Assembly (NCBI RefSeq): GCF_038595065.1
Contig: NZ_CP152003.1
Coordinates: 3,638,001-3,702,000, forward strand
Direction: 5' to 3'
Length of the DNA stretch: 64,000 bases
From: Sutcliffiella sp. FSL R7-0096
GTDB taxonomy: Bacteria; Bacillota; Bacilli; Bacillales; Bacillaceae_I
Position numbers and translations under genes: made by a program. Positions within the stretch are counted from its first letter, which is position 1; each line of letters starts with the position of its first letter. The notes below the pieces were generated by a model that ran no database searches, was not told where the DNA came from, and saw only the letters and a list, made by a program, of their open reading frames with translations. This document shows positions 1-64,000 of the stretch, piece by piece.

Positions 1-106
<106 letters not shown>

Positions 107-115
107 TCATATGAA

Positions 116-634
116 TTACTTTTCGTTTTTAGGTGCCAAAATTAAGAACATGCTACGCCCATCCATCTTTGGATGAGACTCAATTGTTGAAACTTCTGCA
201 CATGCTGCAGAGAAACGATCAAGCACACGCTGACCAATTTCTTTATGCGTAATCGCACGTCCTTTGAATCGGATTGATGCTTTTACTTTGTCTCCTTTTT
301 CAAGGAACTTAATTGCATTGCGAAGCTTCGTATTGAAGTCATGCTCATCAATAGTAGGACTTAAACGAACTTCCTTTAAGCTGATTACTTTTTGGTTTTT
401 GCGCGCTTCTTTATCTTTCTTCTGTTGCTCGAAACGGAACTTTCCGTAGTCCATGATTCGGCATACAGGAGGTTTCGCATTAGGCGCAACCATTACTAAG
501 TCAAGATTTGCACGTGCTGCAATTTCCAGCGCTTCTACTTTTGACTTAATTCCTAGCTGGTCTCCATTTTGACCGATTAGACGTACTTCGCGGGCACGAA
601 TGCCATCGTTTACCATCATGTCCTTGCTAATAAT
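116..634 (-). CDS. infC: Translation initiation factor IF-3, ATT start codon
   Basis: IF-3 binds the 30S subunit, prevents premature 50S joining and checks start-codon choice. The 172-residue product carries the family signatures [18 protein letters not shown] (N domain and linker) and [13 protein letters not shown] (C domain). An open frame continues upstream to 730, but that part overlaps the leader terminator. The real start is best placed at ATT (632-634), just downstream of GGAGGTGG, giving (M)[16 protein letters not shown], which aligns with the B. subtilis protein, also read from ATT. In other bacteria the rare start allows IF-3 to repress its own mRNA; the same is inferred here. rpmI follows in the same operon. 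Confidence 0.95.
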
Positions 635-857
635 TAGCCACCTCCAAGGTTTATTCCGAACACCGTTTGACGAACAATTTACTGAACTTTGTACAAACAA
701 AAAAGTGTGGGTGTACACATACACCCACACTTTACGATTACATAAGTAAAAGATAAAATCTTTCTCGTAAAACCTGCCAACTGCATGAAATGCGTCAATC
801 AGGTGAGAAGCGGGTGCTTCTTCTTGTCCTCAAACAAGTATTCAATTTGACCTTGTA
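635..857 (-). ncRNA. infC operon leader, L20-type attenuator
   Basis: About 220 nt separate a good promoter from the infC start. The leader ends in a strong intrinsic terminator (702-733 plus T run) 68 bases before the ATT start. In B. subtilis ribosomal protein L20 binds such a leader and favours termination of the infC-rpmI-rplT transcript. The position and terminator are seen; L20 control is inferred from the family. Confidence 0.7.
694..733 (-). terminator. Leader terminator before infC
   Basis: A 13-bp inverted repeat AAAGTGTGGGTGT / ACACCCACACTTT at 702-733 is followed, on the minus strand, by a T-rich run (TTTTTTGTTTGT). It lies inside the infC leader and is the likely attenuation point. 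Confidence 0.85.
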
Positions 858-889
858 TAATATATCATTAATGATGATTGATTGTCAAG
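858..889 (-). promoter_or_regulatory. Promoter of the infC operon
   Basis: On the minus strand TTGACA (884-889) and TATATT (860-865) are separated by 18 bases. This is a good sigma-A match at the right distance to start the infC leader. Confidence 0.7.
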
Positions 890-985
890 AATTCGTATCA
901 AATGAAACAACGTTTTAAATGATATCAGATAAATTGCGATTGTGCAATAGTTTTTTTCTTTGGGTGTAAAAGATAGGTGTATGCG

Positions 986-1130
986 TTAACTCCCTGTCTC
1001 CTTTCGTTCCGGGTGATCGCTTTCCGCGGGACGGTGCTTGAGCCTCCTCACAACGCTTCAGGGGTCTCAACCAACCGTTATCCCCCGCAGGAGTCGACCA
1101 CCCTGCTCTCCAGTCGACAGGGGGAGTTGG
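986..1130 (+). repeat. Palindromic intergenic element, copy 1
   Basis: Carries the family core words GCTTTCCGCGGG, TTGAGCCTCCTC, GGGGTCTCAA and CCCGCAGGAGTC. Arms pair end to end: TTAACTCCCTGTC with GACAGGGGGAGTT outside, CGGGTG with CACCC further in, ACGG with CCGT near the tip. It lies between the infC promoter and the end of thrS. No target duplication is seen. Confidence 0.85.
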
Positions 1131-1154
1131 TAAAAACATTTCAAAGATTTAACT

Positions 1155-1245
1155 TACTGTCGAAAAACACTCATATACTGTCCGTTTGGAGGGAAATACT
1201 GTCCGAAATTTAAAAATACGAGCGAAAGTGAAGCATTTACTGTCC
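1155..1245. repeat. Short array of TACTGTC words, about 20-bp period
   Basis: TACTGTC occurs at 1155, 1176, 1197 and 1238, so the steps are 21, 21 and 41 bases (a degenerate unit sits in the last gap). The DNA between the words is variable. No gene covers it; together with copy 1 of the palindromic element it fills the gap between infC and thrS. Confidence 0.6.
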
Positions 1246-1308
1246 AAACTAACTGGAATACAAGCCAAACGACAAATCACACTAGTTTTCGAAAAACAAT
1301 TAAATAAA

Positions 1309-1346
1309 GGGAATGCCGTGGCATCCTTAGCCAAGGCACTCCTTAT
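1309..1346 (-). terminator. Terminator of thrS
   Basis: Minus-strand stem GGAGTGCCTTGGC / GCCACGGCATTCC just downstream of the thrS stop, followed by a T-rich tract. Confidence 0.75.
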
Positions 1347-1355
1347 TCAAAAAGC

Positions 1356-3287
1356 TTATCTCTTCGCTTCTTTCACCAAGTTATCAACAAATTTCTCTAG
1401 TGAGATTGTTTCGGATTTTTGTTCGCCGTATTTTCGGACGTTTACTGCGCGATCTTGTATTTCATTGTCGCCTAGCACTAGCATGTAAGGGATCTTCTGC
1501 ATTTGTGCTTCACGGATTTTGTAGCCAATTTTTTCGTTTCTTTCGTCCATTTCAACACGGATGCCTTTAGATTTCAGAAGGTCTTGGACTTCTTTGGCAT
1601 AATCAAAGTGCGCATCTGGCGATACAGGGATCACTTGGACCTGTACAGGTGCCAACCAAGTAGGGAATGCACCTTTGTACTCTTCGATCAAAAATGCCAC
1701 AAAGCGCTCCATTGTGGAAACTACACCGCGGTGGATAACAACCGGACGGTGTTGCTTACCGTCTTCCCCAACATAAGTGAGGTCGAATTTCTCTGGCAAT
1801 AAGAAGTCAAGCTGTACAGTGGATAGAGTCTCTTCCTTTCCAAGGGCAGTACGTACTTGAACGTCTAGCTTAGGGCCGTAGAATGCTGCTTCGTCGATTG
1901 CTTCAAAATAATCAAGACCAAGCTCATCCATTGCTTCCTTCAGCATGCCTTGTGCTTTCTCCCACATTGCATCGTCATCAAAATACTTCTCTTTATTTTT
2001 CGGATCACGGTAGGATAGACGGAAGGAATAGTCATCCAGGCCGAAATCTTTATATACTTCAAGCACAAGGTTCACTACACGCTTTAGCTCATCCTTGATT
2101 TGATCAGGTCGAACGAAGATATGTGCATCGTTCAGTGTCATTCCACGTACACGCTGAAGTCCCGCAAGCGCTCCGGACATTTCATAGCGGTGCATAGTGC
2201 CCAGCTCGGCAATACGAACAGGCAGTTGACGGTAGCTGTGGATACTGTTTTTATATACCATCATATGGTGTGGACAGTTCATCGGACGTAGCACCAGTTG
2301 CTCGTTATCCATTTCCATTGGAGGGAACATGCCTTCCTGATAGTGATCCCAGTGACCGGAAGTTTTGTAAAGTTCCACGCTACCCATTACAGGAGTATAG
2401 ACGTGGTCATAACCAAGTTCCACTTCTTTGTCGACGATATAACGCTCGATTACGCGGCGGATTGTTGCACCCTTTGGTAACCATAGCGGCAACCCTTGCC
2501 CAACTTTTTGAGAGTTGAAGAAAAGGTCAAGCTCTTTTCCAATTTTGCGGTGATCGCGCTCTTTAGCTTCTTCCAACAGGCGAAGGTGCTCATCAAGCTC
2601 TGCCTTTTTGAAGAAGGCTGTACCATAGATACGTTGCAACATTTTATTTTTGCTGTCGCCTCTCCAGTAGGCACCGGCGATGCTTAACAACTTGAACTCT
2701 TTAATTTTCCCAGTGGATGGTACGTGGATCCCACGGCAAAGGTCAAAGAATTCTCCTTGTTCATAAATGGAGATAGTTTCTCCTTCAGGTAGCTCGCGGA
2801 TCAATTCAAGCTTCAGCTCATCATTGAGCTCTTCGTAGCGGCGCAATGCTTCTTCTCTGCTTACTTCCACACGAACAACATCTAGATTTTCACTGACGAT
2901 TTTCTTCATTTCTTTTTCGATTTTCTGAAGATCTTCTGGAGTTAATGATTCCTCCATATCGATATCGTAGTAGAATCCATTCTCAATTACTGGACCGATT
3001 CCTAGCTTCACATTGCCGTATAGGCGTTTGATCGCTTGTGCCATCAAGTGGGCAGTGCTGTGACGCATGATTTCAAGCGCTTCATTGGAGTCTTGCATGA
3101 TGATGCTGATTTCTCCGTCATTTTCTATCGGGGAACGCAGGTCAATGAGTTCTCCGTTATGTTTTCCAGCGATTGCTTTCTTTTTCAGACCCGGACTGAT
3201 GGATGCAGCGATATCTTCTGTTGTTGTACCACGCTCAAACTCCTTTACTGCTCCGTCCGGAAATGTGATTTTCATTAATTCAGACAT
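1356..3287 (-). CDS. thrS: Threonyl-tRNA synthetase
   Basis: A class II aminoacyl-tRNA synthetase that charges tRNA-Thr, 643 residues as in B. subtilis ThrS. Visible parts in order: an N-terminal TGS domain ([13 protein letters not shown]), the editing domain with HLMAQ and [12 protein letters not shown], the catalytic core with [19 protein letters not shown] and [13 protein letters not shown], and the anticodon-binding domain ending [10 protein letters not shown]. The ATG at 3285-3287 is preferred over the upstream GTG because GAGGTG lies six bases before it. A T-box leader lies upstream, and a 164-bp palindromic repeat sits between the T-box terminator and the ribosome binding site. Confidence 0.97.
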
Positions 3288-3314
3288 CCCTGTCACCTCT
3301 TCATTAGAATTTTA

Positions 3315-3478
3315 TTGGTTCATAAAACCCGCAATTACTTTCCGCAACCGGCTTCGCTTTCCGCGGGAGGGCGCTTGAGCCTCCTCACAACGCTTCAGGG
3401 GTCTCAACCTACCGTTACTCCCCCGCTGGAGTCTTCGCCTATTGCTCCAAGGAATTGCTAATGGATTTTTTGAACCAA
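3315..3478 (+). repeat. Palindromic intergenic element, copy 2 (inside thrS leader)
   Basis: Terminal inverted repeats TTGGTTCATAAAA (3315-3327) and its near-complement TTTTTTGAACCAA (3466-3478) bound the element. The interior has the family core words GCTTTCCGCGGG, TTGAGCCTCCTC, GGGGTCTCAA. It directly follows the T-box terminator tract, so it is transcribed as part of the thrS 5' leader. Confidence 0.85.
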
Positions 3479-3479
3479 A

Positions 3480-3765
3480 ATAAAAAAACCCGCCCCTTAT
3501 ATAATATAAGGGACGAGTTTAATATCCGTGTTTCCACCCAAGTTCCCATCTTTTAAAAAATCATAAAAGACGGCTTCATTAGTCGATAACGAGGGATTTC
3601 CCCGTCAACAGCTACTGCAATGTTCACTGTTGAAGTTCAGAGGTGGTTAGCGCCATAATCGTGATAGGAAGCTTGCAGCCGGTGACTTCCCTCTCTAAAA
3701 TCCGTTTTTAGAGCACTCATATCCTCATCGATACTTTTGAGCTATAAAGTTAAAAATGATTATGT
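3480..3765 (-). ncRNA. T-box riboswitch controlling thrS
   Basis: The minus strand shows the T-box word TGGGTGGAAACACGG (3526-3540), followed by a terminator. Upstream is a long paired region resembling Stem I; its 3' side has an ACC triplet (threonine codon) in GCTAACCACCTC. T-box RNAs bind the matching uncharged tRNA and then prevent termination. Its place before thrS and the ACC triplet agree with tRNA-Thr as ligand. Confidence 0.88.
3482..3520 (-). terminator. T-box terminator
   Basis: Minus-strand stem AACTCGTCCCTTAT / ATAAGGGGCGGGTT followed by TTTTTTTA. It is the conditional terminator of the thrS T-box. Confidence 0.85.
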
Positions 3766-3770
3766 AGGTA

Positions 3771-3799
3771 ATTATATTCTCCCCTGAAAGGAAAATCAA
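3771..3799 (-). promoter_or_regulatory. Promoter of thrS
   Basis: Minus strand TTGATT (3794-3799), 17-base spacer, TATAAT (3771-3776). It lies just upstream of the T-box and inside the short gap after ytxC. Confidence 0.75.
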
Positions 3800-3808
3800 G
3801 TAGTCACT

Positions 3809-4645
3809 TTAATCAATTTTACTTTTATTATGCCCAAAATAATGAAAAGGTAAAACAACAGCACGTTCGTCAAAGATGTTCCGGATCGTTTCCACCAGTT
3901 GATGCTCCGTATTGTCTGTATACAGATAGAGTTTTTTTGGTGCAATGGATACTAGAGGAGCTAGCACAACGGAATCAATATAATAGGAATAATTGTTAAA
4001 GTGCGTCCTGTTCATATATTTAATTAGCTGACTCTTTGGAATATGAGAAAATGCCTTATCAAAGAAATCGAATTGGTATTGATAGACGAGATGCAATTCA
4101 TCCATTTTGGATTCGGTCGTTGCCAACAGATCACGGAGTTGGTGAACGAATGATTGGTACTCTTGTTCCAGCTTGTACTCATCAATTGCCGCCTCCACAT
4201 AGACCTGAAGACATTCAAAGTACTCTTTTAACCTGAATGTCAGGAATGAATCGAAAGAAAAAGAGACAGGCTCTAGAAAAAAGGATTCCATCACCTCTTC
4301 CAATTGGACCCCACGATGGTCAATAGATGGAAGGTTTGGGATGTCGGACCGTTCCCCTTGAAGGATCGACTGCAGGATACAAAGGATTTGCTCTTGCTCC
4401 TCCGCCTCTTTATAGTAAAACGTATTTTCCAATACTTGCAAAATCCACTCTTTTTCTTTAGTCCGTTGAATATATTTCTTCAACACCGGGGTAATGGTGT
4501 TCTTGTAAAAATGAATATCCTTCGATTCCAAGACGATTTTTTCTTTATGTAAAGAAAGGATAGAATCACTTTCAGGATTTTGTTCCATGATACTCACATA
4601 AATGGCACTTGCATCCGATTCATTTCGAAAGGAAATCTCAAACAA
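3809..4645 (-). CDS. ytxC: YtxC-family putative sporulation protein
   Basis: A 278-residue soluble protein recognised as YtxC by overall sequence and by its place next to thrS, as in B. subtilis. No enzyme motif is visible. The C-terminal part, rich in aromatic and basic residues (YLYTDNTEHQLVETIRNIF), is the most family-like. The frame is open to 4735, but that extension crosses a transcription terminator. A TTG at 4643-4645 with AAGGGGGG seven bases upstream is the better start. YtxC is linked to sporulation by family annotation; its molecular role is unknown. The usual partners dnaI and ytxB are missing upstream. Confidence 0.85.
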   Translation of the reverse strand: MFEISFRNESDASAIYVSIMEQNPESDSILSLHKEKIVLESKDIHFYKNTITPVLKKYIQRTKEKEWILQVLENTFYYKEAEEQEQILCILQSILQGERSDIPNLPSIDHRGVQLEEVMESFFLEPVSFSFDSFLTFRLKEYFECLQVYVEAAIDEYKLEQEYQSFVHQLRDLLATTESKMDELHLVYQYQFDFFDKAFSHIPKSQLIKYMNRTHFNNYSYYIDSVVLAPLVSIAPKKLYLYTDNTEHQLVETIRNIFDERAVVLPFHYFGHNKSKID

Positions 4646-4716
4646 GTTTGTCCCCCCTTTGGTACACCTGATTCTATATATATGGGTGCAAGGACGGAAA
4701 AATGAATAAATAATGA

Positions 4717-4760
4717 AAAATAAGCGCCAGCCCACCTAATAATGGGTTGGCGCTTATTTT
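4717..4760. terminator. Bidirectional terminator after the lipid kinase gene
   Basis: An 18-bp near-perfect inverted repeat AAAATAAGCGCCAGCCCA / TGGGTTGGCGCTTATTTT, with A and T tracts at its ends. It closes the lipid kinase transcript and separates it from ytxC. Confidence 0.85.
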
Positions 4761-4764
4761 GCTG

Positions 4765-5664
4765 TCATTGCAATGGGAAATCCCCTACGATCACTTCTAA
4801 ATGATCCGGTAGAATGCTAACTGTTGCTGGGGTGTTGGCGGATTTCTCTCCGTCCGTATCAATTTCCTGATTTGGGGTTGCTTCTATATTCAGTTCTTTG
4901 GCACGAAAGTAGACGATATCCTCATTCCCTTGTGCCGGTACTTCCTTTTGAAGCCTAGTTTGAAGCCATGTCCAAAGCTGTGCAATGGATGTTTGCTTGA
5001 TGATCAGTACATCAAGGTGTCCATCCTGAACGCTTGAGAATGGGAAAAAGGAACGGATACCCCCAAGAAAAGAACCGTTACCAATTAGCAGCATGACGGC
5101 CTTCCCTTCATAGGTAGTCGTTTCACTTTCGATCTTCAACAGAAATGGTTCCTCCTCCATCACCGTCTGCCCGGCACTAATGTAATAGGATAACTTTCCG
5201 AGCAATTGTTTTGTTCCACTGTCAATGTTATCTGAGACTTTGGAAACCAAGCCGATTCCCCAAAAGTTCAAAAAGTACTGATTATCGCTCTTTCCTATAT
5301 CCACTTTTTGCGTGTGTTGCTCCAAGATTTGTTCCACTGCTTTTACAGGGTGCTGATCAATTCCCAGCGTCCTTGAAAAATCATTGCAGGTCCCCCCGGG
5401 TATGATGGCAAAAACAGGTCTTTTCTCGAGCGGGGCAAGCGCATTAATTAGTTCATAGATGGTCCCATCCCCACCTGCACCGATCAATAGATCCACATCA
5501 CCGGCCATCTGCTCTACCAGCTTTGCACCATCTCCCTCTTTTTCCGTTTCGTGGATGGCCACTTCTTCAAACTGGCTTAAAAGCATTTCCTCTATCTTTT
5601 CAATGGAATTTATCAACTTTTTGTTCCCGGCATTTGGATTCACGATCACCGCAACTCTTTTCAA
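4765..5664 (-). CDS. Diacylglycerol kinase-like lipid kinase (YtlR/BmrU type)
   Basis: The 299-residue protein has the DAGK catalytic fold signatures: VNPNAG at 8-13, the nucleotide-binding loop GAGGDGTIYELINAL near 62-76, and PGGTCNDFSR near 91-100. The C-terminal half matches the beta-sandwich of YegS/DgkB proteins. It should phosphorylate diacylglycerol or a related lipid with ATP at the membrane; the substrate cannot be told from sequence. The start is TTG with AGGGGAAA upstream. It sits between dnaB and ytxC, where B. subtilis has dnaI and ytxB, and it ends in its own terminator, so it looks like an independent unit. Confidence 0.85.
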   Translation of the reverse strand: MKRVAVIVNPNAGNKKLINSIEKIEEMLLSQFEEVAIHETEKEGDGAKLVEQMAGDVDLLIGAGGDGTIYELINALAPLEKRPVFAIIPGGTCNDFSRTLGIDQHPVKAVEQILEQHTQKVDIGKSDNQYFLNFWGIGLVSKVSDNIDSGTKQLLGKLSYYISAGQTVMEEEPFLLKIESETTTYEGKAVMLLIGNGSFLGGIRSFFPFSSVQDGHLDVLIIKQTSIAQLWTWLQTRLQKEVPAQGNEDIVYFRAKELNIEATPNQEIDTDGEKSANTPATVSILPDHLEVIVGDFPLQ

Positions 5665-5872
5665 AGGTTATTTCCCCTTTTCTTTAGTCTTATAGTAAAC
5701 GATACCCTTTTTTAGTAGTATTAACATCTTTTCAGGATATAGTTGAGGAAGAAATTATAGACTTATTTTTCGTATAGGGTGCGATTGTAATTTTAGGATA
5801 ATCGCACATACAGTGGGAGAAATCTTCGCTCGTTACAAAAATGGGAGCAGTCTGTTATAGATAAAAAAGTTG

Positions 5873-5990
5873 ATTGTAACTTTTCTGGAGGTGATTGGAA
5901 CTAATTTAGGGATGATTGTAACTTTTCTGGAGGTTATTATTACTTTTTTAGTATTATTGTAACTTTTAACAATTGTATTGTAACTTTTGC
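5873..5990. repeat. Array of ATTGTAACTTTT words, about 20-bp period
   Basis: ATTGTAACTTTT or close variants begin near 5873, 5894, 5914, 5936, 5955 and 5973. Two units extend further to CTGGAGGT. The spacing is 18-22 bases and the DNA between the words varies. It fills the 400-bp gene-free gap between dnaB and the lipid kinase gene. Confidence 0.65.
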
Positions 5991-6018
5991 CTTTTCCACT
6001 AGAGTTAGCCCACCAAAA

Positions 6019-6052
6019 AGGCCGCATCACCAAACGGTAGATGCAGCCTCTT
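6019..6052 (-). terminator. Terminator of dnaB
   Basis: Stem AGGCTGCATC / GATGCGGCCT with a following TTTTTGG on the minus strand, directly after the dnaB stop. It implies that dnaB is the last gene of its transcript here. Confidence 0.65.
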
Positions 6053-6065
6053 ATATCTATCCTAT

Positions 6066-7520
6066 TTATTGATCCAGCCTTATCTTCTTCTCTTTCATTT
6101 TTGCCAGACGTTCCATCAGCTTCTGCTTTTCGTCCTCTTCCACTTCCTTGAATTTGTCTGACTGTCCCGCTACAACTTCCGCATCGCTGCTAGCTACCTC
6201 AGAACTGACAAACCGGTTGCGAACCACTTTCCCTGCTTTGGCTTTAGTGGAGCTACTTCCACCTGCACTCTTGGTGGATGGCTTGGTATCTGCCCAATTC
6301 TGGTACTGGCGGTGCTCTTCCTTCGCAAGTTCCATGGCTTCCCCTACGGTTTTCACCTGTTTGCGTGCCCAGTGACTGGCAATTTTCTCCACATATTTAC
6401 GATTTAGTTTCATATCAGTTTTTAACAAAACGTAATAAAGTAGCACATTCACGACACCCGGAGTCAGTTGCTGTTTGAACATGACATCCTCTACAATGCG
6501 AAGATCAGAAGCGGATGGTTCTGATCCACCAGAAAGGTCGGTAAGCATTTGTTTCGGTGATACATTTTCCAGCTGCTGTATCAACTGTTCATCCTTTGTC
6601 GCAGGCTTTTTATCTGAAAACTGCTTCAAGTTCAACGGTTGTGTCTTTTCTACTAGTCCCGGCAACGTATCTTGGTATTCTAATTGATACCAATCCCTTG
6701 CTGTCTTCCTCAGCTTCTCCAAGTTCACCTTCTCATCCACATCAATCACATTCATCATCAGGTCCCGCATTGAAATCGGATCGATTGAATAGATAAAGGA
6801 AAGCTTGACAATCGCTTCCTTTACTTTTGACGTAATGGATTTTTTCGGTATGACGACCTCGGATAACCCTGCATAAAAAAGGTCAAAGTCAAACACTTCT
6901 TGACCTACCTTTGGCTCGCTCCCTGTCTTTCTGTCCAACCATTCTTCCCCTTCTGGCAACGGTAGCTCTTCCATCATCTCTTCATTCGCAGCGTAGGCCA
7001 TATTTTCCGATTGGACGGATTGAAAAACATCACTGAAACTACGAGTCACTTCCTGATATTCATCCATCGGGATAACCTTATCGGAAAAGAATTTTTTAAC
7101 ACTCGCATATTTATTTTTTCCTAGACGGTTGTATAAATAGATAGTCAGCATAGGCTCAGAAAAGAAGGCTTCCGGGGAGAGTGGGGGCTGAAGTTCATAA
7201 ATGAAGGTGCGGATCTGATTATCTTCTTTGACCCACGTCTTTAAAAGACCGATTCCTTCCAACTTGATTCGTTCTTGGTGAATATCTTTTAAATTGCATT
7301 GCATGGTTGTCATAATTCCATGATGCGTAGTCTCCTCGCCCCATAGGCGGTCTTGATCCAGCTCACTCCAAAGGGTCATAAAAAGACTGTATCCCCTGAA
7401 TCCCAGCAATGGCTGATAAAGCATGGTAAGAAGTTTTTGGTCAAACTGCTGAAGCATTCCATTTGACCGTACGATATACCGGTCAACTGGGACCAGCTCT
7501 TTCCAATGGCGATCTGACAT
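6066..7520 (-). CDS. dnaB: Replication initiation and membrane attachment protein DnaB
   Basis: DnaB (484 residues) works with DnaD and DnaI to load the replicative helicase DnaC at oriC and at restart sites in Bacillus; it is not the helicase. Features seen are the N-terminal domain beginning WKELVPVDRY, a first DnaB/DnaD domain near 190-300, a second helical domain near 320-410 with QQLTPGVVNVLLYYVL and KYVEKIASHW (YxxIAxxW pattern), and a charged basic tail with KLMERLAKMKEKKIRLD. nrdR lies upstream, as in B. subtilis, but dnaI does not follow: the gene ends at a terminator and a repeat array. Confidence 0.95.
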   Translation of the reverse strand: MSDRHWKELVPVDRYIVRSNGMLQQFDQKLLTMLYQPLLGFRGYSLFMTLWSELDQDRLWGEETTHHGIMTTMQCNLKDIHQERIKLEGIGLLKTWVKEDNQIRTFIYELQPPLSPEAFFSEPMLTIYLYNRLGKNKYASVKKFFSDKVIPMDEYQEVTRSFSDVFQSVQSENMAYAANEEMMEELPLPEGEEWLDRKTGSEPKVGQEVFDFDLFYAGLSEVVIPKKSITSKVKEAIVKLSFIYSIDPISMRDLMMNVIDVDEKVNLEKLRKTARDWYQLEYQDTLPGLVEKTQPLNLKQFSDKKPATKDEQLIQQLENVSPKQMLTDLSGGSEPSASDLRIVEDVMFKQQLTPGVVNVLLYYVLLKTDMKLNRKYVEKIASHWARKQVKTVGEAMELAKEEHRQYQNWADTKPSTKSAGGSSSTKAKAGKVVRNRFVSSEVASSDAEVVAGQSDKFKEVEEDEKQKLMERLAKMKEKKIRLDQ

Positions 7521-7684
7521 GAAACATCCAAACCTTTCTTTTAAAGAAATAATCGAAAAAGAGAGGCATATAATTTTCCTCTCTTACTTAGGGTTCCTTA
7601 TTGCGAATGACTTATTGAATAACTTTCATACACTTTGTTGCTTTTTCGTACTCATAAAACAACCAATATATTCCTAACTGTCGT

Positions 7685-7828
7685 GCTCTTTTCTTGGCTA
7701 TACTGAATAGATTGCATGTTTGCTTAAGAGTAGGTAAGCGGTGAAAAGTCCAATTGCCGACTTTTCTTGTAAAAAGTCCAATTACCGACTTTTTACTGGT
7801 CAATAGCAACAATCTTTGAGAAAAGAGC
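7685..7828 (+). repeat. 144-bp element with GCTCTTTTC ends, copy A
   Basis: Ends are the perfect inverted pair GCTCTTTTC (7685-7693) and GAAAAGAGC (7820-7828). Inside are two 28-bp units of AAAAGTCCAATTGCCGACTTTT, itself a palindrome with AAAAGTC/GACTTTT arms. The upstream word ACTGTCGT (7677-7684) is shared by the other copies. It fills most of the 312-bp gap between nrdR and dnaB. Confidence 0.85.
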
Positions 7829-7832
7829 CTAC

Positions 7833-8294
7833 TTAATTTCGTTCCTTCTCAATGATTTCTTTCAATTCATCCAAAAATACATTAATATCTTTAAATTGAC
7901 GGTATACAGAGGCAAATCGAACATATGCCACTTCATCAATTTTTGATAATCTCTCCATCACCATTTCTCCAACCATGTCGCTCTTTACTTCGGAAATGCC
8001 GATATTCCTTAATTCTTTTTCGACTTCCATTACAATGTCTTCAAGCTGTTTAAGGGCTACCGGTCTTTTTTCGCATGCACGGATAAGTCCACGCAATACT
8101 TTTTCTCTGCTGAATTCTTCTCGTATTCCTTCTTTTTTTACGACGATAAGCGGCATCTCTTCCACTTTTTCAAACGTTGTAAAGCGGTAGGAGCAAGATT
8201 CGCATTCTCTTCTTCTTCTGATGGATTTTCCCTCTTCTACAGGGCGTGAATCTAATACCTTCGTCCCATTATGGTGACAGGCAGGACATTTCAT
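7833..8294 (-). CDS. nrdR: Transcriptional repressor NrdR
   Basis: NrdR represses ribonucleotide reductase operons after sensing ATP/dATP. The 153-residue protein has the N-terminal zinc ribbon (C3, C6, C31, C34 in MKCPAC and CESC) and an ATP-cone domain with [18 protein letters not shown]. The ATG at 8292-8294 is chosen over an upstream GTG because that GTG overlaps the ribosome binding site GGAGTGG. It is the first gene before dnaB, as in B. subtilis, but a 144-bp repeat now separates the two. Confidence 0.97.
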
Positions 8295-8318
8295 GATGGT
8301 TTCCACTCCGTTTCCAAT

Positions 8319-8723
8319 CTACTTTTTCCCCGAATTCAGTCCGGATCCAATATAGATCATCGATTTATCAATCCGTTCATACATCTGTTTGATCAGTTGA
8401 CGACTGTATCCAAAATCGAAAGGTAGCTTGGTTTCTGTTGTAACGGAAAAATCAACTGCTGTTTCAAAAGGTCGGACAGATATAACAGTGACAATGACAA
8501 ATGCTTTTCTGCCTTTGTTCACTTGCAACGCAATTTCCCCGTGCTCATCAGAAACAGATTTAATCGTTACCCCTTCCATATTCTTAAACAATTCTTGTAA
8601 CGCCTTCATTGCATTCTTATTGGTAGTTTTATAATAACGACTTCGCAGGGATTCTTCCGTATGATTTTCCCGCGTCTCTGAGTGATTGGTCAAAATACCT
8701 TTCAGCTTTTGTATCGCTCCCAC
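8319..8723 (-). CDS. Conserved Bacillaceae protein of unknown function
   Basis: About 134 residues. The block THSETRENHT...LRSRYYK (here TNHSETRENH) and the C-terminal GYSRQLIKQMYERI look conserved in Bacillaceae proteins annotated only as cytosolic. No catalytic motif or membrane segment is visible. The frame stays open to 8840, but codons beyond about 8750 come from a palindromic repeat and its target duplication, so the long N-terminus is artificial. GTG at 8721-8723 is the best guess for the start; a downstream CTG behind GGGAG is another option. It ends 24 bases before the nrdR start and may share its transcript. Confidence 0.6.
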   Translation of the reverse strand: MGAIQKLKGILTNHSETRENHTEESLRSRYYKTTNKNAMKALQELFKNMEGVTIKSVSDEHGEIALQVNKGRKAFVIVTVISVRPFETAVDFSVTTETKLPFDFGYSRQLIKQMYERIDKSMIYIGSGLNSGKK

Positions 8724-8762
8724 TTTAGCCTGACAACCCCTTAATTTGTTGTTTTTTATGTA

Positions 8763-8945
8763 GGCTCTGTTAAACGTCGCTGTTGATTTCCGCAATAGGC
8801 TTCGCTTTCCGCGGGGCGACCTTGAGCCTCCTCGTTTCACTGCGGGGTCTCAAGATTGTCGCTACTCTCCCGCTGGAGTCTACGCCTCTTGCTCCAATCA
8901 CCAGCTAGAGACAGGTTATTATCAACAACTAGCTTTAACAAAGCC
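8763..8945 (+). mobile_element. Palindromic intergenic element, copy 3, with 8-bp target duplication
   Basis: Terminal inverted repeats GGCTCTGTTAAA (8763-8774) and TTTAACAAAGCC (8934-8945) are flanked by perfect direct repeats TTTATGTA at 8755-8762 and 8946-8953. The interior is the family palindrome: GCAATAGGC pairs with a diverged partner, GCGAC pairs with GTCGC, CTTGAG pairs with CTCAAG. The ends and the 8-bp duplication resemble those made by IS6-family transposases; no transposase is encoded. Confidence 0.88.
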
Positions 8946-8973
8946 TTTATGTATAATATATTTTGAGTATAAT

Positions 8974-9004
8974 AAAAAGAGGTGCATGCTATACACCTCT
9001 TTTT
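8974..9004. terminator. Terminator of speD
   Basis: Inverted repeat AAAAAGAGGTG / CACCTCTTTTT, T-rich on both sides, just after the speD stop. Confidence 0.85.
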
Positions 9005-9028
9005 ATTTTAATGCATTTAGTTATAATT

Positions 9029-9403
9029 TTAAAGAGCTTTTGCTTTGTTTACTTGAACAGGACCCATTCCACGTGGAAGTTCGATTGTTTCACGCGTCTG
9101 AGCATTTAAAGCAGTTGCAATATAGTCAGCTGAAATATTAGGATCTAATTCTCCGCATGTATAAACATCGATACTTGCATAACCGTGCTCTGGGAAGCTA
9201 TGAATTGTTAAGTGGGACTCGGAAATAATGACAACTCCGCTTACCCCTTGAGGTGCAAATTTATGAAAAGCTACCTCTCTTACTTCTGCACCTGATTTTA
9301 ATGCAGCATCGACAAAAGTTTTTTCGATGTAATCCATATCATTCAATTTGTCAAAATCGCAACCCCATAATTCTGAAATAACGTGACGACCTACTGTTTC
9401 CAT
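9029..9403 (-). CDS. speD: S-adenosylmethionine decarboxylase proenzyme
   Basis: SpeD makes decarboxylated SAM, the aminopropyl donor for spermidine. The 124-residue proenzyme is the short prokaryotic type. It should cut itself between E62 and S63 in [14 protein letters not shown], with S63 becoming the pyruvoyl cofactor. H68 and C83 (YTCGE) are in the usual active-site places. The ATG at 9401-9403 follows AAGGGGGAACGTGAG; an upstream in-frame ATG would add residues outside the family. It has its own promoter and terminator, next to gapB as in B. subtilis. Confidence 0.96.
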
Positions 9404-9482
9404 CTCACGTTCCCCCTTTTCATTTTTTAAAATACATGAATTCCTCAAAGGTGAAGAGTGATTGATGTATTACTACCACGGG

Positions 9483-9516
9483 GGAAAGTTAGTCCAGAGA
9501 GGTCCTAACCCTTTAA
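9483..9516 (-). promoter_or_regulatory. Hairpin in the speD leader
   Basis: The roughly 144-nt leader of speD holds a stem built from GTTAG / CTAAC with an inner CC/GG pair. It has no T run, so it is not a terminator. No known riboswitch is recognised. Role unknown. Confidence 0.35.
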
Positions 9517-9553
9517 GTAGTCACATAATCGTTTCAAGAAGTTCACGAAAAAT

Positions 9554-9582
9554 AGTATAATGCTTTTATTTTAGTTTTGCAA
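9554..9582 (-). promoter_or_regulatory. Promoter of speD
   Basis: Minus strand TTGCAA (9577-9582), 17-base spacer, TATACT (9554-9559). It lies about 150 bases before the speD start. Confidence 0.65.
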
Positions 9583-9658
9583 CAGGCATTTATGACTTTT
9601 TTTCTAGTTAACTATGAAATTAGGAAAAAGGTGAAAAATAATGGACTTTGTGACAAAA

Positions 9659-9692
9659 GCAAAAAAGCGATTAACATAAAATGTTAACCGCT
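9659..9692 (-). terminator. Terminator of gapB
   Basis: Stem AGCGGTTAACAT / ATGTTAATCGCT followed by TTTTTTGC on the minus strand, 37 bases after the gapB stop. Confidence 0.85.
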
Positions 9693-9728
9693 TACATTTA
9701 TTTCACTATAATATTGCTTCAGGTCTTA

Positions 9729-10760
9729 TTAACCAGCCATTACTTCTTTTGATTCCACCATTTTTTCTGCCACGAATTGGACAAGGTCTACTACTCGGCA
9801 GGAATAACCCCACTCGTTATCGTACCAAGCTAATACTTTTACCTTTGTATCGCCCATCACCATGGTGGATAAACCATCAATGACTGCCGAATGTGGATTT
9901 GTGTTGAAGTCCACTGATACAAGAGGCTCCATTGTTACCCCTAATATACCATCCATGGAACCGATGGAAGCACTTTGGAACGCATCATTCACTTCGTCTA
10001 CCGTTACCGGCTTTTTCAAGTCTACCACCAGGTCAACCAGAGATACGTTAGGTGTTGGAACACGGAGCGCCATACCATGTAGTTTACCCTTTAAGTGTGG
10101 GAGAACTAAGGATAATGCTTTTGCCGCTCCTGTAGAGGTTGGGATGATGGACTGACCGCAAGCTCTTGCTCTACGTAAATCTTTATGCGGGTTGTCAATA
10201 TTCTTTTGGTCATTTGTATAAGCATGTACAGTTGTCATAAGTCCATTCTCAATACCAAACTGTTGATCTAACACCTTGACAACCGGTGCTAAGCAGTTTG
10301 TCGTACAAGAAGCGTTAGAGATGACAAAGTGCTCATTCATATTCAGTACTTCTTCGTTTACTCCCATTACAATGGTTACATCCTCGTTTTTCCCTGGTGC
10401 TGTCAGTACGACACGTTTAGCGCCAGCTTGAAGATGAAGTGCCGCTTTATCCCGAGAGTTAAACTTTCCTGTTGCTTCAATAACAATATCTATGTTCATT
10501 TCTTTCCAAGGAAGCTCTTCTGGATTGCGATTGTTAACCAATTGAATACGCTTACCATTTACGATTAAGGCATCGTCCTGTGCATATACATCCGCATCAA
10601 AACGTCCATGATTTGTGTCATACTTAATTAGGTGAGCTAGCGTTTCCGCCGGATAGCTCGCATTGATTGCAACAATATTTAATCCTTCCTCTTGGATGGC
10701 ACGTCTGAATACCATTCTTCCAATTCGTCCAAACCCATTAATTGCAACCTTTGCCTTCAT
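9729..10760 (-). CDS. gapB: Glyceraldehyde-3-phosphate dehydrogenase, gluconeogenic GapB
   Basis: A 343-residue GAPDH with the Rossmann start INGFGRIGR, catalytic C152 in [12 protein letters not shown] and the C-terminal [11 protein letters not shown]. The second nucleotide-binding strand ends INASYPAE where glycolytic GapA enzymes have an aspartate, which fits the NADP-using gluconeogenic paralog. The context next to speD also matches B. subtilis gapB. Start ATG at 10758-10760; 18 upstream codons in the open frame overlap the promoter region. Two CcpN-type sites overlap and follow the promoter, so repression during glycolysis is expected. Confidence 0.95.
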
Positions 10761-10782
10761 GCAAATTCCCCATTTCTGTATA

Positions 10783-10793
10783 TATGTTATACT
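10783..10793 (+). promoter_or_regulatory. CcpN operator, site 1 (gapB)
   Basis: TATGTTATACT fits the CcpN consensus TRTGHYATAYW at every position. It lies in the transcribed leader, about 25 bases downstream of the gapB -10 box. Confidence 0.7.
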
Positions 10794-10816
10794 TATTAAT
10801 CTTTTAACCTGCAATT

Positions 10817-10845
10817 AGTATAACATAATTAAATTCTATATGTCA
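10817..10845 (-). promoter_or_regulatory. gapB promoter with overlapping CcpN site 2
   Basis: Minus strand TGACAT (10840-10845), 17-base spacer, TATACT (10817-10822). The word TATGTTATACT on the minus strand (10817-10827) again fits the CcpN consensus fully and covers the -10 box. This mirrors gapB control in B. subtilis. Confidence 0.7.
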
Positions 10846-10854
10846 TGTAAAAAA

Positions 10855-10889
10855 TAAAAAAAGGGCATATCCCTATTTTGGGATATGCC
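10855..10889 (-). terminator. Terminator of coaE
   Basis: Stem GGGCATATCCC / GGGATATGCCC followed by TTTTTTTATTTTTT on the minus strand. It closes the ytaF-coaE side before gapB. Confidence 0.85.
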
Positions 10890-10890
10890 C

Positions 10891-10943
10891 GCAGACTGCT
10901 GACAAACTATAAACTAGTTAGGTTATCTGTTGGAAGAGTTGAT
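10891..10943 (+). repeat. Solo end of a palindromic element
   Basis: About 53 bases, from CAGACTGCTGACAAAC to GGAAGAGTTGATC, are almost identical to the left end of copy 7 (21203-21255). The palindromic core and right end are missing. It abuts the coaE terminator stem, as copy 7 abuts a terminator stem. Confidence 0.8.
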
Positions 10944-10956
10944 CAAATACAAACTT

Positions 10957-11553
10957 TTAAATTTTCCATTCTGATAATACTTGATTTAGTTGTTGTTCTG
11001 TTTTGGTTAGGGAGCCGTTGTTGTCTATGACTGCATGGGAGATTTTTACTTTTTCTGAAAGGGGCATCTGGGATTTTATTCTGTCTGTTGCTTCCTTTTC
11101 GGATAGATCGTTCCGCTCCATTAAGCGCTTTAGTTGGGTTTTTTCGGTTACAAAGACCAGTAAGGTCTTGTCCACGAGATGGGTAAGATTGCTTTCAAAC
11201 AGTAAGGGGATATCCATCACTACCACATCATGACCATCTTCTATGTATTTCTGTGTCTTCTCTTTCATACTGGTCCTGATACTTGGATGCATGATTCCAT
11301 TGAGCTTTTCCCGTTTTTCCTGATCTTGAAAAATAATGCTTCCAAGCTTAGGTCGGTTCAGTGTTTTGTCGTCATTTAGTATTTCTTGGCCAAACTCACT
11401 GACCAATTTCTTGTATGTATCTGTGCCGATTTCAACCACTTCCCTTGCTACTACATCAGCATCCACGATCGGAATATTCTTATCCCGCAGCATATTGGCC
11501 ACCGTGCTTTTTCCACTGGCAATCCCACCGGTCAGGCCTATGATCAATGGCAT
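10957..11553 (-). CDS. coaE: Dephospho-CoA kinase
   Basis: Last enzyme of coenzyme A synthesis: it phosphorylates the 3'-OH of dephospho-CoA with ATP. The 198-residue P-loop kinase shows the Walker A motif GLTGGIASGKST (6-17), the DADVVAREVV segment and DIPLLFESNL. ATG at 11551-11553 follows AAAGGAGGAGTGGAC; the longer open frame lacks family similarity. It follows ytaF by 55 bases on the same strand. B. subtilis has the same polA-mutM-ytaF-coaE run. Confidence 0.96.
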   Translation of the reverse strand: MPLIIGLTGGIASGKSTVANMLRDKNIPIVDADVVAREVVEIGTDTYKKLVSEFGQEILNDDKTLNRPKLGSIIFQDQEKREKLNGIMHPSIRTSMKEKTQKYIEDGHDVVVMDIPLLFESNLTHLVDKTLLVFVTEKTQLKRLMERNDLSEKEATDRIKSQMPLSEKVKISHAVIDNNGSLTKTEQQLNQVLSEWKI

Positions 11554-11608
11554 GTCCACTCCTCCTTTTAAAAGAGAGACTGTCCTCAACAGTCTCTGCT
11601 AGTCTTTC

Positions 11609-12250
11609 TCACATTTTAATAATACCGATAATGATAAGTAATACGCCAGGTAAAAATGAGAATTTATTAATCCATGAAACAGTTGAGAAAATCCTTCCCA
11701 ATTTTATCCCGGTGATAACAAATAGCGAGCTCATCACTGCCACAGATACCGCCATCAGCCAAGGGGAATAACCTAATAAGGCTGCTCCGATACCCGCTCC
11801 AAACGCATCCAAGGACAGGGCGATACCAAGAAAAAAAGCCTCCAGTCCAGTAATGGAACCGGACCGATCAAAGTCGGCTTCTGTGGGTTTCCTGAGGATA
11901 TTGATGACAACCCCCAAGGATTTGATTTCAAGATTGAAAAGAATTCGTTCATCCACAAATGATGTGGTGTCATCGGCGGTACTGGCACGGAAGAATTGAT
12001 ATAGAACCCAAACTCCCAGGAGTATCAGAATGCTTCCACCAATCGTCTCTGCAAATGCAGGAGAGAGGAAATTCATAAGTATGGTGCCAACAAACATGGC
12101 AAGCAAGAGCGAGACGGCCGAACAGCACGCAATAATACTGATAGATCTAAGTGGCATATGCATTTTTCTGAGGCCATATGTCAACCCGACACTGAAGCTA
12201 TCCAGACTAACAGCAAAAGCTAATAGGATAAGTGAGATGTATGGAATCAT
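11609..12250 (-). CDS. ytaF: YtaF-family sporulation membrane protein
   Basis: A 213-residue polytopic membrane protein related to the MntP/YtaF manganese-exporter-like fold. Two repeated halves each carry an acidic membrane motif: AVSLDSFSVGLTYG near 12-25 and ALSLDAFGAGIGAALLGY near 140-157. About six hydrophobic segments are visible. YtaF is annotated as a sporulation protein in Bacillus; a transport role is only inferred from the fold. The start follows GGGAGGAGCTCTAT. coaE lies downstream on the same strand. Confidence 0.9.
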   Translation of the reverse strand: MIPYISLILLAFAVSLDSFSVGLTYGLRKMHMPLRSISIIACCSAVSLLLAMFVGTILMNFLSPAFAETIGGSILILLGVWVLYQFFRASTADDTTSFVDERILFNLEIKSLGVVINILRKPTEADFDRSGSITGLEAFFLGIALSLDAFGAGIGAALLGYSPWLMAVSVAVMSSLFVITGIKLGRIFSTVSWINKFSFLPGVLLIIIGIIKM

Positions 12251-12328
12251 ATAGAGCTCCTCCCTAACTATCACTACGATAGTATATGGCAGGAGCCCAT
12301 TCGATGTGTTCTAATAATTTTTCACTCT

Positions 12329-12470
12329 AACTCCCTTTTGCCTTACGCTCCGGGTGTTCCCTTTCCGGAGGGCGCTGCTTGAGCCTCTTCACAACGTTTC
12401 AGGGGTCTCCACCTAACGCTACCTCCCGCCGGAGTCTCACACCCTGCTCTTCAGGCAAAAAGGGGAAATT
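12329..12470 (+). repeat. Palindromic intergenic element, copy 4
   Basis: Core words diverged but clear: CCCTTTCCGGAGGGCG, TTGAGCCTCTTC, GGGGTCTC, CCCGCCGGAGTC. Arms unique to this copy pair with each other: CTCCCTTTTGCCT with AGGCAAAAAGGGG, GGGTGT with ACACCC. It lies in the gap between ytaF and mutM. Confidence 0.85.
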
Positions 12471-12481
12471 ACAATTGAATC

Positions 12482-13312
12482 TTAGGGCTTTGGCTGGCAG
12501 TTTGGGCAGGTGTGGGTGCCTCGGCCTGCTACGACCGTCTTTTCGATTTCGTATCCGCATTTACGGCATGGCTCCCCTTTGCGTCCATAGACAAATAGCT
12601 CTAGCTGGAACATGCCGATTTGTCCCTGGGAGTTGACGTAAGAACGGATGGTGCTCCCTCCTTTGTCCACTGCTTCCTGGAGTGTAAGGACAATTTCACG
12701 TTGCAGCTCGATTAGCTCAGTCTCACTCAGACTGCTGGCCGTTCGTTCCGGATGGATCCCGGCACGGAATAACGCCTCATCGACATAGATATTACCTAGC
12801 CCGACCACAACTGACTGATCTAAGAGCACAGCTTTGATGTTGCGGTTTGTTTTGGCAAGTCTCTCTTTTAATAGATCTAGGTTAAATTCATCCTCAAAAG
12901 GTTCTGGTCCAAGGCTTACGAGAGATTTTGCAGCCAATTCCTCCCCTTTTTTATAAAGATGAAGGGTACCGAACTTTCTTACATCCTGATAACGCAGCTC
13001 GGTGCCATCCTCAAAATAGAAGAAAACATGTGTATGCTTATTAGCCGGCTCCTCTTTCTGGAACAAACCATATTTCCCCTCCATCCTAAGGTGGGACACC
13101 ATGCAATAGTCATTGAGGTAAAATAGAAGAAATTTCCCTCTTCTGCCTATCTCAAGAATTTCCTGACCAATGAGCATCTTTTCAAAAAGAACGGCATCAT
13201 CGGGTTCTTTAATCATTTTTGGCCATAATACTCTAACTTCACTGATCTTTTTGCCTTTCACAAGCTGCACCAGCGTTTTTCTGACGGTTTCAACCTCAGG
13301 TAGTTCAGGCAT
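12482..13312 (-). CDS. mutM: Formamidopyrimidine-DNA glycosylase
   Basis: Removes 8-oxoguanine and ring-opened purines and cuts the abasic strand. The 276-residue protein has the catalytic N-terminus PELPEVE (P2 nucleophile, E3), K60 in RRGKFLLF, the helix-two-turn-helix motif NIYVDEALFRAGIHP and the C-terminal zinc finger with CRKCG and CPNCQ. ATG at 13310-13312; upstream codons overlap the end of polA. It lies 38 bases after polA, so the two probably share a transcript for DNA repair. Confidence 0.97.
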   Translation of the reverse strand: MPELPEVETVRKTLVQLVKGKKISEVRVLWPKMIKEPDDAVLFEKMLIGQEILEIGRRGKFLLFYLNDYCMVSHLRMEGKYGLFQKEEPANKHTHVFFYFEDGTELRYQDVRKFGTLHLYKKGEELAAKSLVSLGPEPFEDEFNLDLLKERLAKTNRNIKAVLLDQSVVVGLGNIYVDEALFRAGIHPERTASSLSETELIELQREIVLTLQEAVDKGGSTIRSYVNSQGQIGMFQLELFVYGRKGEPCRKCGYEIEKTVVAGRGTHTCPNCQPKP

Positions 13313-13350
13313 GGTAAAACACATCCTCTTACTTCTTGTCTGTTGTTGCT

Positions 13351-15981
13351 CTATTTCGCATCGTACCATGTGGAGCCATAGGAATAATCCACTTTAAGCG
13401 GAACCTTCAAATCCACCGCTTGCTCCATCACTTCCGGAACGATTTTCTTCAGTTTTTCTATTTCCTCTTTAGGGGCTTCAAATACAAGTTCATCATGCAC
13501 TTGCAAAAGAACTTTCGCCTGCATGTCCTCTTCTTCCAATCTTGCAGACATGTCGATCATCGCTTTTTTGATGATGTCCGCGGCACTCCCTTGGATTGGA
13601 GTATTCATGGCTGTTCTTTCTGCAAAACTTCGCAGGTTGAAGTTGCTGCTCGTGATTTCAGGCAGATAACGGCGACGATGCAGGAGGGTCGTTACATAGC
13701 CTTTGTCCTTCGCATCGAGTACACTGTCTTCCATATATTCTTTCACACCCGGGAAACTTTCTAGGTAACGGTCAATGAACGTTTTGGCATCTTTCCGGGT
13801 AATGCCCAGGCTTTGCGAGAGACCGTAGTCACTTATACCATAAACAATCCCGAAGTTTACTGCCTTCGCCTGTCGACGCATGTTGGACGTGACTTCATTC
13901 TCAGATACATGGAAAACATCCATTGCAGTTTTTGTATGGATATCTGCATCTTCCTTAAATGCCTCTATCAGCTTCTCGTCGTCTGCAATATGCGCTAGAA
14001 CCCTCAGTTCAATCTGAGAATAATCGGCAGCAAAAATGACCCAGTCCTCGTGTGATGGGACGAATGCCTCTCTAATCTTTCTTCCCTCCTCTAGACGAAC
14101 CGGGATATTCTGTAGGTTCGGGTCGATGGAGCTAAGGCGTCCCGTTTGCGTTAGTGCCTGGTTAAAACGAGTGTGGATTTTATGAGAATCTTCATGGATA
14201 ACCTTCAATAACCCTTCAATATAGGTAGACTTTAATTTTCCAAGTTGACGGTAATGCAAGATTTGTTGGATCACTTCGTGCTTTTCAGCCAACTTTTCCA
14301 ATACGTCAGCGGAAGTGGAGTAACCGGTTTTTGTTTTCTTTACTGGTGGAAGTCCTAGCTTTTCAAAAAGGATGACACCCAGTTGCTTCGGAGAATTGAT
14401 ATTGAACTTTTCACCAGCAAGCTCAAATATCTTCTCCTCGATTCTTTCCAGTTTTTTACCCAAGTCGGCTCCCATTTCTTCCAAACGGGCTTTATCCACT
14501 TTGATACCGAGCGCTTCCATTTCTGCCAGCACCAATGTTAATGGCATTTCAAGCTCTTCAAACAACTCGAGCTGTTCATTGTCTTTAAGTTCATGAATAA
14601 ACGATTCCTTCATTTCCCGCATGGCAAAAGTTTTTCGCACAAGGTGGTTGGCCACTGTCTGCTGATCCGGAACACTACGCTTTGCGCCTTTTCCATAGAC
14701 CGCTTCGTCTGTTTCAATCTGATAGTAACCTTTCTTGCGGGCAATACCAGCAAGGTCGGTGGAGGTTTCCGAAGGATTGACGATATAGGATGCAATGATG
14801 AAATCAAAGTCGATTCCGTTCAACTCGATTCCTTTCCACTTCAATGCAACTATTGCCCTCTTCGCGTCAAAGACCGTCTTCTTTTTCTTGGAATCTGATG
14901 CAAATGCAGCAAACTCCTCCGATTTCAATGCTACTTCTGTTGGAATAAAATAATTCCCTGTTTCATTAACGAGTGCAATCCCTTGGATTTCTGCACGATG
15001 GTAATTTTCGTCCAATACTTCAACCATAAAGAAGTTCTCTTCGGCAAAGTGCCCTTCTTTCACTTCTTCAAGTATATCGAATGAAATATCTTCCAAATCC
15101 TCCGATACCGTTTCTCCATCTTCTCCGAGCTTGTCCAATAGGGAGTTGAAGCTGAGTTCTTTAAAGATGTCGATCACTTTCTTCTTGTCGAATCCCTCAT
15201 AAAGAAGTTCCTCCACTGTGACTTCCACTGGTGCCTCGGTCATGATGGTGGCTAACTCTTTACTCATGATTGCCTGTTCTTTATTGTCCTCTAGCTTCTC
15301 CTTCAGTTTCTTACCGCTGACTTTATCAATGGATTCAAGTAGAGTTTCAATCGTGCCGAATTCTTTTAACAGCTTGATAGCCGTCTTTTCCCCAACTCCA
15401 GGCACACCAGGAATATTATCTGACGAATCTCCCATCAGTCCTTTCATGTCAATGATCTGGTCTACGTTAAGGCCATATTTCTCTTCAATGAAGGCAGGAG
15501 TATAGGAATCCACGTCTGTAATCCCTTTTTTCGTAATATCCACTGTAATTTTTTCTGTTGCAAGTTGGGTTAAATCTTTATCACCTGAAATGATTTTCAC
15601 TTCAAACTCATCTTTGGCAGCCTGCTGTGCTAGGGTACCGATGATATCATCTGCTTCGTATTCCGGCAGCTCGTAACGTTTAATGTTGTATGCGTCTAGA
15701 AGCTCTCTTAAGAAAGAAAATTGCTCGGATAGTTCTGGTGGCGTTTTTTGACGACCGCCTTTGTATTCTCCGAACGTCTTATGTCGGAAAGTCGTCTTAC
15801 CTGCATCAAATGCCACCAGCATATGTGTAGGTTTTTCCTCTTCCAGGATGCGCATCAGCATCATAGTGAACCCATAAATGGCGTTGGTATGTATTCCTTT
15901 TTCATTACTTAATAGTGGTAGTGCGAAGAAAGCACGATAAGCAATGGAGTTCCCATCAATCAATACTAATTTGTTTGCCAA
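13351..15981 (-). CDS. polA: DNA polymerase I
   Basis: 876 residues, the full length of Bacillus Pol I. Domains in order: 5'-3' exonuclease (about 1-290; LVDGNSIAYRAFFALP, EADDIIG, MGDSSDNIPGVPGVG); a 3'-5' exonuclease-like domain (about 300-470) that has lost the acidic metal ligands, as usual in Bacillus; and the polymerase domain with motif A ADYSQIELRVLAH, motif B RRQAKAVNFGIVYG and motif C LLQVHDELVFE. It fills gaps in repair and processes Okazaki fragments. It is the first gene before mutM, with its own upstream gap and terminator. Confidence 0.98.
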   Translation of the reverse strand: MANKLVLIDGNSIAYRAFFALPLLSNEKGIHTNAIYGFTMMLMRILEEEKPTHMLVAFDAGKTTFRHKTFGEYKGGRQKTPPELSEQFSFLRELLDAYNIKRYELPEYEADDIIGTLAQQAAKDEFEVKIISGDKDLTQLATEKITVDITKKGITDVDSYTPAFIEEKYGLNVDQIIDMKGLMGDSSDNIPGVPGVGEKTAIKLLKEFGTIETLLESIDKVSGKKLKEKLEDNKEQAIMSKELATIMTEAPVEVTVEELLYEGFDKKKVIDIFKELSFNSLLDKLGEDGETVSEDLEDISFDILEEVKEGHFAEENFFMVEVLDENYHRAEIQGIALVNETGNYFIPTEVALKSEEFAAFASDSKKKKTVFDAKRAIVALKWKGIELNGIDFDFIIASYIVNPSETSTDLAGIARKKGYYQIETDEAVYGKGAKRSVPDQQTVANHLVRKTFAMREMKESFIHELKDNEQLELFEELEMPLTLVLAEMEALGIKVDKARLEEMGADLGKKLERIEEKIFELAGEKFNINSPKQLGVILFEKLGLPPVKKTKTGYSTSADVLEKLAEKHEVIQQILHYRQLGKLKSTYIEGLLKVIHEDSHKIHTRFNQALTQTGRLSSIDPNLQNIPVRLEEGRKIREAFVPSHEDWVIFAADYSQIELRVLAHIADDEKLIEAFKEDADIHTKTAMDVFHVSENEVTSNMRRQAKAVNFGIVYGISDYGLSQSLGITRKDAKTFIDRYLESFPGVKEYMEDSVLDAKDKGYVTTLLHRRRYLPEITSSNFNLRSFAERTAMNTPIQGSAADIIKKAMIDMSARLEEEDMQAKVLLQVHDELVFEAPKEEIEKLKKIVPEVMEQAVDLKVPLKVDYSYGSTWYDAK

Positions 15982-16029
15982 GTTGACTCCTCCTTTGTAC
16001 CTTTTATCTTATGTATAAATCTAAAGTGA

Positions 16030-16093
16030 AAAAGCCACAATTCTTCTTCTATTCTATCATGGATAGGAATAGAAACAAAAATTGTGGCTTTAT
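16030..16093. terminator. Hairpin between hflC and polA
   Basis: AAAAAGCCACAATTCTT pairs with AAAAATTGTGGCTTTA across a loop of about 30 bases, with TTTTTC following on the minus strand. Probable terminator of the hflKC transcript. Confidence 0.65.
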
Positions 16094-16117
16094 TGTTATA
16101 ACTGGAGTTCCCTCAAA

Positions 16118-16260
16118 AATTTAGTGGTTACTTTTCACTGCAGGCACTCGCTTTCCACGGGGCGGTGCTTGAGCCTCCTCACAACGCTCGGGGGTCTCAA
16201 GTCTACCGCTACCTCCCGTCGGAGTCGAGTGCCTTCCGCTCCAATCCACTTTACATAAAT
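16118..16260 (+). repeat. Palindromic intergenic element, copy 5
   Basis: Core words CTTTCCACGGGGCGG, TTGAGCCTCCTC, GGGGTCTCAA, CTCCCGTCGGAGTC. The arms are copy-specific and complementary: GGCACTCG with CGAGTGCC, GCGGT with ACCGC, AGTGG with CCACT. It lies between the hflC stop and the hflC terminator hairpin. Confidence 0.88.
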
Positions 16261-16263
16261 ACT

Positions 16264-17196
16264 TTATTCCATTCCGCCCATTAGCAGTTTGGCATATGGG
16301 GAATCTGATGGTAGGACAATGACCGTTTCACCGTCTATGGTCTTTTTATAGGATTCGAGAGTACGGTATAGCTCATAGAATTCTGCATCCTTGGAGAACG
16401 TGTCATTATAAATTTTAGCCGCTTCCCCTTCACCTTGCCCACGTATGGTATCAGCATCGGCTTCCGCTTTAGCAAGGATTTCCCTTACTTCACGATCAGT
16501 ATTGGCCATGATTCTGTTTTTGTCAGCATCCCCACGAGAAAGATATTCTTGGGCAGTCGATTGACGTTCGGAAATCATTCGTGTGAATACAGCATCTTCA
16601 TTTTCTGGTGGCAGATCGGTTCTTCTCATACGTACATCTGTCACAACGATCCCGTAATTATCTCTTGCTAGCAGTTGATTCACTCTTTCCGTAACTCGAT
16701 CGTTCAGACTTCCCCTAGAAGATTTTTCATCATTGATGATATCATCATAATTTAATTGACCAAGCTCTGTTCTGACGACAGAGAAAACAAATTCAGACAT
16801 TTTTGTTTCGGCGTTCACAAGACTTGCAAGATTGCTGATCATCAGTTGTGGATCTTCCACTCGCCAAACCACATAGTTATCGATAAGCATCCGCTTTTTG
16901 TCGCGAGTGTTTATTTCTGCACTTGCTTCATCATATAGCATCTGGTACTTAGGGACAGTCGTCACAGATTGGATAAATGGGGTTTTAAAACTCAATCCAG
17001 GCTCATCAACAATTTTGACTACTTCTCCAAACTGTCTGACCACCTTATATTCGCCTTCTTTAACAACAAACACATTGGCTAGAATGATTCCAAGGACTAC
17101 AAGAACTACTACTCCGACTAATCCTCCTCGGATAACTGTCCTCCATTGTACATCAGGCTTTTTCTTTTCGAGGTTGATGATGTTCTGATCACTCAT
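16264..17196 (-). CDS. hflC: HflC, SPFH-domain membrane protease modulator
   Basis: 310 residues: a short cytoplasmic start, one membrane segment (about 26-48, GGLVGVVVLVVLGIILANVF) and a band 7/SPFH domain with VVRQFGEVVKIVDEPGLSFKTPF, then a coiled-coil rich in A, E and R (REILAKAEADADTIRGQGEGEAAKIY). HflK and HflC form a large membrane complex that controls the FtsH protease in Proteobacteria. The same role here is an inference; no ftsH is in the window. The start overlaps the hflK stop by eight bases, a sign of translational coupling. Confidence 0.93.
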   Translation of the reverse strand: MSDQNIINLEKKKPDVQWRTVIRGGLVGVVVLVVLGIILANVFVVKEGEYKVVRQFGEVVKIVDEPGLSFKTPFIQSVTTVPKYQMLYDEASAEINTRDKKRMLIDNYVVWRVEDPQLMISNLASLVNAETKMSEFVFSVVRTELGQLNYDDIINDEKSSRGSLNDRVTERVNQLLARDNYGIVVTDVRMRRTDLPPENEDAVFTRMISERQSTAQEYLSRGDADKNRIMANTDREVREILAKAEADADTIRGQGEGEAAKIYNDTFSKDAEFYELYRTLESYKKTIDGETVIVLPSDSPYAKLLMGGME

Positions 17197-18157
17197 TGTT
17201 CCCACTTCCTTCCGGGTTCGCTGGTGGTTTTGGTGCAGAGTTTTCCGTTCGGAGCGGGAAGTATTTCATCGTATTTCCATCATCATTCATAATGTAGATT
17301 TCAGCATATGGTAATACTTCTTCCATCGTTTCCAAGATCAAACGCTTTTTTGTCAATTCCGGTGCGTTCACATATTCATTGTATAAGGAATTAAATTTCG
17401 CAACATCTCCACGAGCCCTCTCGATTCTGGCTGCTTTTTCCCCTTCTGCCTTGGAAATAATTGCATCTTTTTCCCCTTCTGCTTCATTCATGCGCTGATT
17501 GTTGTATCTTTTCGCTTCATTGTTCTTCGTGTTTTCCATTTCACGTGCATCTGTTACATCTGTAAAAGCCTTACGAACTTCCGCGTTAGGCAATTCCACA
17601 TCTTGAAGATTGACGGATGTGACCGAGATACCTATATCATAGCTTTCCATCAGTGAGGTTAATAGATCAAAAACCTCCACTTCAATTTGGGCTTTCCCCG
17701 AAGTCAGTGCTTCATCGATCTTTGTGCTTCCGATAATACTTCTTAAGGAAGCAGAAGTTGCGTTATAAAGAACCGCTTGTGGATCATCACTATTAAATAA
17801 GTATTTTCCTGGTTCGCTAATTTTCCACATGACGACCATATCCGCTAACACGATATACTCGTCACCTGTAATCATTTTGGTATCATTCGTGTATTCAACT
17901 ACTTCTCCGTTTCTCTCTTCATAGCCGAATTGTAAACTGAATGTTTCCTTGGATAATTTTTTTACGTCCTGGATAGGCCATGGCATCTTAAAGTGCAGCC
18001 CAGGCTCACTGATTCCTTCTTCTACTTTTCCGAAAGTCAGGATTACTGCTTGTTCGGATTGGTCGACCGTGTACCAGGATGTCAAGGCAACCGACCCAAT
18101 AACCGCAGCAAGGAACACTAGAAAAACGGTCGTATAAATGCGCTTTAAACTTATCAA
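17189..18157 (-). CDS. hflK: HflK, SPFH-domain membrane protease modulator
   Basis: 322 residues: one N-terminal membrane segment (about 7-27), the SPFH domain with ILTFGKVEEGISEPGLHFKMPWPI and a charged helical stalk (NNQRMNEAEGEKDAIISKAEGEKAA, described by its pattern), ending in a proline-rich tail. It is the first gene of an hflKC pair. The start is TTG (18155-18157) behind GGGGAG. B. subtilis has no hflKC between phoR and polA, so this pair is an addition to the conserved gene order. Confidence 0.93.
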   Translation of the reverse strand: MISLKRIYTTVFLVFLAAVIGSVALTSWYTVDQSEQAVILTFGKVEEGISEPGLHFKMPWPIQDVKKLSKETFSLQFGYEERNGEVVEYTNDTKMITGDEYIVLADMVVMWKISEPGKYLFNSDDPQAVLYNATSASLRSIIGSTKIDEALTSGKAQIEVEVFDLLTSLMESYDIGISVTSVNLQDVELPNAEVRKAFTDVTDAREMENTKNNEAKRYNNQRMNEAEGEKDAIISKAEGEKAARIERARGDVAKFNSLYNEYVNAPELTKKRLILETMEEVLPYAEIYIMNDDGNTMKYFPLRTENSAPKPPANPEGSGNNE

Positions 18158-18236
18158 TGTTGTATTCTCCCCTTTTTTTGTTCTCGTTGATTTATACGTA
18201 CGATGTAGGGGAAAGTTTCATTATTTCTAAGATTTC

Positions 18237-18426
18237 TAGCTGTAGCTTGAAGCAAAAGGCCGAGACTCCTTGAAAATGCGAGCATTTTCTGCGTGCGAAG
18301 TATCGCTGCCGCTGCCCTCCTTGTCCTGCGGGGGAGGAGCGACAATCTTGAGACCACACAAGCGTTGTGAAGAGGCACAAGGTCGCCCCGCGGAAAGCGA
18401 AGCCTTTTTGCGAAAAGCAACAGCGG
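18237..18426 (-). repeat. Palindromic intergenic element, copy 6 (reverse orientation)
   Basis: Read on the minus strand it shows GCTTTCCGCGGGGCGACC, GCCTCTTCACAACGC, GGTCTCAAGATTGTCGC and CTCCCCCGCAGG. Arms GCAAAAGGC / GCCTTTTTGC and GCTGTAGC / GCAACAGC pair. An extra 50 bases rich in GC interrupt one arm (about 18270-18315). It lies between the phoR terminator and hflK and fills most of the 400-bp gap. Confidence 0.8.
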
Positions 18427-18431
18427 TGCTT

Positions 18432-18472
18432 AAAGAAAAAAAGAAGGAGAGAGCAGGGTGGGCTCTCTCCTC
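18432..18472 (-). terminator. Terminator of phoR
   Basis: Stem GGAGAGAGC / GCTCTCTCC followed by TTCTTTTTTTCTTT on the minus strand. Confidence 0.8.
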
Positions 18473-18557
18473 TTCCAAAATTGGCTCCTTGGATGAAGGG
18501 GTTTTCATAGATTATAGTAACAAAGGTTTGTTAAGGTGGTATGAAAGGTGTGTAAAG

Positions 18558-20327
18558 CTATTGTAAATCTTTGTTTTCTTTAGACAATTTTACCGTAAAG
18601 GTCGTCCCTTTATTTAATCTACTTTTCACAGAAATAGTGCCATGATGAGCTTCCACTATGTGCTTTACGATGGCCAAGCCAAGTCCGGTTCCACCTGAGT
18701 TCCGGCTTCGTGCTTTATCTACCCTGTAAAAGCGCTCAAAAATTCGGGGGATTTCTTCTTGTTCCATCCCGACACCTGTATCTGAGACTACTATCACAAT
18801 CTCTTCCCCAACCTCTTCCACGTCCACCTTCACTTCGCCACCAGCCGGTGTATAGGCGATGGCATTGTTAATAAGATTAATGAAAACCTGTTTCACCCTA
18901 GAAGCATCAGCAAATAGAAACAAGTCTTTTTGCGGCCGATTCATGATAAGCTCGATTTCCTTTTCCTTTGCCTTTCCTTTCAAAATCACAAAGATTTCTT
19001 CTAGGATGCCACTGATCTCGAAATACTCCGGATTAAGTTTAAAGCCTTGCTTTTCAATTTTAGAAAGATCTAGCAAGTCTTCAATCAAGGATTGCAACCT
19101 GTCGCTTTCTTTTAAAATGATGGAAAGGAAATATTCCAATGTGTCTTTGTCATTCATTGCGCCATCCAGCAATGTTTCGGAAAAACCCTTGATCGAGGTG
19201 ATCGGCGTTTTCAATTCATGTGATACATTCGCTACAAAGTCCTTCCTCATCTGTTCGAGCTTTTTCAATTCTGAAATATCATGGAAAACAAGCACAATTC
19301 CTTTCCACTCATCATTGATACCGATAATCGGCGCTCCATACACCTCAAAGTGCCTTCTTTCAATTTTCAGAGGGAGAAGCAACTGTTTGCGGACGTTCAC
19401 CTCTGTCATAAATATCTCCTCTATCAAGCTGACGACTTCTTTATGTTCAATCGCTTCATAGTATAATCGATAGAGATATTCAGAAGAGTCTGCATCAAAT
19501 GTTACCTTATAGGCCCGGTTAATTAGATTTACATAACCACGACCGTCAATCAAGATAATTCCGCTCCCCATACTCTCAATAAGGGTGCGAAGTCGATCCT
19601 GCTGCATCTCTTGCGCTTTCGTCATATCCTGCAGATTTCTTGCGAGTATATTGATGGATTGACTCAGCATCCCTGTTTCATCCACATGTTCTTCAAAGGT
19701 CCTTGCCTTATAGTTTCCTTTGGCAAGTTCCATCGCTACCTTGGTCGCAGATTCTATTGGACGCGTGTATTGGGAGGTGATTTTGACACCTAGAAGTAAA
19801 ATAACCACAAATGCCGCACCAAGGCTTGCAATAAGCAATCCCCATATTTGCTGGTTCACCCTTTGCAAAGAATCAATCGGAGTGCTTAGCATGACATACC
19901 CATCCCGAACACCATCGCGTGTAATGGAGCCTCCATAATAATAAAACTCATTATTCTGCTCATAAAAGATTCTGTCTTTATCTATATTGTTTTGGATTGT
20001 GTCCCTAATAATTTCCTGATGCGAATCCGCTCCTGTTGGAGAAGGGCCATTTGTGTCATAGAGAACGATTCCATCTTTATCCGTAATACTGATCCTCGCG
20101 GACAATGTACCACTTACGTCATCCAAGTGCTTCTGCAGTTCGTTGGTGATTGTGGTCTCCTCTTCCACTAGCATCGTTACAAGGTTTGTTTCTTTTACCA
20201 ACCTTTGATTGAACGTGTTCAAATAAAAAGTCTTAAAAAGTTGGCCCAGTAACAATCCAAGGCACACAAGCACCACAATAATCAACGTGATGAGTGCAAA
20301 TAGGAGTCTAGAGCGGAACCTATTCAT
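18558..20327 (-). CDS. phoR: Phosphate regulon sensor histidine kinase PhoR
   Basis: 589 residues. Domains: membrane segment 1 (about 9-30), an extracytoplasmic sensor (about 36-155), membrane segment 2 (about 160-183), HAMP (about 185-240), PAS (about 245-355) and the kinase core, with phospho-accepting H370 in DFVANVSHELKTPITS, N box INNAIAYTPAGG and G boxes VSDTGVGM and GGTGLGLAIVKHIVE. It should phosphorylate PhoP when phosphate or the wall teichoic acid state signals starvation. The start overlaps the phoP stop by eight bases. Confidence 0.96.
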   Translation of the reverse strand: MNRFRSRLLFALITLIIVVLVCLGLLLGQLFKTFYLNTFNQRLVKETNLVTMLVEEETTITNELQKHLDDVSGTLSARISITDKDGIVLYDTNGPSPTGADSHQEIIRDTIQNNIDKDRIFYEQNNEFYYYGGSITRDGVRDGYVMLSTPIDSLQRVNQQIWGLLIASLGAAFVVILLLGVKITSQYTRPIESATKVAMELAKGNYKARTFEEHVDETGMLSQSINILARNLQDMTKAQEMQQDRLRTLIESMGSGIILIDGRGYVNLINRAYKVTFDADSSEYLYRLYYEAIEHKEVVSLIEEIFMTEVNVRKQLLLPLKIERRHFEVYGAPIIGINDEWKGIVLVFHDISELKKLEQMRKDFVANVSHELKTPITSIKGFSETLLDGAMNDKDTLEYFLSIILKESDRLQSLIEDLLDLSKIEKQGFKLNPEYFEISGILEEIFVILKGKAKEKEIELIMNRPQKDLFLFADASRVKQVFINLINNAIAYTPAGGEVKVDVEEVGEEIVIVVSDTGVGMEQEEIPRIFERFYRVDKARSRNSGGTGLGLAIVKHIVEAHHGTISVKSRLNKGTTFTVKLSKENKDLQ

Positions 20328-21048
20328 GTATTTTCGGTTCCTCCAGCTTGTAACCAAGCCCTCTGATTGTTTTTATATATGTAGGTTTTTTCGTGTCTGT
20401 TTCTATTTTTTCACGCAAGTGACTGATATGGACATCCACAATGCGTGTATCCCCGGCAAAATCATAATTCCAAACCGCACTGAGCAACTGATCTCTAGTC
20501 AATACTCTTCCTTTATTTTTCGAAAGATAAACAAGTAATTCAAACTCTTTCGGAGTCAGTTCCAGACGCTCTTCACGAAAGTATGCTTCATAATGTTCCG
20601 GAAGGATTTTCACGTCACCGATAACAATCTTTTCGGAAGTATCCTCTTCTTCCTTCGGTGTTTCCATTACAGTCGCATGCTGTTGCATCCTACGAAGAAT
20701 CGCTTTGACCCTAGCAACCACTTCCCTTGGGCTGAATGGTTTGGTCATATAATCATCGGCGCCAAGTTCAAGGCCAAGAACTTTATCAAATTCATCATCT
20801 TTAGCGGTGAGCATCAAGATCGGTGTATGAATTTTATGCTGTCTGAGCTCTTTGCAAACTTCAATTCCATCTTTCTTTGGTAGCATAAGATCAAGTACAA
20901 TCATGTCAAACTTTTCTTTCATCGCCTTGTTCAGACCTTCTTCTCCGTCCATTGCCACAGAAACGTCATAGCCTGCCTGCTGCAAATTGTACTGTAACAA
21001 CGTCACAATAGATTGTTCGTCGTCTACTATAAGAATTTTCTTATTCAT
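20320..21048 (-). CDS. phoP: Phosphate response regulator PhoP
   Basis: A 242-residue OmpR-type regulator: receiver domain (1-120) with acidic pocket D9, D10 and phospho-acceptor D53 in VLDLMLP, conserved T and K in LTAKDD, then a winged-helix DNA-binding domain (LTPKEFELLVYLSKNKGRV, VDVHISHLREKIE, IRGLGYK). It activates phosphate uptake and teichuronic acid genes and represses teichoic acid genes in B. subtilis. First gene of the phoPR pair. The MaoC-like gene upstream is not found between mdh and phoP in B. subtilis. Confidence 0.97.
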   Translation of the reverse strand: MNKKILIVDDEQSIVTLLQYNLQQAGYDVSVAMDGEEGLNKAMKEKFDMIVLDLMLPKKDGIEVCKELRQHKIHTPILMLTAKDDEFDKVLGLELGADDYMTKPFSPREVVARVKAILRRMQQHATVMETPKEEEDTSEKIVIGDVKILPEHYEAYFREERLELTPKEFELLVYLSKNKGRVLTRDQLLSAVWNYDFAGDTRIVDVHISHLREKIETDTKKPTYIKTIRGLGYKLEEPKIHE

Positions 21049-21181
21049 CCTTTTCCTCCACCAACTGTTTTGGAAAACCCTTTTTCCACCCTGATGCCAA
21101 TTCTATTAATTTAACTATCATTACGTATCCATTTTACACGTAAACATTATTCATCACAATATGGAACGATAAACGAAAAAA

Positions 21182-21202
21182 AGAGCTTAGGAACTAAGCT
21201 CT
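21182..21202 (-). terminator. Terminator stem (distal duplicate) with T tract
   Basis: Palindrome AGAGCTTAG-GAA-CTAAGCTCT. On the minus strand it is followed by TTTTTTTCG, so this copy can act as the terminator. An identical 21-bp copy lies at 21413-21433. Confidence 0.75.
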
Positions 21203-21414
21203 CAGACTGTTGACAAACTATAAACTAGTTAGGTTATCTGTTGGAAGAGTTGATCTTCGTTGCAGGAGCTTCGCTTTCCGCGGGCAGTCCGGAAGCCTCC
21301 TCGGGCTACGCCCTGCGGGGTCTTCCATGTCCTTTCCTCCCGCAGGAGTCTTCGCTCCTTCCACTGCGATCAACTAGAGAATTTCATTATTTTAACCTTT
21401 GTCTACACACTGAG
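21201..21414 (+). mobile_element. Palindromic intergenic element, copy 7, splitting a terminator
   Basis: Terminal inverted repeats CTCAGACTGTTGACAAA (21201-21217) and TTTGTCTACACACTGAG (21398-21414) match at 14 of 17 positions. Core: GCTTTCCGCGGG, GCCTCCTCGGGC-TAC-GCCCTGCGGGGTC, CTCCCGCAGGAGTC. Here the inner stem is GGAAG/CTTCC instead of CTTGAG/CTCAAG, and GGAGC pairs with GCTCC. A 21-bp terminator stem is present on both sides. Confidence 0.88.
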
Positions 21415-21433
21415 AGCTTAGGAACTAAGCTCT
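21413..21433 (-). terminator. Terminator stem (gene-proximal duplicate) lacking T tract
   Basis: Same 21-bp palindrome as 21182-21202, directly after the MaoC-like gene, but the mobile element follows it and no T run remains. It would pause but probably not terminate. Confidence 0.7.
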
Positions 21434-21434
21434 T

Positions 21435-21911
21435 CTAAAAGTTTTCCATTGCACTGCTTTCCATCGGCTCTAGACGATGGGGCGGGCAGACTGTAATGGT
21501 GCCTTTGGCGACCGTTTGGTTATCTTCGTTTGTTCCATGGACACTCATTACGATGCTGTGATCTTGATCATTGACCTCCACCACTTCAAAAAGAAACTGA
21601 ATGGTTCCGTAATGGTAGACAGGCTTCGGAAAAGATATATCCTGACTGATGACATGACTTCCGGGACCGGGCAAATATTTGGAGACAGCTGATGTAATGA
21701 TCCCAGTAAGCATGATGCTAGGTACAATCGGTTTTTTGAAAGGAGTTTGCGACGCATAATCGTGTTGGATATACAATGGATTTGCGTCATTTGTCAGTCC
21801 AAGATAAAGTAGTAGGTCTTTATCTTCTATTTTTTCAGTCAACTCCAGCTTTTCTCCCACTTGGATCTCGACCAGCTTTCTCCCAAGCTTTCTCTTTTTA
21901 CCAAGTAACAT
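21435..21911 (-). CDS. MaoC-like hot-dog fold protein
   Basis: 158 residues with the MaoC/R-specific hydratase pattern: an N-terminal KIEDKDLLLYLGLTNDANPLY segment (D and N of the hydratase motif, here interrupted as D..ND.NPLY), FKKPIVPSIMLTGIITSAV and the strand ISFPKPVYHYGTIQF. It probably acts on an acyl-CoA or a related thioester; the exact reaction is unknown. The ATG at 21909-21911 follows AGGGGGTGTCTAT. It lies between mdh and phoP, read the same way, and its terminator has been split by a repeat element. Confidence 0.75.
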   Translation of the reverse strand: MLLGKKRKLGRKLVEIQVGEKLELTEKIEDKDLLLYLGLTNDANPLYIQHDYASQTPFKKPIVPSIMLTGIITSAVSKYLPGPGSHVISQDISFPKPVYHYGTIQFLFEVVEVNDQDHSIVMSVHGTNEDNQTVAKGTITVCPPHRLEPMESSAMENF

Positions 21912-22103
21912 ATAGACACCCCCTGTTGATGTGAAAAAATTCCCTTTGTGTAATTTGAAAACGTTTACAATAGTATGGTAAAAATTCGGGGAAAGAATTC
22001 CCCGGATCAATTACCTGATTTTTAACATTACGGAGACCATCGCCGTTGATTTCCGCGCCAGCTAGAAATCTGCTGGATATTGGAACCATCCTATTATATA
22101 GGT

Positions 22104-23042
22104 TTAGCTTAAAACATTCATGACATTTTTGACGGATTCGACAGACTTGGAAAGTGCAGCTTTTTCTTCTTCTGTCAATTCTAGTTCGATAATCTTCTCG
22201 ATTCCACCGGCACCAAGGATGGTTGGAACACCCAGGTAGATTCCCTCATGTCCATATTCTCCTTCCAGGTATGCGATGGAAGGGAGGATACGGCGTTGGT
22301 CTTTAAGGATCGCTTCTACCATTTCCACCATGGAGGCTGCAGGAGCATAGTAGGCACTACCGTTGCCTAAAAGGTTCACGATTTCTCCGCCACCTTTTCT
22401 GGTTCTTTCCACAATCGCATCCAATCGATCTTTCGGAAGCAGTGTTTCTAGAGGTATACCACCCGCATAGGAGTAACGGACAAGTGGAACCATGTCATCG
22501 CCATGGCCACCAAGTACAAATCCAGTAACGTCCTTGACGGAAAGGTTAAGTTCTTGAGAAACGAATGTACGGAAGCGTGCTGTATCCAGTACACCCGACT
22601 GGCCGATTACACGGTTTTTAGGAAAGCCGGATTCTTTGAAAACGGTATACGTCATGGCATCTACCGGATTGGTCAGCACAATGATATAGCAATCAGGAGA
22701 ATGCTTTACTATTTCCTTTGTTACGCTTTTCATGATGTTCTGGTTAGTAGTTACTAGATCGTCACGGCTCATACCTGGCTTGCGGGCAATACCGGCAGTG
22801 ATGACGACGATATCGGAATTAGCTGTATCTTCATAATTGGATGTACCGGTGATGTTTGCATCAAATCCTTGTACTGGACTCGCTTCTAACATGTCTAAAG
22901 CTTTCCCTTTTGTAGGGTTCTCCATTTGCGGGATATCTACAAGTACAACGTCTGCAAGTTCCTTTTGTGCAAGTAAGAATGCGGTTGTTGCCCCTGTGAA
23001 TCCTCCACCGATTACAGATACTTTTTTACGCCTCATTGTCAT
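22104..23042 (-). CDS. mdh: Malate dehydrogenase
   Basis: Oxidises malate to oxaloacetate with NAD in the TCA cycle. 312 residues, LDH-like subtype as in Bacillus: [14 protein letters not shown] (NAD loop), [14 protein letters not shown] with substrate arginines, [12 protein letters not shown], and catalytic H180 in [17 protein letters not shown]. It follows icd and citZ on the same strand, as in the B. subtilis citZ-icd-mdh group. Here 470 bp of nested repeats lie between icd and mdh, and icd has its own terminator, so mdh may need its own promoter. Confidence 0.97.
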
Positions 23043-23092
23043 GATTATTCCTCCCTAACCGATTAATGGACATCTTTTACACCGCTGTTGAT

Positions 23093-23438
23093 TTACGCAC
23101 CGGGCTTCGCTTTCCGCAGGGCGCTTGCGGATCCTCCTCACTACGTAGAGGGCCACTGAAAAAGTACATTATTCTAGTAATCTGTTCTATACCGCTGTTG
23201 ATTTACGCAAACGGCTTCGCTTTCCGCGGGGCGACCTTGAGCCTCCTCGGGCTGCGCCCTGCGGGGTCTCAAGAATGTCGCTATCCCCCCGCAGGAGTCT
23301 TCGCCTATTGCTCCAATCAACAGCTAGAATTCATAAAAAAGATAAGTTATTGGGTTTTTCAGTGGCCTACTTCATTGCGGGGTCTCCGCTAACCGCTACC
23401 TCCCGTCGGAGTCTTCGCCTATTGCTTTAATCAACAGA
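23093..23438 (+). repeat. Palindromic intergenic element, copy 8 (outer, interrupted)
   Basis: The outer element is split: left part 23093-23150 (GCTGTTGATTTACGC, GCTTTCCGCAGGG, CCTCCTCACTAC), right part 23368-23438 (GCGGGGTCTC, CTCCCGTCGGAGTC, CGCCTATTGC, AATCAACAG). The joined length is 129 bp. Copy 9 sits between the halves at the tip of the palindrome. CTGTTGATT pairs with AATCAACAG across the insertion. Confidence 0.85.
23151..23367 (+). mobile_element. Palindromic intergenic element, copy 9 (nested)
   Basis: Perfect 13-bp terminal inverted repeats GGCCACTGAAAAA (23151-23163) and TTTTTCAGTGGCC (23355-23367). The interior is the family palindrome in nearly ideal form: GCTGTTGATT / AATCAACAGC, GCGAC / GTCGC, CTTGAG / CTCAAG, tip GGGC-TGC-GCCC. 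It is inserted in the loop of copy 8. No clear target duplication is visible. Confidence 0.9.
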
Positions 23439-23474
23439 TAGAGTGCATCGTCTAGCATTAACTTATTTTCAAAA

Positions 23475-23501
23475 AGCAAAAACCCTTCAAGAGTTTTTGC
23501 T
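23475..23501 (-). terminator. Terminator of icd
   Basis: Stem GCAAAAACTC / GGGTTTTTGC (minus strand) followed by TTTTTGAAAA, 10 bases after the icd stop. Confidence 0.8.
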
Positions 23502-23511
23502 TCTTTTAAGA

Positions 23512-24780
23512 TTACATGTTTTTGATTAGTTCGTCGCCAAACTCGGAGCATTTAACTTCCGTTGCGCCGTCCATTAAACGTGCAAAGTCGTAAGTTACTA
23601 CTTTAGAAGCGATGGATTTTTCCATAGCGTCCACTACAAGTTTAGCAGCTTCTGTCCAACCAAGGTGCTCAAGCATTAACACACCGGAAAGGATGACAGA
23701 AGATGGGTTTACTTTATCAAGACCAGCATATTTCGGAGCAGTTCCGTGAGTAGCTTCGAAAATCGCGTGTCCAGTTTCATAGTTGATGTTTGCTCCAGGA
23801 GCAATACCGATTCCTCCAACTTGTGCAGCTAGTGCATCAGAGATGTAGTCTCCATTGAGGTTCATTGTTGCAACAACATCGAACTCTTTTGGACGAGTAA
23901 GAATTTGTTGTAAGAAGATATCAGCAATGGAATCCTTCACAAGGATCTTGCCTTCTGCTTCTGCAGCTTCTTGAGCTTTATTTGCAGCATCTTTACCTTC
24001 CGCTTCCGCGATACGGTCATATTGTGCCCAAGTGAATACTTTATCGCCGAATTCTTTTTCAGCTAACTCGTAACCCCAGTTTTTGAAAGCACCCTCAGTG
24101 AACTTCATGATGTTTCCTTTGTGAACTAGTGTTACAGATTTACGGCCATGCTCGATTGCGTAGTTGATTGCACCACGAACTAGACGGGAAGTACCTTCTT
24201 CAGAAACAGGCTTGATTCCGATACCAGATGTTTCAGGGAAGCGGATTTTGTTTACACCCATTTCTGTTTGAAGGAAGTTGATTAACTTTTCTACTTCCTC
24301 AGAGCCTTTCGCATACTCGATTCCAGCATAGATATCTTCTGTATTTTCACGGAAAATAACCATGTCAGTATCCTCTGGGCGTTTAATAGGAGAAGGAACC
24401 CCTTGGAAATAACGAACAGGACGTAAGCATGTGAAAAGGTCCAACTCTTGACGTAAAGCAACGTTAAGAGAACGGATTCCACCACCAACTGGAGTAGTCA
24501 GAGGTCCTTTGATTGCAATTATGTACTCGCGGATATCATCAAGTGTTTGACTTGGCAACCATTCACCAGTTTGGTTGAATGCTTTTTCTCCAGCCAATAC
24601 TTCTTTCCAGACAATTTCCTTTTCACCATTATATGCTTTTTCAACAGCTGCTTCTAAAACACGGGATGCAGATGCCCAAATATCAGGGCCAATTCCGTCT
24701 CCCTCGATAAATGGAATGATCGGGTTGTTAGGTACGTTTAATACACCATCTGTAACTGTAATTTTTGTTCCTTGTGTCAA
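23512..24780 (-). CDS. icd: Isocitrate dehydrogenase (NADP)
   Basis: Converts isocitrate to 2-oxoglutarate, CO2 and NADPH. 422 residues, the B. subtilis length. Visible signatures: [12 protein letters not shown] (24-35), the substrate loop [12 protein letters not shown] with S104 and R110, [10 protein letters not shown], the NMKF-like [11 protein letters not shown], and the C-terminal coenzyme segment [18 protein letters not shown], whose following residues suit NADP. The next gene upstream is citZ, 114 bases away, in the usual citZ-icd order. Confidence 0.97.
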
Positions 24781-24894
24781 AGTAAAAACCTCCTAAGAAA
24801 ATATAATTACGTTAGTATTCCAGGGAAGGGATTTTCCTTCCCCATTCATTATAACAAAGATTCAAACATTGTCGCTCGTTGCGACAAAAGGTGA

Positions 24895-26013
24895 TTAACT
24901 ACGTTTTTCTAATGGTACATAATCCTGTTTTCCAGGACCTGTGTAATCGGCACGAGGGCGAATCAGACGGTTGTTGGAATATTGTTCAAGGATATGCGCC
25001 AACCAACCAGATACACGGCTCACAGCGAAAATCGGTGTGAACAGGTCATGGTCGATTCCTAAAGAGTGATACACAGAAGCACTATAGAAGTCAACGTTCG
25101 GTGGAAGTGGCTTCTCGGAAGTAACAACCTCTTCTACCTTCACGGACATATCATACCATTTCGGTTGCCCTGTAAGATGAGTGAGCTTCTCAGACATTTC
25201 GCGTAAATGCTTCGCACGAGGATCTCCCTGGCGGTATACACGGTGGCCAAAGCCCATGATTTTTTCTTTATTTGCAAGTTTTTCGCGGATATAGCTTTCT
25301 GCGTTGTCCACTTCACCGATTTCAGATAGCATCTTCATTACCGCTTCGTTTGCTCCGCCGTGCAATGGACCTTTTAACGCGCCGATTGCTGCAGTAACAC
25401 CAGAATAGACATCAGACAATGTCGCTACACATACACGTGCAGTGAACGTAGATGCATTCAGCTCATGATCAGCGTGAAGTACTAATGCTTTATTGAATGC
25501 CTCGACTGCCACTTCGGATGGCTCTTCCCCAGTCAGCATGTATAGGAAGTTCGCAGCCATACCAAGGTCTGTTCTTGGGGCAATAGGGTCTAAGCCTTTG
25601 CGGATTCTTGAGAACGCTGTCACAATTGTTGGCATTTTAGCTTGCAGACGGACAGCCTTATGGTAGTTTACTTCCGGATCCATGTTATCTGCTTCTGCAT
25701 CATAGAGCCCAAGTAGGGATACAGCAGTACGAAGAGCAGCCATCGGATGGACTTTGTCGATTGGGTACGTTTTGAAATGGTTGATCACTTCTTCAGGAAG
25801 CGCAGCATTTTCTGCAATCTCCTTCTTAAGGGAAGCTAACTCTTCCTTGTTTGGCAGCTTTTGATGCCATAAAAGATAGATTACCTCTTCGAAGCTAGCA
25901 TGATCTGCTAAGTCATCAATGTTGTAGCCAACATACGTTAATGTGTCGTCAATAATGGAACTGATAGCGGAAGTTGTTGCTACAATTCCTTCTAGACCTT
26001 TAGTTGTTGTCAT
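24895..26013 (-). CDS. citZ: Citrate synthase II
   Basis: Condenses acetyl-CoA and oxaloacetate to citrate. 372 residues, short Gram-positive type. The catalytic triad is visible: H218 in GPLHGGAN, H257 in GFGHRVYR and D308 in PNVDFYSASVYH. It is first in the citZ-icd-(mdh) group. A cre-like site 143-157 bases before the start suggests CcpA control, as known for B. subtilis citZ. The 354-bp gap upstream contains that site and a possible terminator of ytwI and is otherwise unremarkable. Confidence 0.97.
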   Translation of the reverse strand: MTTTKGLEGIVATTSAISSIIDDTLTYVGYNIDDLADHASFEEVIYLLWHQKLPNKEELASLKKEIAENAALPEEVINHFKTYPIDKVHPMAALRTAVSLLGLYDAEADNMDPEVNYHKAVRLQAKMPTIVTAFSRIRKGLDPIAPRTDLGMAANFLYMLTGEEPSEVAVEAFNKALVLHADHELNASTFTARVCVATLSDVYSGVTAAIGALKGPLHGGANEAVMKMLSEIGEVDNAESYIREKLANKEKIMGFGHRVYRQGDPRAKHLREMSEKLTHLTGQPKWYDMSVKVEEVVTSEKPLPPNVDFYSASVYHSLGIDHDLFTPIFAVSRVSGWLAHILEQYSNNRLIRPRADYTGPGKQDYVPLEKRS

Positions 26014-26155
26014 TTGAAACCTCTCCTTTATGTGAAAATTTCCCCAAATCCTTTTCTACCATTGCTCACCCGAACGCTTGCTCAACATAATGATAAAAAT
26101 CATATCTCTGCATAATTATAAAGAGTAATTTATCAATTCAGAATCTAGCAAACTA

Positions 26156-26170
26156 AGAAAATGCTTACAT
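26156..26170 (-). promoter_or_regulatory. cre-like CcpA site upstream of citZ
   Basis: On the minus strand ATGTAAGCATTTTCT fits the cre pattern WTGNAANCGNWNNCW with one mismatch. It closely resembles the cre known at B. subtilis citZ. The citZ promoter itself could not be placed with confidence (TATAAT at 26115-26120 lacks a good -35). Confidence 0.55.
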
Positions 26171-26187
26171 TTCCATTCATAAAAATA

Positions 26188-26218
26188 AGCGCCATATCCA
26201 TTGCATTCATGGGTGCGC
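26188..26218 (-). terminator. Possible terminator of ytwI
   Basis: Imperfect stem with GCGC / GCGC and CCAT / ATGG, followed by TTATTTTTATG on the minus strand, about 150 bases after ytwI. Weak. Confidence 0.35.
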
Positions 26219-26367
26219 GCGCATTTTCGGCGAACAATGTTTCTGTTGCTAAGTAGGAAGGAAGTGTCCTTGTCCCTATTATAAACAATTTTCAGTCTTT
26301 TGTGAATGAAAAGAAGAAAAGTCCTTCAAAAAATATTATTACGAAAAAACAATTTGTGAATATTCCC

Positions 26368-26829
26368 TTAGGTGAAATACTCGACTACCTTCATTGCAAG
26401 ATAGGCTATTCCCGCCCCAATCAATGGACCGACTGCCACTCCATTGAACAAAGAAACGGCAAGAATGGTACCAAACACAAGTGCTGTGGTGATATGCGGA
26501 TCGTTGGCAAGCAAGGTCAAACCGCTTTTTGCAATAAGTGCAACCGCTATTCCTGCCCCTAGTGCCACCCAAGCATATGAGGATTTCAGCGCCTCCTGCA
26601 GCTGCTTGAACCCTATGTCACCAGTAGCTATTGGTACAAGAACCGCTATGGTAATGATCGTTACTCCCCAATTGATTCCTTTAGATTGAAGATAAGGGAA
26701 TACTTTATTATCCATACCAATAACTTTAATAACAAGCAAAACAGCAACAGCAAACATCAAGGATGGATTCTTAGCAATAAAACCTATTAAAAGAAGTACT
26801 AGTAAAAATAAAGTAGCTTGACTAAACAT
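26368..26829 (-). CDS. ytwI: DUF441 family membrane protein
   Basis: 153 residues with four hydrophobic segments (about 4-37, 53-72, 87-110, 116-150). The overall sequence and the place beside citZ and ytvI match B. subtilis YtwI (DUF441). The molecular role is unknown. It is divergent from ytvI across a 180-bp gap. Start ATG 26827-26829 behind GGAAGGATGG. Confidence 0.88.
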   Translation of the reverse strand: MFSQATLFLLVLLLIGFIAKNPSLMFAVAVLLVIKVIGMDNKVFPYLQSKGINWGVTIITIAVLVPIATGDIGFKQLQEALKSSYAWVALGAGIAVALIAKSGLTLLANDPHITTALVFGTILAVSLFNGVAVGPLIGAGIAYLAMKVVEYFT

Positions 26830-27008
26830 TTTGTTTCCATCCTTCCAAACACATGACCCTAATTTTCATACTACCATATGGAAAAGAGAAAGAAAAAGGA
26901 TTGGCATTGTACTGAATTTTCCAAATTGTAAAATATAAAACTATGAAAAGTATGGTGTAGGTTGTAAAATTATTTATAAGGAATTTCTGGCAGTAAGGGG
27001 TGTTTTTG

Positions 27009-28130
27009 TTGAACTGGAACTATGTACATATCTTTTTCAGACTCCTCCTGGTTCTATCCATCATCACGATTGGCCTTATCTCTTTCTATTATTTATTCTC
27101 TATCGCTTATCCATTCATCACTGCATTAATTCTTGCATTTCTTATTAATCCTCTTGTCAATCTCCTTGAAACAAAAGGTCGACTTCCCAGGAGCTTGGCG
27201 GTCTTCCTATCATTGATGGCTGTATTTGCCACCGTCGCTGGGGTAGTCACTCTATTAATTGTAGAAATTGTATCCGGTACAGAGTACTTGGCAAAAGTGG
27301 TACCTGGGCATTTTGAAACCTTGGTTGTGTATGTAGAACAATTTGTCGTCATGGAAATACTCCCCTTTTTCAATCAGATCAGCAACTTGTTCCACAGCTT
27401 GGAAGAAGGGCAACAACAGTCCCTATTGACGAATATTGAAAATTTCGGCGCAACGGTGGCGAGTACCGTAGGAGAGTTTATTCAAACCTTCTTGACCAAT
27501 CTCCCTAAGCTTATTACATGGATACCAAGTGTAGCAACCGTCCTGATTTTTTCCTTGCTGGCCACCTTCTTCATCAGCAAGGATTGGTTCAAGCATAAAG
27601 CTAGGTTGAAACGGATCACGCCAATGAAAGCACAGGGTAGCCTAACCAAAGTTTTCTTAAGCCTTAAGAAAGCATTCTTCGGGTTCATGCGTGCCCAGGC
27701 AACACTCATTTCCATCACGACCATCATCGTTTTAATAGGATTATTGATATTGCGTGTCGAGTACGCCATTACGGTAGCCTTGATTATCGGATTGGTCGAT
27801 TTGATCCCATATCTTGGCACAGGGCTGGTGTTTGTGCCTTGGATTATCTTTTTGGCAATCAGCGGGAACCTCCCCCTCGCAATCGGACTTGGAGTTCTAT
27901 ATTTGATTGTAATTGTCCAACGCCAGTTAATGGAACCAAAAATCCTGTCTTCTAGTATCGGACTTGATCCACTGGCCACATTGGTCAGCTTGTTTATTGG
28001 ATTCAAGTTGATTGGCTTTCTTGGCTTGATCGTCGGTCCGGTTACCGTAGTCATTTTCAACACGCTCTGGAAGGCAGATGTGATAAAGGATATCTATTTG
28101 TTTGTTGTGGGGAAAAATAAAATTGTGTAG
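27009..28130 (+). CDS. ytvI: YtvI-type AI-2E family transporter, sporulation integral membrane protein
   Basis: 373 residues of the AI-2E/PerM family: hydrophobic pairs at the N-terminus (about 8-45), a membrane segment near 65-90, a soluble middle region (90-155), then several C-terminal membrane spans with the family block YAITVALIIGLVDLIPYLGTG and MEPKILSSSIGLDPLATL. YtvI is annotated as a sporulation membrane protein; a solute is not known. The TTG at 27009 is favoured because TAAGGGG ends eight bases before it; a GTG at 27000 overlaps that site. One of the few plus-strand genes. Confidence 0.88.
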   Translation: MNWNYVHIFFRLLLVLSIITIGLISFYYLFSIAYPFITALILAFLINPLVNLLETKGRLPRSLAVFLSLMAVFATVAGVVTLLIVEIVSGTEYLAKVVPGHFETLVVYVEQFVVMEILPFFNQISNLFHSLEEGQQQSLLTNIENFGATVASTVGEFIQTFLTNLPKLITWIPSVATVLIFSLLATFFISKDWFKHKARLKRITPMKAQGSLTKVFLSLKKAFFGFMRAQATLISITTIIVLIGLLILRVEYAITVALIIGLVDLIPYLGTGLVFVPWIIFLAISGNLPLAIGLGVLYLIVIVQRQLMEPKILSSSIGLDPLATLVSLFIGFKLIGFLGLIVGPVTVVIFNTLWKADVIKDIYLFVVGKNKIV

Positions 28131-28227
28131 GGAGATTAGTTTTGTTGGATAGGTAGATGCCTGTTTCTTTAGATGAGGAACGGGCACTTTTTTCTGCGCT
28201 TACCACTGGACGGTTCTGAACCTTCCT

Positions 28228-28380
28228 GAAGACTTCTCCCGCTCGATTCCTGCGACACGGAGGTCTTCATTCCTTCCATGACGACTTCTCCCACTCCTTT
28301 CCCGCGTCACTGTGGTCTTCATCCCCTTCATGAAGACCTCTCTCAATTCATCCCTGCGTCACAGAGGGCTTTATCACTAC
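28228..28380. repeat. Tandem repeat, three units of 52 bp
   Basis: Units begin at 28228, 28280 and 28332 with GAAGACTTCTCCC or variants, contain a CCTGCGTCAC-like middle and end near GGTCTTCAT. Each unit is also an imperfect inverted repeat (GAAGAC / GTCTTC). It lies in the gap between the convergent genes ytvI and the DUF1002 gene. Confidence 0.8.
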
Positions 28381-28381
28381 T

Positions 28382-28415
28382 AAAAAACCGCCTCCTCCCT
28401 AAAGAGAAAGCGGTC
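28382..28415 (-). terminator. Terminator of the DUF1002 gene
   Basis: ACCGC / GCGGT stem with an inner CTCTTTAGGGAG pairing and TTTTTTAG downstream on the minus strand. Confidence 0.75.
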
Positions 28416-28422
28416 ACATATC

Positions 28423-29337
28423 CTATTTGAAGAGATTCACAATGGACTGGAATAAGTCACGGAAGAAATCGGCTACACCTTGCCAAAATCCTTCATCTCC
28501 CACAACTTCTTCAATTCTATTCTTGATGTCCTTAGAGATATCCTCTAGTTGCTGTTTTACATTATCAAAATTGATATTGAGTGAACGCATCTTTTCAAAC
28601 AGATCAATCAGTAATTGTCTGTCCGCTTCACTCAACTCAATGTTTAATTTCGCAAGCTGTTCTTCTACAATCCTCTCTACATCTTCACGGGTAGCGGGCT
28701 TTTGTTCTGCAATCTGTTTCTTGATCTCTGTCAGTAATTCACTAACCTTTTCACTATCCATGCCTTCTTCTTCTGCAAGTTTGGTAGCAATGTTCAACTC
28801 TTCATTTGCCACTTCCATACGGTCTTTATCAAGTTCTTCTCCACTCACCTCATAGGCCTTATAAATACCAACCAATGCTGAGTGTCCACTAACCTTTACC
28901 GGAGAGACGACAATTACTTCTGCGTCTTCAATACCTGCAGTCAACAGGGCATTCGCATACATATCATCGGTAACCTGTGTAATATTTTCAGGAGTCGCCC
29001 TATCTATGACAAGGCCTTCGCCTTTTTCTTTCCGAGTTATTTTAGCGGAAGAGAACATACGTGCATTACGATCTTCTCCGTCGATGTATTTAACAAGGTC
29101 CTCACCTGTGACTGTTATTTCTTCTACCATTTCTGGATTTTTTACTTTCAAGAGGTTTCGAACTTCTTGTTTTTGGTCGTCATTCAACGTCCCGCCATAC
29201 ACTACGATCGGCAAGCCGAACTTTTCATTGATGCTTTCTTCTTCATCTTCTCCACCGGCAGCTTGTACAACGTTCGTTAAACTAAGTCCAGATAAAACCA
29301 AGGTTAACACCAGCAATATTTTCAACCAATGTTTCAT
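28423..29337 (-). CDS. Secreted DUF1002 protein (YpuA-like)
   Basis: 304 residues. A signal peptide is clear: KHWLK, hydrophobic LLVLTLVLSGLSL, then cleavage likely after VQA. The mature part has the DUF1002 pattern, with VVYGGTLNDDQKQEVRNLL near 46-64 and SAKITRKEKGEGLVI near 97-111, and a helical, very acidic C-terminal half predicted as coiled coil. It resembles B. subtilis YpuA, whose function is unknown. It probably acts outside the membrane. It is not at this place in B. subtilis. Confidence 0.82.
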   Translation of the reverse strand: MKHWLKILLVLTLVLSGLSLTNVVQAAGGEDEEESINEKFGLPIVVYGGTLNDDQKQEVRNLLKVKNPEMVEEITVTGEDLVKYIDGEDRNARMFSSAKITRKEKGEGLVIDRATPENITQVTDDMYANALLTAGIEDAEVIVVSPVKVSGHSALVGIYKAYEVSGEELDKDRMEVANEELNIATKLAEEEGMDSEKVSELLTEIKKQIAEQKPATREDVERIVEEQLAKLNIELSEADRQLLIDLFEKMRSLNINFDNVKQQLEDISKDIKNRIEEVVGDEGFWQGVADFFRDLFQSIVNLFK

Positions 29338-29455
29338 TCTATTTCCCCCAAACTGATTTTACATTTTTTACAAGGCTCTCTGCCTATTTTTTTATATTAT
29401 CATGATTTGAAGAAAAGGCAATGGAATTTCCACCACCGCCTTTTTCGTTAATCTA

Positions 29456-29851
29456 TTATCTTCTATTAATCACAATAAATTGCCCGCGATCCATCCTATT
29501 ACGTATAGCACGCATGATGGATGGCTTGATCATATTTCTTGTTATTGGCAATAGCAAGGCAAAGCCAATCGCATCCGTAATGAATCCAGGAGTTAAAAGT
29601 ACTACGCCTCCTATTAAAATGCATAGACCATCGATAATGACCTCACCGGGCATCTGTCCGCTATTCATTTTTTGTTGTGCACTTCTTAGCGCCGAAATCC
29701 CTTGGTATTTTGCCAACCAAGCTCCCAAGACTCCGGTTAGGATGATTAGTAGGATCGTTGGTATCGCCCCAATCAGCTTTCCTGCGGTGATAAGGACCCA
29801 AATCTCCAATGCAGGTACAACGATTATTAATGCCAATAAAATTCTAAACAT
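29456..29851 (-). CDS. fxsA: FxsA family membrane protein
   Basis: 131 residues with three or four hydrophobic segments and the family block PALEIWVLITAGKLIGAIPTI followed by GEVIIDGLCILIGGVVLLTPGFITDAIG. FxsA was named in E. coli for suppressing phage T7 exclusion by the F plasmid; the Bacillus protein (YtzA) has no known role. ATG at 29849-29851, since the upstream codons in the frame are unlike the family. It follows pyk on the same strand, as in B. subtilis. Confidence 0.88.
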   Translation of the reverse strand: MFRILLALIIVVPALEIWVLITAGKLIGAIPTILLIILTGVLGAWLAKYQGISALRSAQQKMNSGQMPGEVIIDGLCILIGGVVLLTPGFITDAIGFALLLPITRNMIKPSIMRAIRNRMDRGQFIVINRR

Positions 29852-29987
29852 AAGAGGACAACCCCATTTCTTTAAAACCAAACTTCCAATCAATTATACC
29901 AAAAATAAGAGGATTACTCTAATTTCAGTTGTGTACATAAGATAAAAGTCAGCCTATACACGTAAATCAACCGATTTAGGTAAATAC

Positions 29988-30030
29988 AAAAAAGCCCCCT
30001 ACATCCCAGCATATGCCGGGATATAAGGGG
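29988..30030 (-). terminator. Terminator of pyk
   Basis: Stem CCCCTTATATCCCGGC / GCTGGGATGTAGGGG followed by CTTTTTTGTATT on the minus strand. Confidence 0.88.
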
Positions 30031-30042
30031 TCATGCCCACTA

Positions 30043-31797
30043 TTAAAGTACGCTTGCGTGGCCAGAGTAGATGGTGCCTCTTGAGGAGTCCACTGTAATC
30101 TCCTGTCCGTCTTTCAGAACGGAAGTTGCGAGCTCTACTCCAACAATTACCGGGATGCCAAGGCTCAAGCCAACAACTGCAGCATGGCTAGTCAAACCGC
30201 CTTCTTCCGTAATTAAGGCAGATGCTTTTTCCAAGGAAGGCATCATATCCTTGTCAGTGCCGTTTGTTACGAAGATGGCACCTTGTGTCATCTTTTCAGC
30301 AGCTTCTTCAGCTGTTTTTGCCACTACTACTTTACCGAAAGCAGATTTTCTGCCGATACCTTGTCCACTTGCCAGCACGTCTCCAACAACATGGATTTTC
30401 ATCAAGTTCGTTGTGCCTTTTTCCCCAACCGGAACACCAGCTGTAATAACGATTAAGTCACCGTGGGAAACGATACCTGTGTTCAGGGATTCTTCCACTG
30501 CAACATCCAACATTTCATCCGTAGAAGTCGCTTGACGGCCAATGCGTGGATACACACCCCAAACTAATGCTAGCTTACGGGAAACCGCTTCACAAGAAGT
30601 GACCGCAACGATTGGTGCCTTTGGACGGTATTTGGAAATCATACGTGCTGTATGTCCACTTTCCGTTGGTGTTACGATTGCAGAAACGTCCAAGCTGATC
30701 GCTGTATAAGCGACAGATTGACCAATTGAATCAGTTACTGTCAGCGCAGCTTGCTTGCTATGCTTAGAAAGGATTTCACCATAAGCCAATGCTTGTTCTG
30801 CACGGGACGCGATGTTATGCATTGTTTGAACCGCTTCAACAGGGTAGGAACCTGCAGCCGTCTCACCAGAAAGCATGATCGCATCTGTGCCATCAAAGAT
30901 TGCGTTCGCTACGTCACTTGCTTCTGCACGAGTTGGACGTGGGTTGCGTTGCATGGAATCAAGCATTTGAGTTGCCGTGATAACAGGCTTTCCAGCAAGG
31001 TTACATTTTTTGATAAGATCTTTCTGTACAAGAGGAACCTCTTCTGCAGGGATTTCCACACCAAGATCTCCACGTGCAACCATCAAGCCGTCAGATACTT
31101 CCAAGATTTCGTTGATGTTGTCAACTCCCTCTTGGTTTTCGATTTTAGGGATAATCTGAATGTCCGCAGCATCATGTGCTTCTAATAATTCGCGAATTTC
31201 AAGCACATCAGACGCGCGACGCACGAAAGATGCCGCAATGAAATCCACTCCTTGCTCGATTCCGAAACGGATATCATTTGCATCTTTTTCGGTAATTCCA
31301 GGAAGATTTACTTTTACACCAGGAACGTTAACACCCTTTTTGTTTTTTAATGTACCGGAGTTCAGGATTTTTGTTCTGATCTCATTGTTTCCGATCTCAA
31401 GAACTTCCAAGCCGATAAGTCCATCATCTAAAAGGATGCGGGAACCAGGGTTTACATCTTTCAATAATCCAGGATAGGTAATGGAGAATCTTTCAGTCGT
31501 TCCAATTACTTCTTCCATGGAAATGATGATTTCTTTCCCTTGCTCCAATTCAATTGCACCATCTTGCATGGTATGCGTTCTGATTTCAGGACCTTTCGTA
31601 TCTAGAAGAATCGCGACATTTTTACCTGTGCGCTCAACCGCTTCTCGAATGTTGCGGATACGTGCTCCATGTTCTTCGTAATCTCCGTGTGAAAAATTCA
31701 GGCGAGTAACATTCATGCCTGCGTCAATCAGTTGAATTAACGTCTCGACACTTTCACTGGCTGGTCCAATCGTACAAACAATTTTGGTTTTTTTCAT
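30043..31797 (-). CDS. pyk: Pyruvate kinase with C-terminal PEP-utilizer domain
   Basis: 584 residues. The catalytic barrel has [22 protein letters not shown], the lysine and metal motif [17 protein letters not shown], and [12 protein letters not shown] followed by TATQMLDSM. The region after about 475 adds the extra PEP-utilizer-like domain ([27 protein letters not shown], described by its pattern) typical of Bacillus pyruvate kinases; it contains the TSH motif found in PEP-phosphotransfer swivel domains. The gene lies 127 bases after pfkA, the usual glycolytic pair. Confidence 0.97.
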
Positions 31798-31924
31798 GTA
31801 AAGTTTCCTCCTAATTATATACCGTTCTTATCATCCTTTTATATTATAAAGCAATAGAGTGTCATTACACCAACATAAGCCTCAAGAACCTGGTAATGAA
31901 AACGATTCCAATACGCTTATATTG

Positions 31925-32884
<960 letters not shown>

Positions 32885-32994
32885 TTATTTCACCTCTTGA
32901 GCTAATTTGCCTATAAACGTATACCCAAACATTTATTTTATTTGAAAAATGAGTGGTATGTAAAGTCTCCATAATAAAAATTACCACGAAGATA

Positions 32995-33020
32995 TGTCGA
33001 AAACAACTGAAATCTGTCGA
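32995..33020. repeat. Two TGTCGA words 20 bp apart
   Basis: TGTCGA at 32995-33000 and 33015-33020, each preceded by a similar AT-rich or GAA-bearing stretch. It could be a minimal member of the 20-bp-period arrays. Nothing else is recognised in the 350-bp gap between accA and pfkA except the accA terminator. Confidence 0.3.
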
Positions 33021-33201
33021 TTATATTTATGTATGCGCTTTTATTTGAGGTGGTTTTTTTTGCCATTCTTTAGAGGGTCTGTTTCCTACCTATTTAATAT
33101 GGGTGATGTACTCCTGTGTTTGCCACTGTCCACTGTGCCTACTTCTAAGGATACCCATATTTTTTCTAAATCAATAGAAAGATAAAAGATTTCAGGTGAA
33201 A

Positions 33202-33230
33202 AAAAGAAGGACGGGAGAAAAAACCCGTCC
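33202..33230 (-). terminator. Terminator of accDA
   Basis: Stem GGACGGG / CCCGTCC followed by TTCTTTTTTTC on the minus strand, six bases after the accA stop. Confidence 0.85.
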
Positions 33231-33235
33231 TGCAT

Positions 33236-34222
33236 TTACTGATTTATCTTTTCGGGCTTTAGCTGCTCCTTGAAGGAGAAGGCTCCGATCCGTTTATATT
33301 TTGCATAACGATGTTCGATCAATTCATCCGCGCTAAGAGGCATTAAATCCTGAAGAGACTCCTTCAAGACTTCACGGATCCCCTGCGCCTGGAAATCCAC
33401 ATTCTTATGCGCCCCACCCATTGCTTCAGGAATAATTTTATCGATGATTCCAAGGTCAAAAAGGTCAGGTGCAGTGATTCTCATAGATTCTGCTGCCTTT
33501 TTTGCAAGGCTTGCATCCTTCCATAGAATGGCTGCCGCACCTTCTGGTGATATGACGGAATAGGTGGAATTCTCTAGCATATGCACATGGTTGCCGACAC
33601 CTAGCGCAAGCGCTCCGCCACTTCCACCTTCCCCGATGACGATACAGATGACTGGCACCTTTAATCCGGCCATTTCAAACAGGTTTTTAGCGATTGCTTC
33701 ACTTTGCCCACGCTCTTCTGCAGCCTTCCCTGGATAGGCACCCTTCGTGTCGATGAAGCATACTATCGGCCTGTTGAACTTTTCGGCTTGGTACATCAGC
33801 CTCAATGCTTTTCGGTATCCTTCTGGATGAGGCATACCAAAGTTACGGCGGATGTTTTCTTTCGTATCCTTTCCGCGTTGGTGGCCAATGATGGTGATAG
33901 GAACGCCTTCAAATTTTCCGATTCCCCCTACGATGGCCTCATCATCTCCGTAATAACGATCTCCATGCAATTCAAGGAAATTAGTAAATACCCGTTCAAT
34001 ATAATCAAGGGTTGTTGGACGTTCAGGATTTCTGGCAATTTGAACACGATCCCACGGTGAAAGATTTCCATAGATATCTGCTTCTAGCTTTTCGAGTCTG
34101 ACTTCTAGCTTTTCTATTTCAGTAGAAAGGTCCATATCGCTATTTTTTGTGAACTCTTTCAACTCTCCTATTTTCTTTCGAAGTTCCACAACAGGTTTTT
34201 CAAACTCCATTTCTCCTACCAT
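33236..34222 (-). CDS. accA: Acetyl-CoA carboxylase carboxyltransferase subunit alpha
   Basis: Together with AccD it moves the carboxyl group from biotin-AccB to acetyl-CoA, making malonyl-CoA for fatty acids. 328 residues: an N-terminal coiled region beginning [16 protein letters not shown], then the crotonase-type fold with [35 protein letters not shown] and [13 protein letters not shown]. It overlaps accD by seven bases, so the two subunits are translationally coupled. Confidence 0.97.
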
Positions 34223-35079
34223 CTCGTCTCCCCCTCTCCTTGGTGAATATCTAGTACATTTGTTAAGGTTTCTTTTAAATCAAGACGAGGAATGACCGCA
34301 TCCAATTGACCACACTTCAATAAAAATTCTGCTGTTTGGAAGTCTTCCGGAAGATCCTCGCGGATGGTCTGTTCAATGATGCGTCGCCCAGCAAAGCCAA
34401 TCAATGCCTTAGGTTCTGCAAAGTTATAGTCTCCAAGTGAGGCAAAACTTGCAGAAACCCCACCGGTAGTAGGGTGTGTCATCACAGATATGATCAATCC
34501 GCCACTTTCGCTATGCAACTTCAAGGCACTACTAGTTTTAGCCATCTGCATTAAACTTAATACCCCTTCTTGCATCCTCGCACCACCAGAAGCGGTGAAA
34601 ATAAGGAATGGGACCCGCTTCTCTTTTGCTTTTTCAATAGCACGAGTAATCTTCTCCCCGACTACCGATCCCATGCTTCCCATACGGAAAGTAGAGTCCA
34701 TGACTGCAATTACAAGCGGATAGCTGTTAATGGTCCCCTCTCCTGTTACAACTGCCTCATTGATGCCTGTTTTCTTTTGATCTCCTTCAAGCTTTTCTAG
34801 ATAGTTAGGAAAATTCAGTGGGTTTTCAGATACCATTTCCACATCATATGCCTTAAAGCTCCCTTTATCTAATAAGCTTTGAATTCTCTCTTTTGCATTC
34901 ATCGGATGATGGTGGCCACAGTGCAGACACACCTTCAAATTTTTCATCAATTCTTTTGTGTACATGATTTTCTTACAACTTGGACATTTGGTCATGATTC
35001 CTTCCGGCACATCTTGGTGTGCTTGTTCGGAGGGAATGGATGCGTATTTTTTCTTTTTTGTAAACAAATCCTTTAACAA
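34216..35079 (-). CDS. accD: Acetyl-CoA carboxylase carboxyltransferase subunit beta
   Basis: 287 residues. An N-terminal four-cysteine zinc ribbon (C32, C35, C51, C54 in KCPSCK and CLHCG) is followed by the carboxyltransferase fold with [26 protein letters not shown] and [16 protein letters not shown] at 35077-35079 with GGGAGG ten bases upstream is the best start; the longer frame runs through the likely promoter. A FapR-like palindrome lies 109-125 bases upstream. The first gene of accDA. Confidence 0.95.
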
Positions 35080-35187
35080 AACAACAGAACCTCCCTTTAT
35101 TTGAGTAAAAAGGATACTTAAGCTGACTAGTATTTTCCCACTCATCTACTATTCAAAGGTTAAACTCTCAGACATTGTTACTTAGCT

Positions 35188-35204
35188 TTGGTATTTGGTA
35201 CTAA
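35188..35204. promoter_or_regulatory. FapR-like operator before accD
   Basis: A 17-bp palindrome-like site TTGGTATTTGGTACTAA matches the FapR pattern TTAGTACCTAGTACTAA at 13 of 17 positions. FapR represses fatty acid genes until malonyl-CoA binds. A site before accDA would give feedback control of malonyl-CoA supply. FapR is not encoded in the window. Confidence 0.4.
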
Positions 35205-35330
35205 TAACAGGTCAAAAGATAGGCAAGTAAGGCTGTTAACATTATTTCAATAAACAAATTCCTCTACTTACCATTTTTCTCATACTGTTAATGTAACGGA
35301 AACCCCTCGAAGGATGTTGTAGATTCTTGT

Positions 35331-35945
35331 CTACTTTCCATCGACAAATTCCGCAAAATGTTTTTCATATAACTTTATCGCTTGTTGTGCATGATTTTCT
35401 CTCATCGCCTCTAGTAAATCTTCATACACACCACTTTCTATCATATTATCCTTTACGATAATACGTGCATAACTATTTACAAGTGTCCAGATCCTTAGCA
35501 TCAAACTGTTATCCAAAATGGTAACCACTTCTTTGAAAAAATCGGTTCTACTAGGAGCTGAGACTATCATACTGCTCAGCGTTTGATAGTCTTTGGCAAC
35601 AGCTTTCTGCATGAATAGCTGTAGGCATGACTTTTCTATTTCCAGCTTCGTTTCCAATAGGTCATTCTTGGTTTTATCCTGTTCCAGAATGAATGTCCCC
35701 AAAAGTTCTACAAGGTGATGCTCTTTAAAATCTTTGATAAATGTCCCTTCCCCACGCCTTGTTTCAATGAGCCCAAGGAGCTCTAATGCTCGAAGCGCTT
35801 CACGGACGGAAGAACGCCCGACATTCAGCCTGTCGGACAGTTCTCGTTCTGAAGGGATCTTGTCTCCTGTTTTTAAGCCGTCCTCCACGATGATGGCGCG
35901 AATCTTTTTGACAATCTCCAAATACATTTTTGTAGGTGTTGTCAT
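35331..35945 (-). CDS. GntR-family (FadR/FCD-like) transcriptional regulator
   Basis: 204 residues: winged-helix domain (about 1-75) with the GntR signature GDKIPSERELSDRLNVGRSSVREALRAL (read as three parts) and LIETRRGEGTFI, then a helical effector domain (about 80-200) of the FCD type with DLLETKLEIEK and the final EAMRENHAQQAIKLYEKHF. FCD regulators bind small organic acids. It starts three bases after the malic enzyme stop and ends 250 bases before accD, so it is co-transcribed with ytsJ and could control ytsJ, accDA or both. The effector is unknown. Confidence 0.88.
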   Translation of the reverse strand: MTTPTKMYLEIVKKIRAIIVEDGLKTGDKIPSERELSDRLNVGRSSVREALRALELLGLIETRRGEGTFIKDFKEHHLVELLGTFILEQDKTKNDLLETKLEIEKSCLQLFMQKAVAKDYQTLSSMIVSAPSRTDFFKEVVTILDNSLMLRIWTLVNSYARIIVKDNMIESGVYEDLLEAMRENHAQQAIKLYEKHFAEFVDGK

Positions 35946-35948
35946 GGA

Positions 35949-37187
35949 CTATTCACTTTTTCCGATAACGGCAGCGCGTCTTGTTTTTTCGGCTACTTCT
36001 TCCGGATCGACCTGTATTCTCGCTACTCCCGTTTCCATTGCCGCCTTAGCCACTGCTGCAGCAACCGCCGGTGCGACACGTGGATCAAACGGTGCAGGGA
36101 TAACATAATCGGCACTTAACTCATCAGGTGCCACAAGACTTGCAATAGCTTCCACTGCCGCGATTTTCATTTGCTCATTAATATGGGTCGCCCTGACATC
36201 CAATGCTCCACGGAAGATGCCCGGGAATGCCAAGACGTTATTTACCTGATTAGGAAAATCGGAACGGCCTGTTCCAATGACACTTGCCCCAGCAAGCTTT
36301 GCTTCAGCTGGCATAATCTCAGGGTTTGGGTTGGCCATGGCAAAGATGATAGAGTCCTTGTTCATGCTTTCGACCATCGCCTGCGTCAACGCACCTTCCA
36401 CGGAAACACCGATAAATACATCCGCACCCTTCATTACATCCGCTAAGCTTCCCTCAACTTTATTACGGTTTGTGTAAGTTGCCACTTCTGCTTTTACGCT
36501 ATTCATGCCATATGGACGACCTTCATAGATGGCCCCTTTGGAATCACACATGGTAATATCCCTTACACCATAGCGATATAATAATTTAATAATGGCAATA
36601 CCTGCTGCACCTGCACCATTTGCCACCACTTTTATTTCCCCGATATTCTTTCCTACCAACTTCAGGGCATTGACAAGTCCCGCCACGGTTACAATGGCTG
36701 TACCGTGTTGATCATCATGAAAAATCGGGATGTTGGTTTCTTTCTTAAGACGCTCTTCCACCACAAAACAATTCGGAGCGGCAATATCTTCGAGATTCAC
36801 TCCCCCAAAAGTAGGTTCTAGAAGCTTTACAGTCTCAACAATCTTATCCACATCTGTTGTATTCAAGCAGATTGGGAATGCATCAACCCCTGCGAAGCTC
36901 TTGAATAAAACTGCTTTCCCCTCCATAACAGGCAAAGCCGCCTCAGGACCAATGTTTCCAAGTCCAAGTACAGCCGTCCCATCTGAGACTACCGCAACCA
37001 TATTCCCCTTCATGGTATAGTCATATACTTTATTCTTATCATCGTAAATAGCCTTGCATGGCTCGGCTACGCCTGGTGAATAGGCAAGACTCAAATCTTT
37101 CGCATTTCTAACCGGCACTTTTGATTTGGATTCTAATTTCCCTTGATGGACTTTATGCATATGTAATGCTTCTTCTTTTAAAGACAC
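35949..37187 (-). CDS. ytsJ: Malic enzyme, YtsJ type
   Basis: Decarboxylates malate to pyruvate; B. subtilis YtsJ prefers NADP. 412 residues: SLAYSPGVAEPCKAI (tyrosine acid catalyst region), the metal-binding EDIAAPNCF and FHDDQHGTAIV, and the nucleotide loop VVANGAGAAGIAIIKLL. The start is GTG at 37185-37187 behind GGGGGACAAG. It lies upstream of the GntR regulator and accDA, giving a block that makes pyruvate, NADPH and malonyl-CoA, useful together for fatty acid synthesis. Confidence 0.95.
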   Translation of the reverse strand: MSLKEEALHMHKVHQGKLESKSKVPVRNAKDLSLAYSPGVAEPCKAIYDDKNKVYDYTMKGNMVAVVSDGTAVLGLGNIGPEAALPVMEGKAVLFKSFAGVDAFPICLNTTDVDKIVETVKLLEPTFGGVNLEDIAAPNCFVVEERLKKETNIPIFHDDQHGTAIVTVAGLVNALKLVGKNIGEIKVVANGAGAAGIAIIKLLYRYGVRDITMCDSKGAIYEGRPYGMNSVKAEVATYTNRNKVEGSLADVMKGADVFIGVSVEGALTQAMVESMNKDSIIFAMANPNPEIMPAEAKLAGASVIGTGRSDFPNQVNNVLAFPGIFRGALDVRATHINEQMKIAAVEAIASLVAPDELSADYVIPAPFDPRVAPAVAAAVAKAAMETGVARIQVDPEEVAEKTRRAAVIGKSE

Positions 37188-37270
37188 AATTCTTGTCCCC
37201 CTTGCTATTTGTGGTTCTGACTGTACTCGGAAACTGCTATATTAACGATTTCATTTATACTTAAAAACCA

Positions 37271-37294
37271 GGAAAAGGTGGTCTGACCACCTCC
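37271..37294 (-). terminator. Terminator of dnaE
   Basis: Stem AGGTGGTC / GACCACCT followed by TTTTCC on the minus strand, just after dnaE. Confidence 0.7.
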
Positions 37295-37318
37295 CTGTTA
37301 ACTATATCATAATATTAA

Positions 37319-40300
37319 TCATTGTAAAGATTTTTTGAATACGACATTCCCTTCCCCTAGTAAGGTCCTAAGCTTGAGTAAACACTCTTCCGTTGGGGCC
37401 ACAAAGAACGACGGCTGCAGCTTTATCGTTTTCTTCGCGCGGATGTAATGAACATATACAGGAGATGGCCCTTGATGTTGCTTTAATACTTTTTGAAGGT
37501 GCAAAAATACTTCCTTTTCATGCTTTTCTTCATCTATTTGTAAAAATAGATCTCCGATAAGATGTGCGTGTTCCTCCATTAGCATATCTATTTCCGTTAT
37601 GCCTTTTAGAATAAGTTGCGTTTTTCCTTCCCTCTCTTCCAGATTGCCCTCTACCAATAATGTCTCTCCCGTTTTCAACAGGTGAGAAAACCGCTTATAA
37701 AGTTCTGGAAAAGCGACGGCCTCCATATCACCCGATTGATCGGAAAGTGTGAGAAAGGCCATTAGATCCCCTTTTCTCGTACGTATGACCCGTTCATTGG
37801 AGATGAAGCTCCCGATTCGTACTTTCTTCTGATTGCTTGAAGGAAGGTCCAATATTAGCAAAGCACCCGCCAGCTGGAAATAGGAGGAGTATGGTTCTGT
37901 CGGATGTTTGGAAAGATAGAATCCTAGCGCCTCTTTTTCTAACTGCAGCTGTTCTGTCAGCTGCAATGGCTCCACTTTCACATATTTAGGCTTAATATCA
38001 AACTCCGTTTCCATGAAAAAATCTATTTGATTATCATCGGATGGCATGACAAGTTCGGCATGCTGCAGAGCAACATCCAAGGTTGCCAGAAGCGTCGCCC
38101 TGTCTTCCTTGAACTCATCCATGCAACCTGAATAGATAAGCATTTCCATCGTTTTGCGATTGAGCTTGGATGCGGCTCTGTTACAGAAATCGAACAGATC
38201 GGCAAAAGGCTTCTTTTTCCGCTCTTCCATCAGTGCTTTTATAGCTTGTACACCGACTCCTTTTACGGTCAACAGACTAAAGCGCACCCCATCCTTTTCC
38301 ACTTGGAAGCCAATTCCGCTCTTATTGATGGATGGGGGCAGGACCTTGATCCCTTTTCTCTTTGTTTCCGTAATATATTGGGAAAGTTTCTGCTCATTCC
38401 CCATCACGCTCGATAACAGGATTGCCATGAATATCTTCGGGTAATTCGCCTTCAGGTAGGCCAATTCATAAGAAATCATACTGTAGGCAACCGCATGACT
38501 CCTGTTAAAACCGTAGTCGGCAAAACGAACAATCAGATCGTAGACTGCATTGGCAACTTGGTTGTCATAGCCCTTTTTCAAACAGCCCTCCACAAAATGG
38601 GCACGTTCTTGTGCCAACACATCCTTCTTCTTCTTTCCAACCGCTCTTCTCAAAAGGTCGGCCTCTCCTAATGAAAAGCCTGCCATCACAGCAGCAATTT
38701 GCATGATCTGCTCCTGATAGACGATGACCCCAAAAGTTTTCTCAAGGATGGGAATCAAGTCGGGGTGCGGGTAATCAACCTGTTTTCTTCCGTGTTTCCG
38801 GTCAATGAATAAAGGAATTTGTTCCATCGGACCTGGACGATACAAGGCGTTCACCGCGACGATATCTTCTAAGTTTGTTGGCTTGAGCTTTGTCAGCACT
38901 TTCTTCATGCCAGGCGATTCTAGCTGGAAGATCCCCGATGTGTCCCCGTCACTTAAAAGTCGGAAGGTTGCCTGGTCATCCATTGGGATGACATCCACTT
39001 CTGTTTTGGTCTCTTTTTTCACCTGATAGCGGATGCTTTGAATCATGGTCAGGTTCCTCAATCCGAGGAAATCCATTTTCAGAAGCCCAAGTTCCTCCAA
39101 TGTTTCCATCGTAAATTGCGTAAGATAGATATCCCCTTGTCCCTCTTGTATAGGAATCATTTCCGTGAGCGGACTTTCCGTGATGACTACTCCCGCTGCA
39201 TGGGTAGAGGAATGACGCGGCAACCCTTCTATCTTTTGAGCTGTTTGAAAGGCGCGTTGTCTTTCTTTTGTCTCATTAATCGCTTTTTGCAGCCTGTCAT
39301 TTTCCTTATATGCTGCCTCAAGCGTTATACCCGGTCTTGAAGGTATCATCTTTGATATCATCTCTAATTCTTTTCCCGAAAGATTCAACACTTTCGCTAC
39401 ATCCCGCCATGCTGCCTTGGCTGCCAGGGTTCCAAATGTGATAATTTGCGCCACATGGAGCTGCCCGTACTTTTCCGCAACATACCGAATCACTTCATCC
39501 CGCTTATTATCCTGAAAATCAATGTCAATATCAGGCATCGTAATCCGTTCTGGATTTAAGAAACGTTCAAAAAGCAGGTCATGACGAATCGGATCCACAT
39601 CTGTAATGAACAAGCTGTATGCAACAAGAGACCCTGCCGCAGACCCCCGTCCGGGACCTGTCAGGATGCCTGCATTCCTTGCAAAGTACATGAAATCCCA
39701 TACAATCAAGAAGTAGTCACTGAACTTCATCCCTTTGATTACTTCAAGTTCATAGTTCAGGCGTTCTCCATACCGTGGCGGGACTTCGCCAATTCGAGCC
39801 TTAAGCCCTTCCCAACACAAATTTTCGAGATAAGAATCCGCTTTCTCACCCTCTGGCACTGGATAGCTTGGAAGTGCCGATTGATTGAACTCGATTTCCA
39901 CATGACACTGATTGGATATCTTGATGGTGTTTTCCAAAGCATCCGGGATATCTTCAAACATCTGGACCATTTCTCCTGCTGTACGCAAGTAATCCGGCGA
40001 CTCTTTTGGAATTGATTCTAGTTTCGTTCCCTGCTTGATGCTACGAAGGCATTCATAAACAAACACATCTTCCTTTTGGAGATAGTGCACCTTGCTCAAA
40101 GCGACGATCGGCAAGTCTATATGTCTATTACGGGTGTTTTCCGACTGCACACGAGCCGCATCGGAATTTCGGTCGACGCCGAGGTAAACATGGTCTTTCC
40201 CGAACATTTCTTTATACACAACTGCCGTCTGTTCCTCCATATGCGCCAATTCCGAATCTGCACCCGACAAGATCGCAATCAGCCCACTTGCGTAATGCTT

Positions 40301-40645
40301 CAGCCACCTTTTCGGGACCCCTTGAAGGGCTTTCGTCTGAACAATACTGGACAGCTTCATCAGGTTGGTAAACCCCTGTTTATTTATTGCCAAAAGAAGG
40401 ACAGGGTACGCAGACTCCTCATCCTCCTCCTTCGCGAGGACAGAAAGAGTCAGCCCGATAATAGGCTTTATGTTCGCAGCCTTGCATGCTTTGTAAAAGT
40501 CCACCGCACCGTACATAACATCTTCATCTGTCAGGGCAAGAGAGGTTAACCCCAACTCCTTTGCCCGCTCCATCAGCTTAGAAAAACGGACAGAACTATT
40601 CAGTAGGCTGTAACTGCTTTTTATATGTAAATGAACAAAACTCAT
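37319..40645 (-). CDS. dnaE: DNA polymerase III alpha subunit DnaE
   Basis: 1108 residues. An N-terminal PHP domain (FVHLHIKSSYSLL, beginning with H-L-H), the palm with GPGRGSAAGSLVAY and the catalytic MPDIDIDFQD, the FGTLAAKAA and RHSSTHAAGVVI blocks, NRSHAVAYSMISY, a helix-hairpin-helix region and a C-terminal OB domain. There is no 3'-5' exonuclease insert, which separates it from PolC. In B. subtilis DnaE extends RNA primers before PolC takes over. It lies upstream of ytsJ, as in B. subtilis. Confidence 0.97.
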   Translation of the reverse strand: MSFVHLHIKSSYSLLNSSVRFSKLMERAKELGLTSLALTDEDVMYGAVDFYKACKAANIKPIIGLTLSVLAKEEDEESAYPVLLLAINKQGFTNLMKLSSIVQTKALQGVPKRWLKHYASGLIAILSGADSELAHMEEQTAVVYKEMFGKDHVYLGVDRNSDAARVQSENTRNRHIDLPIVALSKVHYLQKEDVFVYECLRSIKQGTKLESIPKESPDYLRTAGEMVQMFEDIPDALENTIKISNQCHVEIEFNQSALPSYPVPEGEKADSYLENLCWEGLKARIGEVPPRYGERLNYELEVIKGMKFSDYFLIVWDFMYFARNAGILTGPGRGSAAGSLVAYSLFITDVDPIRHDLLFERFLNPERITMPDIDIDFQDNKRDEVIRYVAEKYGQLHVAQIITFGTLAAKAAWRDVAKVLNLSGKELEMISKMIPSRPGITLEAAYKENDRLQKAINETKERQRAFQTAQKIEGLPRHSSTHAAGVVITESPLTEMIPIQEGQGDIYLTQFTMETLEELGLLKMDFLGLRNLTMIQSIRYQVKKETKTEVDVIPMDDQATFRLLSDGDTSGIFQLESPGMKKVLTKLKPTNLEDIVAVNALYRPGPMEQIPLFIDRKHGRKQVDYPHPDLIPILEKTFGVIVYQEQIMQIAAVMAGFSLGEADLLRRAVGKKKKDVLAQERAHFVEGCLKKGYDNQVANAVYDLIVRFADYGFNRSHAVAYSMISYELAYLKANYPKIFMAILLSSVMGNEQKLSQYITETKRKGIKVLPPSINKSGIGFQVEKDGVRFSLLTVKGVGVQAIKALMEERKKKPFADLFDFCNRAASKLNRKTMEMLIYSGCMDEFKEDRATLLATLDVALQHAELVMPSDDNQIDFFMETEFDIKPKYVKVEPLQLTEQLQLEKEALGFYLSKHPTEPYSSYFQLAGALLILDLPSSNQKKVRIGSFISNERVIRTRKGDLMAFLTLSDQSGDMEAVAFPELYKRFSHLLKTGETLLVEGNLEEREGKTQLILKGITEIDMLMEEHAHLIGDLFLQIDEEKHEKEVFLHLQKVLKQHQGPSPVYVHYIRAKKTIKLQPSFFVAPTEECLLKLRTLLGEGNVVFKKSLQ

Positions 40646-40796
40646 TAATCATCACACCTTACTTAACGCTTCCATTTATTACATTCATTATAGGGGCTTC
40701 CCTGTCACAAAAACAATCCTGAAACTTCTCCATTAACATCACATACTTGCCACTTCCTGTCCATATATATGATTAAGGACAGAAAGGATGATGAAA

Positions 40797-41132
40797 ATGG
40801 ACGTTAAAGATCCATTTATCGCAACCCTGATATTCAGTTTTTTTATCGCAGTCGGGGTTATACTCGGAGGAGCCATCATCGGAGGCATTGCCGCCTTCCT
40901 AGTCGGAGACCCTCCTCTTACAAGGATGTGGCGTTTGGCTAACAGCCTGAAAATATGGGCCATTGTGGCAGCCATCGGTGGCACCTTTGACACCTTTTAT
41001 AATCTGGAAAAGGGATTGTTCAATGGAGAAACAAAATTTCTTGTCAAACAATTGCTTCTAATCATTTCCGCTACCGGCGGAGCTCAAACAGGGGCACTAA
41101 TCATTAGCTGGCTGACACAGGAGACATTGTAA
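40797..41132 (+). CDS. ytrH: YtrH family sporulation membrane protein
   Basis: 111 residues with three membrane segments (about 8-34, 50-66, 80-105) and glycine-rich turns (GGAIIGGIAAFLVGD). YtrH and YtrI are needed for efficient sporulation in B. subtilis and are placed in the forespore membrane. The third of three nearby ATGs (40797) is chosen because AAAGGA lies eight bases before it. It is divergent from dnaE and one base from ytrI. Confidence 0.9.
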   Translation: MDVKDPFIATLIFSFFIAVGVILGGAIIGGIAAFLVGDPPLTRMWRLANSLKIWAIVAAIGGTFDTFYNLEKGLFNGETKFLVKQLLLIISATGGAQTGALIISWLTQETL

Positions 41133-41133
41133 T

Positions 41134-41634
41134 ATGAGGGTGCCTCCGTATAACCGGGATCCAGGATGGCAACGATTCTTTACCGGAGTAGTGATTGGGG
41201 CGATTGTTGGATGGCTGATATTCATGCTGATGTACGGAATCACATTAGAGAAGAATCTCAGCGATTTGAAGAAATATAAAGATGAAGTCAAAAGTTACAA
41301 AGACAGAATTCATATTCTTACAGAGGACAATGACAAGCTGAAGGAAGAAAAAGATCAGCTGAAAATTGAAGACTTCAAGATATCCATCATCAATCATGAA
41401 AAATATATGCTCAACTCTTTCAGCCGTTCCTCCATCGTCGCAAGGATCACAGATGACCTGAACCATTTGATCTCAAAAGATATCGCAAGCATAAAAGACA
41501 ACAAAGAGTTGCTGATCAAGGTGATTGAAAACAAGAGTTACTCGTTGGATGATAAAAAATACTACTTTGAGGTTGATTTCCTCTACGTCGACACAACGAT
41601 AGAAATTGATTTACTGATTGTAAAAATGGAATAA
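41134..41634 (+). CDS. ytrI: YtrI sporulation membrane protein
   Basis: 166 residues: an N-terminal basic segment MRVPPYNRDPGWQRF, one membrane helix (about 16-36), a coiled coil of K, D and E (about 40-80) and a C-terminal extracytoplasmic-like domain ending LLIVKME. It is the partner of ytrH in the same transcript; its ribosome binding site AGGAGAC lies in the end of ytrH. Its role in sporulation is known from B. subtilis; the mechanism is not. Confidence 0.9.
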   Translation: MRVPPYNRDPGWQRFFTGVVIGAIVGWLIFMLMYGITLEKNLSDLKKYKDEVKSYKDRIHILTEDNDKLKEEKDQLKIEDFKISIINHEKYMLNSFSRSSIVARITDDLNHLISKDIASIKDNKELLIKVIENKSYSLDDKKYYFEVDFLYVDTTIEIDLLIVKME

Positions 41635-41675
41635 AAGAGGAAGCGTCTGTCTATTCATTGACACTTCCTCTTTTT
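41634..41675. terminator. Bidirectional terminator between ytrI and nrnA
   Basis: AAAAGAGGAAGCGTC pairs with GACACTTCCTCTTTT, with a T tract on both strands. It serves both convergent genes. Confidence 0.88.
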
Positions 41676-41683
41676 GCCATGTG

Positions 41684-42634
41684 CTATTCTCCTTGCAGTT
41701 GCGCCCTTGATGCTTCTATCAAATCAGCTAGCACAAGGTCGGCATCTTCCCATTTGTAGATGGAAGCACCTGAGGCAAGTGGATGACCTCCGCCGTTATA
41801 TTTCTTCGCGATTTCATTGACAACCATCCCCTTTGAACGGAGTCTGACACGGATCTGATCAGATTCCTCAATGAAAAATGCCCACGCTCGGATGCCTTCA
41901 ATATTTCCGAGCATCCCGACCAGTTGAGAAGCCTCAGATGGCAATGCATTGTAGCGTTGCAGAATAGCAGGGGTAAGCTTCATGGAAGCAATGCCATTCT
42001 CATGCAGGGAGAAATTCTCCAACACATACCCGCTAAGTTTAGCAATATGCAGCTTTGTGCGATACAGCTCATCATAAAGCTCTGTCATGGAAAATCCGTA
42101 GCTCAACAGCTCACTCGCATATTGAAATGTCTTCGTATTCGTGCTCTGGAAAAGAAACCTGCCTGTATCGCCAATGATTCCAGCGAAAATCAGTCTCGCG
42201 GCTTCTTTCGTCATCACCCATCCCTGGTTTTTCCCGGCCAGATACAATTCGTAAATCATTTCACTAGTGGAACTCGAATCCGTATCCACCCACATCATAT
42301 CCCCATATCTGTCCTCATTTGGGTGATGGTCAATCTTGATCCATTTAGCGGCAAGCTTATAGCGCTGGTCACAAATTCTATCCGTATTGGCCGTATCACA
42401 AACAATCACCAGCGCTCCATCATAACTTGAGTCTGGTATCTCATCAAGCTTGCTCAAGAAGTTCAATGACTCCTCTCCTTTACCGACTCGATACACCTTC
42501 TTATCCGGGTAACTCTCCTTGATCAATTCCGCCAATCCACATTGAGACCCATAGGCATCCGGATCTGGTCTCACATGACGGTGGATGATCACCGTATCAT
42601 GCGCCTTGATTTCATCTATAATTTGCTGCCTCAT
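41684..42634 (-). CDS. nrnA: NrnA, nanoRNase and pAp phosphatase
   Basis: Degrades 2-5 nt RNA and dephosphorylates 3'-phosphoadenosine 5'-phosphate. 316 residues of the DHH/DHHA1 class: HRHVRPDPDAYGSQ (motif I), the DxxxxD aspartate in VIVCDTANTDRI, IKIDHHPNEDRYGDMMW (DHH motif) and the C-terminal DHHA1 loop KYNGGGHPLASGA. It is B. subtilis YtqI. Convergent with ytrHI across a shared terminator; its 3' neighbours match B. subtilis. Confidence 0.95.
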   Translation of the reverse strand: MRQQIIDEIKAHDTVIIHRHVRPDPDAYGSQCGLAELIKESYPDKKVYRVGKGEESLNFLSKLDEIPDSSYDGALVIVCDTANTDRICDQRYKLAAKWIKIDHHPNEDRYGDMMWVDTDSSSTSEMIYELYLAGKNQGWVMTKEAARLIFAGIIGDTGRFLFQSTNTKTFQYASELLSYGFSMTELYDELYRTKLHIAKLSGYVLENFSLHENGIASMKLTPAILQRYNALPSEASQLVGMLGNIEGIRAWAFFIEESDQIRVRLRSKGMVVNEIAKKYNGGGHPLASGASIYKWEDADLVLADLIEASRAQLQGE

Positions 42635-42722
42635 CGTATGTATCCCTCTTTCAACTGTATCTTTTCTTTTATTTAATCACAGTTTGCTACGTTCTCAAAG
42701 GATTAACCATTTGAATGCAAAA

Positions 42723-42866
42723 GCTCTTTTCTCAAAGATTATTGCTATTTACAAGTAAAAAGTCGGCAATTGGACTTTTTACAGGAAAAGTCGGCAATTG
42801 GACTTTTAACTGCTTACATACTTTAAAGGTTCTAAGTAGATTTTTAAGTACAACTGGGAAAAGAGC
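42723..42866 (-). repeat. 144-bp element with GCTCTTTTC ends, copy B
   Basis: GCTCTTTTC (42723-42731) and GAAAAGAGC (42858-42866) bound exactly 144 bp. Two 28-bp units carry AAAAGTCGGCAATTGGACTTTT at 42758 and 42786. It is in the opposite orientation to copy A, with the shared flank ACGACAGTAACG at 42867-42878. It occupies much of the 388-bp gap between nrnA and ytpI. Confidence 0.88.
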
Positions 42867-43022
42867 ACGACAGTAACGAATATAACGGTTGATGTGTGAA
42901 TACGAATTACGAAAACAGCCAATGCAAAAGTAGAATTTTGTTCACGAACACGTTACAATATAGCTTGTATGCTTATGCTAAAATAATAAGTAAGATAATG
43001 AATATAGAAGGAGTGTGTCCTT

Positions 43023-43355
43023 TTGGCTATTTTTGTTTTTCTCATCATCTTTTCATTGATGTTCTACTTGATGTATAAAGTGAAATACTTCCGCACCCAC
43101 CTTCCTGCCGAGAAGAAGTGGCTAAGCGCAAAATCAAGCATCGCCCTTGGGAGCTTTGTATTCTTCTTTGGAATCAATACACTGATCGACCCAATGTCCA
43201 CTGTTGCAATCGTGGTCGGAATCGTCCTTGTACTTGTAGGATTAGGCAGCATCTGGGCCGGCTACAAAGCTTACCGTTTCTACTTACCATTTGCCATTGA
43301 AGAAGCGGAAGCGGTGAAAGAAGTGGAAATGAAAGAGAAGACCGTTACTAATTAA
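43023..43355 (+). CDS. ytpI: YtpI family membrane protein
   Basis: 110 residues with three membrane segments (about 1-18, 38-56, 60-82) and a charged C-terminus. Recognised as YtpI by the block YFRTHLPAEKKWLSAKSSIALG and by position near nrnA and ytoI. Function unknown. The start is TTG (43023-43025) after GAAGGAG. Single plus-strand gene between minus-strand genes. Confidence 0.88.
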   Translation: MAIFVFLIIFSLMFYLMYKVKYFRTHLPAEKKWLSAKSSIALGSFVFFFGINTLIDPMSTVAIVVGIVLVLVGLGSIWAGYKAYRFYLPFAIEEAEAVKEVEMKEKTVTN

Positions 43356-43410
43356 ATAGGGTTTAATAATTTTGGAGTCGTCCTTTTTTAGGGGCGGCTT
43401 TTAGTTTTGG

Positions 43411-44388
43411 TTATTGCTTAGATAGTTGAAAATGATCCAGTAAGTATTTTCTACCTCTGTTCGTTCCTTGGGTAGGTAGTTTCATGGAGGATAATAAATA
43501 GTTTGCTACATTTGGTGAAGGGAGAAGAAGGAAATCTCTTATCATTCTGTTTGTTATGATATTACCAACTAATAATTTGTAATCCATTAGATTTTTTACG
43601 TGAGCTGTTTTAGAGTACAACCCACAATTTTCACATATCCAGCTTCCATGTTTCTGTAACATAGGTAAGTATGTGCAACGTGGACAAATGACTCCTTTCC
43701 TAAGTTCATGATAATGAATTCCAAAATGTTGTAATATAGAAAATTCATCAGGTGTATGCTTTTTAATAAGCATCTTTGAGAGTTTTTTGTAAGTAGAGTT
43801 ATCCAGTAAAGGGGTAAATTTCTGATCATCTATAGCTTGCAGTTTGTGGGGAAGGTTTGTATGAAATGTAACTTTTTTCATAAGTGATGGTGTTGCGTTG
43901 ATTAAGGTGGCATTGGAGTGAGTCAGAACTATTTGTCCTCCAATCGGCAAAGGAGGAAAGTTGTGCTTATCCAACCATAATGTGAGTTGATATTTTTGCC
44001 TCTCTATCTGGGATAAAGGATCTCCAAACTTCTCCCTTTCCTCCCCCCTATGCCTAATTAATTGATTTGTTGTTTCATCAAACTCTAATGTACCAGAAAC
44101 ATATTTTGAATCTAATATTAGACAATATCCGGGAGTTATCAAAAGGGTGTCCATTTGAAAGTATCGATTTAGGGGGTCTTCTATACGTAGTCCGTGTAAC
44201 AATTGGGTATTATTATTGGGGAGGAAAGTGAGGAAATAATCAAGAGCTTTCTCACCGATAAAACCGTAATGCAACTTGCCGTGTTCCTTCTCTATTAGTT
44301 GATATTTAGGATGCACAGGAGGCACTCTTCTAATTGCCGCTTCGAGAGTCAATAACCTCACTGACTTTTCCCTTGGTTTCTTTATCAT
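43411..44388 (-). CDS. NERD domain protein with C-terminal zinc ribbon
   Basis: 325 residues. The N-terminal half is a nuclease-related (NERD) domain: YGFIGEKALDYFL (about 42-54), FQMDTLLITPGYCLILDSKYVSG (about 77-99) holding the D...D-x-K core of the restriction-nuclease-like fold. The C-terminal third has CPRC and CENC pairs, likely a zinc ribbon. It may act on nucleic acid, but no activity has been shown for most such Bacillus proteins. AT content is higher than in its neighbours, the gene is not part of the conserved ytpI-ytoI order, and an array of short repeats follows upstream, so it may be acquired. Confidence 0.8.
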   Translation of the reverse strand: MIKKPREKSVRLLTLEAAIRRVPPVHPKYQLIEKEHGKLHYGFIGEKALDYFLTFLPNNNTQLLHGLRIEDPLNRYFQMDTLLITPGYCLILDSKYVSGTLEFDETTNQLIRHRGEEREKFGDPLSQIERQKYQLTLWLDKHNFPPLPIGGQIVLTHSNATLINATPSLMKKVTFHTNLPHKLQAIDDQKFTPLLDNSTYKKLSKMLIKKHTPDEFSILQHFGIHYHELRKGVICPRCTYLPMLQKHGSWICENCGLYSKTAHVKNLMDYKLLVGNIITNRMIRDFLLLPSPNVANYLLSSMKLPTQGTNRGRKYLLDHFQLSKQ

Positions 44389-44460
44389 GTAACCTCTCCT
44401 TTAGTAAGTTTGTTGGATATAATTCGATAGGGAGGCATGAAATCCTTTAAGAATATTGAT

Positions 44461-44570
44461 TATCATGAAAAATTGAATTTTATCAGGAATTCTGAGGATA
44501 TATCATGAAATTTGAGGATTTATCATGAAATTTCGACTTTTATCATGAAATAATCAAATATATCAGGAAA
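44461..44570. repeat. Array of TATCATGAAA words, exact 20-bp period
   Basis: TATCATGAA or TATCAGGAA begins at 44461, 44481, 44501, 44521, 44541 and 44561, each exactly 20 bases apart. A diverged unit (GGCATGAAATC) may precede. The other 10 bases of each unit vary. It lies in the 370-bp gap between the NERD gene and ytoI. Confidence 0.85.
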
Positions 44571-44704
44571 TCGGGCGATTTCGACAAATCTCGCATGAGC
44601 CACCCAGCTCCCCACCAAAAGCCCTTCCACACTTCATACACTTGATCTTAGTCCCTGCTCCCTGCCACCCAACCCAACACCCAAACACCCAAACACCCCA
44701 AATA

Positions 44705-44745
44705 CCCACAAAAAAGCGCCCCCACCAAAAACGGTGAGCGCGCCA
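44705..44745 (-). terminator. Terminator of ytoI
   Basis: Minus strand GGCGCGCTCACC / GGTGGGGGCGC hairpin followed by TTTTTTGTGGG, 13 bases after the ytoI stop. Confidence 0.8.
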
Positions 44746-44757
44746 TCTTAACATCAT

Positions 44758-46074
44758 CTATTGTATCAACTGCACCATCATCATCGCCTTGCCGACGACA
44801 TTGCCGTCATGGTACACTTCCACGTCCACTTTTCCGAACTTGCGGCCGACCTCCAGCACCTTTGGACGAATCTCAATCGTGCTGTCGATCTGGACTGGCT
44901 TAATGAAATAAATCGTGATATTCTCTACGACCATATCACTCTTTTTCAAATTCCTTATCACACGCTTTGCAGCTTCTGTCACGATGGTGGTGAACACACC
45001 ATAAGATATCGTCCCCACTGAATTGGTCATTTGGGGTGTCACTTCACTTTGGTAAGCCTCTTCCCCTTTTGATTCTGTGACATCCACAAATTGGTTGGTC
45101 ACAATATCATCAAGGGTTTCACCTACCTGTGGCTGCCTTTGGATCATTTGCAAGGCCTTCAGTACGTCCTGACGACTGATAATCCCAAGAAGTCGATGGC
45201 TCGGGTCCACAACCGGCAGCATCTCAATTCCTTCCCATACCATGATATGGGCAGCAGAAGCAACCGAAGTCTTACCATGGACAGTGATTGGGTTTTTCGT
45301 CATCACTTTTTCAATAAGCGTGCCCGAATCCTTCCCAAGTACATCCTTGGAGGTAACCACACCATGGACTTTCAAGTTCTTATCAATAATAGGAAAACGG
45401 CTATGTTTGATTTCCTCATTCACTTTGTACCATTCAGCAATGGTGTCCTCTGTCGTTAAGTAGGTCGTTGCCTCAATCGGTGTCAAAATATCCTCCACCA
45501 ATACGATTTCCTTTTTTATTAACTGATCGTAAATTGCCCGGTTGATCAAGGTTGCAACGGTGAAAGTATCATAGCTACTCGAAATGATCGGCAGCTTCAT
45601 TTCATCGGCTAGTCGCTTGACCTCTTCATCCGTATCAAATCCACCGGTAATCAATACGGCCGCTCCCGCCTCGATTGCCAACTTATGTGCATTATAGCGG
45701 TTTCCGACAATCAAAAGGTTTCCGGCATCCGTATAGCGCATCATCGCTTCCAGCTTCATGGCACCGATGACAAATTTGTTTAGCGTTTTATGGAGTCCTT
45801 CTTTTCCTCCAAGAACTTGTCCATCCACAATATTGACCACTTCGGCGAAAGTCAGCTTTTCGATATTCTCTTTCTTTTTCCGTTCAATACGAATAGTACC
45901 AACGCGTTCGATGGTACTAACATATCCTTTATTTTCGGCGTCCTTGATCGCTCTGTATGCTGTACCTTCACTAACCGTCAACGCCTTGGCTATTTGTCGT
46001 ACTGATATTTTTTCCCCAATTGGAAGTTCTTCGATATATTGGAGAATCTGTTCATGCTTAGTCACACTCTTCAC
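44758..46074 (-). CDS. ytoI: YtoI, HTH-DRTGG-CBS-hotdog regulatory protein
   Basis: 438 residues with four parts: a winged-helix-like N-terminus (about 1-65; SVRQIAKALTVSEGTAYRAI), a DRTGG domain (about 75-190; GAMKLEAMMRYTDAGNLLIVG), paired CBS domains (about 195-310; FPIIDKNLKVHGVVTSKDVLG and MLPVVDPSHRLLGIISRQDVL) and a C-terminal hot-dog domain (about 330-438). CBS pairs often bind adenine nucleotides. It probably senses a nucleotide and binds DNA, but no target is known. Its place between ytpI and ytkL fits B. subtilis. Confidence 0.9.
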   Translation of the reverse strand: MKSVTKHEQILQYIEELPIGEKISVRQIAKALTVSEGTAYRAIKDAENKGYVSTIERVGTIRIERKKKENIEKLTFAEVVNIVDGQVLGGKEGLHKTLNKFVIGAMKLEAMMRYTDAGNLLIVGNRYNAHKLAIEAGAAVLITGGFDTDEEVKRLADEMKLPIISSSYDTFTVATLINRAIYDQLIKKEIVLVEDILTPIEATTYLTTEDTIAEWYKVNEEIKHSRFPIIDKNLKVHGVVTSKDVLGKDSGTLIEKVMTKNPITVHGKTSVASAAHIMVWEGIEMLPVVDPSHRLLGIISRQDVLKALQMIQRQPQVGETLDDIVTNQFVDVTESKGEEAYQSEVTPQMTNSVGTISYGVFTTIVTEAAKRVIRNLKKSDMVVENITIYFIKPVQIDSTIEIRPKVLEVGRKFGKVDVEVYHDGNVVGKAMMMVQLIQ

Positions 46075-46186
46075 CCGTCCACATAGTTATTGGCTGTTCT
46101 CAAATATTTTGCAGTGTCTGCATATCTACCTAACAACCGTTATTATACCTTCATTATACGGGTGTGAAGCCTTGTATTCAACGTGT

Positions 46187-46429
46187 TTACTGATATTGAC
46201 GCAATCGGACCCTTTTCACCTGTGCCAATTTCGCTTTTTGCACCATTCGTTTGCGCTTTGGCAAGTACATGATAGCTGCCATATTCCCCCCAACGGCCAT
46301 TAATGCAAGTACTATCCACGCAATGGCAAACCAACCTGCAAGTCCATCTTCAGTTACAGGCAAACGTGGGACGGCCACATATAAAAGGGCAGCGATACAT
46401 AACAACGCTAATAATAGTCTGTTTTTCAA
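46187..46429 (-). CDS. Small membrane protein of unknown function
   Basis: 80 residues: two hydrophobic segments (about 3-21 and 31-55), then a strongly basic tail (PKRKRMVQKAKLAQVKRVRLRQY). TTG at 46427-46429 with GGAGTG five bases upstream is the better start; the open frame to 46468 lacks a site. It lies between ytoI and ytkL on the same strand. Not identified. Confidence 0.65.
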   Translation of the reverse strand: MKNRLLLALLCIAALLYVAVPRLPVTEDGLAGWFAIAWIVLALMAVGGNMAAIMYLPKRKRMVQKAKLAQVKRVRLRQYQ

Positions 46430-46482
46430 CACACGACACTCCTTCCAAAACTGGATAGCTTGTATCATGTATATTCATGACA

Positions 46483-46514
46483 ACAAAAAAAAGAAGCAAA
46501 ACCGCTTCTTTTCT
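46483..46514 (-). terminator. Terminator of ytkL
   Basis: Stem AAAAGAAGC / GCTTCTTTT with a following TTTTGTTGTC on the minus strand, just after ytkL. Confidence 0.8.
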
Positions 46515-46523
46515 TTGATCTAC

Positions 46524-47207
46524 CTATAACTCTATGGATTCCCCAGTCTCTAGTACCTTGCCCACACCTTTTGGCAGCTTGGAAACAAAAGCATGAGGAT
46601 CCTGTTCAATAACTGGGAAGGTATTGAAATGGATGGGAACCACCGTGGAGGCATCCAGCCATTTTGCAGCAAGTACCGCATCATCGGGTCCCATCGTGAA
46701 ATTATCTCCAATCGGTAGAAATGCCACATCAATGTCATTTAATTCCCCGATCATTTTCATATCGGAAAACAACGCTGTGTCCCCGGCATGGAAAATCGTC
46801 TTCCCGTCGATAGTAAGCAGGATCCCACTTGGCATTCCTGTATAGACGATTGTTTTTGTTTCATAATCTGTGTAACTGGAACCATGGAAAGCCTGAGTCA
46901 ATTTTACCTTTCCAAAATCAAACTCATGCGCTCCCCCGATATGCATTTCATGTACCTTCACACCCTGCCAACCCAAATATTCGGCAAGTTCGAAAGGCGC
47001 CACAACCAACGCATCATTTTTAAGGGCCAGGTCCACGGTATCTCCAACATGGTCATTGTGACCATGCGTTAAAAGGATCACATCCACTTTCAAATCGTCC
47101 GCTTTCAAATCAGTCAAATCATTACCCGTGATAAATGGATCAAAAAGAATGGTTTTTCCGTTAGCCTCTACTTTTACTACAGAATGTCCATGATAGGAAA
47201 CCTTCAT
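46524..47207 (-). CDS. ytkL: Metal-dependent hydrolase, UPF0173 (YtkL)
   Basis: 227 residues of the metallo-beta-lactamase fold. Metal-binding motif [10 protein letters not shown] (47-56), further ligands in [13 protein letters not shown] and [10 protein letters not shown], and FHGSSYTD in the middle. The substrate is unknown; relatives include lactonase-like and RNase-like proteins, but it lacks the extra domains of RNase J. Position next to ytoI matches B. subtilis. Confidence 0.93.
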
Positions 47208-47355
47208 TCTTACAACCTCTCCTTCTCAAACAAATATTCTTTACACTCGTTTATCTTCTCTTTTTTTAGGAAAAGTCCTTCTACTAATTAACTGAATCAC
47301 ATACTTAGAGGCTTTTACGAGTGTTTAACACAGATATAATTATCGTTACTGTCGT

Positions 47356-47472
47356 GCTCCTTTTCCCGGCTGTACAGTATAGAATGCATTCCCATTTTAG
47401 AATGGATAAGCAGTAAAAAGTCCAAATTGCCGACTTTTTACCGTGAATAATACTAATCATTTAGAAAAGAGC
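47356..47472 (+). repeat. 117-bp element with GCTCTTTTC-type ends, copy C
   Basis: GCTCCTTTTC (47356-47365) and GAAAAGAGC (47464-47472) bound the copy; the flank ACTGTCGT (47348-47355) is shared with copies A and B. Only one inner unit AAAAGTCCAAATTGCCGACTTTT is present, which explains the 27-bp shorter length. It lies in the 360-bp divergent gap between ytkL and the peptidase gene. Confidence 0.85.
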
Positions 47473-47567
47473 TAATAAAATTTACAGATGTTTAATTCCC
47501 TGATACTCTAAAAGTAAACGTATTAATTTTCGCAGTTTAAAATATTCATAAAAAAGGAGTGGCTGAT

Positions 47568-48671
47568 TTGAAAGAATATCGTTTGCAGCAACTGGTGGAT
47601 TGGTTGAAACAGGAGGACTTGTCCGGGTGTTTCTTGACTTCGACCCCAAACGTTTTTTACATAAGCGGATTTTACACAGATCCGCACGAAAGACTCTTAG
47701 GACTTCTGGCTTTTCCTAACAATGAGCCTGCGATTGTCTGCCCGAATATGGAAGTCGAACAGGTGAAAAAGACTGGCTGGGCCTATGGCATTGTCGGCTA
47801 TAATGATACCGATGATCCTTGGCAAAAGGTTCAGGAGTATGTGAAGCAGCAAGGTATTACCATTGAAAAGCTTGCTGTGGAGCAGGAACATATGACGGTC
47901 ACCCGTTTACATAAGTTAAAAGGAATTTTCCCAGGGGTAAATCTTGCCGCTGCAGAAGAAAAAATGTATCAGCTTCGTCTTGTGAAGGATGAGGAAGAGG
48001 TTGCTATTTTGAGAGAAGCGGCAAAGCTTGCCGATTTCGGAGTGGAAGTTGGGGTGCACCACCTAAAGAAAGGCGTCACCGAGCAGGAGCTTGTTGCAAC
48101 GATTGAGTATGAGCTGAAGAAAAAAGGAGTCAGCCAGATGTCCTTTTCGACCATGGCGCTGACCGGTTTGAAGACTGCCGCTCCTCATGGGAAACCGGGC
48201 TTGGATCAGGTGAAGGAAGGTGACCTTGTATTATTTGACCTTGGCGTAGTCTTAAACGGCTATTGTTCAGATATCACGAGAACGGTTGCATTTGGAACGG
48301 TGAATGAACAACAAGAAGAGATCTATGAAACCGTACTAAAAGCCCAGCTCGCTGCAGTGGATATCTGCAAACCTGGAGTGGAAATCGGGCAGATTGATCG
48401 CACAGCCCGCTCAATCATAACGGAAAGTGGCTTTGGGGAATTTTTCACACACCGTATCGGCCATGGCCTTGGTATCGAAGTGCATGAATACCCATCCATG
48501 AATGAAACGAACACGATGAAGCTGCAAAAAGGGATGGCATTTACGATTGAGCCTGGAATCTACAAGCCGGGAGTAGGCGGCGTACGAATCGAGGACGACA
48601 TTTTAGTAACGGAAAGCGGAATAGAACTATTGACAAGCTATCCTAAAGATTTAAAGATTATCAAACCATAA
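47568..48671 (+). CDS. M24 family Xaa-Pro peptidase
   Basis: 367 residues. An N-terminal creatinase-like domain (about 1-130; NVFYISGFYTDPHERLLGL) is followed by the metallopeptidase domain with pita-bread ligands: DLGVVLNGYCSDITRTV (two aspartates), GIEVHEYP region with H in HRIGHGLG, and the glutamates in TIEPGIYKPG and RIEDDILVT. It should remove residues before proline in short peptides. TTG at 47568 follows AAGGAG by eight bases; GTG at 47559 overlaps that site. The ydaP/ykvY-type exact ortholog cannot be decided. Confidence 0.88.
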   Translation: MKEYRLQQLVDWLKQEDLSGCFLTSTPNVFYISGFYTDPHERLLGLLAFPNNEPAIVCPNMEVEQVKKTGWAYGIVGYNDTDDPWQKVQEYVKQQGITIEKLAVEQEHMTVTRLHKLKGIFPGVNLAAAEEKMYQLRLVKDEEEVAILREAAKLADFGVEVGVHHLKKGVTEQELVATIEYELKKKGVSQMSFSTMALTGLKTAAPHGKPGLDQVKEGDLVLFDLGVVLNGYCSDITRTVAFGTVNEQQEEIYETVLKAQLAAVDICKPGVEIGQIDRTARSIITESGFGEFFTHRIGHGLGIEVHEYPSMNETNTMKLQKGMAFTIEPGIYKPGVGGVRIEDDILVTESGIELLTSYPKDLKIIKP

Positions 48672-48672
48672 T

Positions 48673-48711
48673 AAAAACAGGTATCCATGCCACTCATGGA
48701 TACCTGTTTTT
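48673..48711. terminator. Bidirectional terminator between peptidase gene and ald
   Basis: AAAACAGGTATCCATG pairs with CATGGATACCTGTTTT, with A and T tracts on both ends. It serves both convergent genes. Confidence 0.9.
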
Positions 48712-48723
48712 TAATGAAACCAA

Positions 48724-49845
48724 TTAGCTTTTTACTAAAAGGTTACTTGCACTTTCATATGCCAATCCGTGAGACTCAGCCACTGCCGCATATGTTACAT
48801 ATCCGTCTAGCGTGTTGATTCCTTTTAGAATCGCTTCGTTATCCAGGCATGCCTGTTTGTAGCCTTTGTTTGCAATCTGTACCGCATATGGAACCGTAAC
48901 GTTCGTCAATGCAATGGTAGATGTACGTGGAACCGCACCTGGCATGTTTGCAACTGCATAGTGGACTACTTCATGTTTCACATAAGTAGGGTCATCATGC
49001 GTGGTGATACGATCAGTCGTTTCAAAAATTCCGCCTTGGTCAATAGCAATATCGACTACTACAGAACCCGCACCCATCGATTGAATCATTTCTTCTGAAA
49101 CAAGCTTTGGCGCCTTAGCACCCGGAATAAGGACTGCACCGATAACAAGATCGGATTCCTTCACCGCGATTTCCAGATTCAATGGGTTACTCATAAGTGT
49201 CTGAATGTCTTTTCCGAAAATATCATCCAGCTGACGAAGACGATCCGGGTTCAAGTCAAGGATTGTCACATCCGCACCAAGTCCGATTGCCATCTTAGCA
49301 GCATTTGTACCAGCGACACCTCCACCGATGATCGTTACCTTCCCACGGCGGACACCAGGAACACCACCTAGAAGAATCCCTTTACCGCCTTTGATTTTCT
49401 CAAGGAATTGAGCACCGATTTGAGTGGCCATACGTCCAGCCACTTCACTCATTGGTGTCAATAATGGCAGGGAACCGTTTGGTAGTTGTACCGTTTCATA
49501 AGCAATACCGACTACTTTGTTGTCGATCAAAGCTTTTGTTAATTCTGGTTCTGGAGCAAGATGCAGATAAGTGAAAAGGATTAATCCTTCACGGAAATAG
49601 TCATACTCTGAAGGAAGAGGCTCTTTTACTTTCATGACCATATCCATGGACCATGCTTCTTCTGCCGTATCCACCATTTTCGCACCAGCTTGTACATACT
49701 GCTCATCTGTAAAGCCTGATCCGATACCAGCTTCTTTTTCTATGTATACTTCATGTCCGAACCCAACTAGGTTCACTACACCAGCAGGGGTCATCGCAAC
49801 ACGGTTTTCATTGTTTTTTATCTCTCTAGGTACACCAATTCTCAT
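48724..49845 (-). CDS. ald: Alanine dehydrogenase
   Basis: Converts L-alanine to pyruvate and ammonia with NAD; needed for growth on alanine and for normal sporulation in B. subtilis. 373 residues: [20 protein letters not shown] (substrate R15), K74 in [13 protein letters not shown]95 in [11 protein letters not shown], the nucleotide loop [20 protein letters not shown] and DIAIDQGG. Start ATG behind GGGAGG. It stands alone between convergent and divergent neighbours. Confidence 0.97.
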
Positions 49846-49991
49846 GGATCAAATACCTCCCTCATCATAATCACAAAGCGTTAAGACGTAACTAATATAA
49901 CATTAAACTAGAAAATGTAAAATAGTTTTTTATCCAATTTTGTAAGCGCTTAAAACAGACGGAATTGTCAAAAAATCTAACTGGCCCCTCC

Positions 49992-50756
49992 TTAACGAAA
50001 ACGGTTAATGACCTCCACTCCACCTGTTACCTCGAGTACAGCTCCGGTAATCATATCGGAGCGGTCTTCACATAGAAACCCGATGGCCCGAGCGATATCT
50101 TCTCCTGTACCGGATCGGCCCACAGGGGTATCTCTCGCATCTCCCAAGCTTTTTGCCTGATCGATTGTAGCTTCCTTCATATCGCCGACAATATCTCCCG
50201 GACAGACCATATTGGCAGTGATACCGTTTTCCGCTTCTTCAAAAGCGATTGTTTTTGTAAGAGATACAAGTCCGACTTTAGCCGCAGCAAATGCTGAACG
50301 GTATACCCAGCCAGGAGAGGATTCTGCTCCTTGAAAGCCATAGGAAATAATGCGGCCGAAATTTTGTTTACGCATTACCGGAATTGTTTTTTTGAAAAGG
50401 TGAAAAACGGCACTTAAGTTCCCTTCTATCATTTCGTACCATTCGTCATCCGAGTAATCCGCTAATTTTTTGCGTTCAAAAATGTATGGCCCCGCATTAT
50501 TGATTAAATAATCTATTCTTCCATATCTCTCTACCGCTTCTTCAATAAAACGGGACATCTCTTCTTTTTTTGTCACATCACCTTGAAAGAAATGGATTCT
50601 ATTTTCTCCGATTTCCTTCCATTCCTTCTTAAGGCGTTTGATTGTTTCAGTATCACTTCTATAATTAATGGAAACGGAACACCCTTTATCCAATAGCATT
50701 TCCGTCACTTTTCTTCCAAGTCCTTTGGAACCAGCTGTAATTACGGCATGTCTCAA
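49992..50756 (-). CDS. ytkK: Short-chain dehydrogenase/reductase (YtkK-like)
   Basis: 254 residues. NAD(P) loop TAGSKGLGRKV (6-16), NNAGPYIFE, and the SDR catalytic region SYGFQGAESSPGWVYRSAFAAAKVG (read in two parts), where Y and K stand in Y-R-S-A-F-A-A-A-K rather than the plain YxxxK. So the usual catalytic tyrosine-lysine spacing is not seen clearly. The substrate is unknown. TTG at 50754-50756 follows GGGGGA. It is divergent from a permease gene. The match to B. subtilis YtkK is by length and overall pattern. Confidence 0.75.
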   Translation of the reverse strand: MRHAVITAGSKGLGRKVTEMLLDKGCSVSINYRSDTETIKRLKKEWKEIGENRIHFFQGDVTKKEEMSRFIEEAVERYGRIDYLINNAGPYIFERKKLADYSDDEWYEMIEGNLSAVFHLFKKTIPVMRKQNFGRIISYGFQGAESSPGWVYRSAFAAAKVGLVSLTKTIAFEEAENGITANMVCPGDIVGDMKEATIDQAKSLGDARDTPVGRSGTGEDIARAIGFLCEDRSDMITGAVLEVTGGVEVINRFR

Positions 50757-50888
50757 ACTGGATTCCCCCTTAATAAAATTACTTACTTCTCTATTTTCTT
50801 GTAATTCCACTAAATTTACAACATATAAGCCGCTAAGATGCGATAAAATGATTGTTAGGTACACGAAAGAAAGGAGCCGACACATCCC

Positions 50889-52196
50889 ATGCCAAAAGCT
50901 CAACCCATGATTATGCCCCCTCAAAGCCGGATTGAACGATTCGGTTTAGAAGCAGTTCCACTAGAATTAAGGAAAACAAAATGGTATGAATATACGATCA
51001 TCCAGATGGCATTTTCCGTGAATGCGGGAAACTTCCTTGTCCCGGCTCTTGCGGTGATCCAAGGGGGGCTTAGTTTTTTCGCAGCATTTCTTTCGACTGT
51101 GATTGGAGCAACACTCGCATTTATTTTTGTCTCTTATTTATCATTGCCTGGTGCAGATCGCGGAATCCCTTCGCAATATGCCATCAGGTCCATCATTGGA
51201 ATAAAAGGATCCAGGTACATTTCCTCTCCCATTCGTACCATCACCTCCCTGTACTGGTTTTCCGTCCAGACGATAGGTGGAACGTTGGTGGTTCAGTTCA
51301 TTTTGGAGAGGACCTTTCAAATCAATGTCCCGTTTTACATGATTGCCATGCTATTGGCTCTCATCATGAGCGGCCTTGCACTGGTGGGGTTTAATGCAGT
51401 AAAGAAAGCAACCAAATATTTTTTGCCACTGCTGATCCTCGGCCAGCTCCTCATGCTTTCCCTTTTATTGAATCATGGAATTACTGGTGGGGGAGTATTC
51501 GGAAAAGGTGGGGGGAGCTGGAACCTGCCAATGATGGGATTTTTCGCTAGCCTTGCCTTTGTCCAGTACGTTTCTGGCGTTTCCTCTTCCGCTGACGTTA
51601 CCCGGTATGCAATTACTTCCAGACAGGGGTTCTGGGGGTTGTTTACAGGAAATGTCTCCGGTTTCATTCTGACAGCATTTTTTGGTGCCTACACAGCCAC
51701 CTTGACCGGAAACTTAAATCCATTTATCGCAACAAGCGATATGACAAACTCAGGACTATTTACTTTCATCATTCTTGGAGCGGCTATGTTATCGATGATT
51801 TCAATTAACTTAAGCAATGCCTATACAGGAGGATTCAGTCTATTGAATTCAGTTCCGGTACTTGGAAGGGTGAAAAGTTCTATCCTTTTTGGTGTTGCAG
51901 GAATCCTCTTGTCCCTATCACCTGCCTTGGTAGAGGAGGCTAAACAATACATCTCATGGATTGGAGCATTTGTCATCCCATTATCTGCGGTGATCATCAC
52001 AGATTTCCTTCTCATTAAAAAGAAGCAGATAGAGCCTAGTGAGGTCCTTCCCTCCTATAACAAATCTGCATTCATCTGCATAGGAATTGGAACCCTGGTT
52101 TATTTCTGCTTGCCGGAAAACCTGTCTCCAGGATTCTTAGCTTTCATCATTACCGGAAGCATGTATATGATGGTATGTAAAAATAGTCATAAATAG
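50889..52196 (+). CDS. NCS1-family nucleobase permease (cytosine/purine type)
   Basis: 435 residues with about twelve membrane helices. The N-terminal segment IERFGLEAVPLELRKTKW and FSVNAGNFLVPALAVIQGGLSF are typical of the NCS1 cytosine permease (CodB-like) branch, with Q and GG in the first unwound helix. It imports a nucleobase or a related small base with sodium or protons; the substrate is uncertain. No deaminase is adjacent. A palindromic element follows directly. Confidence 0.85.
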   Translation: MPKAQPMIMPPQSRIERFGLEAVPLELRKTKWYEYTIIQMAFSVNAGNFLVPALAVIQGGLSFFAAFLSTVIGATLAFIFVSYLSLPGADRGIPSQYAIRSIIGIKGSRYISSPIRTITSLYWFSVQTIGGTLVVQFILERTFQINVPFYMIAMLLALIMSGLALVGFNAVKKATKYFLPLLILGQLLMLSLLLNHGITGGGVFGKGGGSWNLPMMGFFASLAFVQYVSGVSSSADVTRYAITSRQGFWGLFTGNVSGFILTAFFGAYTATLTGNLNPFIATSDMTNSGLFTFIILGAAMLSMISINLSNAYTGGFSLLNSVPVLGRVKSSILFGVAGILLSLSPALVEEAKQYISWIGAFVIPLSAVIITDFLLIKKKQIEPSEVLPSYNKSAFICIGIGTLVYFCLPENLSPGFLAFIITGSMYMMVCKNSHK

Positions 52197-52234
52197 GTTC
52201 CAATAGCGGCACCTGCTTGAAGAGCAGAGACCCA

Positions 52235-52357
52235 GTTGATCGCAGTGGAAGGCGCGCAGACTCCAGCGGGAGGAAGGGACAGGGGAGACCCCCAAACGTT
52301 ATGAGGAGGCTCCCGGACCGCCCGCAGGAAAGCGAAGCGCCTGGAACGGAGATCAAC
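52235..52357 (-). repeat. Palindromic intergenic element, copy 10 (reverse orientation)
   Basis: On the minus strand: GTTGATC, GCGCTTCGCTTTCCTGCGGG, GGGAGCCTCCTC, GGGGGTCTCCC, CCTCCCGCTGGAGTC, GCGC and GATCAAC. Here the inner stem is GGGAG / CTCCC, a third version besides CTTGAG / CTCAAG and GGAAG / CTTCC. It lies between the permease and the small gene at 52375. Confidence 0.88.
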
Positions 52358-52374
52358 ACTCGATAAATCATAAA

Positions 52375-52542
52375 TTACTCGTTAGGAGTATGTTGGCTTT
52401 CCTCTTCTACAGGCTGGTACGCATTGGAACTATATTGCTCGCCTACCACTCCGCTTGAATATGCATCAGTGATTTGGTTATGCACTTCGTTTACGGCATT
52501 ATCATCATAAGAGAAAATTTCTTTTGAATCTTTTTTCTTCAT
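52375..52542 (-). CDS. Small conserved acidic protein, unknown function
   Basis: 55 residues: basic start MKKKDSKEIFSYDD, then an acidic, hydrophilic stretch with VNEVHNQITDAYSSG. No membrane segment. It has the look of the small Bacillaceae proteins made during sporulation or stress, but it is not identified. ATG at 52540-52542 behind AGAAAGGTGG. A longer frame upstream overlaps the divergent gene at 52711. Confidence 0.6.
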   Translation of the reverse strand: MKKKDSKEIFSYDDNAVNEVHNQITDAYSSGVVGEQYSSNAYQPVEEESQHTPNE

Positions 52543-52710
52543 CGGTTTTTCCACCTTTCTGGTTAAGTATCCATCATAGTTTGCTTCTAATGGCAAAGAT
52601 TTAATGGTGGAAAAAATTCCTTTCCTTTTATTTACCTTAGGTATCCATAGAATGTTCGCTGGAGTTATTATACAATGGTGAAAACGGGGAGAAAAAGGAA
52701 GGAAGTCGCT

Positions 52711-53025
52711 ATGTTTTCTTTTGTAATGGACCAAAGGCTAGGAATCCCCTTGCCAAAACTTGACCTGGAATGGAATCGATATAATAAAGAAACACAGCAA
52801 GATATATTATTGGAATGGGAAAAAATACGCGGGAGAATTCCTGATCGCATCAAAGAACTGGAAGAGCAAATCAATACAAAGCAGGCACAACTGAATGATG
52901 AAGCCAATTTTGAACGCTCTTGCCAATTAAACTCAGAGATCGCCGAATATGCAAGCATCATTAATGATCTATGGCTCTGGTACAGAATGAACCAACATGT
53001 ATCTTCTTCCAAAATACATTCATAA
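52711..53025 (+). CDS. Conserved protein of unknown function
   Basis: 104 residues, mostly helical: GIPLPKLDLEWNRYNKETQQDILLEWEKIRGRIPDRI (read in parts) followed by a coiled coil ELEEQINTKQAQL and EIAEYASIINDLWLWYRMNQ. The sequence looks conserved in Bacillaceae, but no function is known. ATG at 52711 is preferred because GGAAGGAAG lies just upstream. Divergent from the small gene at 52375 and convergent with the EcsC-family gene. Confidence 0.7.
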   Translation: MFSFVMDQRLGIPLPKLDLEWNRYNKETQQDILLEWEKIRGRIPDRIKELEEQINTKQAQLNDEANFERSCQLNSEIAEYASIINDLWLWYRMNQHVSSSKIHS

Positions 53026-53086
53026 ATGCTTAACGGTTGGTGTAAAAATACGTAAAAGCAACAAAGTTTACGAAAATAGCCTATAT

Positions 53087-53121
53087 GAAAAGCGGAGCTC
53101 TGTAGGGGAGCCCCGCTTTTT
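53087..53121. terminator. Terminator between the gene at 52711 and the EcsC-family gene
   Basis: AAAGCGGAGCTC pairs with GAGCCCCGCTTTTT; T tract on the plus strand, A tract before it. Confidence 0.8.
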
Positions 53122-53151
53122 CTTCTTGTCCGAAAACACCTCTGTTGAAAT

Positions 53152-54012
53152 TTAAAACAATTCACATTCGGATTCGTCCAGTTCACCATTTTCGACCATA
53201 TGCCTCATCATGTAATAATAATGGGAGAACTCCGAGACCTCCTTGGTCCAGTAATAGTTTGTCCCAGCAGCAGTCATCATCCCGAGTAATGGGACATTTT
53301 TCACTTTTTTGCGTCCAATAACCGCAACAAATAAGAGTTTAATCAAATGCATCAGAGGCTGTTGCAACCATACTGTTGGATGGTCTTTGTCTGTCAAGAC
53401 ATCAAAATAGTGATCGGTATCCTGGCCGAGTTCACTTTTTAAAGCTTCCCAACGCTCATGCTGATACTTCTTTGGAATCGTGGCACCATAAAACAACTGC
53501 AAGGATTTCACCATCTCTACCGGTGTACTTGCCCTATAGCCATAAGACATCGCAACAAGCTGGGTTGTACGGATATTCAGGGCAGCGAAAGCGGGAATAT
53601 CCATTGCAAGGGCGGAGAACTTTGCGGTACCCGTCATCCCACCTTGTACCACGGCATAAAGCTTTTGCTTGGCAATTTGCTGATCTGCGATAAACGCTTT
53701 TTGTGATAAGGGCAATTCCCGAATGTCTTCTATTTTTTCTATTTTTTCATTATAGCTTTGGGCCATCTTGACAATCCGTTCTTCTGCTTGCTGCTGGAAG
53801 GAGGATTGCTGAATGATGCCATGTAAATGGAACAGCCATGTGTCAATTTGGGAGAAAAACAATTCCTTCGTTTCGTCTGGCAATAAGTCAAATGCCTTGT
53901 CCACCCAAAGATCTAATGTATCAGAAAACTGGGATGGTTCGTATGTATATAGCTTCTCTTCCCACTGTGAAAGTTTATGTTTCCATTGTCCTGTCTGGTT
54001 CCTATTAGACAC
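53152..54012 (-). CDS. EcsC family protein
   Basis: 286 residues. The middle holds the family block GGMTGTAKFSALAMDIPAFAALNIRTTQLVAMSYGY (about 130-165, read in parts), a glycine and alanine rich amphipathic stretch, and a hydrophobic segment LLFVAVIGRKKVKNVPLLGMMTAAG. EcsC in B. subtilis lies with the EcsAB transporter, but no ecsAB is near here, so this is a stand-alone paralog with unknown role. GTG at 54010-54012 follows GAGGGGAAGAACA. Confidence 0.83.
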   Translation of the reverse strand: MSNRNQTGQWKHKLSQWEEKLYTYEPSQFSDTLDLWVDKAFDLLPDETKELFFSQIDTWLFHLHGIIQQSSFQQQAEERIVKMAQSYNEKIEKIEDIRELPLSQKAFIADQQIAKQKLYAVVQGGMTGTAKFSALAMDIPAFAALNIRTTQLVAMSYGYRASTPVEMVKSLQLFYGATIPKKYQHERWEALKSELGQDTDHYFDVLTDKDHPTVWLQQPLMHLIKLLFVAVIGRKKVKNVPLLGMMTAAGTNYYWTKEVSEFSHYYYMMRHMVENGELDESECELF

Positions 54013-54075
54013 TGTTCTTCCCCTCACTTTTCCAACTGCTAGTTTTCTCCATTATACCATAGCCATTCAGCACAA

Positions 54076-54115
54076 AAAAATAATCCCCGATCTGTTCAAA
54101 AAAACAGGTCGGGGA
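54076..54115 (-). terminator. Terminator of ackA
   Basis: Stem TCCCCGACCTGTT / AACAGATCGGGGA followed by TTATTTTTTTGTG on the minus strand. Confidence 0.88.
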
Positions 54116-54122
54116 CAATCAA

Positions 54123-55310
54123 TTAAAGAGCTATCTTCATTACGTCTCTAGCAATCATCACTTCTTCATTAGTAGGAATGATGATGACTTTAACTGGGGA
54201 GTGTGGATAGTTTATGAACGCTTCTTTTCCGCGAACCTTATTCAATGCAGGGTCCCAGTATACGCCCATGAATTCAAGTCCTTGAAGAACTCTTGCACGG
54301 ATAACATCACTGTTCTCACCAATACCTGCAGTAAAGATGATCGCATCTACTCCAAACATTCTTGCAGCATAAGAACCGATATATTTATGGATACGGCTAG
54401 CGAATACTTCTAATGCCAGTTCTGCACGCTCGTTACCTTCTTTAGCAGCAGATTCAATATCTCGAAGGTCGCTGGAGAATCCAGAAACCCCAAGGATACC
54501 ACTGCGTTTGTTCAGTACTTCTAAAACTTCGTCCGCTGTTTTCCCTGTTTTCTCCATGATGAATGGAATCAACGCAGGATCAATATTACCGGAACGAGTT
54601 CCCATTGCTACACCTGCAAGAGGTGTGAAGCCCATGGAAGTATCAATGGACTTTCCGCCTTCGATGGCAGCGATACTTGCACCGTTACCTAGATGACAAG
54701 AAATTAGGCGAAGTTGCTCAACCGGTCTGCCTAACAATTCTGCAGCGCGCTCGGAAACATACTTATGGGACGTACCATGGAAACCGTATTTACGAATGCC
54801 ATAATCTTCATAGTACTCGTATGGCAGGCTGTAAAGGAAAGATTTTTCCGGCATGGATTGGTGAAATGCCGTATCAAATACCGCAACAGCTGGTACTTTC
54901 GGTAAGATCTCTTTGAACGCTTTAATACCTACGATGTTTGCAGGGTTATGAAGTGGCGCTAGTTCTGAAAGCCCCTCTAATTGCCCAAGCACCTCGTCTG
55001 TAATCAGCACGGAATCATTGAATTTTTCTCCACCGTGAACCACTCTGTGTCCGATTCCGGTAATTTCATCAAAACTTTGGATAATATCAAGGTCGATCAG
55101 TTTTTTCAATAAGATTTTCACTGCTACTCCATGTTCAGGAATGTCTGTGATTTCCGTTACTTTTTCACCGTTCACAGAGATGGTGAAAACAGCATCGTTC
55201 AAACCGATACGTTCCACTAATCCCTTTGTAATAACATTTTCACTAGGCATTTCGAACAATTGAAACTTAAGAGAAGAACTCCCTGCATTTATTGCAATAA
55301 CTTTTGACAT
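54123..55310 (-). CDS. ackA: Acetate kinase
   Basis: Interconverts acetyl phosphate and acetate with ATP production. 395 residues: [13 protein letters not shown] (phosphate loop), [11 protein letters not shown], catalytic [34 protein letters not shown] and [28 protein letters not shown]. Start ATG at 55308-55310. A cre-like site upstream suggests activation by CcpA in excess carbon, as in B. subtilis. ytxK lies upstream on the same strand, the usual ytxK-ackA pair. Confidence 0.97.
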
Positions 55311-55363
55311 GACGATATGTACAACTCCTTTTATATGGTCACACTTGGATGGATGATTAAATG

Positions 55364-55391
55364 ATTTTACACTCTACCTATCTTGTGCAAA
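55364..55391 (-). promoter_or_regulatory. Probable ackA promoter
   Basis: Minus strand TTTGCA (55386-55391), 16-base spacer, TAAAAT (55364-55369). Moderate match. Confidence 0.4.
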
Positions 55392-55461
55392 GTTCCGTTA
55401 ATATATATACCTTTTTCATTTAAACACCGTCATACTGCATTTGCAAGAGGCTTCCCTTGAT

Positions 55462-55474
55462 GGTAACGCTTACC
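55462..55474. promoter_or_regulatory. cre-like CcpA site upstream of ackA
   Basis: GGTAACGCTTACC is a dyad (GGTAA-CGC-TTACC) that closely resembles the B. subtilis cre TGTAAGCGTTAACA on the minus strand. It lies about 70 bases before the proposed -35 box, the kind of place used for activation. Confidence 0.5.
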
Positions 55475-55508
55475 TTATATATTCGTTATTTTCTGAAGAA
55501 TGACATAG

Positions 55509-56504
55509 TTATTTATTGTTCTTTTGCTCAGAAAACCACTGGTTGATTTGCCCCATGATTTTTTCCATTGCCTGCATGTTAGAGAAGCTTGGCAGGTTTA
55601 CAAGCAGCGCTTCTTTTGGAGGTTCAATACCAATTCCTTTCTTTTGAAGGACAAGGATGCTTTTTGCATGGTTCTTGTTTTGGAACATCGTTTCCGGAAG
55701 CTGTAACATACCTTGTATATACGCTTCCTCTTTTATTAGCGTGTTTACCCTTTTTGACTCCTCTTCCTCAAACATCGAATTTGGCACTAAGAATAAAAGG
55801 TGGCCGCCCGGTTTTGTGTAACGCAAGCCTTGTTCTATGAACAGATAATGCGCATAGGAATGTCCTTCTTCTGCTTTTAGCTTGAAGTTAGCTGCATTGT
55901 GATCATCTGGATAATAGCCTACCGGTAGATCACTAACAACTACATCAACTGGTTCGACAAACAAGTTGCTTAAACCGTCTTGATTAAATAAACTGATTGC
56001 CTGCTCTTGGAGGTTGGCATTATTATAGGCAAGTTTCACTAAAAGGTCGTCCACATCCACACCAAACGCCTCTAACTTTTTGTTGGGCTGGTGGTTAAGG
56101 ACAGCTGTAAGGAGGTTTCCAGTACCGATTGCAGGGTCCAACATGGTCAGCTGTTGCAAATGTGAGGTGTATTTTCCAACGAGGTATCCCATAAACATGG
56201 CGATCGCATCTGGAGTCATTTGATGGTTGGCTTGAACTGCATCCTTCATACCTTTTAGAATGGCAAGCTGAAATCCTTTTCTGATTTCTTCTTTTTGAAG
56301 GGAAGTGATAGTTTGTTTCCTGTACTCTTTTTCCAGTCTTCGTTTGGTTACTTCAGAAACCTCTTCTTGGATCACTGCTCCGTGGAAGAGGTTTTCTGCG
56401 GTTTCTGCGAGTGCCTCTAGGTATGTACAATCCAGTTCTTCTTGTAGAATTTGTGCTGTTGTATCAAATAAAGTAAATGTATTTTCTAATTTTGTAATGG
56501 ACAT
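55509..56504 (-). CDS. ytxK: YtxK, class I SAM-dependent methyltransferase (adenine DNA MTase fold)
   Basis: 331 residues. The SAM pocket LDPAIGTGNLLTAVLN (about 122-137) and the motif SDLPVGYYP (about 196-204) correspond to motif I and the N/D-P-P-Y motif IV of N6-adenine methyltransferases, but motif IV reads DLPVGY instead of NPPY, so a DNA target is doubtful. GGHLLFLVPNSMFE matches the type I HsdM-like core. No specificity or restriction gene is near. Paired with ackA, as in B. subtilis. Confidence 0.9.
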   Translation of the reverse strand: MSITKLENTFTLFDTTAQILQEELDCTYLEALAETAENLFHGAVIQEEVSEVTKRRLEKEYRKQTITSLQKEEIRKGFQLAILKGMKDAVQANHQMTPDAIAMFMGYLVGKYTSHLQQLTMLDPAIGTGNLLTAVLNHQPNKKLEAFGVDVDDLLVKLAYNNANLQEQAISLFNQDGLSNLFVEPVDVVVSDLPVGYYPDDHNAANFKLKAEEGHSYAHYLFIEQGLRYTKPGGHLLFLVPNSMFEEEESKRVNTLIKEEAYIQGMLQLPETMFQNKNHAKSILVLQKKGIGIEPPKEALLVNLPSFSNMQAMEKIMGQINQWFSEQKNNK

Positions 56505-56553
56505 TATGCCACTCCTTTTCTTTTTGGCTACTTGTTGAGGAGGATTTCATTTC

Positions 56554-56699
56554 GGTTTACTCCTGTTGATTTCCGTTCCAGGCGTTCGCTTATCCTTTGG
56601 GCGGTGCCTGAGCTTCCTCACAACGCTTCAGGGGTCTCAACCTACCGCTACCTCCCGCACGGGTCTCACGGGTTGCACTTCTATCAACAGGTAAATTAC
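56554..56699 (+). repeat. Palindromic intergenic element, copy 11
   Basis: Arms GTTTAC / GTAAAT and CTGTTGAT / ATCAACAG, then core words CTTATCCTTTGGGCGG, TGAGCTTCCTC, GGGGTCTCAA, CTCCCGCACGGGTC. Diverged core, so perhaps older. GCGG pairs with CCGC. It lies in the gap between tpx and ytxK. Confidence 0.8.
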
Positions 56700-56769
56700 T
56701 TCAACAAGAGAGATCCTACTTATTTTTCGCCAAAATTTCAGTATTCCTATTTTACATGGAGATGGACCA

Positions 56770-56803
56770 AAAATAAAGCAGACTGCTATTATCACAGTCT
56801 GCT
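56770..56803 (-). terminator. Terminator of tpx
   Basis: Stem AGCAGACTG / CAGTCTGCT followed by TTATTTTTGG on the minus strand. Confidence 0.8.
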
Positions 56804-56833
56804 CGTCTTGGTGCATTGGTTTTGAGTAAGGAA

Positions 56834-57334
56834 TTATTCTGCAGTTTTTACTGCTTCGATTGCCGCCTCATAATTAGGGTGGTCCGTACCTTCCCCAACA
56901 TATTCAACGTATGTCACTTTGTCATTGGAGTCCACAACAAACGTGGAGCGGGCAAGAAGGCGTAGCTCTTGCATCAATACGCCGTAAGCTTCACCAAAAG
57001 AAGCATCACGGTGGTCAGATACTACTTCCACATTGTCAAGTCCGCTAGCTGCACACCAACGTTTTTGCGCAAAAGGCAAGTCCATGCTGACTGTAATTAC
57101 TTTTACATTATCAAGCTTAGCTGCCTCTTCGTTGAATTTGCGAGTTTGTTGATCGCATACTCCTGTATCGATGGAAGGTACTACGCTGATCAATTTCTTG
57201 AAGCCTTTGTAGTTTTCCAATGTTACTGGAGATAGGTCATTTGCAAGAACGGAGAAGTTTGGAGCCTGGTCTCCCACTTTCACTTCACTTCCGACTAATG
57301 TCATTTGGTTCCCTTTGAATGTTACGTTTGCCAT
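56834..57334 (-). CDS. tpx: Thiol peroxidase
   Basis: A 166-residue atypical 2-Cys peroxiredoxin that reduces peroxides with thioredoxin. Peroxidatic C60 in [16 protein letters not shown], resolving C94 in [10 protein letters not shown] in [13 protein letters not shown] at 57332-57334 follows GAGGAGGGAAATTATC; the upstream codons fall in the promoter region. Position between ytfJ and ytxK as in B. subtilis. Confidence 0.97.
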
Positions 57335-57477
57335 GATAATTTCCCTCCTCATTAATATATGTACACTTGTTATAATAGCTATGTTTTGGAAGTTTTGCAA
57401 TTAATCAAACTTTATTGTTTCGAAGGATAATCGGTGAAATATTTGGTATCCAAGTTGTTTGTCGAAGTGTGTAGAAT

Positions 57478-57710
57478 TCATGATATATCCCCAATTTTCA
57501 TGATTTCCACCTTTGTTTTCATGTTAAATCCTAAAATTTCATGATATTCCCTTAGTTTTCATGATAAATCCTAAAATTTCATGATATCCCCTTAGTTTTC
57601 ATGATAAATCCTAAAATTTCATGATATCCACCTTAGTTTTCATGATAAATCCTAAAATTTCATGATATATCCCCAAATTTCATGATATATCCCCAAATTT
57701 CATGATATCC
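57478..57710. repeat. Array of TTTCATGATA words, 20-bp period, about 12 units
   Basis: TCATGAT or TCATGTT recurs at 20-21 base steps from about 57478 to 57700. The second half of each unit is one of a few types (AATCCTAAAA, CCCTTAG, ATCCCCAAA). The conserved word is the reverse complement of that in the array at 44461, which lies 13 kb away in the other orientation. It fills the 440-bp gap between ytfJ and tpx. Confidence 0.88.
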
Positions 57711-57745
57711 CCTTAGTAGTTCTTGACCCAAACCACTGCAACCAA

Positions 57746-57772
57746 ACAAAAAAGCCGACTGCAACGCAGCCG
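57746..57772 (-). terminator. Terminator of ytfJ
   Basis: Stem GCCGGCTGC / GCAGTCGGC followed by TTTTTTGTTTGG on the minus strand. Confidence 0.85.
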
Positions 57773-57778
57773 GCAATG

Positions 57779-58261
57779 TTAGAAGTCCAAGTCCTGCTTA
57801 TGGTCATTATAAGATTGACTCGATTGACTTCCTTTGTTTTGTTTATTGTTATTCAACATATGCTGGACCTTTTCAACTGCCTGTGGAGCAAGATCCAACA
57901 GTCTTTCATAGATACTTGTACTTTCATCGAGGTGTAGCATTTTTACCCCATGGGAATTTACAATCAAGAAAGCGATTGGTGTGATGGAAACCCCGCCCCC
58001 ACTACCTCCGCCAAAAGGTAGCTTTTGACCTTGGTTCTGTTGGTTGCCGCCACCTCCATCATGTTTATCTGGACCTGATGAACCACCACCGTGGAACTCA
58101 CTTCCTCCTGCAGCAAATCCGAAGCCAACTTTGGAAACGGTAAGGATGACACTTCCATCCGGGGTTTCTACCGGATCACCGATGATGGTGTTTACATCAA
58201 TCATATCTTTTAAATTTTCCATTGCAGTCGTCATCAGACTCTTAATAGGATGTTCAGACAT
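57779..58261 (-). CDS. ytfJ: GerW/YtfJ family sporulation protein
   Basis: 160 residues: the YtfJ domain with DMIDVNTIIGDPVETPDGSVILTVSKVGFGFAAGGSEF (about 18-55, read in parts), then a low-complexity glycine-rich linker (about 57-85, G/S/D/N) and a conserved strand VSITPIAFLIVNSHGVKMLHLD. B. subtilis GerW (YtfJ) is a spore protein needed for germination with some nutrients. It is normally close to ytfI; the IS element now separates the two by 1.8 kb. Confidence 0.93.
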   Translation of the reverse strand: MSEHPIKSLMTTAMENLKDMIDVNTIIGDPVETPDGSVILTVSKVGFGFAAGGSEFHGGGSSGPDKHDGGGGNQQNQGQKLPFGGGSGGGVSITPIAFLIVNSHGVKMLHLDESTSIYERLLDLAPQAVEKVQHMLNNNKQNKGSQSSQSYNDHKQDLDF

Positions 58262-58386
58262 ATTAATCCTCCCTCTATAAATATTGATATATCAACGGTT
58301 TGACCCGTTGGTGGGATGTCAAAAAAATATTTTTCGACATACTCCCTAACAGATATTAATAAATTTGTGATTCTCTTACATTTGGT

Positions 58387-58486
58387 GGGTACGCTACGCG
58401 GTCACTACTGGGTAATGATGGTAAAGTAGTGATCATTGGATATACGATGCACAATGGATCTCTGCGTAGCTTATGATGACGTACCC
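58387..58486 (-). ncRNA. Candidate bridge RNA region of the IS element
   Basis: A multi-loop fold is visible: GGGTAC (58387-58392) pairs with GTACCC (58481-58486), GCTACGC (58393-58399) with GCGTAGC (58464-58470), and TCACTAC (58402-58408) with GTAGTGA (58426-58432), leaving internal loops. IS110-family elements carry a noncoding bridge RNA whose loops name donor and target DNA. In the IS1111 group it lies at the 3' side of the transposase gene, as here. The strand and ends of the RNA are inferred. Confidence 0.5.
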
Positions 58487-58649
58487 TCCCATGTCTCTGG
58501 GCATCAGTGTGCCTACATTCCTTCGTTCGGTCTAGTCATAAGGCAGAGGCTAGCGAAGCTCCTTTAGGGACTCGAGGTCGAATGGAAAAAATAGTGCCAG
58601 CTTCTCCGTGTCATCCTGTTGTCTAGGTCTTTAAAGGGGATGCAGGACT

Positions 58650-59927
58650 TTACATAGCCTCTGCGAGACTAGGAATATCCCTCATCATTCGCTTTGCGTC
58701 AAACGCTTTGTGCTTCGTGCTGATTCCATGGAGAACTTTTAAGAGTTTTCCGCATAGGACCACGATGGATTGCTTCTTGCGTAACGGATTATCCTTACGG
58801 TTTGTGTAGTAATCATGGAGCCTTTTAAAAGCTTCATTATGGCGAATCATCGGCATCATCACTCGGAATAGGAGGGAACGAAGCTTTCTTCTGCCCCTTT
58901 TGGAGATTCGCTTTTGTCCTTTGTGCTGGCCGGAGGAATTTTCCCGTAATGTCAATCCCGCGAGTTTGATTAGTTGGCGTGGATCTTCATAGTGAGAAAA
59001 GCTTCCGATTTCAGCTAGTAAATCGACAATCGTGGTATCTCCAAGTCCAGGAACCGTTGAGAGCCATTCGTATTCTACTGATGTTTGGATAAGTTCAACC
59101 AGGTGCTGCGTAATGCTTTCAATCTCTTGTTCTAACTGGTGGTAACGGCGAACGAGTGTGGCAATTTCCATACGGGCCATCTCCCGTCCTTCTGTTACCC
59201 CGATCGAGTCTGAAGCGAGTTCTATCAGTCGTATGGCTTTCGGCCTTTGGGGGGATTTGAGCCCCTCGACCTTACGGTAAAGTGCCAATACTTCATCCGG
59301 TTGTTTCTGATGAAGATCGGCCGGAAATGGTGTGCACTCCAGGACAGCCATTGCCATCTTTCCGAATGTCGGAAAGACCTGGGTGAACTCAGGAAAATAG
59401 CGATCCAGCCAGCGAATGACCATGTTTTTGACGGCACCCAGTTCCTCTGTCAACTTGCTTCTGAACGTTGAACCCACACGGAGTTCAGCCTCCACATCCT
59501 TTAGGATACGAGGATAACTGAAGCGTCCATCTTTAATCAGGCGAGCGATAACTAACGCATCTTTACGGTCATGTTTGGTTGGCAAGTTGTCATCCAATTC
59601 TTTTGACCGCTTAACGTGCATAGGATTGGTCATCACCAGGGGAATGCCTCGTTCCTCAAGGAAATAGGCTAGATTAAGCCAGTAATGGCCGGTAGGTTCA
59701 ATCCCGACAATGACCTCCGTCTTTTCGTATTCTTTCATGGCAGCCAAAATACGCTCGTAAAAACGATCAAAACCGTCGCTAGACTGTAATACCGAAAAAG
59801 ATTTTTGAAGCACACGCCCACGGTCATCGACAAAGCAGGCGAAGTGTTTCCGCTTTGCAATATCGATTCCGACTACAAGTGTATTTTCGGTGACTTGATT
59901 TATCTTCTGATTTTGTTTAAAATCCAT
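58650..59927 (-). CDS. IS110 family transposase (DEDD recombinase)
   Basis: 425 residues. The N-terminal RuvC-like domain shows the DEDD set: D22 in GIDIAKRKH, E77 in IEPTGHYW, D120 and D123 in KHDRKDA. The C-terminal Transposase_20 domain has STVPGLGDTT and GLTLRENSSGQHKGQKRISKRGRRKLR (read in parts), with S331/S332 as the candidate nucleophile. Complete and undisturbed, so it may be active. It starts with ATG behind AAGGAGG. It is read in the same direction as its host genes. Confidence 0.95.
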   Translation of the reverse strand: MDFKQNQKINQVTENTLVVGIDIAKRKHFACFVDDRGRVLQKSFSVLQSSDGFDRFYERILAAMKEYEKTEVIVGIEPTGHYWLNLAYFLEERGIPLVMTNPMHVKRSKELDDNLPTKHDRKDALVIARLIKDGRFSYPRILKDVEAELRVGSTFRSKLTEELGAVKNMVIRWLDRYFPEFTQVFPTFGKMAMAVLECTPFPADLHQKQPDEVLALYRKVEGLKSPQRPKAIRLIELASDSIGVTEGREMARMEIATLVRRYHQLEQEIESITQHLVELIQTSVEYEWLSTVPGLGDTTIVDLLAEIGSFSHYEDPRQLIKLAGLTLRENSSGQHKGQKRISKRGRRKLRSLLFRVMMPMIRHNEAFKRLHDYYTNRKDNPLRKKQSIVVLCGKLLKVLHGISTKHKAFDAKRMMRDIPSLAEAM

Positions 59928-60060
59928 GTTGGAGTCCTCCTTGGTTACCTAAGTTAGGGGTCAATTCGGTGCACGATTTGACACCCCGTATCATACCAAG
60001 AGGGCTCTTTTTTGTTCAAGTCCCCGAAAATCCTTCTAACAGGAATGCTCCTTTATTCTT

Positions 60061-60765
60061 TTACATGGATTCGTGCTTATCCTCTTTGGACAACAAGGAT
60101 AACGGGCGGGTTTTGAATTTTGGTCTGCCGCCCTTCCAATATTTAACGATTCTTATACCTGCCAACATAGCATGCCCGATTCGAAATCGAAACATACACT
60201 TTATTAGAGTTTGGGATACAGTTTGTTGGAAGTAGGGTGTGATGGAAAGAATCGGATGAGCCTTAAAGGCGGTGTAGTCACTTAAAATACCAACAACTCC
60301 CCCTTTAATCGACCAACCAACTCCTACAATCATTCCAGTGTGCGCAGCATCCCCTAATCCAATATTGCTATGCCATTCCAACTGTTTTACTTCCATTCTT
60401 GCCATCATTCTGCGAACTATTTCATGCATGCCCACAACATGTCGAACAAGTTCATACGTATCTTGAAAGCTCTGCCAAATCTCTTTAGGAGAGAAGTTTT
60501 TCTCCTTCTTTTTCCCCTGGGACGTATCTCCTGCTCCCATCTTGGTTTTTTCCTCGACGTGGATAGATGCGGTGTCCGTGTCCACGCTAATCAGTGGCAC
60601 GTCAATGGTATACCGCAACAATCCAAACCATGCACTCAGTTTCACTGTCATCTGATCATCGTTGTCCAGCTGATGATGGAAATAAAATTGAATGGTAATC
60701 CTTGTGACAAGAACCACAATCAAGAGAATAAGTATGATGGCTACGATAATACTGGTCCAAATCAC
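60061..60765 (-). CDS. ytfI: DUF2953 membrane-anchored protein (YtfI)
   Basis: 234 residues: one N-terminal membrane helix (about 3-24, rich in I, L, V), then a soluble domain with WFGLLRYTIDVPLI and the DUF2953 block EWHSNIGLGDAAHTGMIVGVGWSIKG (about 137-162, read in parts). Function unknown; it is associated with the ytfJ locus in sporulating bacilli. GTG at 60763-60765 is favoured; the frame open to 60831 overlaps the yteJ terminator. The IS element lies directly downstream. Confidence 0.88.
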   Translation of the reverse strand: MIWTSIIVAIILILLIVVLVTRITIQFYFHHQLDNDDQMTVKLSAWFGLLRYTIDVPLISVDTDTASIHVEEKTKMGAGDTSQGKKKEKNFSPKEIWQSFQDTYELVRHVVGMHEIVRRMMARMEVKQLEWHSNIGLGDAAHTGMIVGVGWSIKGGVVGILSDYTAFKAHPILSITPYFQQTVSQTLIKCMFRFRIGHAMLAGIRIVKYWKGGRPKFKTRPLSLLSKEDKHESM

Positions 60766-60816
60766 GTTTTCACAACCTTTCTTCCCTCTTCCATTATCTC
60801 CGAGCAGAAAAAAAAT

Positions 60817-60850
60817 AAACCTGCGGACCATTTGCGGTCCGCAGGTTTTA
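60817..60850 (-). terminator. Terminator of yteJ
   Basis: Stem AAACCTGCGGACC / GGTCCGCAGGTTT followed by ATTTTTTTTC on the minus strand. Confidence 0.88.
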
Positions 60851-60854
60851 TTCC

Positions 60855-61439
60855 TTAATTCTCATGTATGACAGTAGTGTCTGCGATAAAGTCGTGCACT
60901 CCCTGTTTTTTGCTCGTAAAAGCGGCAACAAGAAAAACGATATACGTTAATGGGAAATAGAACAAGGCAATGTAACGCCCTACTCCTTCCCTGAACAAAA
61001 TACTTTTCCATGACAAATGGTCATGCTTCAAGTCTATTACTTTCAACCCAAACACCATTTTGCCCAGTGTTTGTTTGAAATATTTCGTCATTAAAATGAA
61101 GTATCCATACAAAATGATAGTTGTAGCGATTGATGCCGGTGAAAATATGAAACTCTGGCTCTCTGGTATGCCCAATAACCTAAATAACGGAAATACCACA
61201 ATCGCACCTATGCTCCATACAATCAATAAATCTAATAGGAACGCCCATAACCTCATCCAGAATCCTGCATAACGGTAAGTAGGAACCCCAGCCCTATCAG
61301 ATGCCGCCAGGATGTGGTCTCCTTCTGTTTCCAATGATGTTCTGCTTTCCACTAATCTAGATTCTTCATGGGGTAGAAGTGCATCTTCCTGCTCTATTTT
61401 CTCGTAATCACTTTCTTTATTCGGCTCTTCTCTCATCAT
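60855..61439 (-). CDS. yteJ: RDD family membrane protein (YteJ)
   Basis: 194 residues: an acidic cytoplasmic N-terminus (about 1-55), then the RDD domain YAGFWMRLWAFLLDLLIVWS with arginine and aspartates in the first membrane helix, a second and third helix near 75-125, and QTLGKMVFGLKVI. Start ATG behind GGAGG; a second ATG one codon later is equally possible. It follows sppA by ten bases, so sppA-yteJ is an operon. In B. subtilis YteJ works with SppA and modulates it. Confidence 0.92.
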   Translation of the reverse strand: MMREEPNKESDYEKIEQEDALLPHEESRLVESRTSLETEGDHILAASDRAGVPTYRYAGFWMRLWAFLLDLLIVWSIGAIVVFPLFRLLGIPESQSFIFSPASIATTIILYGYFILMTKYFKQTLGKMVFGLKVIDLKHDHLSWKSILFREGVGRYIALFYFPLTYIVFLVAAFTSKKQGVHDFIADTTVIHEN

Positions 61440-61448
61440 ATTCCCCTC

Positions 61449-62459
61449 CTACTCTGCATACAAGTACATCAGTCTTGGAGAATTAGGTTGATTGATCAGT
61501 CTTGCTAACATCTGCATCTCTGACTCTGGCTTTAATAAGGATTGAACATTCATACTGAATAAAGAGCCCCATCCGAGGTTTTCTGTATATTGAACCACCT
61601 GGACATTCCCCATATCATTGTCATTCTTCATCGCATCGATGACATCCTCAAAGTAGCCAAGCTCATCCACAATATTAATGTCCTTTGCCTGTTTCCCATC
61701 ATAGATTCTTCCGTCTGCGAAGTTACGTACTTCCGCCTCGCTCATCCCTCTTCCTTCAGCAATAACCTCCACAAACTGGTTATACATATTGTCTACCATG
61801 GATTGAAGGATTTCGCGTTCCTCTTCTGACATATCCTTTGTCGGGGACATGATGTCTTTATATGGACCGCTTTTGATGGTTTCAAATTTCACTCCATAGT
61901 TCTCAGCAAGCTCTTTATAATTGATTCCCTGCATAATGACTCCAATGGAACCAGTAATCGTTTCACGTGATGCAAAGATTTTGTCAGCAGGAGCAGCTAT
62001 ATAATACCCTCCTGAAGCAGCCATCGTGCCCATGGAAATATAGATTGGCTTTTCTGTTTCTTCCTTGATTTCCACCAATCGCTTATGTATCTCTGCACTC
62101 TCTGACACTCCGCCACCTGGGGAATTCACTCGGACAATGATCCCTTGTACGGAATTATCTTCCTTTGCCTGATCTAACATTCTTAAAAACTGACGATGAT
62201 TGTAGCCCGGTGATTGAAAGATGGAAGTAACATCACTTCCGGTATCTTGAATAACACCGTTCACTTCCAAAACAAGTATCTTTCGATTTGGACTTCCATC
62301 CTGAATTATTTCTTCAATAAATTCTGCTTCGCCCCCGAAAATACTGGAAAATGACTCAGATGTGGAGCTTTCGGCTGGCCTTGTCGCTATGCTAGTGATG
62401 ATGGATACAAAAAATAACAATGCCGCTATTCCTAACGCGGCCCAACGCTTTCCGTTCAT
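61449..62459 (-). CDS. sppA: Signal peptide peptidase SppA
   Basis: Membrane-bound serine protease that degrades leftover signal peptides. 336 residues: an N-terminal membrane anchor (about 5-25), then the SppA fold with VNSPGGGVSESAEI, the nucleophile S149 in GTMAASGGYYIAAPADKI and the general base K201 in KSGPYKDIMSP. Short Bacillus form with one domain. ATG at 62457-62459 lies seven bases after GGAGG; the upstream TTG is too close to that site. Confidence 0.95.
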   Translation of the reverse strand: MNGKRWAALGIAALLFFVSIITSIATRPAESSTSESFSSIFGGEAEFIEEIIQDGSPNRKILVLEVNGVIQDTGSDVTSIFQSPGYNHRQFLRMLDQAKEDNSVQGIIVRVNSPGGGVSESAEIHKRLVEIKEETEKPIYISMGTMAASGGYYIAAPADKIFASRETITGSIGVIMQGINYKELAENYGVKFETIKSGPYKDIMSPTKDMSEEEREILQSMVDNMYNQFVEVIAEGRGMSEAEVRNFADGRIYDGKQAKDINIVDELGYFEDVIDAMKNDNDMGNVQVVQYTENLGWGSLFSMNVQSLLKPESEMQMLARLINQPNSPRLMYLYAE

Positions 62460-62639
62460 ATTCAAACCTCCTAGTTGTTCGTACAGTACCTATACGTTAA
62501 ATGGTTTTAAAAAGTTTCATCAAAATGATAAACTTATCACAATATAGAATTGTACTAAAATTCTTTCCAAAAGGGTAATATTTTCTGGATATTTTTTGTT
62601 AGGATTCCAATATTTATTATAATTAAGGAGGAAATAAGG

Positions 62640-63440
62640 ATGACAGAACGCCGTAAAATATTTTTCTTTTATAAAAGAGAAGAAGAATTGGTGGCCAAGG
62701 TTGCAAAGCTTGAGCAATTGGCTGAACAAAATAACTTCGAAATTCTAAATGATTATCAACATGCCAACATCATTGTGGCAGTCGGTGGAGATGGTACATT
62801 CCTGCAGGCGGTACAAAAAACAGGCTTCAAAGAGGACTGCCTCTATGCCGGCATCAATACCGGAGACACGTCTAGCTTCTATTGCGACTTCCATATTGAT
62901 GATACGGATAAGATGGTCGAAGCCATGACCTTTGAGCAAATTGAGGTCAGAAAGTATCCTACCATTGAAGTATCCATTGATGGTGTGTCAAAGTTCCAAT
63001 GTTTGAACGAATGCTCAATCCGATCTGCCATTATCAAAACATTCGCTATTGATGTCTACATAGATGATCTCCACTTTGAAACATTCCGCGGGGATGGGAT
63101 GATCGTATCTACGCCTACAGGCAGTACGGCATATAATAAATCCGTACAAGGGGCCGTCGTTGATCCGATGTTGCCATGCTTTCAAGTGAGTGAGTTGGCA
63201 TCCATCAATAATAACAGTTACAGGACGCTTGGATCGCCATTCATCATGGCCGGTGCAAGAAAACTTACATTGAAAGTGATACAAGACGGCAACGATTATC
63301 CTACAATAGGAATTGATAATGAGGCTCTTAGCATCAAGCATGTCGAGCGTTTGGATATTCAATTGACTGACAGAAAAATTAAGACCGTTAAGCTGAAGGA
63401 TAATTCCTTTTGGGAGAAGGTTAAGAGGACTTTCTTATAG
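62640..63440 (+). CDS. nadK: NAD kinase (YtdI/NadK2 type)
   Basis: Phosphorylates NAD to NADP. 266 residues: VAVGGDGTFLQAV (48-60) with D51, the CLNECSI segment binding nicotinamide (NE motif), and TPTGSTAYNKSVQG. It is divergent from sppA, as ytdI is in B. subtilis; Bacillus species have a second NAD kinase elsewhere. ATG at 62640 follows AAGGAGG. Confidence 0.95.
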   Translation: MTERRKIFFFYKREEELVAKVAKLEQLAEQNNFEILNDYQHANIIVAVGGDGTFLQAVQKTGFKEDCLYAGINTGDTSSFYCDFHIDDTDKMVEAMTFEQIEVRKYPTIEVSIDGVSKFQCLNECSIRSAIIKTFAIDVYIDDLHFETFRGDGMIVSTPTGSTAYNKSVQGAVVDPMLPCFQVSELASINNNSYRTLGSPFIMAGARKLTLKVIQDGNDYPTIGIDNEALSIKHVERLDIQLTDRKIKTVKLKDNSFWEKVKRTFL

Positions 63441-63472
63441 GCTAAAATTCTTGGGGGCTTGACACATTATTG

Positions 63473-63522
63473 GTAATCGGAGGACATTGAAGGTATAAGT
63501 GTCCCCCGGTTACCTTTTTCTT
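63473..63522 (+). terminator. Terminator of the NAD kinase gene
   Basis: GGTAATCGGAGGACA pairs with TGTCCCCCGGTTACC and is followed by TTTTTCTTTTTTAT on the plus strand. Confidence 0.85.
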
Positions 63523-63532
63523 TTTTATAGGC

Positions 63533-63567
63533 TCTTTTTAAAGAATTGTTGCTATTCACCAGTATCA
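63533..63567 (-). repeat. Half copy of the 144-bp element (copy D)
   Basis: GGCTCTTTTTAAAGAATTGT and TGCTATTCACCAGTA match the right end of copy A read in reverse (TACTGGTCAATAGCAACAAT, GAAAAGAGCC). The core units are missing. It lies between the NAD kinase terminator and the amidohydrolase gene. Confidence 0.65.
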
Positions 63568-63568
63568 G

Positions 63569-64000
63569 TCAGTCTTCTCTTATATACATCACCGTGCCGT
63601 CAATAATAGTCATGGTGACATTTGCCTTCAAAATATCTTCTTGTCTTGCTTGGAACAAATCGGTATCAAGGACAGTAAAATCGGCATAATAACCTTTTTC
63701 AATGACGCCTTGTTTATGTTCCTCGGAAATTGCTTGAGCACTTCCCTTTGTAAAGAGTCCTATTGCCTCGTACATGGATAGGCACTGTTCAGCTTGGTAG
63801 ACCGTTTTCTCCGGGTCACCAGGGGTTTGCCTTGTAACAGCAGCGTGGATGCCAAGAAGCGGGTCTACCGGTTCGATAGGCGCATCAGAGCCACCAGCAC
63901 AAATTAATCCTTCGTCCAATAACGTTTTCCAGGCATACGAGTAGTTCAATCTTTCTTCCCCTAAGCGCTCAATAATCCATGGGAAGTCTGTTGCCACAAA
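63569..64000 (-). CDS. Amidohydrolase, YtcJ type (partial, C-terminal part)
   Basis: The last 143 codons of a gene that starts beyond the right edge. Visible: ATDFPWIIERLG, CAGGSDAPIEPVDPLLGIHAAVTR, where D in GSDAP is the last metal ligand of the amidohydrolase barrel, and the closing strand DFTVLDTDLF ... IIDGTVMYI. It resembles the metal-dependent YtcJ family, with an unknown substrate. The length and N-terminus cannot be judged. Confidence 0.85.
   Translation of the reverse strand, partial: FVATDFPWIIERLGEERLNYSYAWKTLLDEGLICAGGSDAPIEPVDPLLGIHAAVTRQTPGDPEKTVYQAEQCLSMYEAIGLFTKGSAQAISEEHKQGVIEKGYYADFTVLDTDLFQARQEDILKANVTMTIIDGTVMYIRED

Follow-up and report, generated by a model that had tools for sequence, protein, structure and literature searches.

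The palindromes in the stretch of DNA analysed here (the window, 64 kb) are best read as MITEs built around a foldback core of ~130 bp that is common to three end types (A, B and C). The core family has no coding content and numbers at least 155 copies in the genome of Sutcliffiella sp. FSL R7-0096, to which the window contributes ten whole copies and a split one. No description of the family was found in the open-access literature searched, subscription papers lying outside the scope, and a search of papers for the core words returned one unrelated paper only. Hairpin repeats with covariation in bacteria are easily taken for new RNAs, and this family presents covariation in mobile DNA that has empty sites and target duplications and bears signs of whole-hairpin exchange at fixed loci. 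The core hairpins may also account for some of the false genes in Bacillaceae annotation.

Copies in the window and in the genome

Twelve copies of a single subfamily served to build a covariance model, which recovered ten whole cores in the window (starting at 993, 3331, 8779, 12334, 16124, 18306, 21246, 23194, 52233 and 56562, all with E <= 8e-9), together with the right part of the split copy h (23346-23437, E 0.0015). The positions match the eleven intergenic copies listed in the first-pass annotation, and its view that they form one family is supported. The exact word GCTTTCCGCGGG is present in six of the window copies and 135 times in the genome, while its reversed control is found 0 times. 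The elements and their flanking features are as follows.

993..1120, + strand: core copy a (covariance model 61.6 bits; outer arms GGGTG-ATCG / CGA-CACCC)
3331..3457, + strand: core copy b (covariance model 92.3 bits; outer arms GCAATT/AATTGC)
8755..8762, no strand: left target duplication of c, TTTATGTA (from the ends and the empty-site comparison)
8763..8945, + strand: complete type B MITE c, 183 bp (core 8779-8904, 139.4 bits; IS1595-like ends GGCTCTGTTAAA ... TTTAACAAAGCC; empty sites in eight sister genomes)
8946..8953, no strand: right target duplication of c, TTTATGTA (from the ends and the empty-site comparison)
12334..12461, + strand: core copy d (covariance model 42.8 bits; outer arms CCCTTTTGCC / GGCAAAAAGGGG)
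16124..16248, + strand: core copy e (covariance model 61.6 bits; outer arms GGCACTCG / CGAGTGCC)
18240..18424, - strand: core copy f (model match 18306-18424; outer limit read by eye)
21183..21201, no strand: hairpin GAGCTTAGGAACTAAGCTC, the target duplicated at g, left-hand copy
21203..21412, + strand: type C MITE g (core 21246-21376; IS1182-like ends CAGACTGTTGACAAA ... TTTGTCTACACACTG)
21414..21432, no strand: hairpin GAGCTTAGGAACTAAGCTC, the target duplicated at g, right-hand copy
23083..23150, + strand: core copy h, left part (split by the insertion of i)
23151..23367, + strand: type A MITE i, 217 bp (core 23194-23323; IS1182-like ends GGCCACTGAAAAA ... TTTTTCAGTGGCC)
23368..23437, + strand: core copy h, right part (covariance model, right part only)
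52233..52360, - strand: core copy j (covariance model 48.6 bits; CGGTCC GGGAG / CTCCC subfamily)
56524..56715, + strand: element k (core 56562-56690, covariance-model match)

The copies vary in intactness: the core at 18306 is interrupted, an unrelated small repeat lying in the right arm of copy f, and the core at 56562 is degenerate. Several of the sites can be followed in other genomes. That of copy a is occupied also in G008 and G009, and G010 and G011 have a core close to the corresponding position; that of copy b is occupied in all five genomes compared, by a different subfamily in G011 and G010; and copy h, whose apical loop holds MITE i, is unbroken at the same place in G008, G009, G010 and G011.

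Location is mostly intergenic, with median distances of 72 and 90 bases from the core to the flanking ORFs, and the copies mostly lie close to gene ends or within the loops of fellow copies. As had been remarked before, no gene in the window explains the family, and the repeats give rise to false ORFs (ORF 8319-8840 on the - strand runs into the element at 8763). In a loose screen for ends, the copies with both ends found measure 154-247 bp, and 77 of 154 copies have no recognisable ends, so that the mobility of the latter is assumed from likeness. Core matches also occur in five plasmid records (two of the five under features annotated hypothetical protein), and the phage records searched gave zero matches.

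Element ends and related insertion sequences

An absence of links to transposable elements is not upheld, many copies having IS1595-like or IS1182-like ends. The outer left arm CTGTTGAT matches the inner part of IS1595 ends. The ends of type B elements (~185 bp) are IS1595-like, their target duplications are 8 bp long and AT-rich, and a terminator-like T-tract adjoins about half of the screened copies. The site of MITE c, where empty sites were examined in detail, is clean and empty in eight sister genomes, with an 8-base overlap, and occupied in the own genome and in G011; empty sites were also seen for element k in two genomes (G008 and G010), in which 192 bases are missing and the flanks overlap by 12 bases. 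Among the own type B rows, which come from a loose screen and include some type A, at least seven of the eight target bases match in 27 of 57 cases, as against 108 of 3192 when the sides are swapped. An end pair like GGCTCTGTTAAA was found in 14 of the 37 PF12762 loci scanned, mostly with TGTTGAT a few bases inward, and exact 8-bp duplications are present at 11 of these 14. The core itself is absent from all 33 IS1595 loci searched (of the 37), and the claim is therefore one of IS1595-like ends and not of descent from a known IS1595 copy. No IS1595 matches occur in the own genome; the IS1595 matches of the sister genome G004 stand without type B end pairs. Neither ISL3 (five of ten loci scanned for type B ends and core) nor IS6 (nine of the 30 IS6-model loci scanned for ends and core) provided a fitting parent of type B, and another candidate parent, L382, turned out to be a further insertion element, probably IS3-like by its end letters, that sits inside a type B loop.

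Types A and C have the same core and ends of the IS1182 family. Type C elements lie between the copies of a duplicated hairpin (direct repeats of at least 12 in 13 of 15 copies) and type A elements between repeats of 8-9 bp, and nine of the 17 type A copies screened sit in another core's apical loop; an automatic screen for a T-tract right at the element end found none in type C (0/15) or type A (0/17). The same ends and core also occur on larger elements. The 1746-bp element at locus L094 has type C ends with a hairpin repeat beside them, and the leader of its IS1182 transposase (322 bits, middle masked) holds a core. G008 carries four identical type A elements, each with a transposase of 484 aa whose leader holds the core on the strand of the transposase; every one of the four lies between halves of core-like hairpins, one half being degenerate. 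One intact IS1182 element with type A ends and core was found in G011, and the core also stands in the IS1182 leader at L316, L323 and, ahead of a transposase with stops, L329; 12 of the 19 IS1182 leaders inspected are without it. Further end pairs at 1.4-2.1 kb occur at L057, L092, L108 and L122. Two other pairs at this spacing were rejected, namely two MITEs around a decarboxylase-like gene (L076) and a chance pair around an acyl-CoA dehydrogenase-like gene (L243). The own genome contains two IS1182 remnants only, and IS1182 matches are absent in seven of the 16 genus genomes, each holding at least 100 core copies, which makes present-day movement there doubtful.

Stem pairing and how it is kept

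The earlier observation that the stems vary while pairing is kept stands. In a structure-fitted alignment of 132 matches (127 distinct rows; 100 source loci, the remaining own-genome loci being left out), among whose rows are at least one already counted copy read again on the reverse strand and two cut by locus ends, two-sided changes were found in 37 of the 44 stem pairs. Two-sided cells numbered 425; shuffled alignments gave 122 (sd 8.7) and slid ones 42-116. The counts are biased towards structure by the fitting of the alignment. An alignment-free arm-swap test agrees, with 50 representatives of clusters drawn from the 138 usable copies among 155 (17 were dropped): own pairing reached -13.15 kcal/mol for the inner arms and -9.18 kcal/mol for the outer arms, as against -11.43 (sd 0.33) and -7.16 (sd 0.28) kcal/mol for swapped arms, and own arms were better than the mean swap in 35 of 50 (inner) and 38 of 50 (outer) representatives.

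Copies fixed at a site change mostly one-sidedly, and their two-sided changes come mainly from one copy. Seven comparisons of own copies with relatives gave 22 broken pairs and 8 G-T pairs; Watson-Crick changes were one-sided in 2 cases and two-sided in 6, a single comparison contributing five of the latter. When nine comparisons were scored under both reference structures, two-sided Watson-Crick changes numbered 20 in the true register versus 0-3 in slid registers, an excess that is mostly due to copy a of G009; as they are commoner in the true register, there may be some upkeep at fixed sites. At locus b, the core of G011 is 76% like the own copy b and 98% like two dispersed own copies, with flanks at 92-93%. 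Sister-species cores of different subfamilies within matching flanks point to exchange of whole hairpins, and a copying mechanism, as proposed in the first-pass annotation, is in part borne out by these whole cores. Chimeric copies (L037/L038) were also found.

Such covariation may arise in more than one way. A structured RNA, that is, a transcribed core with pairing kept for an IS1182 mRNA leader, a 3' end stabiliser or a small RNA, would agree with the strong covariation, with the position of the core in intact IS1182 carriers (5' leader, transposase strand), with the excess of fixed-site two-sided changes over slid controls and with two U-G pairs conserved in the core (118 rows each, on the strand shown), which are A-C on the opposite strand and are not predicted by a purely DNA role. 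There is also a strong orientation bias, 93 of the 112 copies between tandem genes being opposite to the genes (p 7e-13); a transcript of the solo copies, most of which oppose the genes, would, however, be complementary to the strand that IS1182 leaders use, which argues against RNA. Moreover, the window has no Rfam match at the gathering score (below it, the matches for one copy are at chance level only), G-U does not exceed A-C on the strand shown (82 vs 153 cells; 16 vs 19 per pair), with neither strand clearly favoured, and the changes in fixed copies are mostly one-sided. The earlier suggestion of pairing kept as RNA retains the orientation bias and the U-G pairs and lacks a known family and a G-U excess, and we consider it unlikely. 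Equally unlikely is the absence of any selection on pairing, with template switching (quasipalindrome correction) and ectopic conversion alone keeping the arms alike. If these acted steadily, fixed copies should be paired, whereas broken pairs prevail over two-sided changes (22 vs 6), and homogenisation alone leaves unexplained the words conserved across subfamilies (GCTTTCC, CCTCCTC, GGGGTCTC and GGAGTC). On its side are the different core subfamilies at orthologous loci, the difference between G008 and G010 at locus h, mainly in the apical loop, and the homogenised arms and inverted spacers attributed to template switching between inverted-repeat arms in PMC8604942.

Two further explanations concern the nature of the elements. 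REPINs are moved by RAYT proteins, and intergenic hairpins at high copy in a genome with one Y1_Tnp gene could suggest REP/REPIN-type elements that depend on a Y1 (RAYT) transposase for their movement; the 3.3-kb Y1_Tnp locus, however, has no core by eye and has its own GGGTCAGACCC-like repeats, and many copies have target duplications and DDE-type ends, making this a most improbable origin. Alternatively, the outer arms might be target palindromes that received a fixed core and hence lie outside the element. Hairpins do flank type C, and IS1272, of the IS1182 family, goes into hairpins according to PMC4923244; yet the boundary of MITE c lies outside the arms and covariation extends to the inner stems, which leaves this explanation with little probability, though it may hold for copies that lack recognisable ends.

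Proposed account and comparison with known systems

The account that we consider probable is that the copies are non-autonomous MITEs around one hairpin of ~130 bp, with ends from two insertion sequence families, moved in trans, in which the hairpin acts as DNA. A type B MITE would have inserted into IS1182 leaders, internal deletion then giving rise to types A and C, and transposases of IS1595 and IS1182 would have acted on the elements in trans. The hairpin would act as a cruciform or a single-strand hairpin and could serve as a target for hairpin-seeking IS1182 enzymes. Pairing would be kept mainly in active lineages, with the help of whole-core exchange between sites and perhaps also of template switching from arm to arm, and fixed copies would afterwards lose pairs. 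A bolder and rather doubtful extension is that the hairpin is a module parasitising transposons, which moves between the unrelated transposase families IS1595 and, more than once, IS1182, draws hairpin-seeking elements to harmless places through its landing-pad apical loop, and replaces resident cores, the arms being free to vary if paired. Were a landing pad common to two transposase families, the reason for which IS1182 seeks hairpins would be directly testable, with natural targets by the hundreds.

Among known systems, IS1595 elements and IS-derived MITEs resemble type B in its IS1595-like ends, 8-bp target duplications, lack of a gene and high copy number, and differ in the long co-varying hairpin, which all 33 IS1595 loci searched lack. 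Types A and C resemble the IS1182 family in their ends and transposase. Insertion of IS1272/TnSha1 into hairpins and terminators has been described, and IS1272 reportedly removes part of its target without duplication, unlike type C with its duplicated hairpin and type A with its 8-9 bp repeats; neither a leader-borne core nor insertion into its own kin appears in the passages of PMC4923244 on IS1272. Like REPINs, as portrayed in PMC3116915, the elements are short, palindromic and intergenic and evolve inside the genome, whereas the core family has ends and duplications of DDE type. Finally, the Bacillus cereus group has bcr1 and B. halodurans has Bhal-1 (PMC2267715), which, compared by description only, are similar in being intergenic Bacillus repeats with predicted folds and tens of copies.

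Copy number and covariation of the hairpin core

The first-pass annotation had described eleven palindromic elements in the window, with arms that vary between copies yet stay complementary within each, and this family is confirmed. A covariance model (R1) of the shared foldback hairpin of about 130 bp (the core), based on 12 members of a single subfamily and on the structure of the copy at 23194, recovers ten whole copies and part of a split one in the window. In the entire genome of Sutcliffiella sp. FSL R7-0096 (own genome), whose chromosome holding the window (bases 3638001-3702000) measures 4.9 Mb, it gives 149 matches among the best 150 of 2067 candidates, a lower bound; together with the window copies outside that list, these matches make a working set of 155 copies. 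Copies occur in 16/16 genomes of the genus, at 57 to at least 150 per genome. The suggested search of related genomes for core words places an 18-base word in several genera, with at least 119 stretches in total and Sutcliffiella, Neobacillus, Priestia, Peribacillus, Rossellomorea, Mesobacillus, Lederbergia and others among the 80 matches listed. Also among the matches listed are metagenome bins named Lachnospiraceae (L065), Rhodobacter (L069) and Clostridiales (L117), possibly Bacillaceae contigs placed in the wrong bin.

The covariation of the core stems, likewise claimed at first pass, is real. In 127 distinct rows, 91.0% of paired cells hold a pair; shuffles give 81.5% and slid structure registers 38-47%. 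Two-sided changes are seen at 37 of the 44 pairs. Since this alignment had been fitted to the structure, right arms were also exchanged without alignment among 50 cluster representatives; mean own-arm pairing beats every one of the 5000 permutations, in agreement, for inner and outer parts alike. Own pairing exceeds mean swapped pairing in 35/50 and 38/50 representatives, and thus a fair share of the copies do not individually pair better with their own arm. The right arm of copy f (window about 18265-18325) is interrupted by an inserted small repeat around GGCAGCGATACTTCGCACGC, with eight matches of up to three mismatches in the loci examined (L272, L276, L462, L473 and four others).

Ends, targets and possible parent elements

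The flanks of 154 copies show three kinds of ends, while 77 copies have no recognised ends. Type B ends (GGCTCTGTTAAA) are accompanied by 8-bp duplications matching at 7/8 or better in 27/57 loose rows, which include some type A copies, against 108/3192 swapped rows. Similar ends occur in 14/37 scanned IS1595-model loci of the order, mostly with TGTTGAT a few bases inward, so that the left outer arm of the core, CTGTTGAT, resembles a piece of an IS1595 end; exact 8-bp duplications are found at 11 of these 14 loci. The core is absent from all 33 IS1595 loci searched, and the own genome lacks IS1595 matches altogether. ISL3 and IS6 were each tried as alternatives on part of the loci and dropped. 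At copy c (8763-8945), the two flanks (1-563 and 747-1301) meet directly in eight sister genomes, sharing 8 bases.

State of the copy c site
Clean empty site: G005, G007, G008, G009, G010, G013, G015, G016
Occupied: own genome, G011
Flanks near each other, clean overlap absent: G004, G006, G012, G014, G017
Only element matches among the matches listed: G003

Types A and C both fall within IS1182. Fifteen copies carry type C ends (CAGACTGTTGACAAA); direct repeats of 12-27 bases bracket 13 of them, and in many cases the repeated unit is an entire palindrome. In several, runs of T or A beyond the flanking hairpin look terminator-like by eye; an automatic screen, which required the T-tract to lie at the end of the element itself, scored no type C copy. 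Type A ends (GGCCACTGAAAAA) have a repeat of at least 7/8 in 7/19 loose rows against 10/342 swapped. Type A copies also lie between two halves of another core in 9/17 strict rows, compared with 2/31 for type B (one being a double-counted type A copy) and 0/15 for type C. Copy i of the window is one of these nine, and its host, copy h, is intact at the corresponding site in G008, G009, G010 and G011.

Two own-genome copies, L037 (4006926) and L038 (2344818), are chimeras whose left half comes from the type C subfamily and whose right half comes from the type A subfamily. At L286 (own genome 1668723-1669158) an IS1182 remnant with a core appears by eye to occupy the loop of a type C core, itself flanked by a duplicated hairpin, giving three levels of nesting. 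In a type B copy of G016 (L382) the apical loop holds another insertion element, presumably IS3-like by its ends, and this loop may therefore attract more than IS1182. The only Y1_Tnp (RAYT-like) gene, L039 (own genome 4620007-4620336), adjoins repeats resembling GGGTCAGACCCC, which have no relation to the core.

In the own genome the IS1182 model matches just two weak remnants, both adjoining a core. Elsewhere, L094 represents type C at full length, with an IS1182 transposase that is masked in part in its record, and G008 carries four identical 1.86-kb type A elements, in each of which a 484-aa transposase lies downstream of the core and on its strand. Each of the four has half of a core-like hairpin on either side, and in one case the right half is degenerate; close transposases occur in 50/397 genomes of the order. 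Thirty IS1182 loci were searched with the model and 19 leaders inspected: in 12 the end lies 109-122 bases upstream of the gene without a core between, in four (L315, L316, L323 and a locus with stops in its transposase, L329) it lies 281-350 bases upstream with a core between, and three match neither spacing. By eye, half a core, the target, adjoins the left end in L315, L316, L319, L320, L331 and L332, and the L094 insert resembles a type B element whose ends are degenerate and whose target repeat matches at 7/8 bases. On these grounds, a type B MITE may have entered IS1182 leaders, and types A and C would derive from such elements.

Arm change at orthologous sites

Five genomes yield 33 orthologous pairs of occupied sites, with identity averaging 85% in the core and 92% in the flanks; in 13 pairs the core falls more than 8 points below its flanks. 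At copy b, identity of the G011 core is 76% to its own-genome orthologue and 98% to two dispersed own-genome copies; for G010 the values are 78% and 97%. Flanks elsewhere in the region group the own genome with G011, and G008, G009 and G010 together, so the core pattern at b departs from that of the species. Copy h has three makes of core in four species, all of them self-complementary; between G008 and G010 identity there is 91%, with most differences in the apical loop. Exchange of cores between dispersed copies is the simplest reading of these mismatches, the alternative being repeated insertion at one place.

Apparently converted orthologues were left out of the fixed-site comparison. Seven comparisons of the own genome with a relative give 22 broken pairs, eight G-T, and two one-sided and six two-sided Watson-Crick changes, five of these six from copy a against G009. 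In nine comparisons using both reference structures, two-sided Watson-Crick changes number 20 in the true register against 0-3 slid, and broken one-sided changes 50 against 62-96, which makes some upkeep of pairing in place possible; copy a of G009, perhaps partly exchanged itself, accounts for most of the 20. The six ortholog groups in all hold 36 two-sided Watson-Crick, two other two-sided and 43 one-sided changes. Since changes in seemingly unexchanged orthologues are mostly one-sided, we lean, on a small sample, towards pairing being needed at the level of the element rather than at each site.

Orientation and role of the hairpin

Simple ORF calls place a gene on both sides of 154 of the 155 copies: 112 between tandem, 32 between convergent and 10 between divergent genes. 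Between tandem genes, 93 copies run opposite to the genes and 19 along. Among 16 head-on cases (origin assumed near base 1), 11 are opposite and five along, and as far as these tell the bias seems to track genes over replication. A terminator-like hairpin and T-tract adjoins the right end of type B copies in 14/31 but the left end in 3/31; orientation can therefore stem from the target, and not necessarily from an RNA function.

Over 42 pairs there are 82 G-U against 153 A-C cells, an excess driven by few columns; the per-pair signs are 16 to 19 with seven ties, and two conserved U-G pairs run counter to it. The core matches no Rfam family. Two ordinary leaders reach the gathering score in the window:

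693-831, minus strand, L20 leader
3506-3740, minus strand, T-box leader

IS1272, of the IS1182 family, is reported (PMC4923244) to seek hairpins, and the apical loop of the core is a real insertion target here; on these grounds we lean towards a hairpin that acts as DNA. The initial interpretation, that pairing itself is kept as RNA, as a cruciform or by a copying mechanism, is partly supported overall: the covariation stands, and the RNA option is the less favoured. Set against known systems, we judge the elements to be MITEs, a known kind, and the family is notable for combining hairpin covariation, two transposase families and self-nesting.
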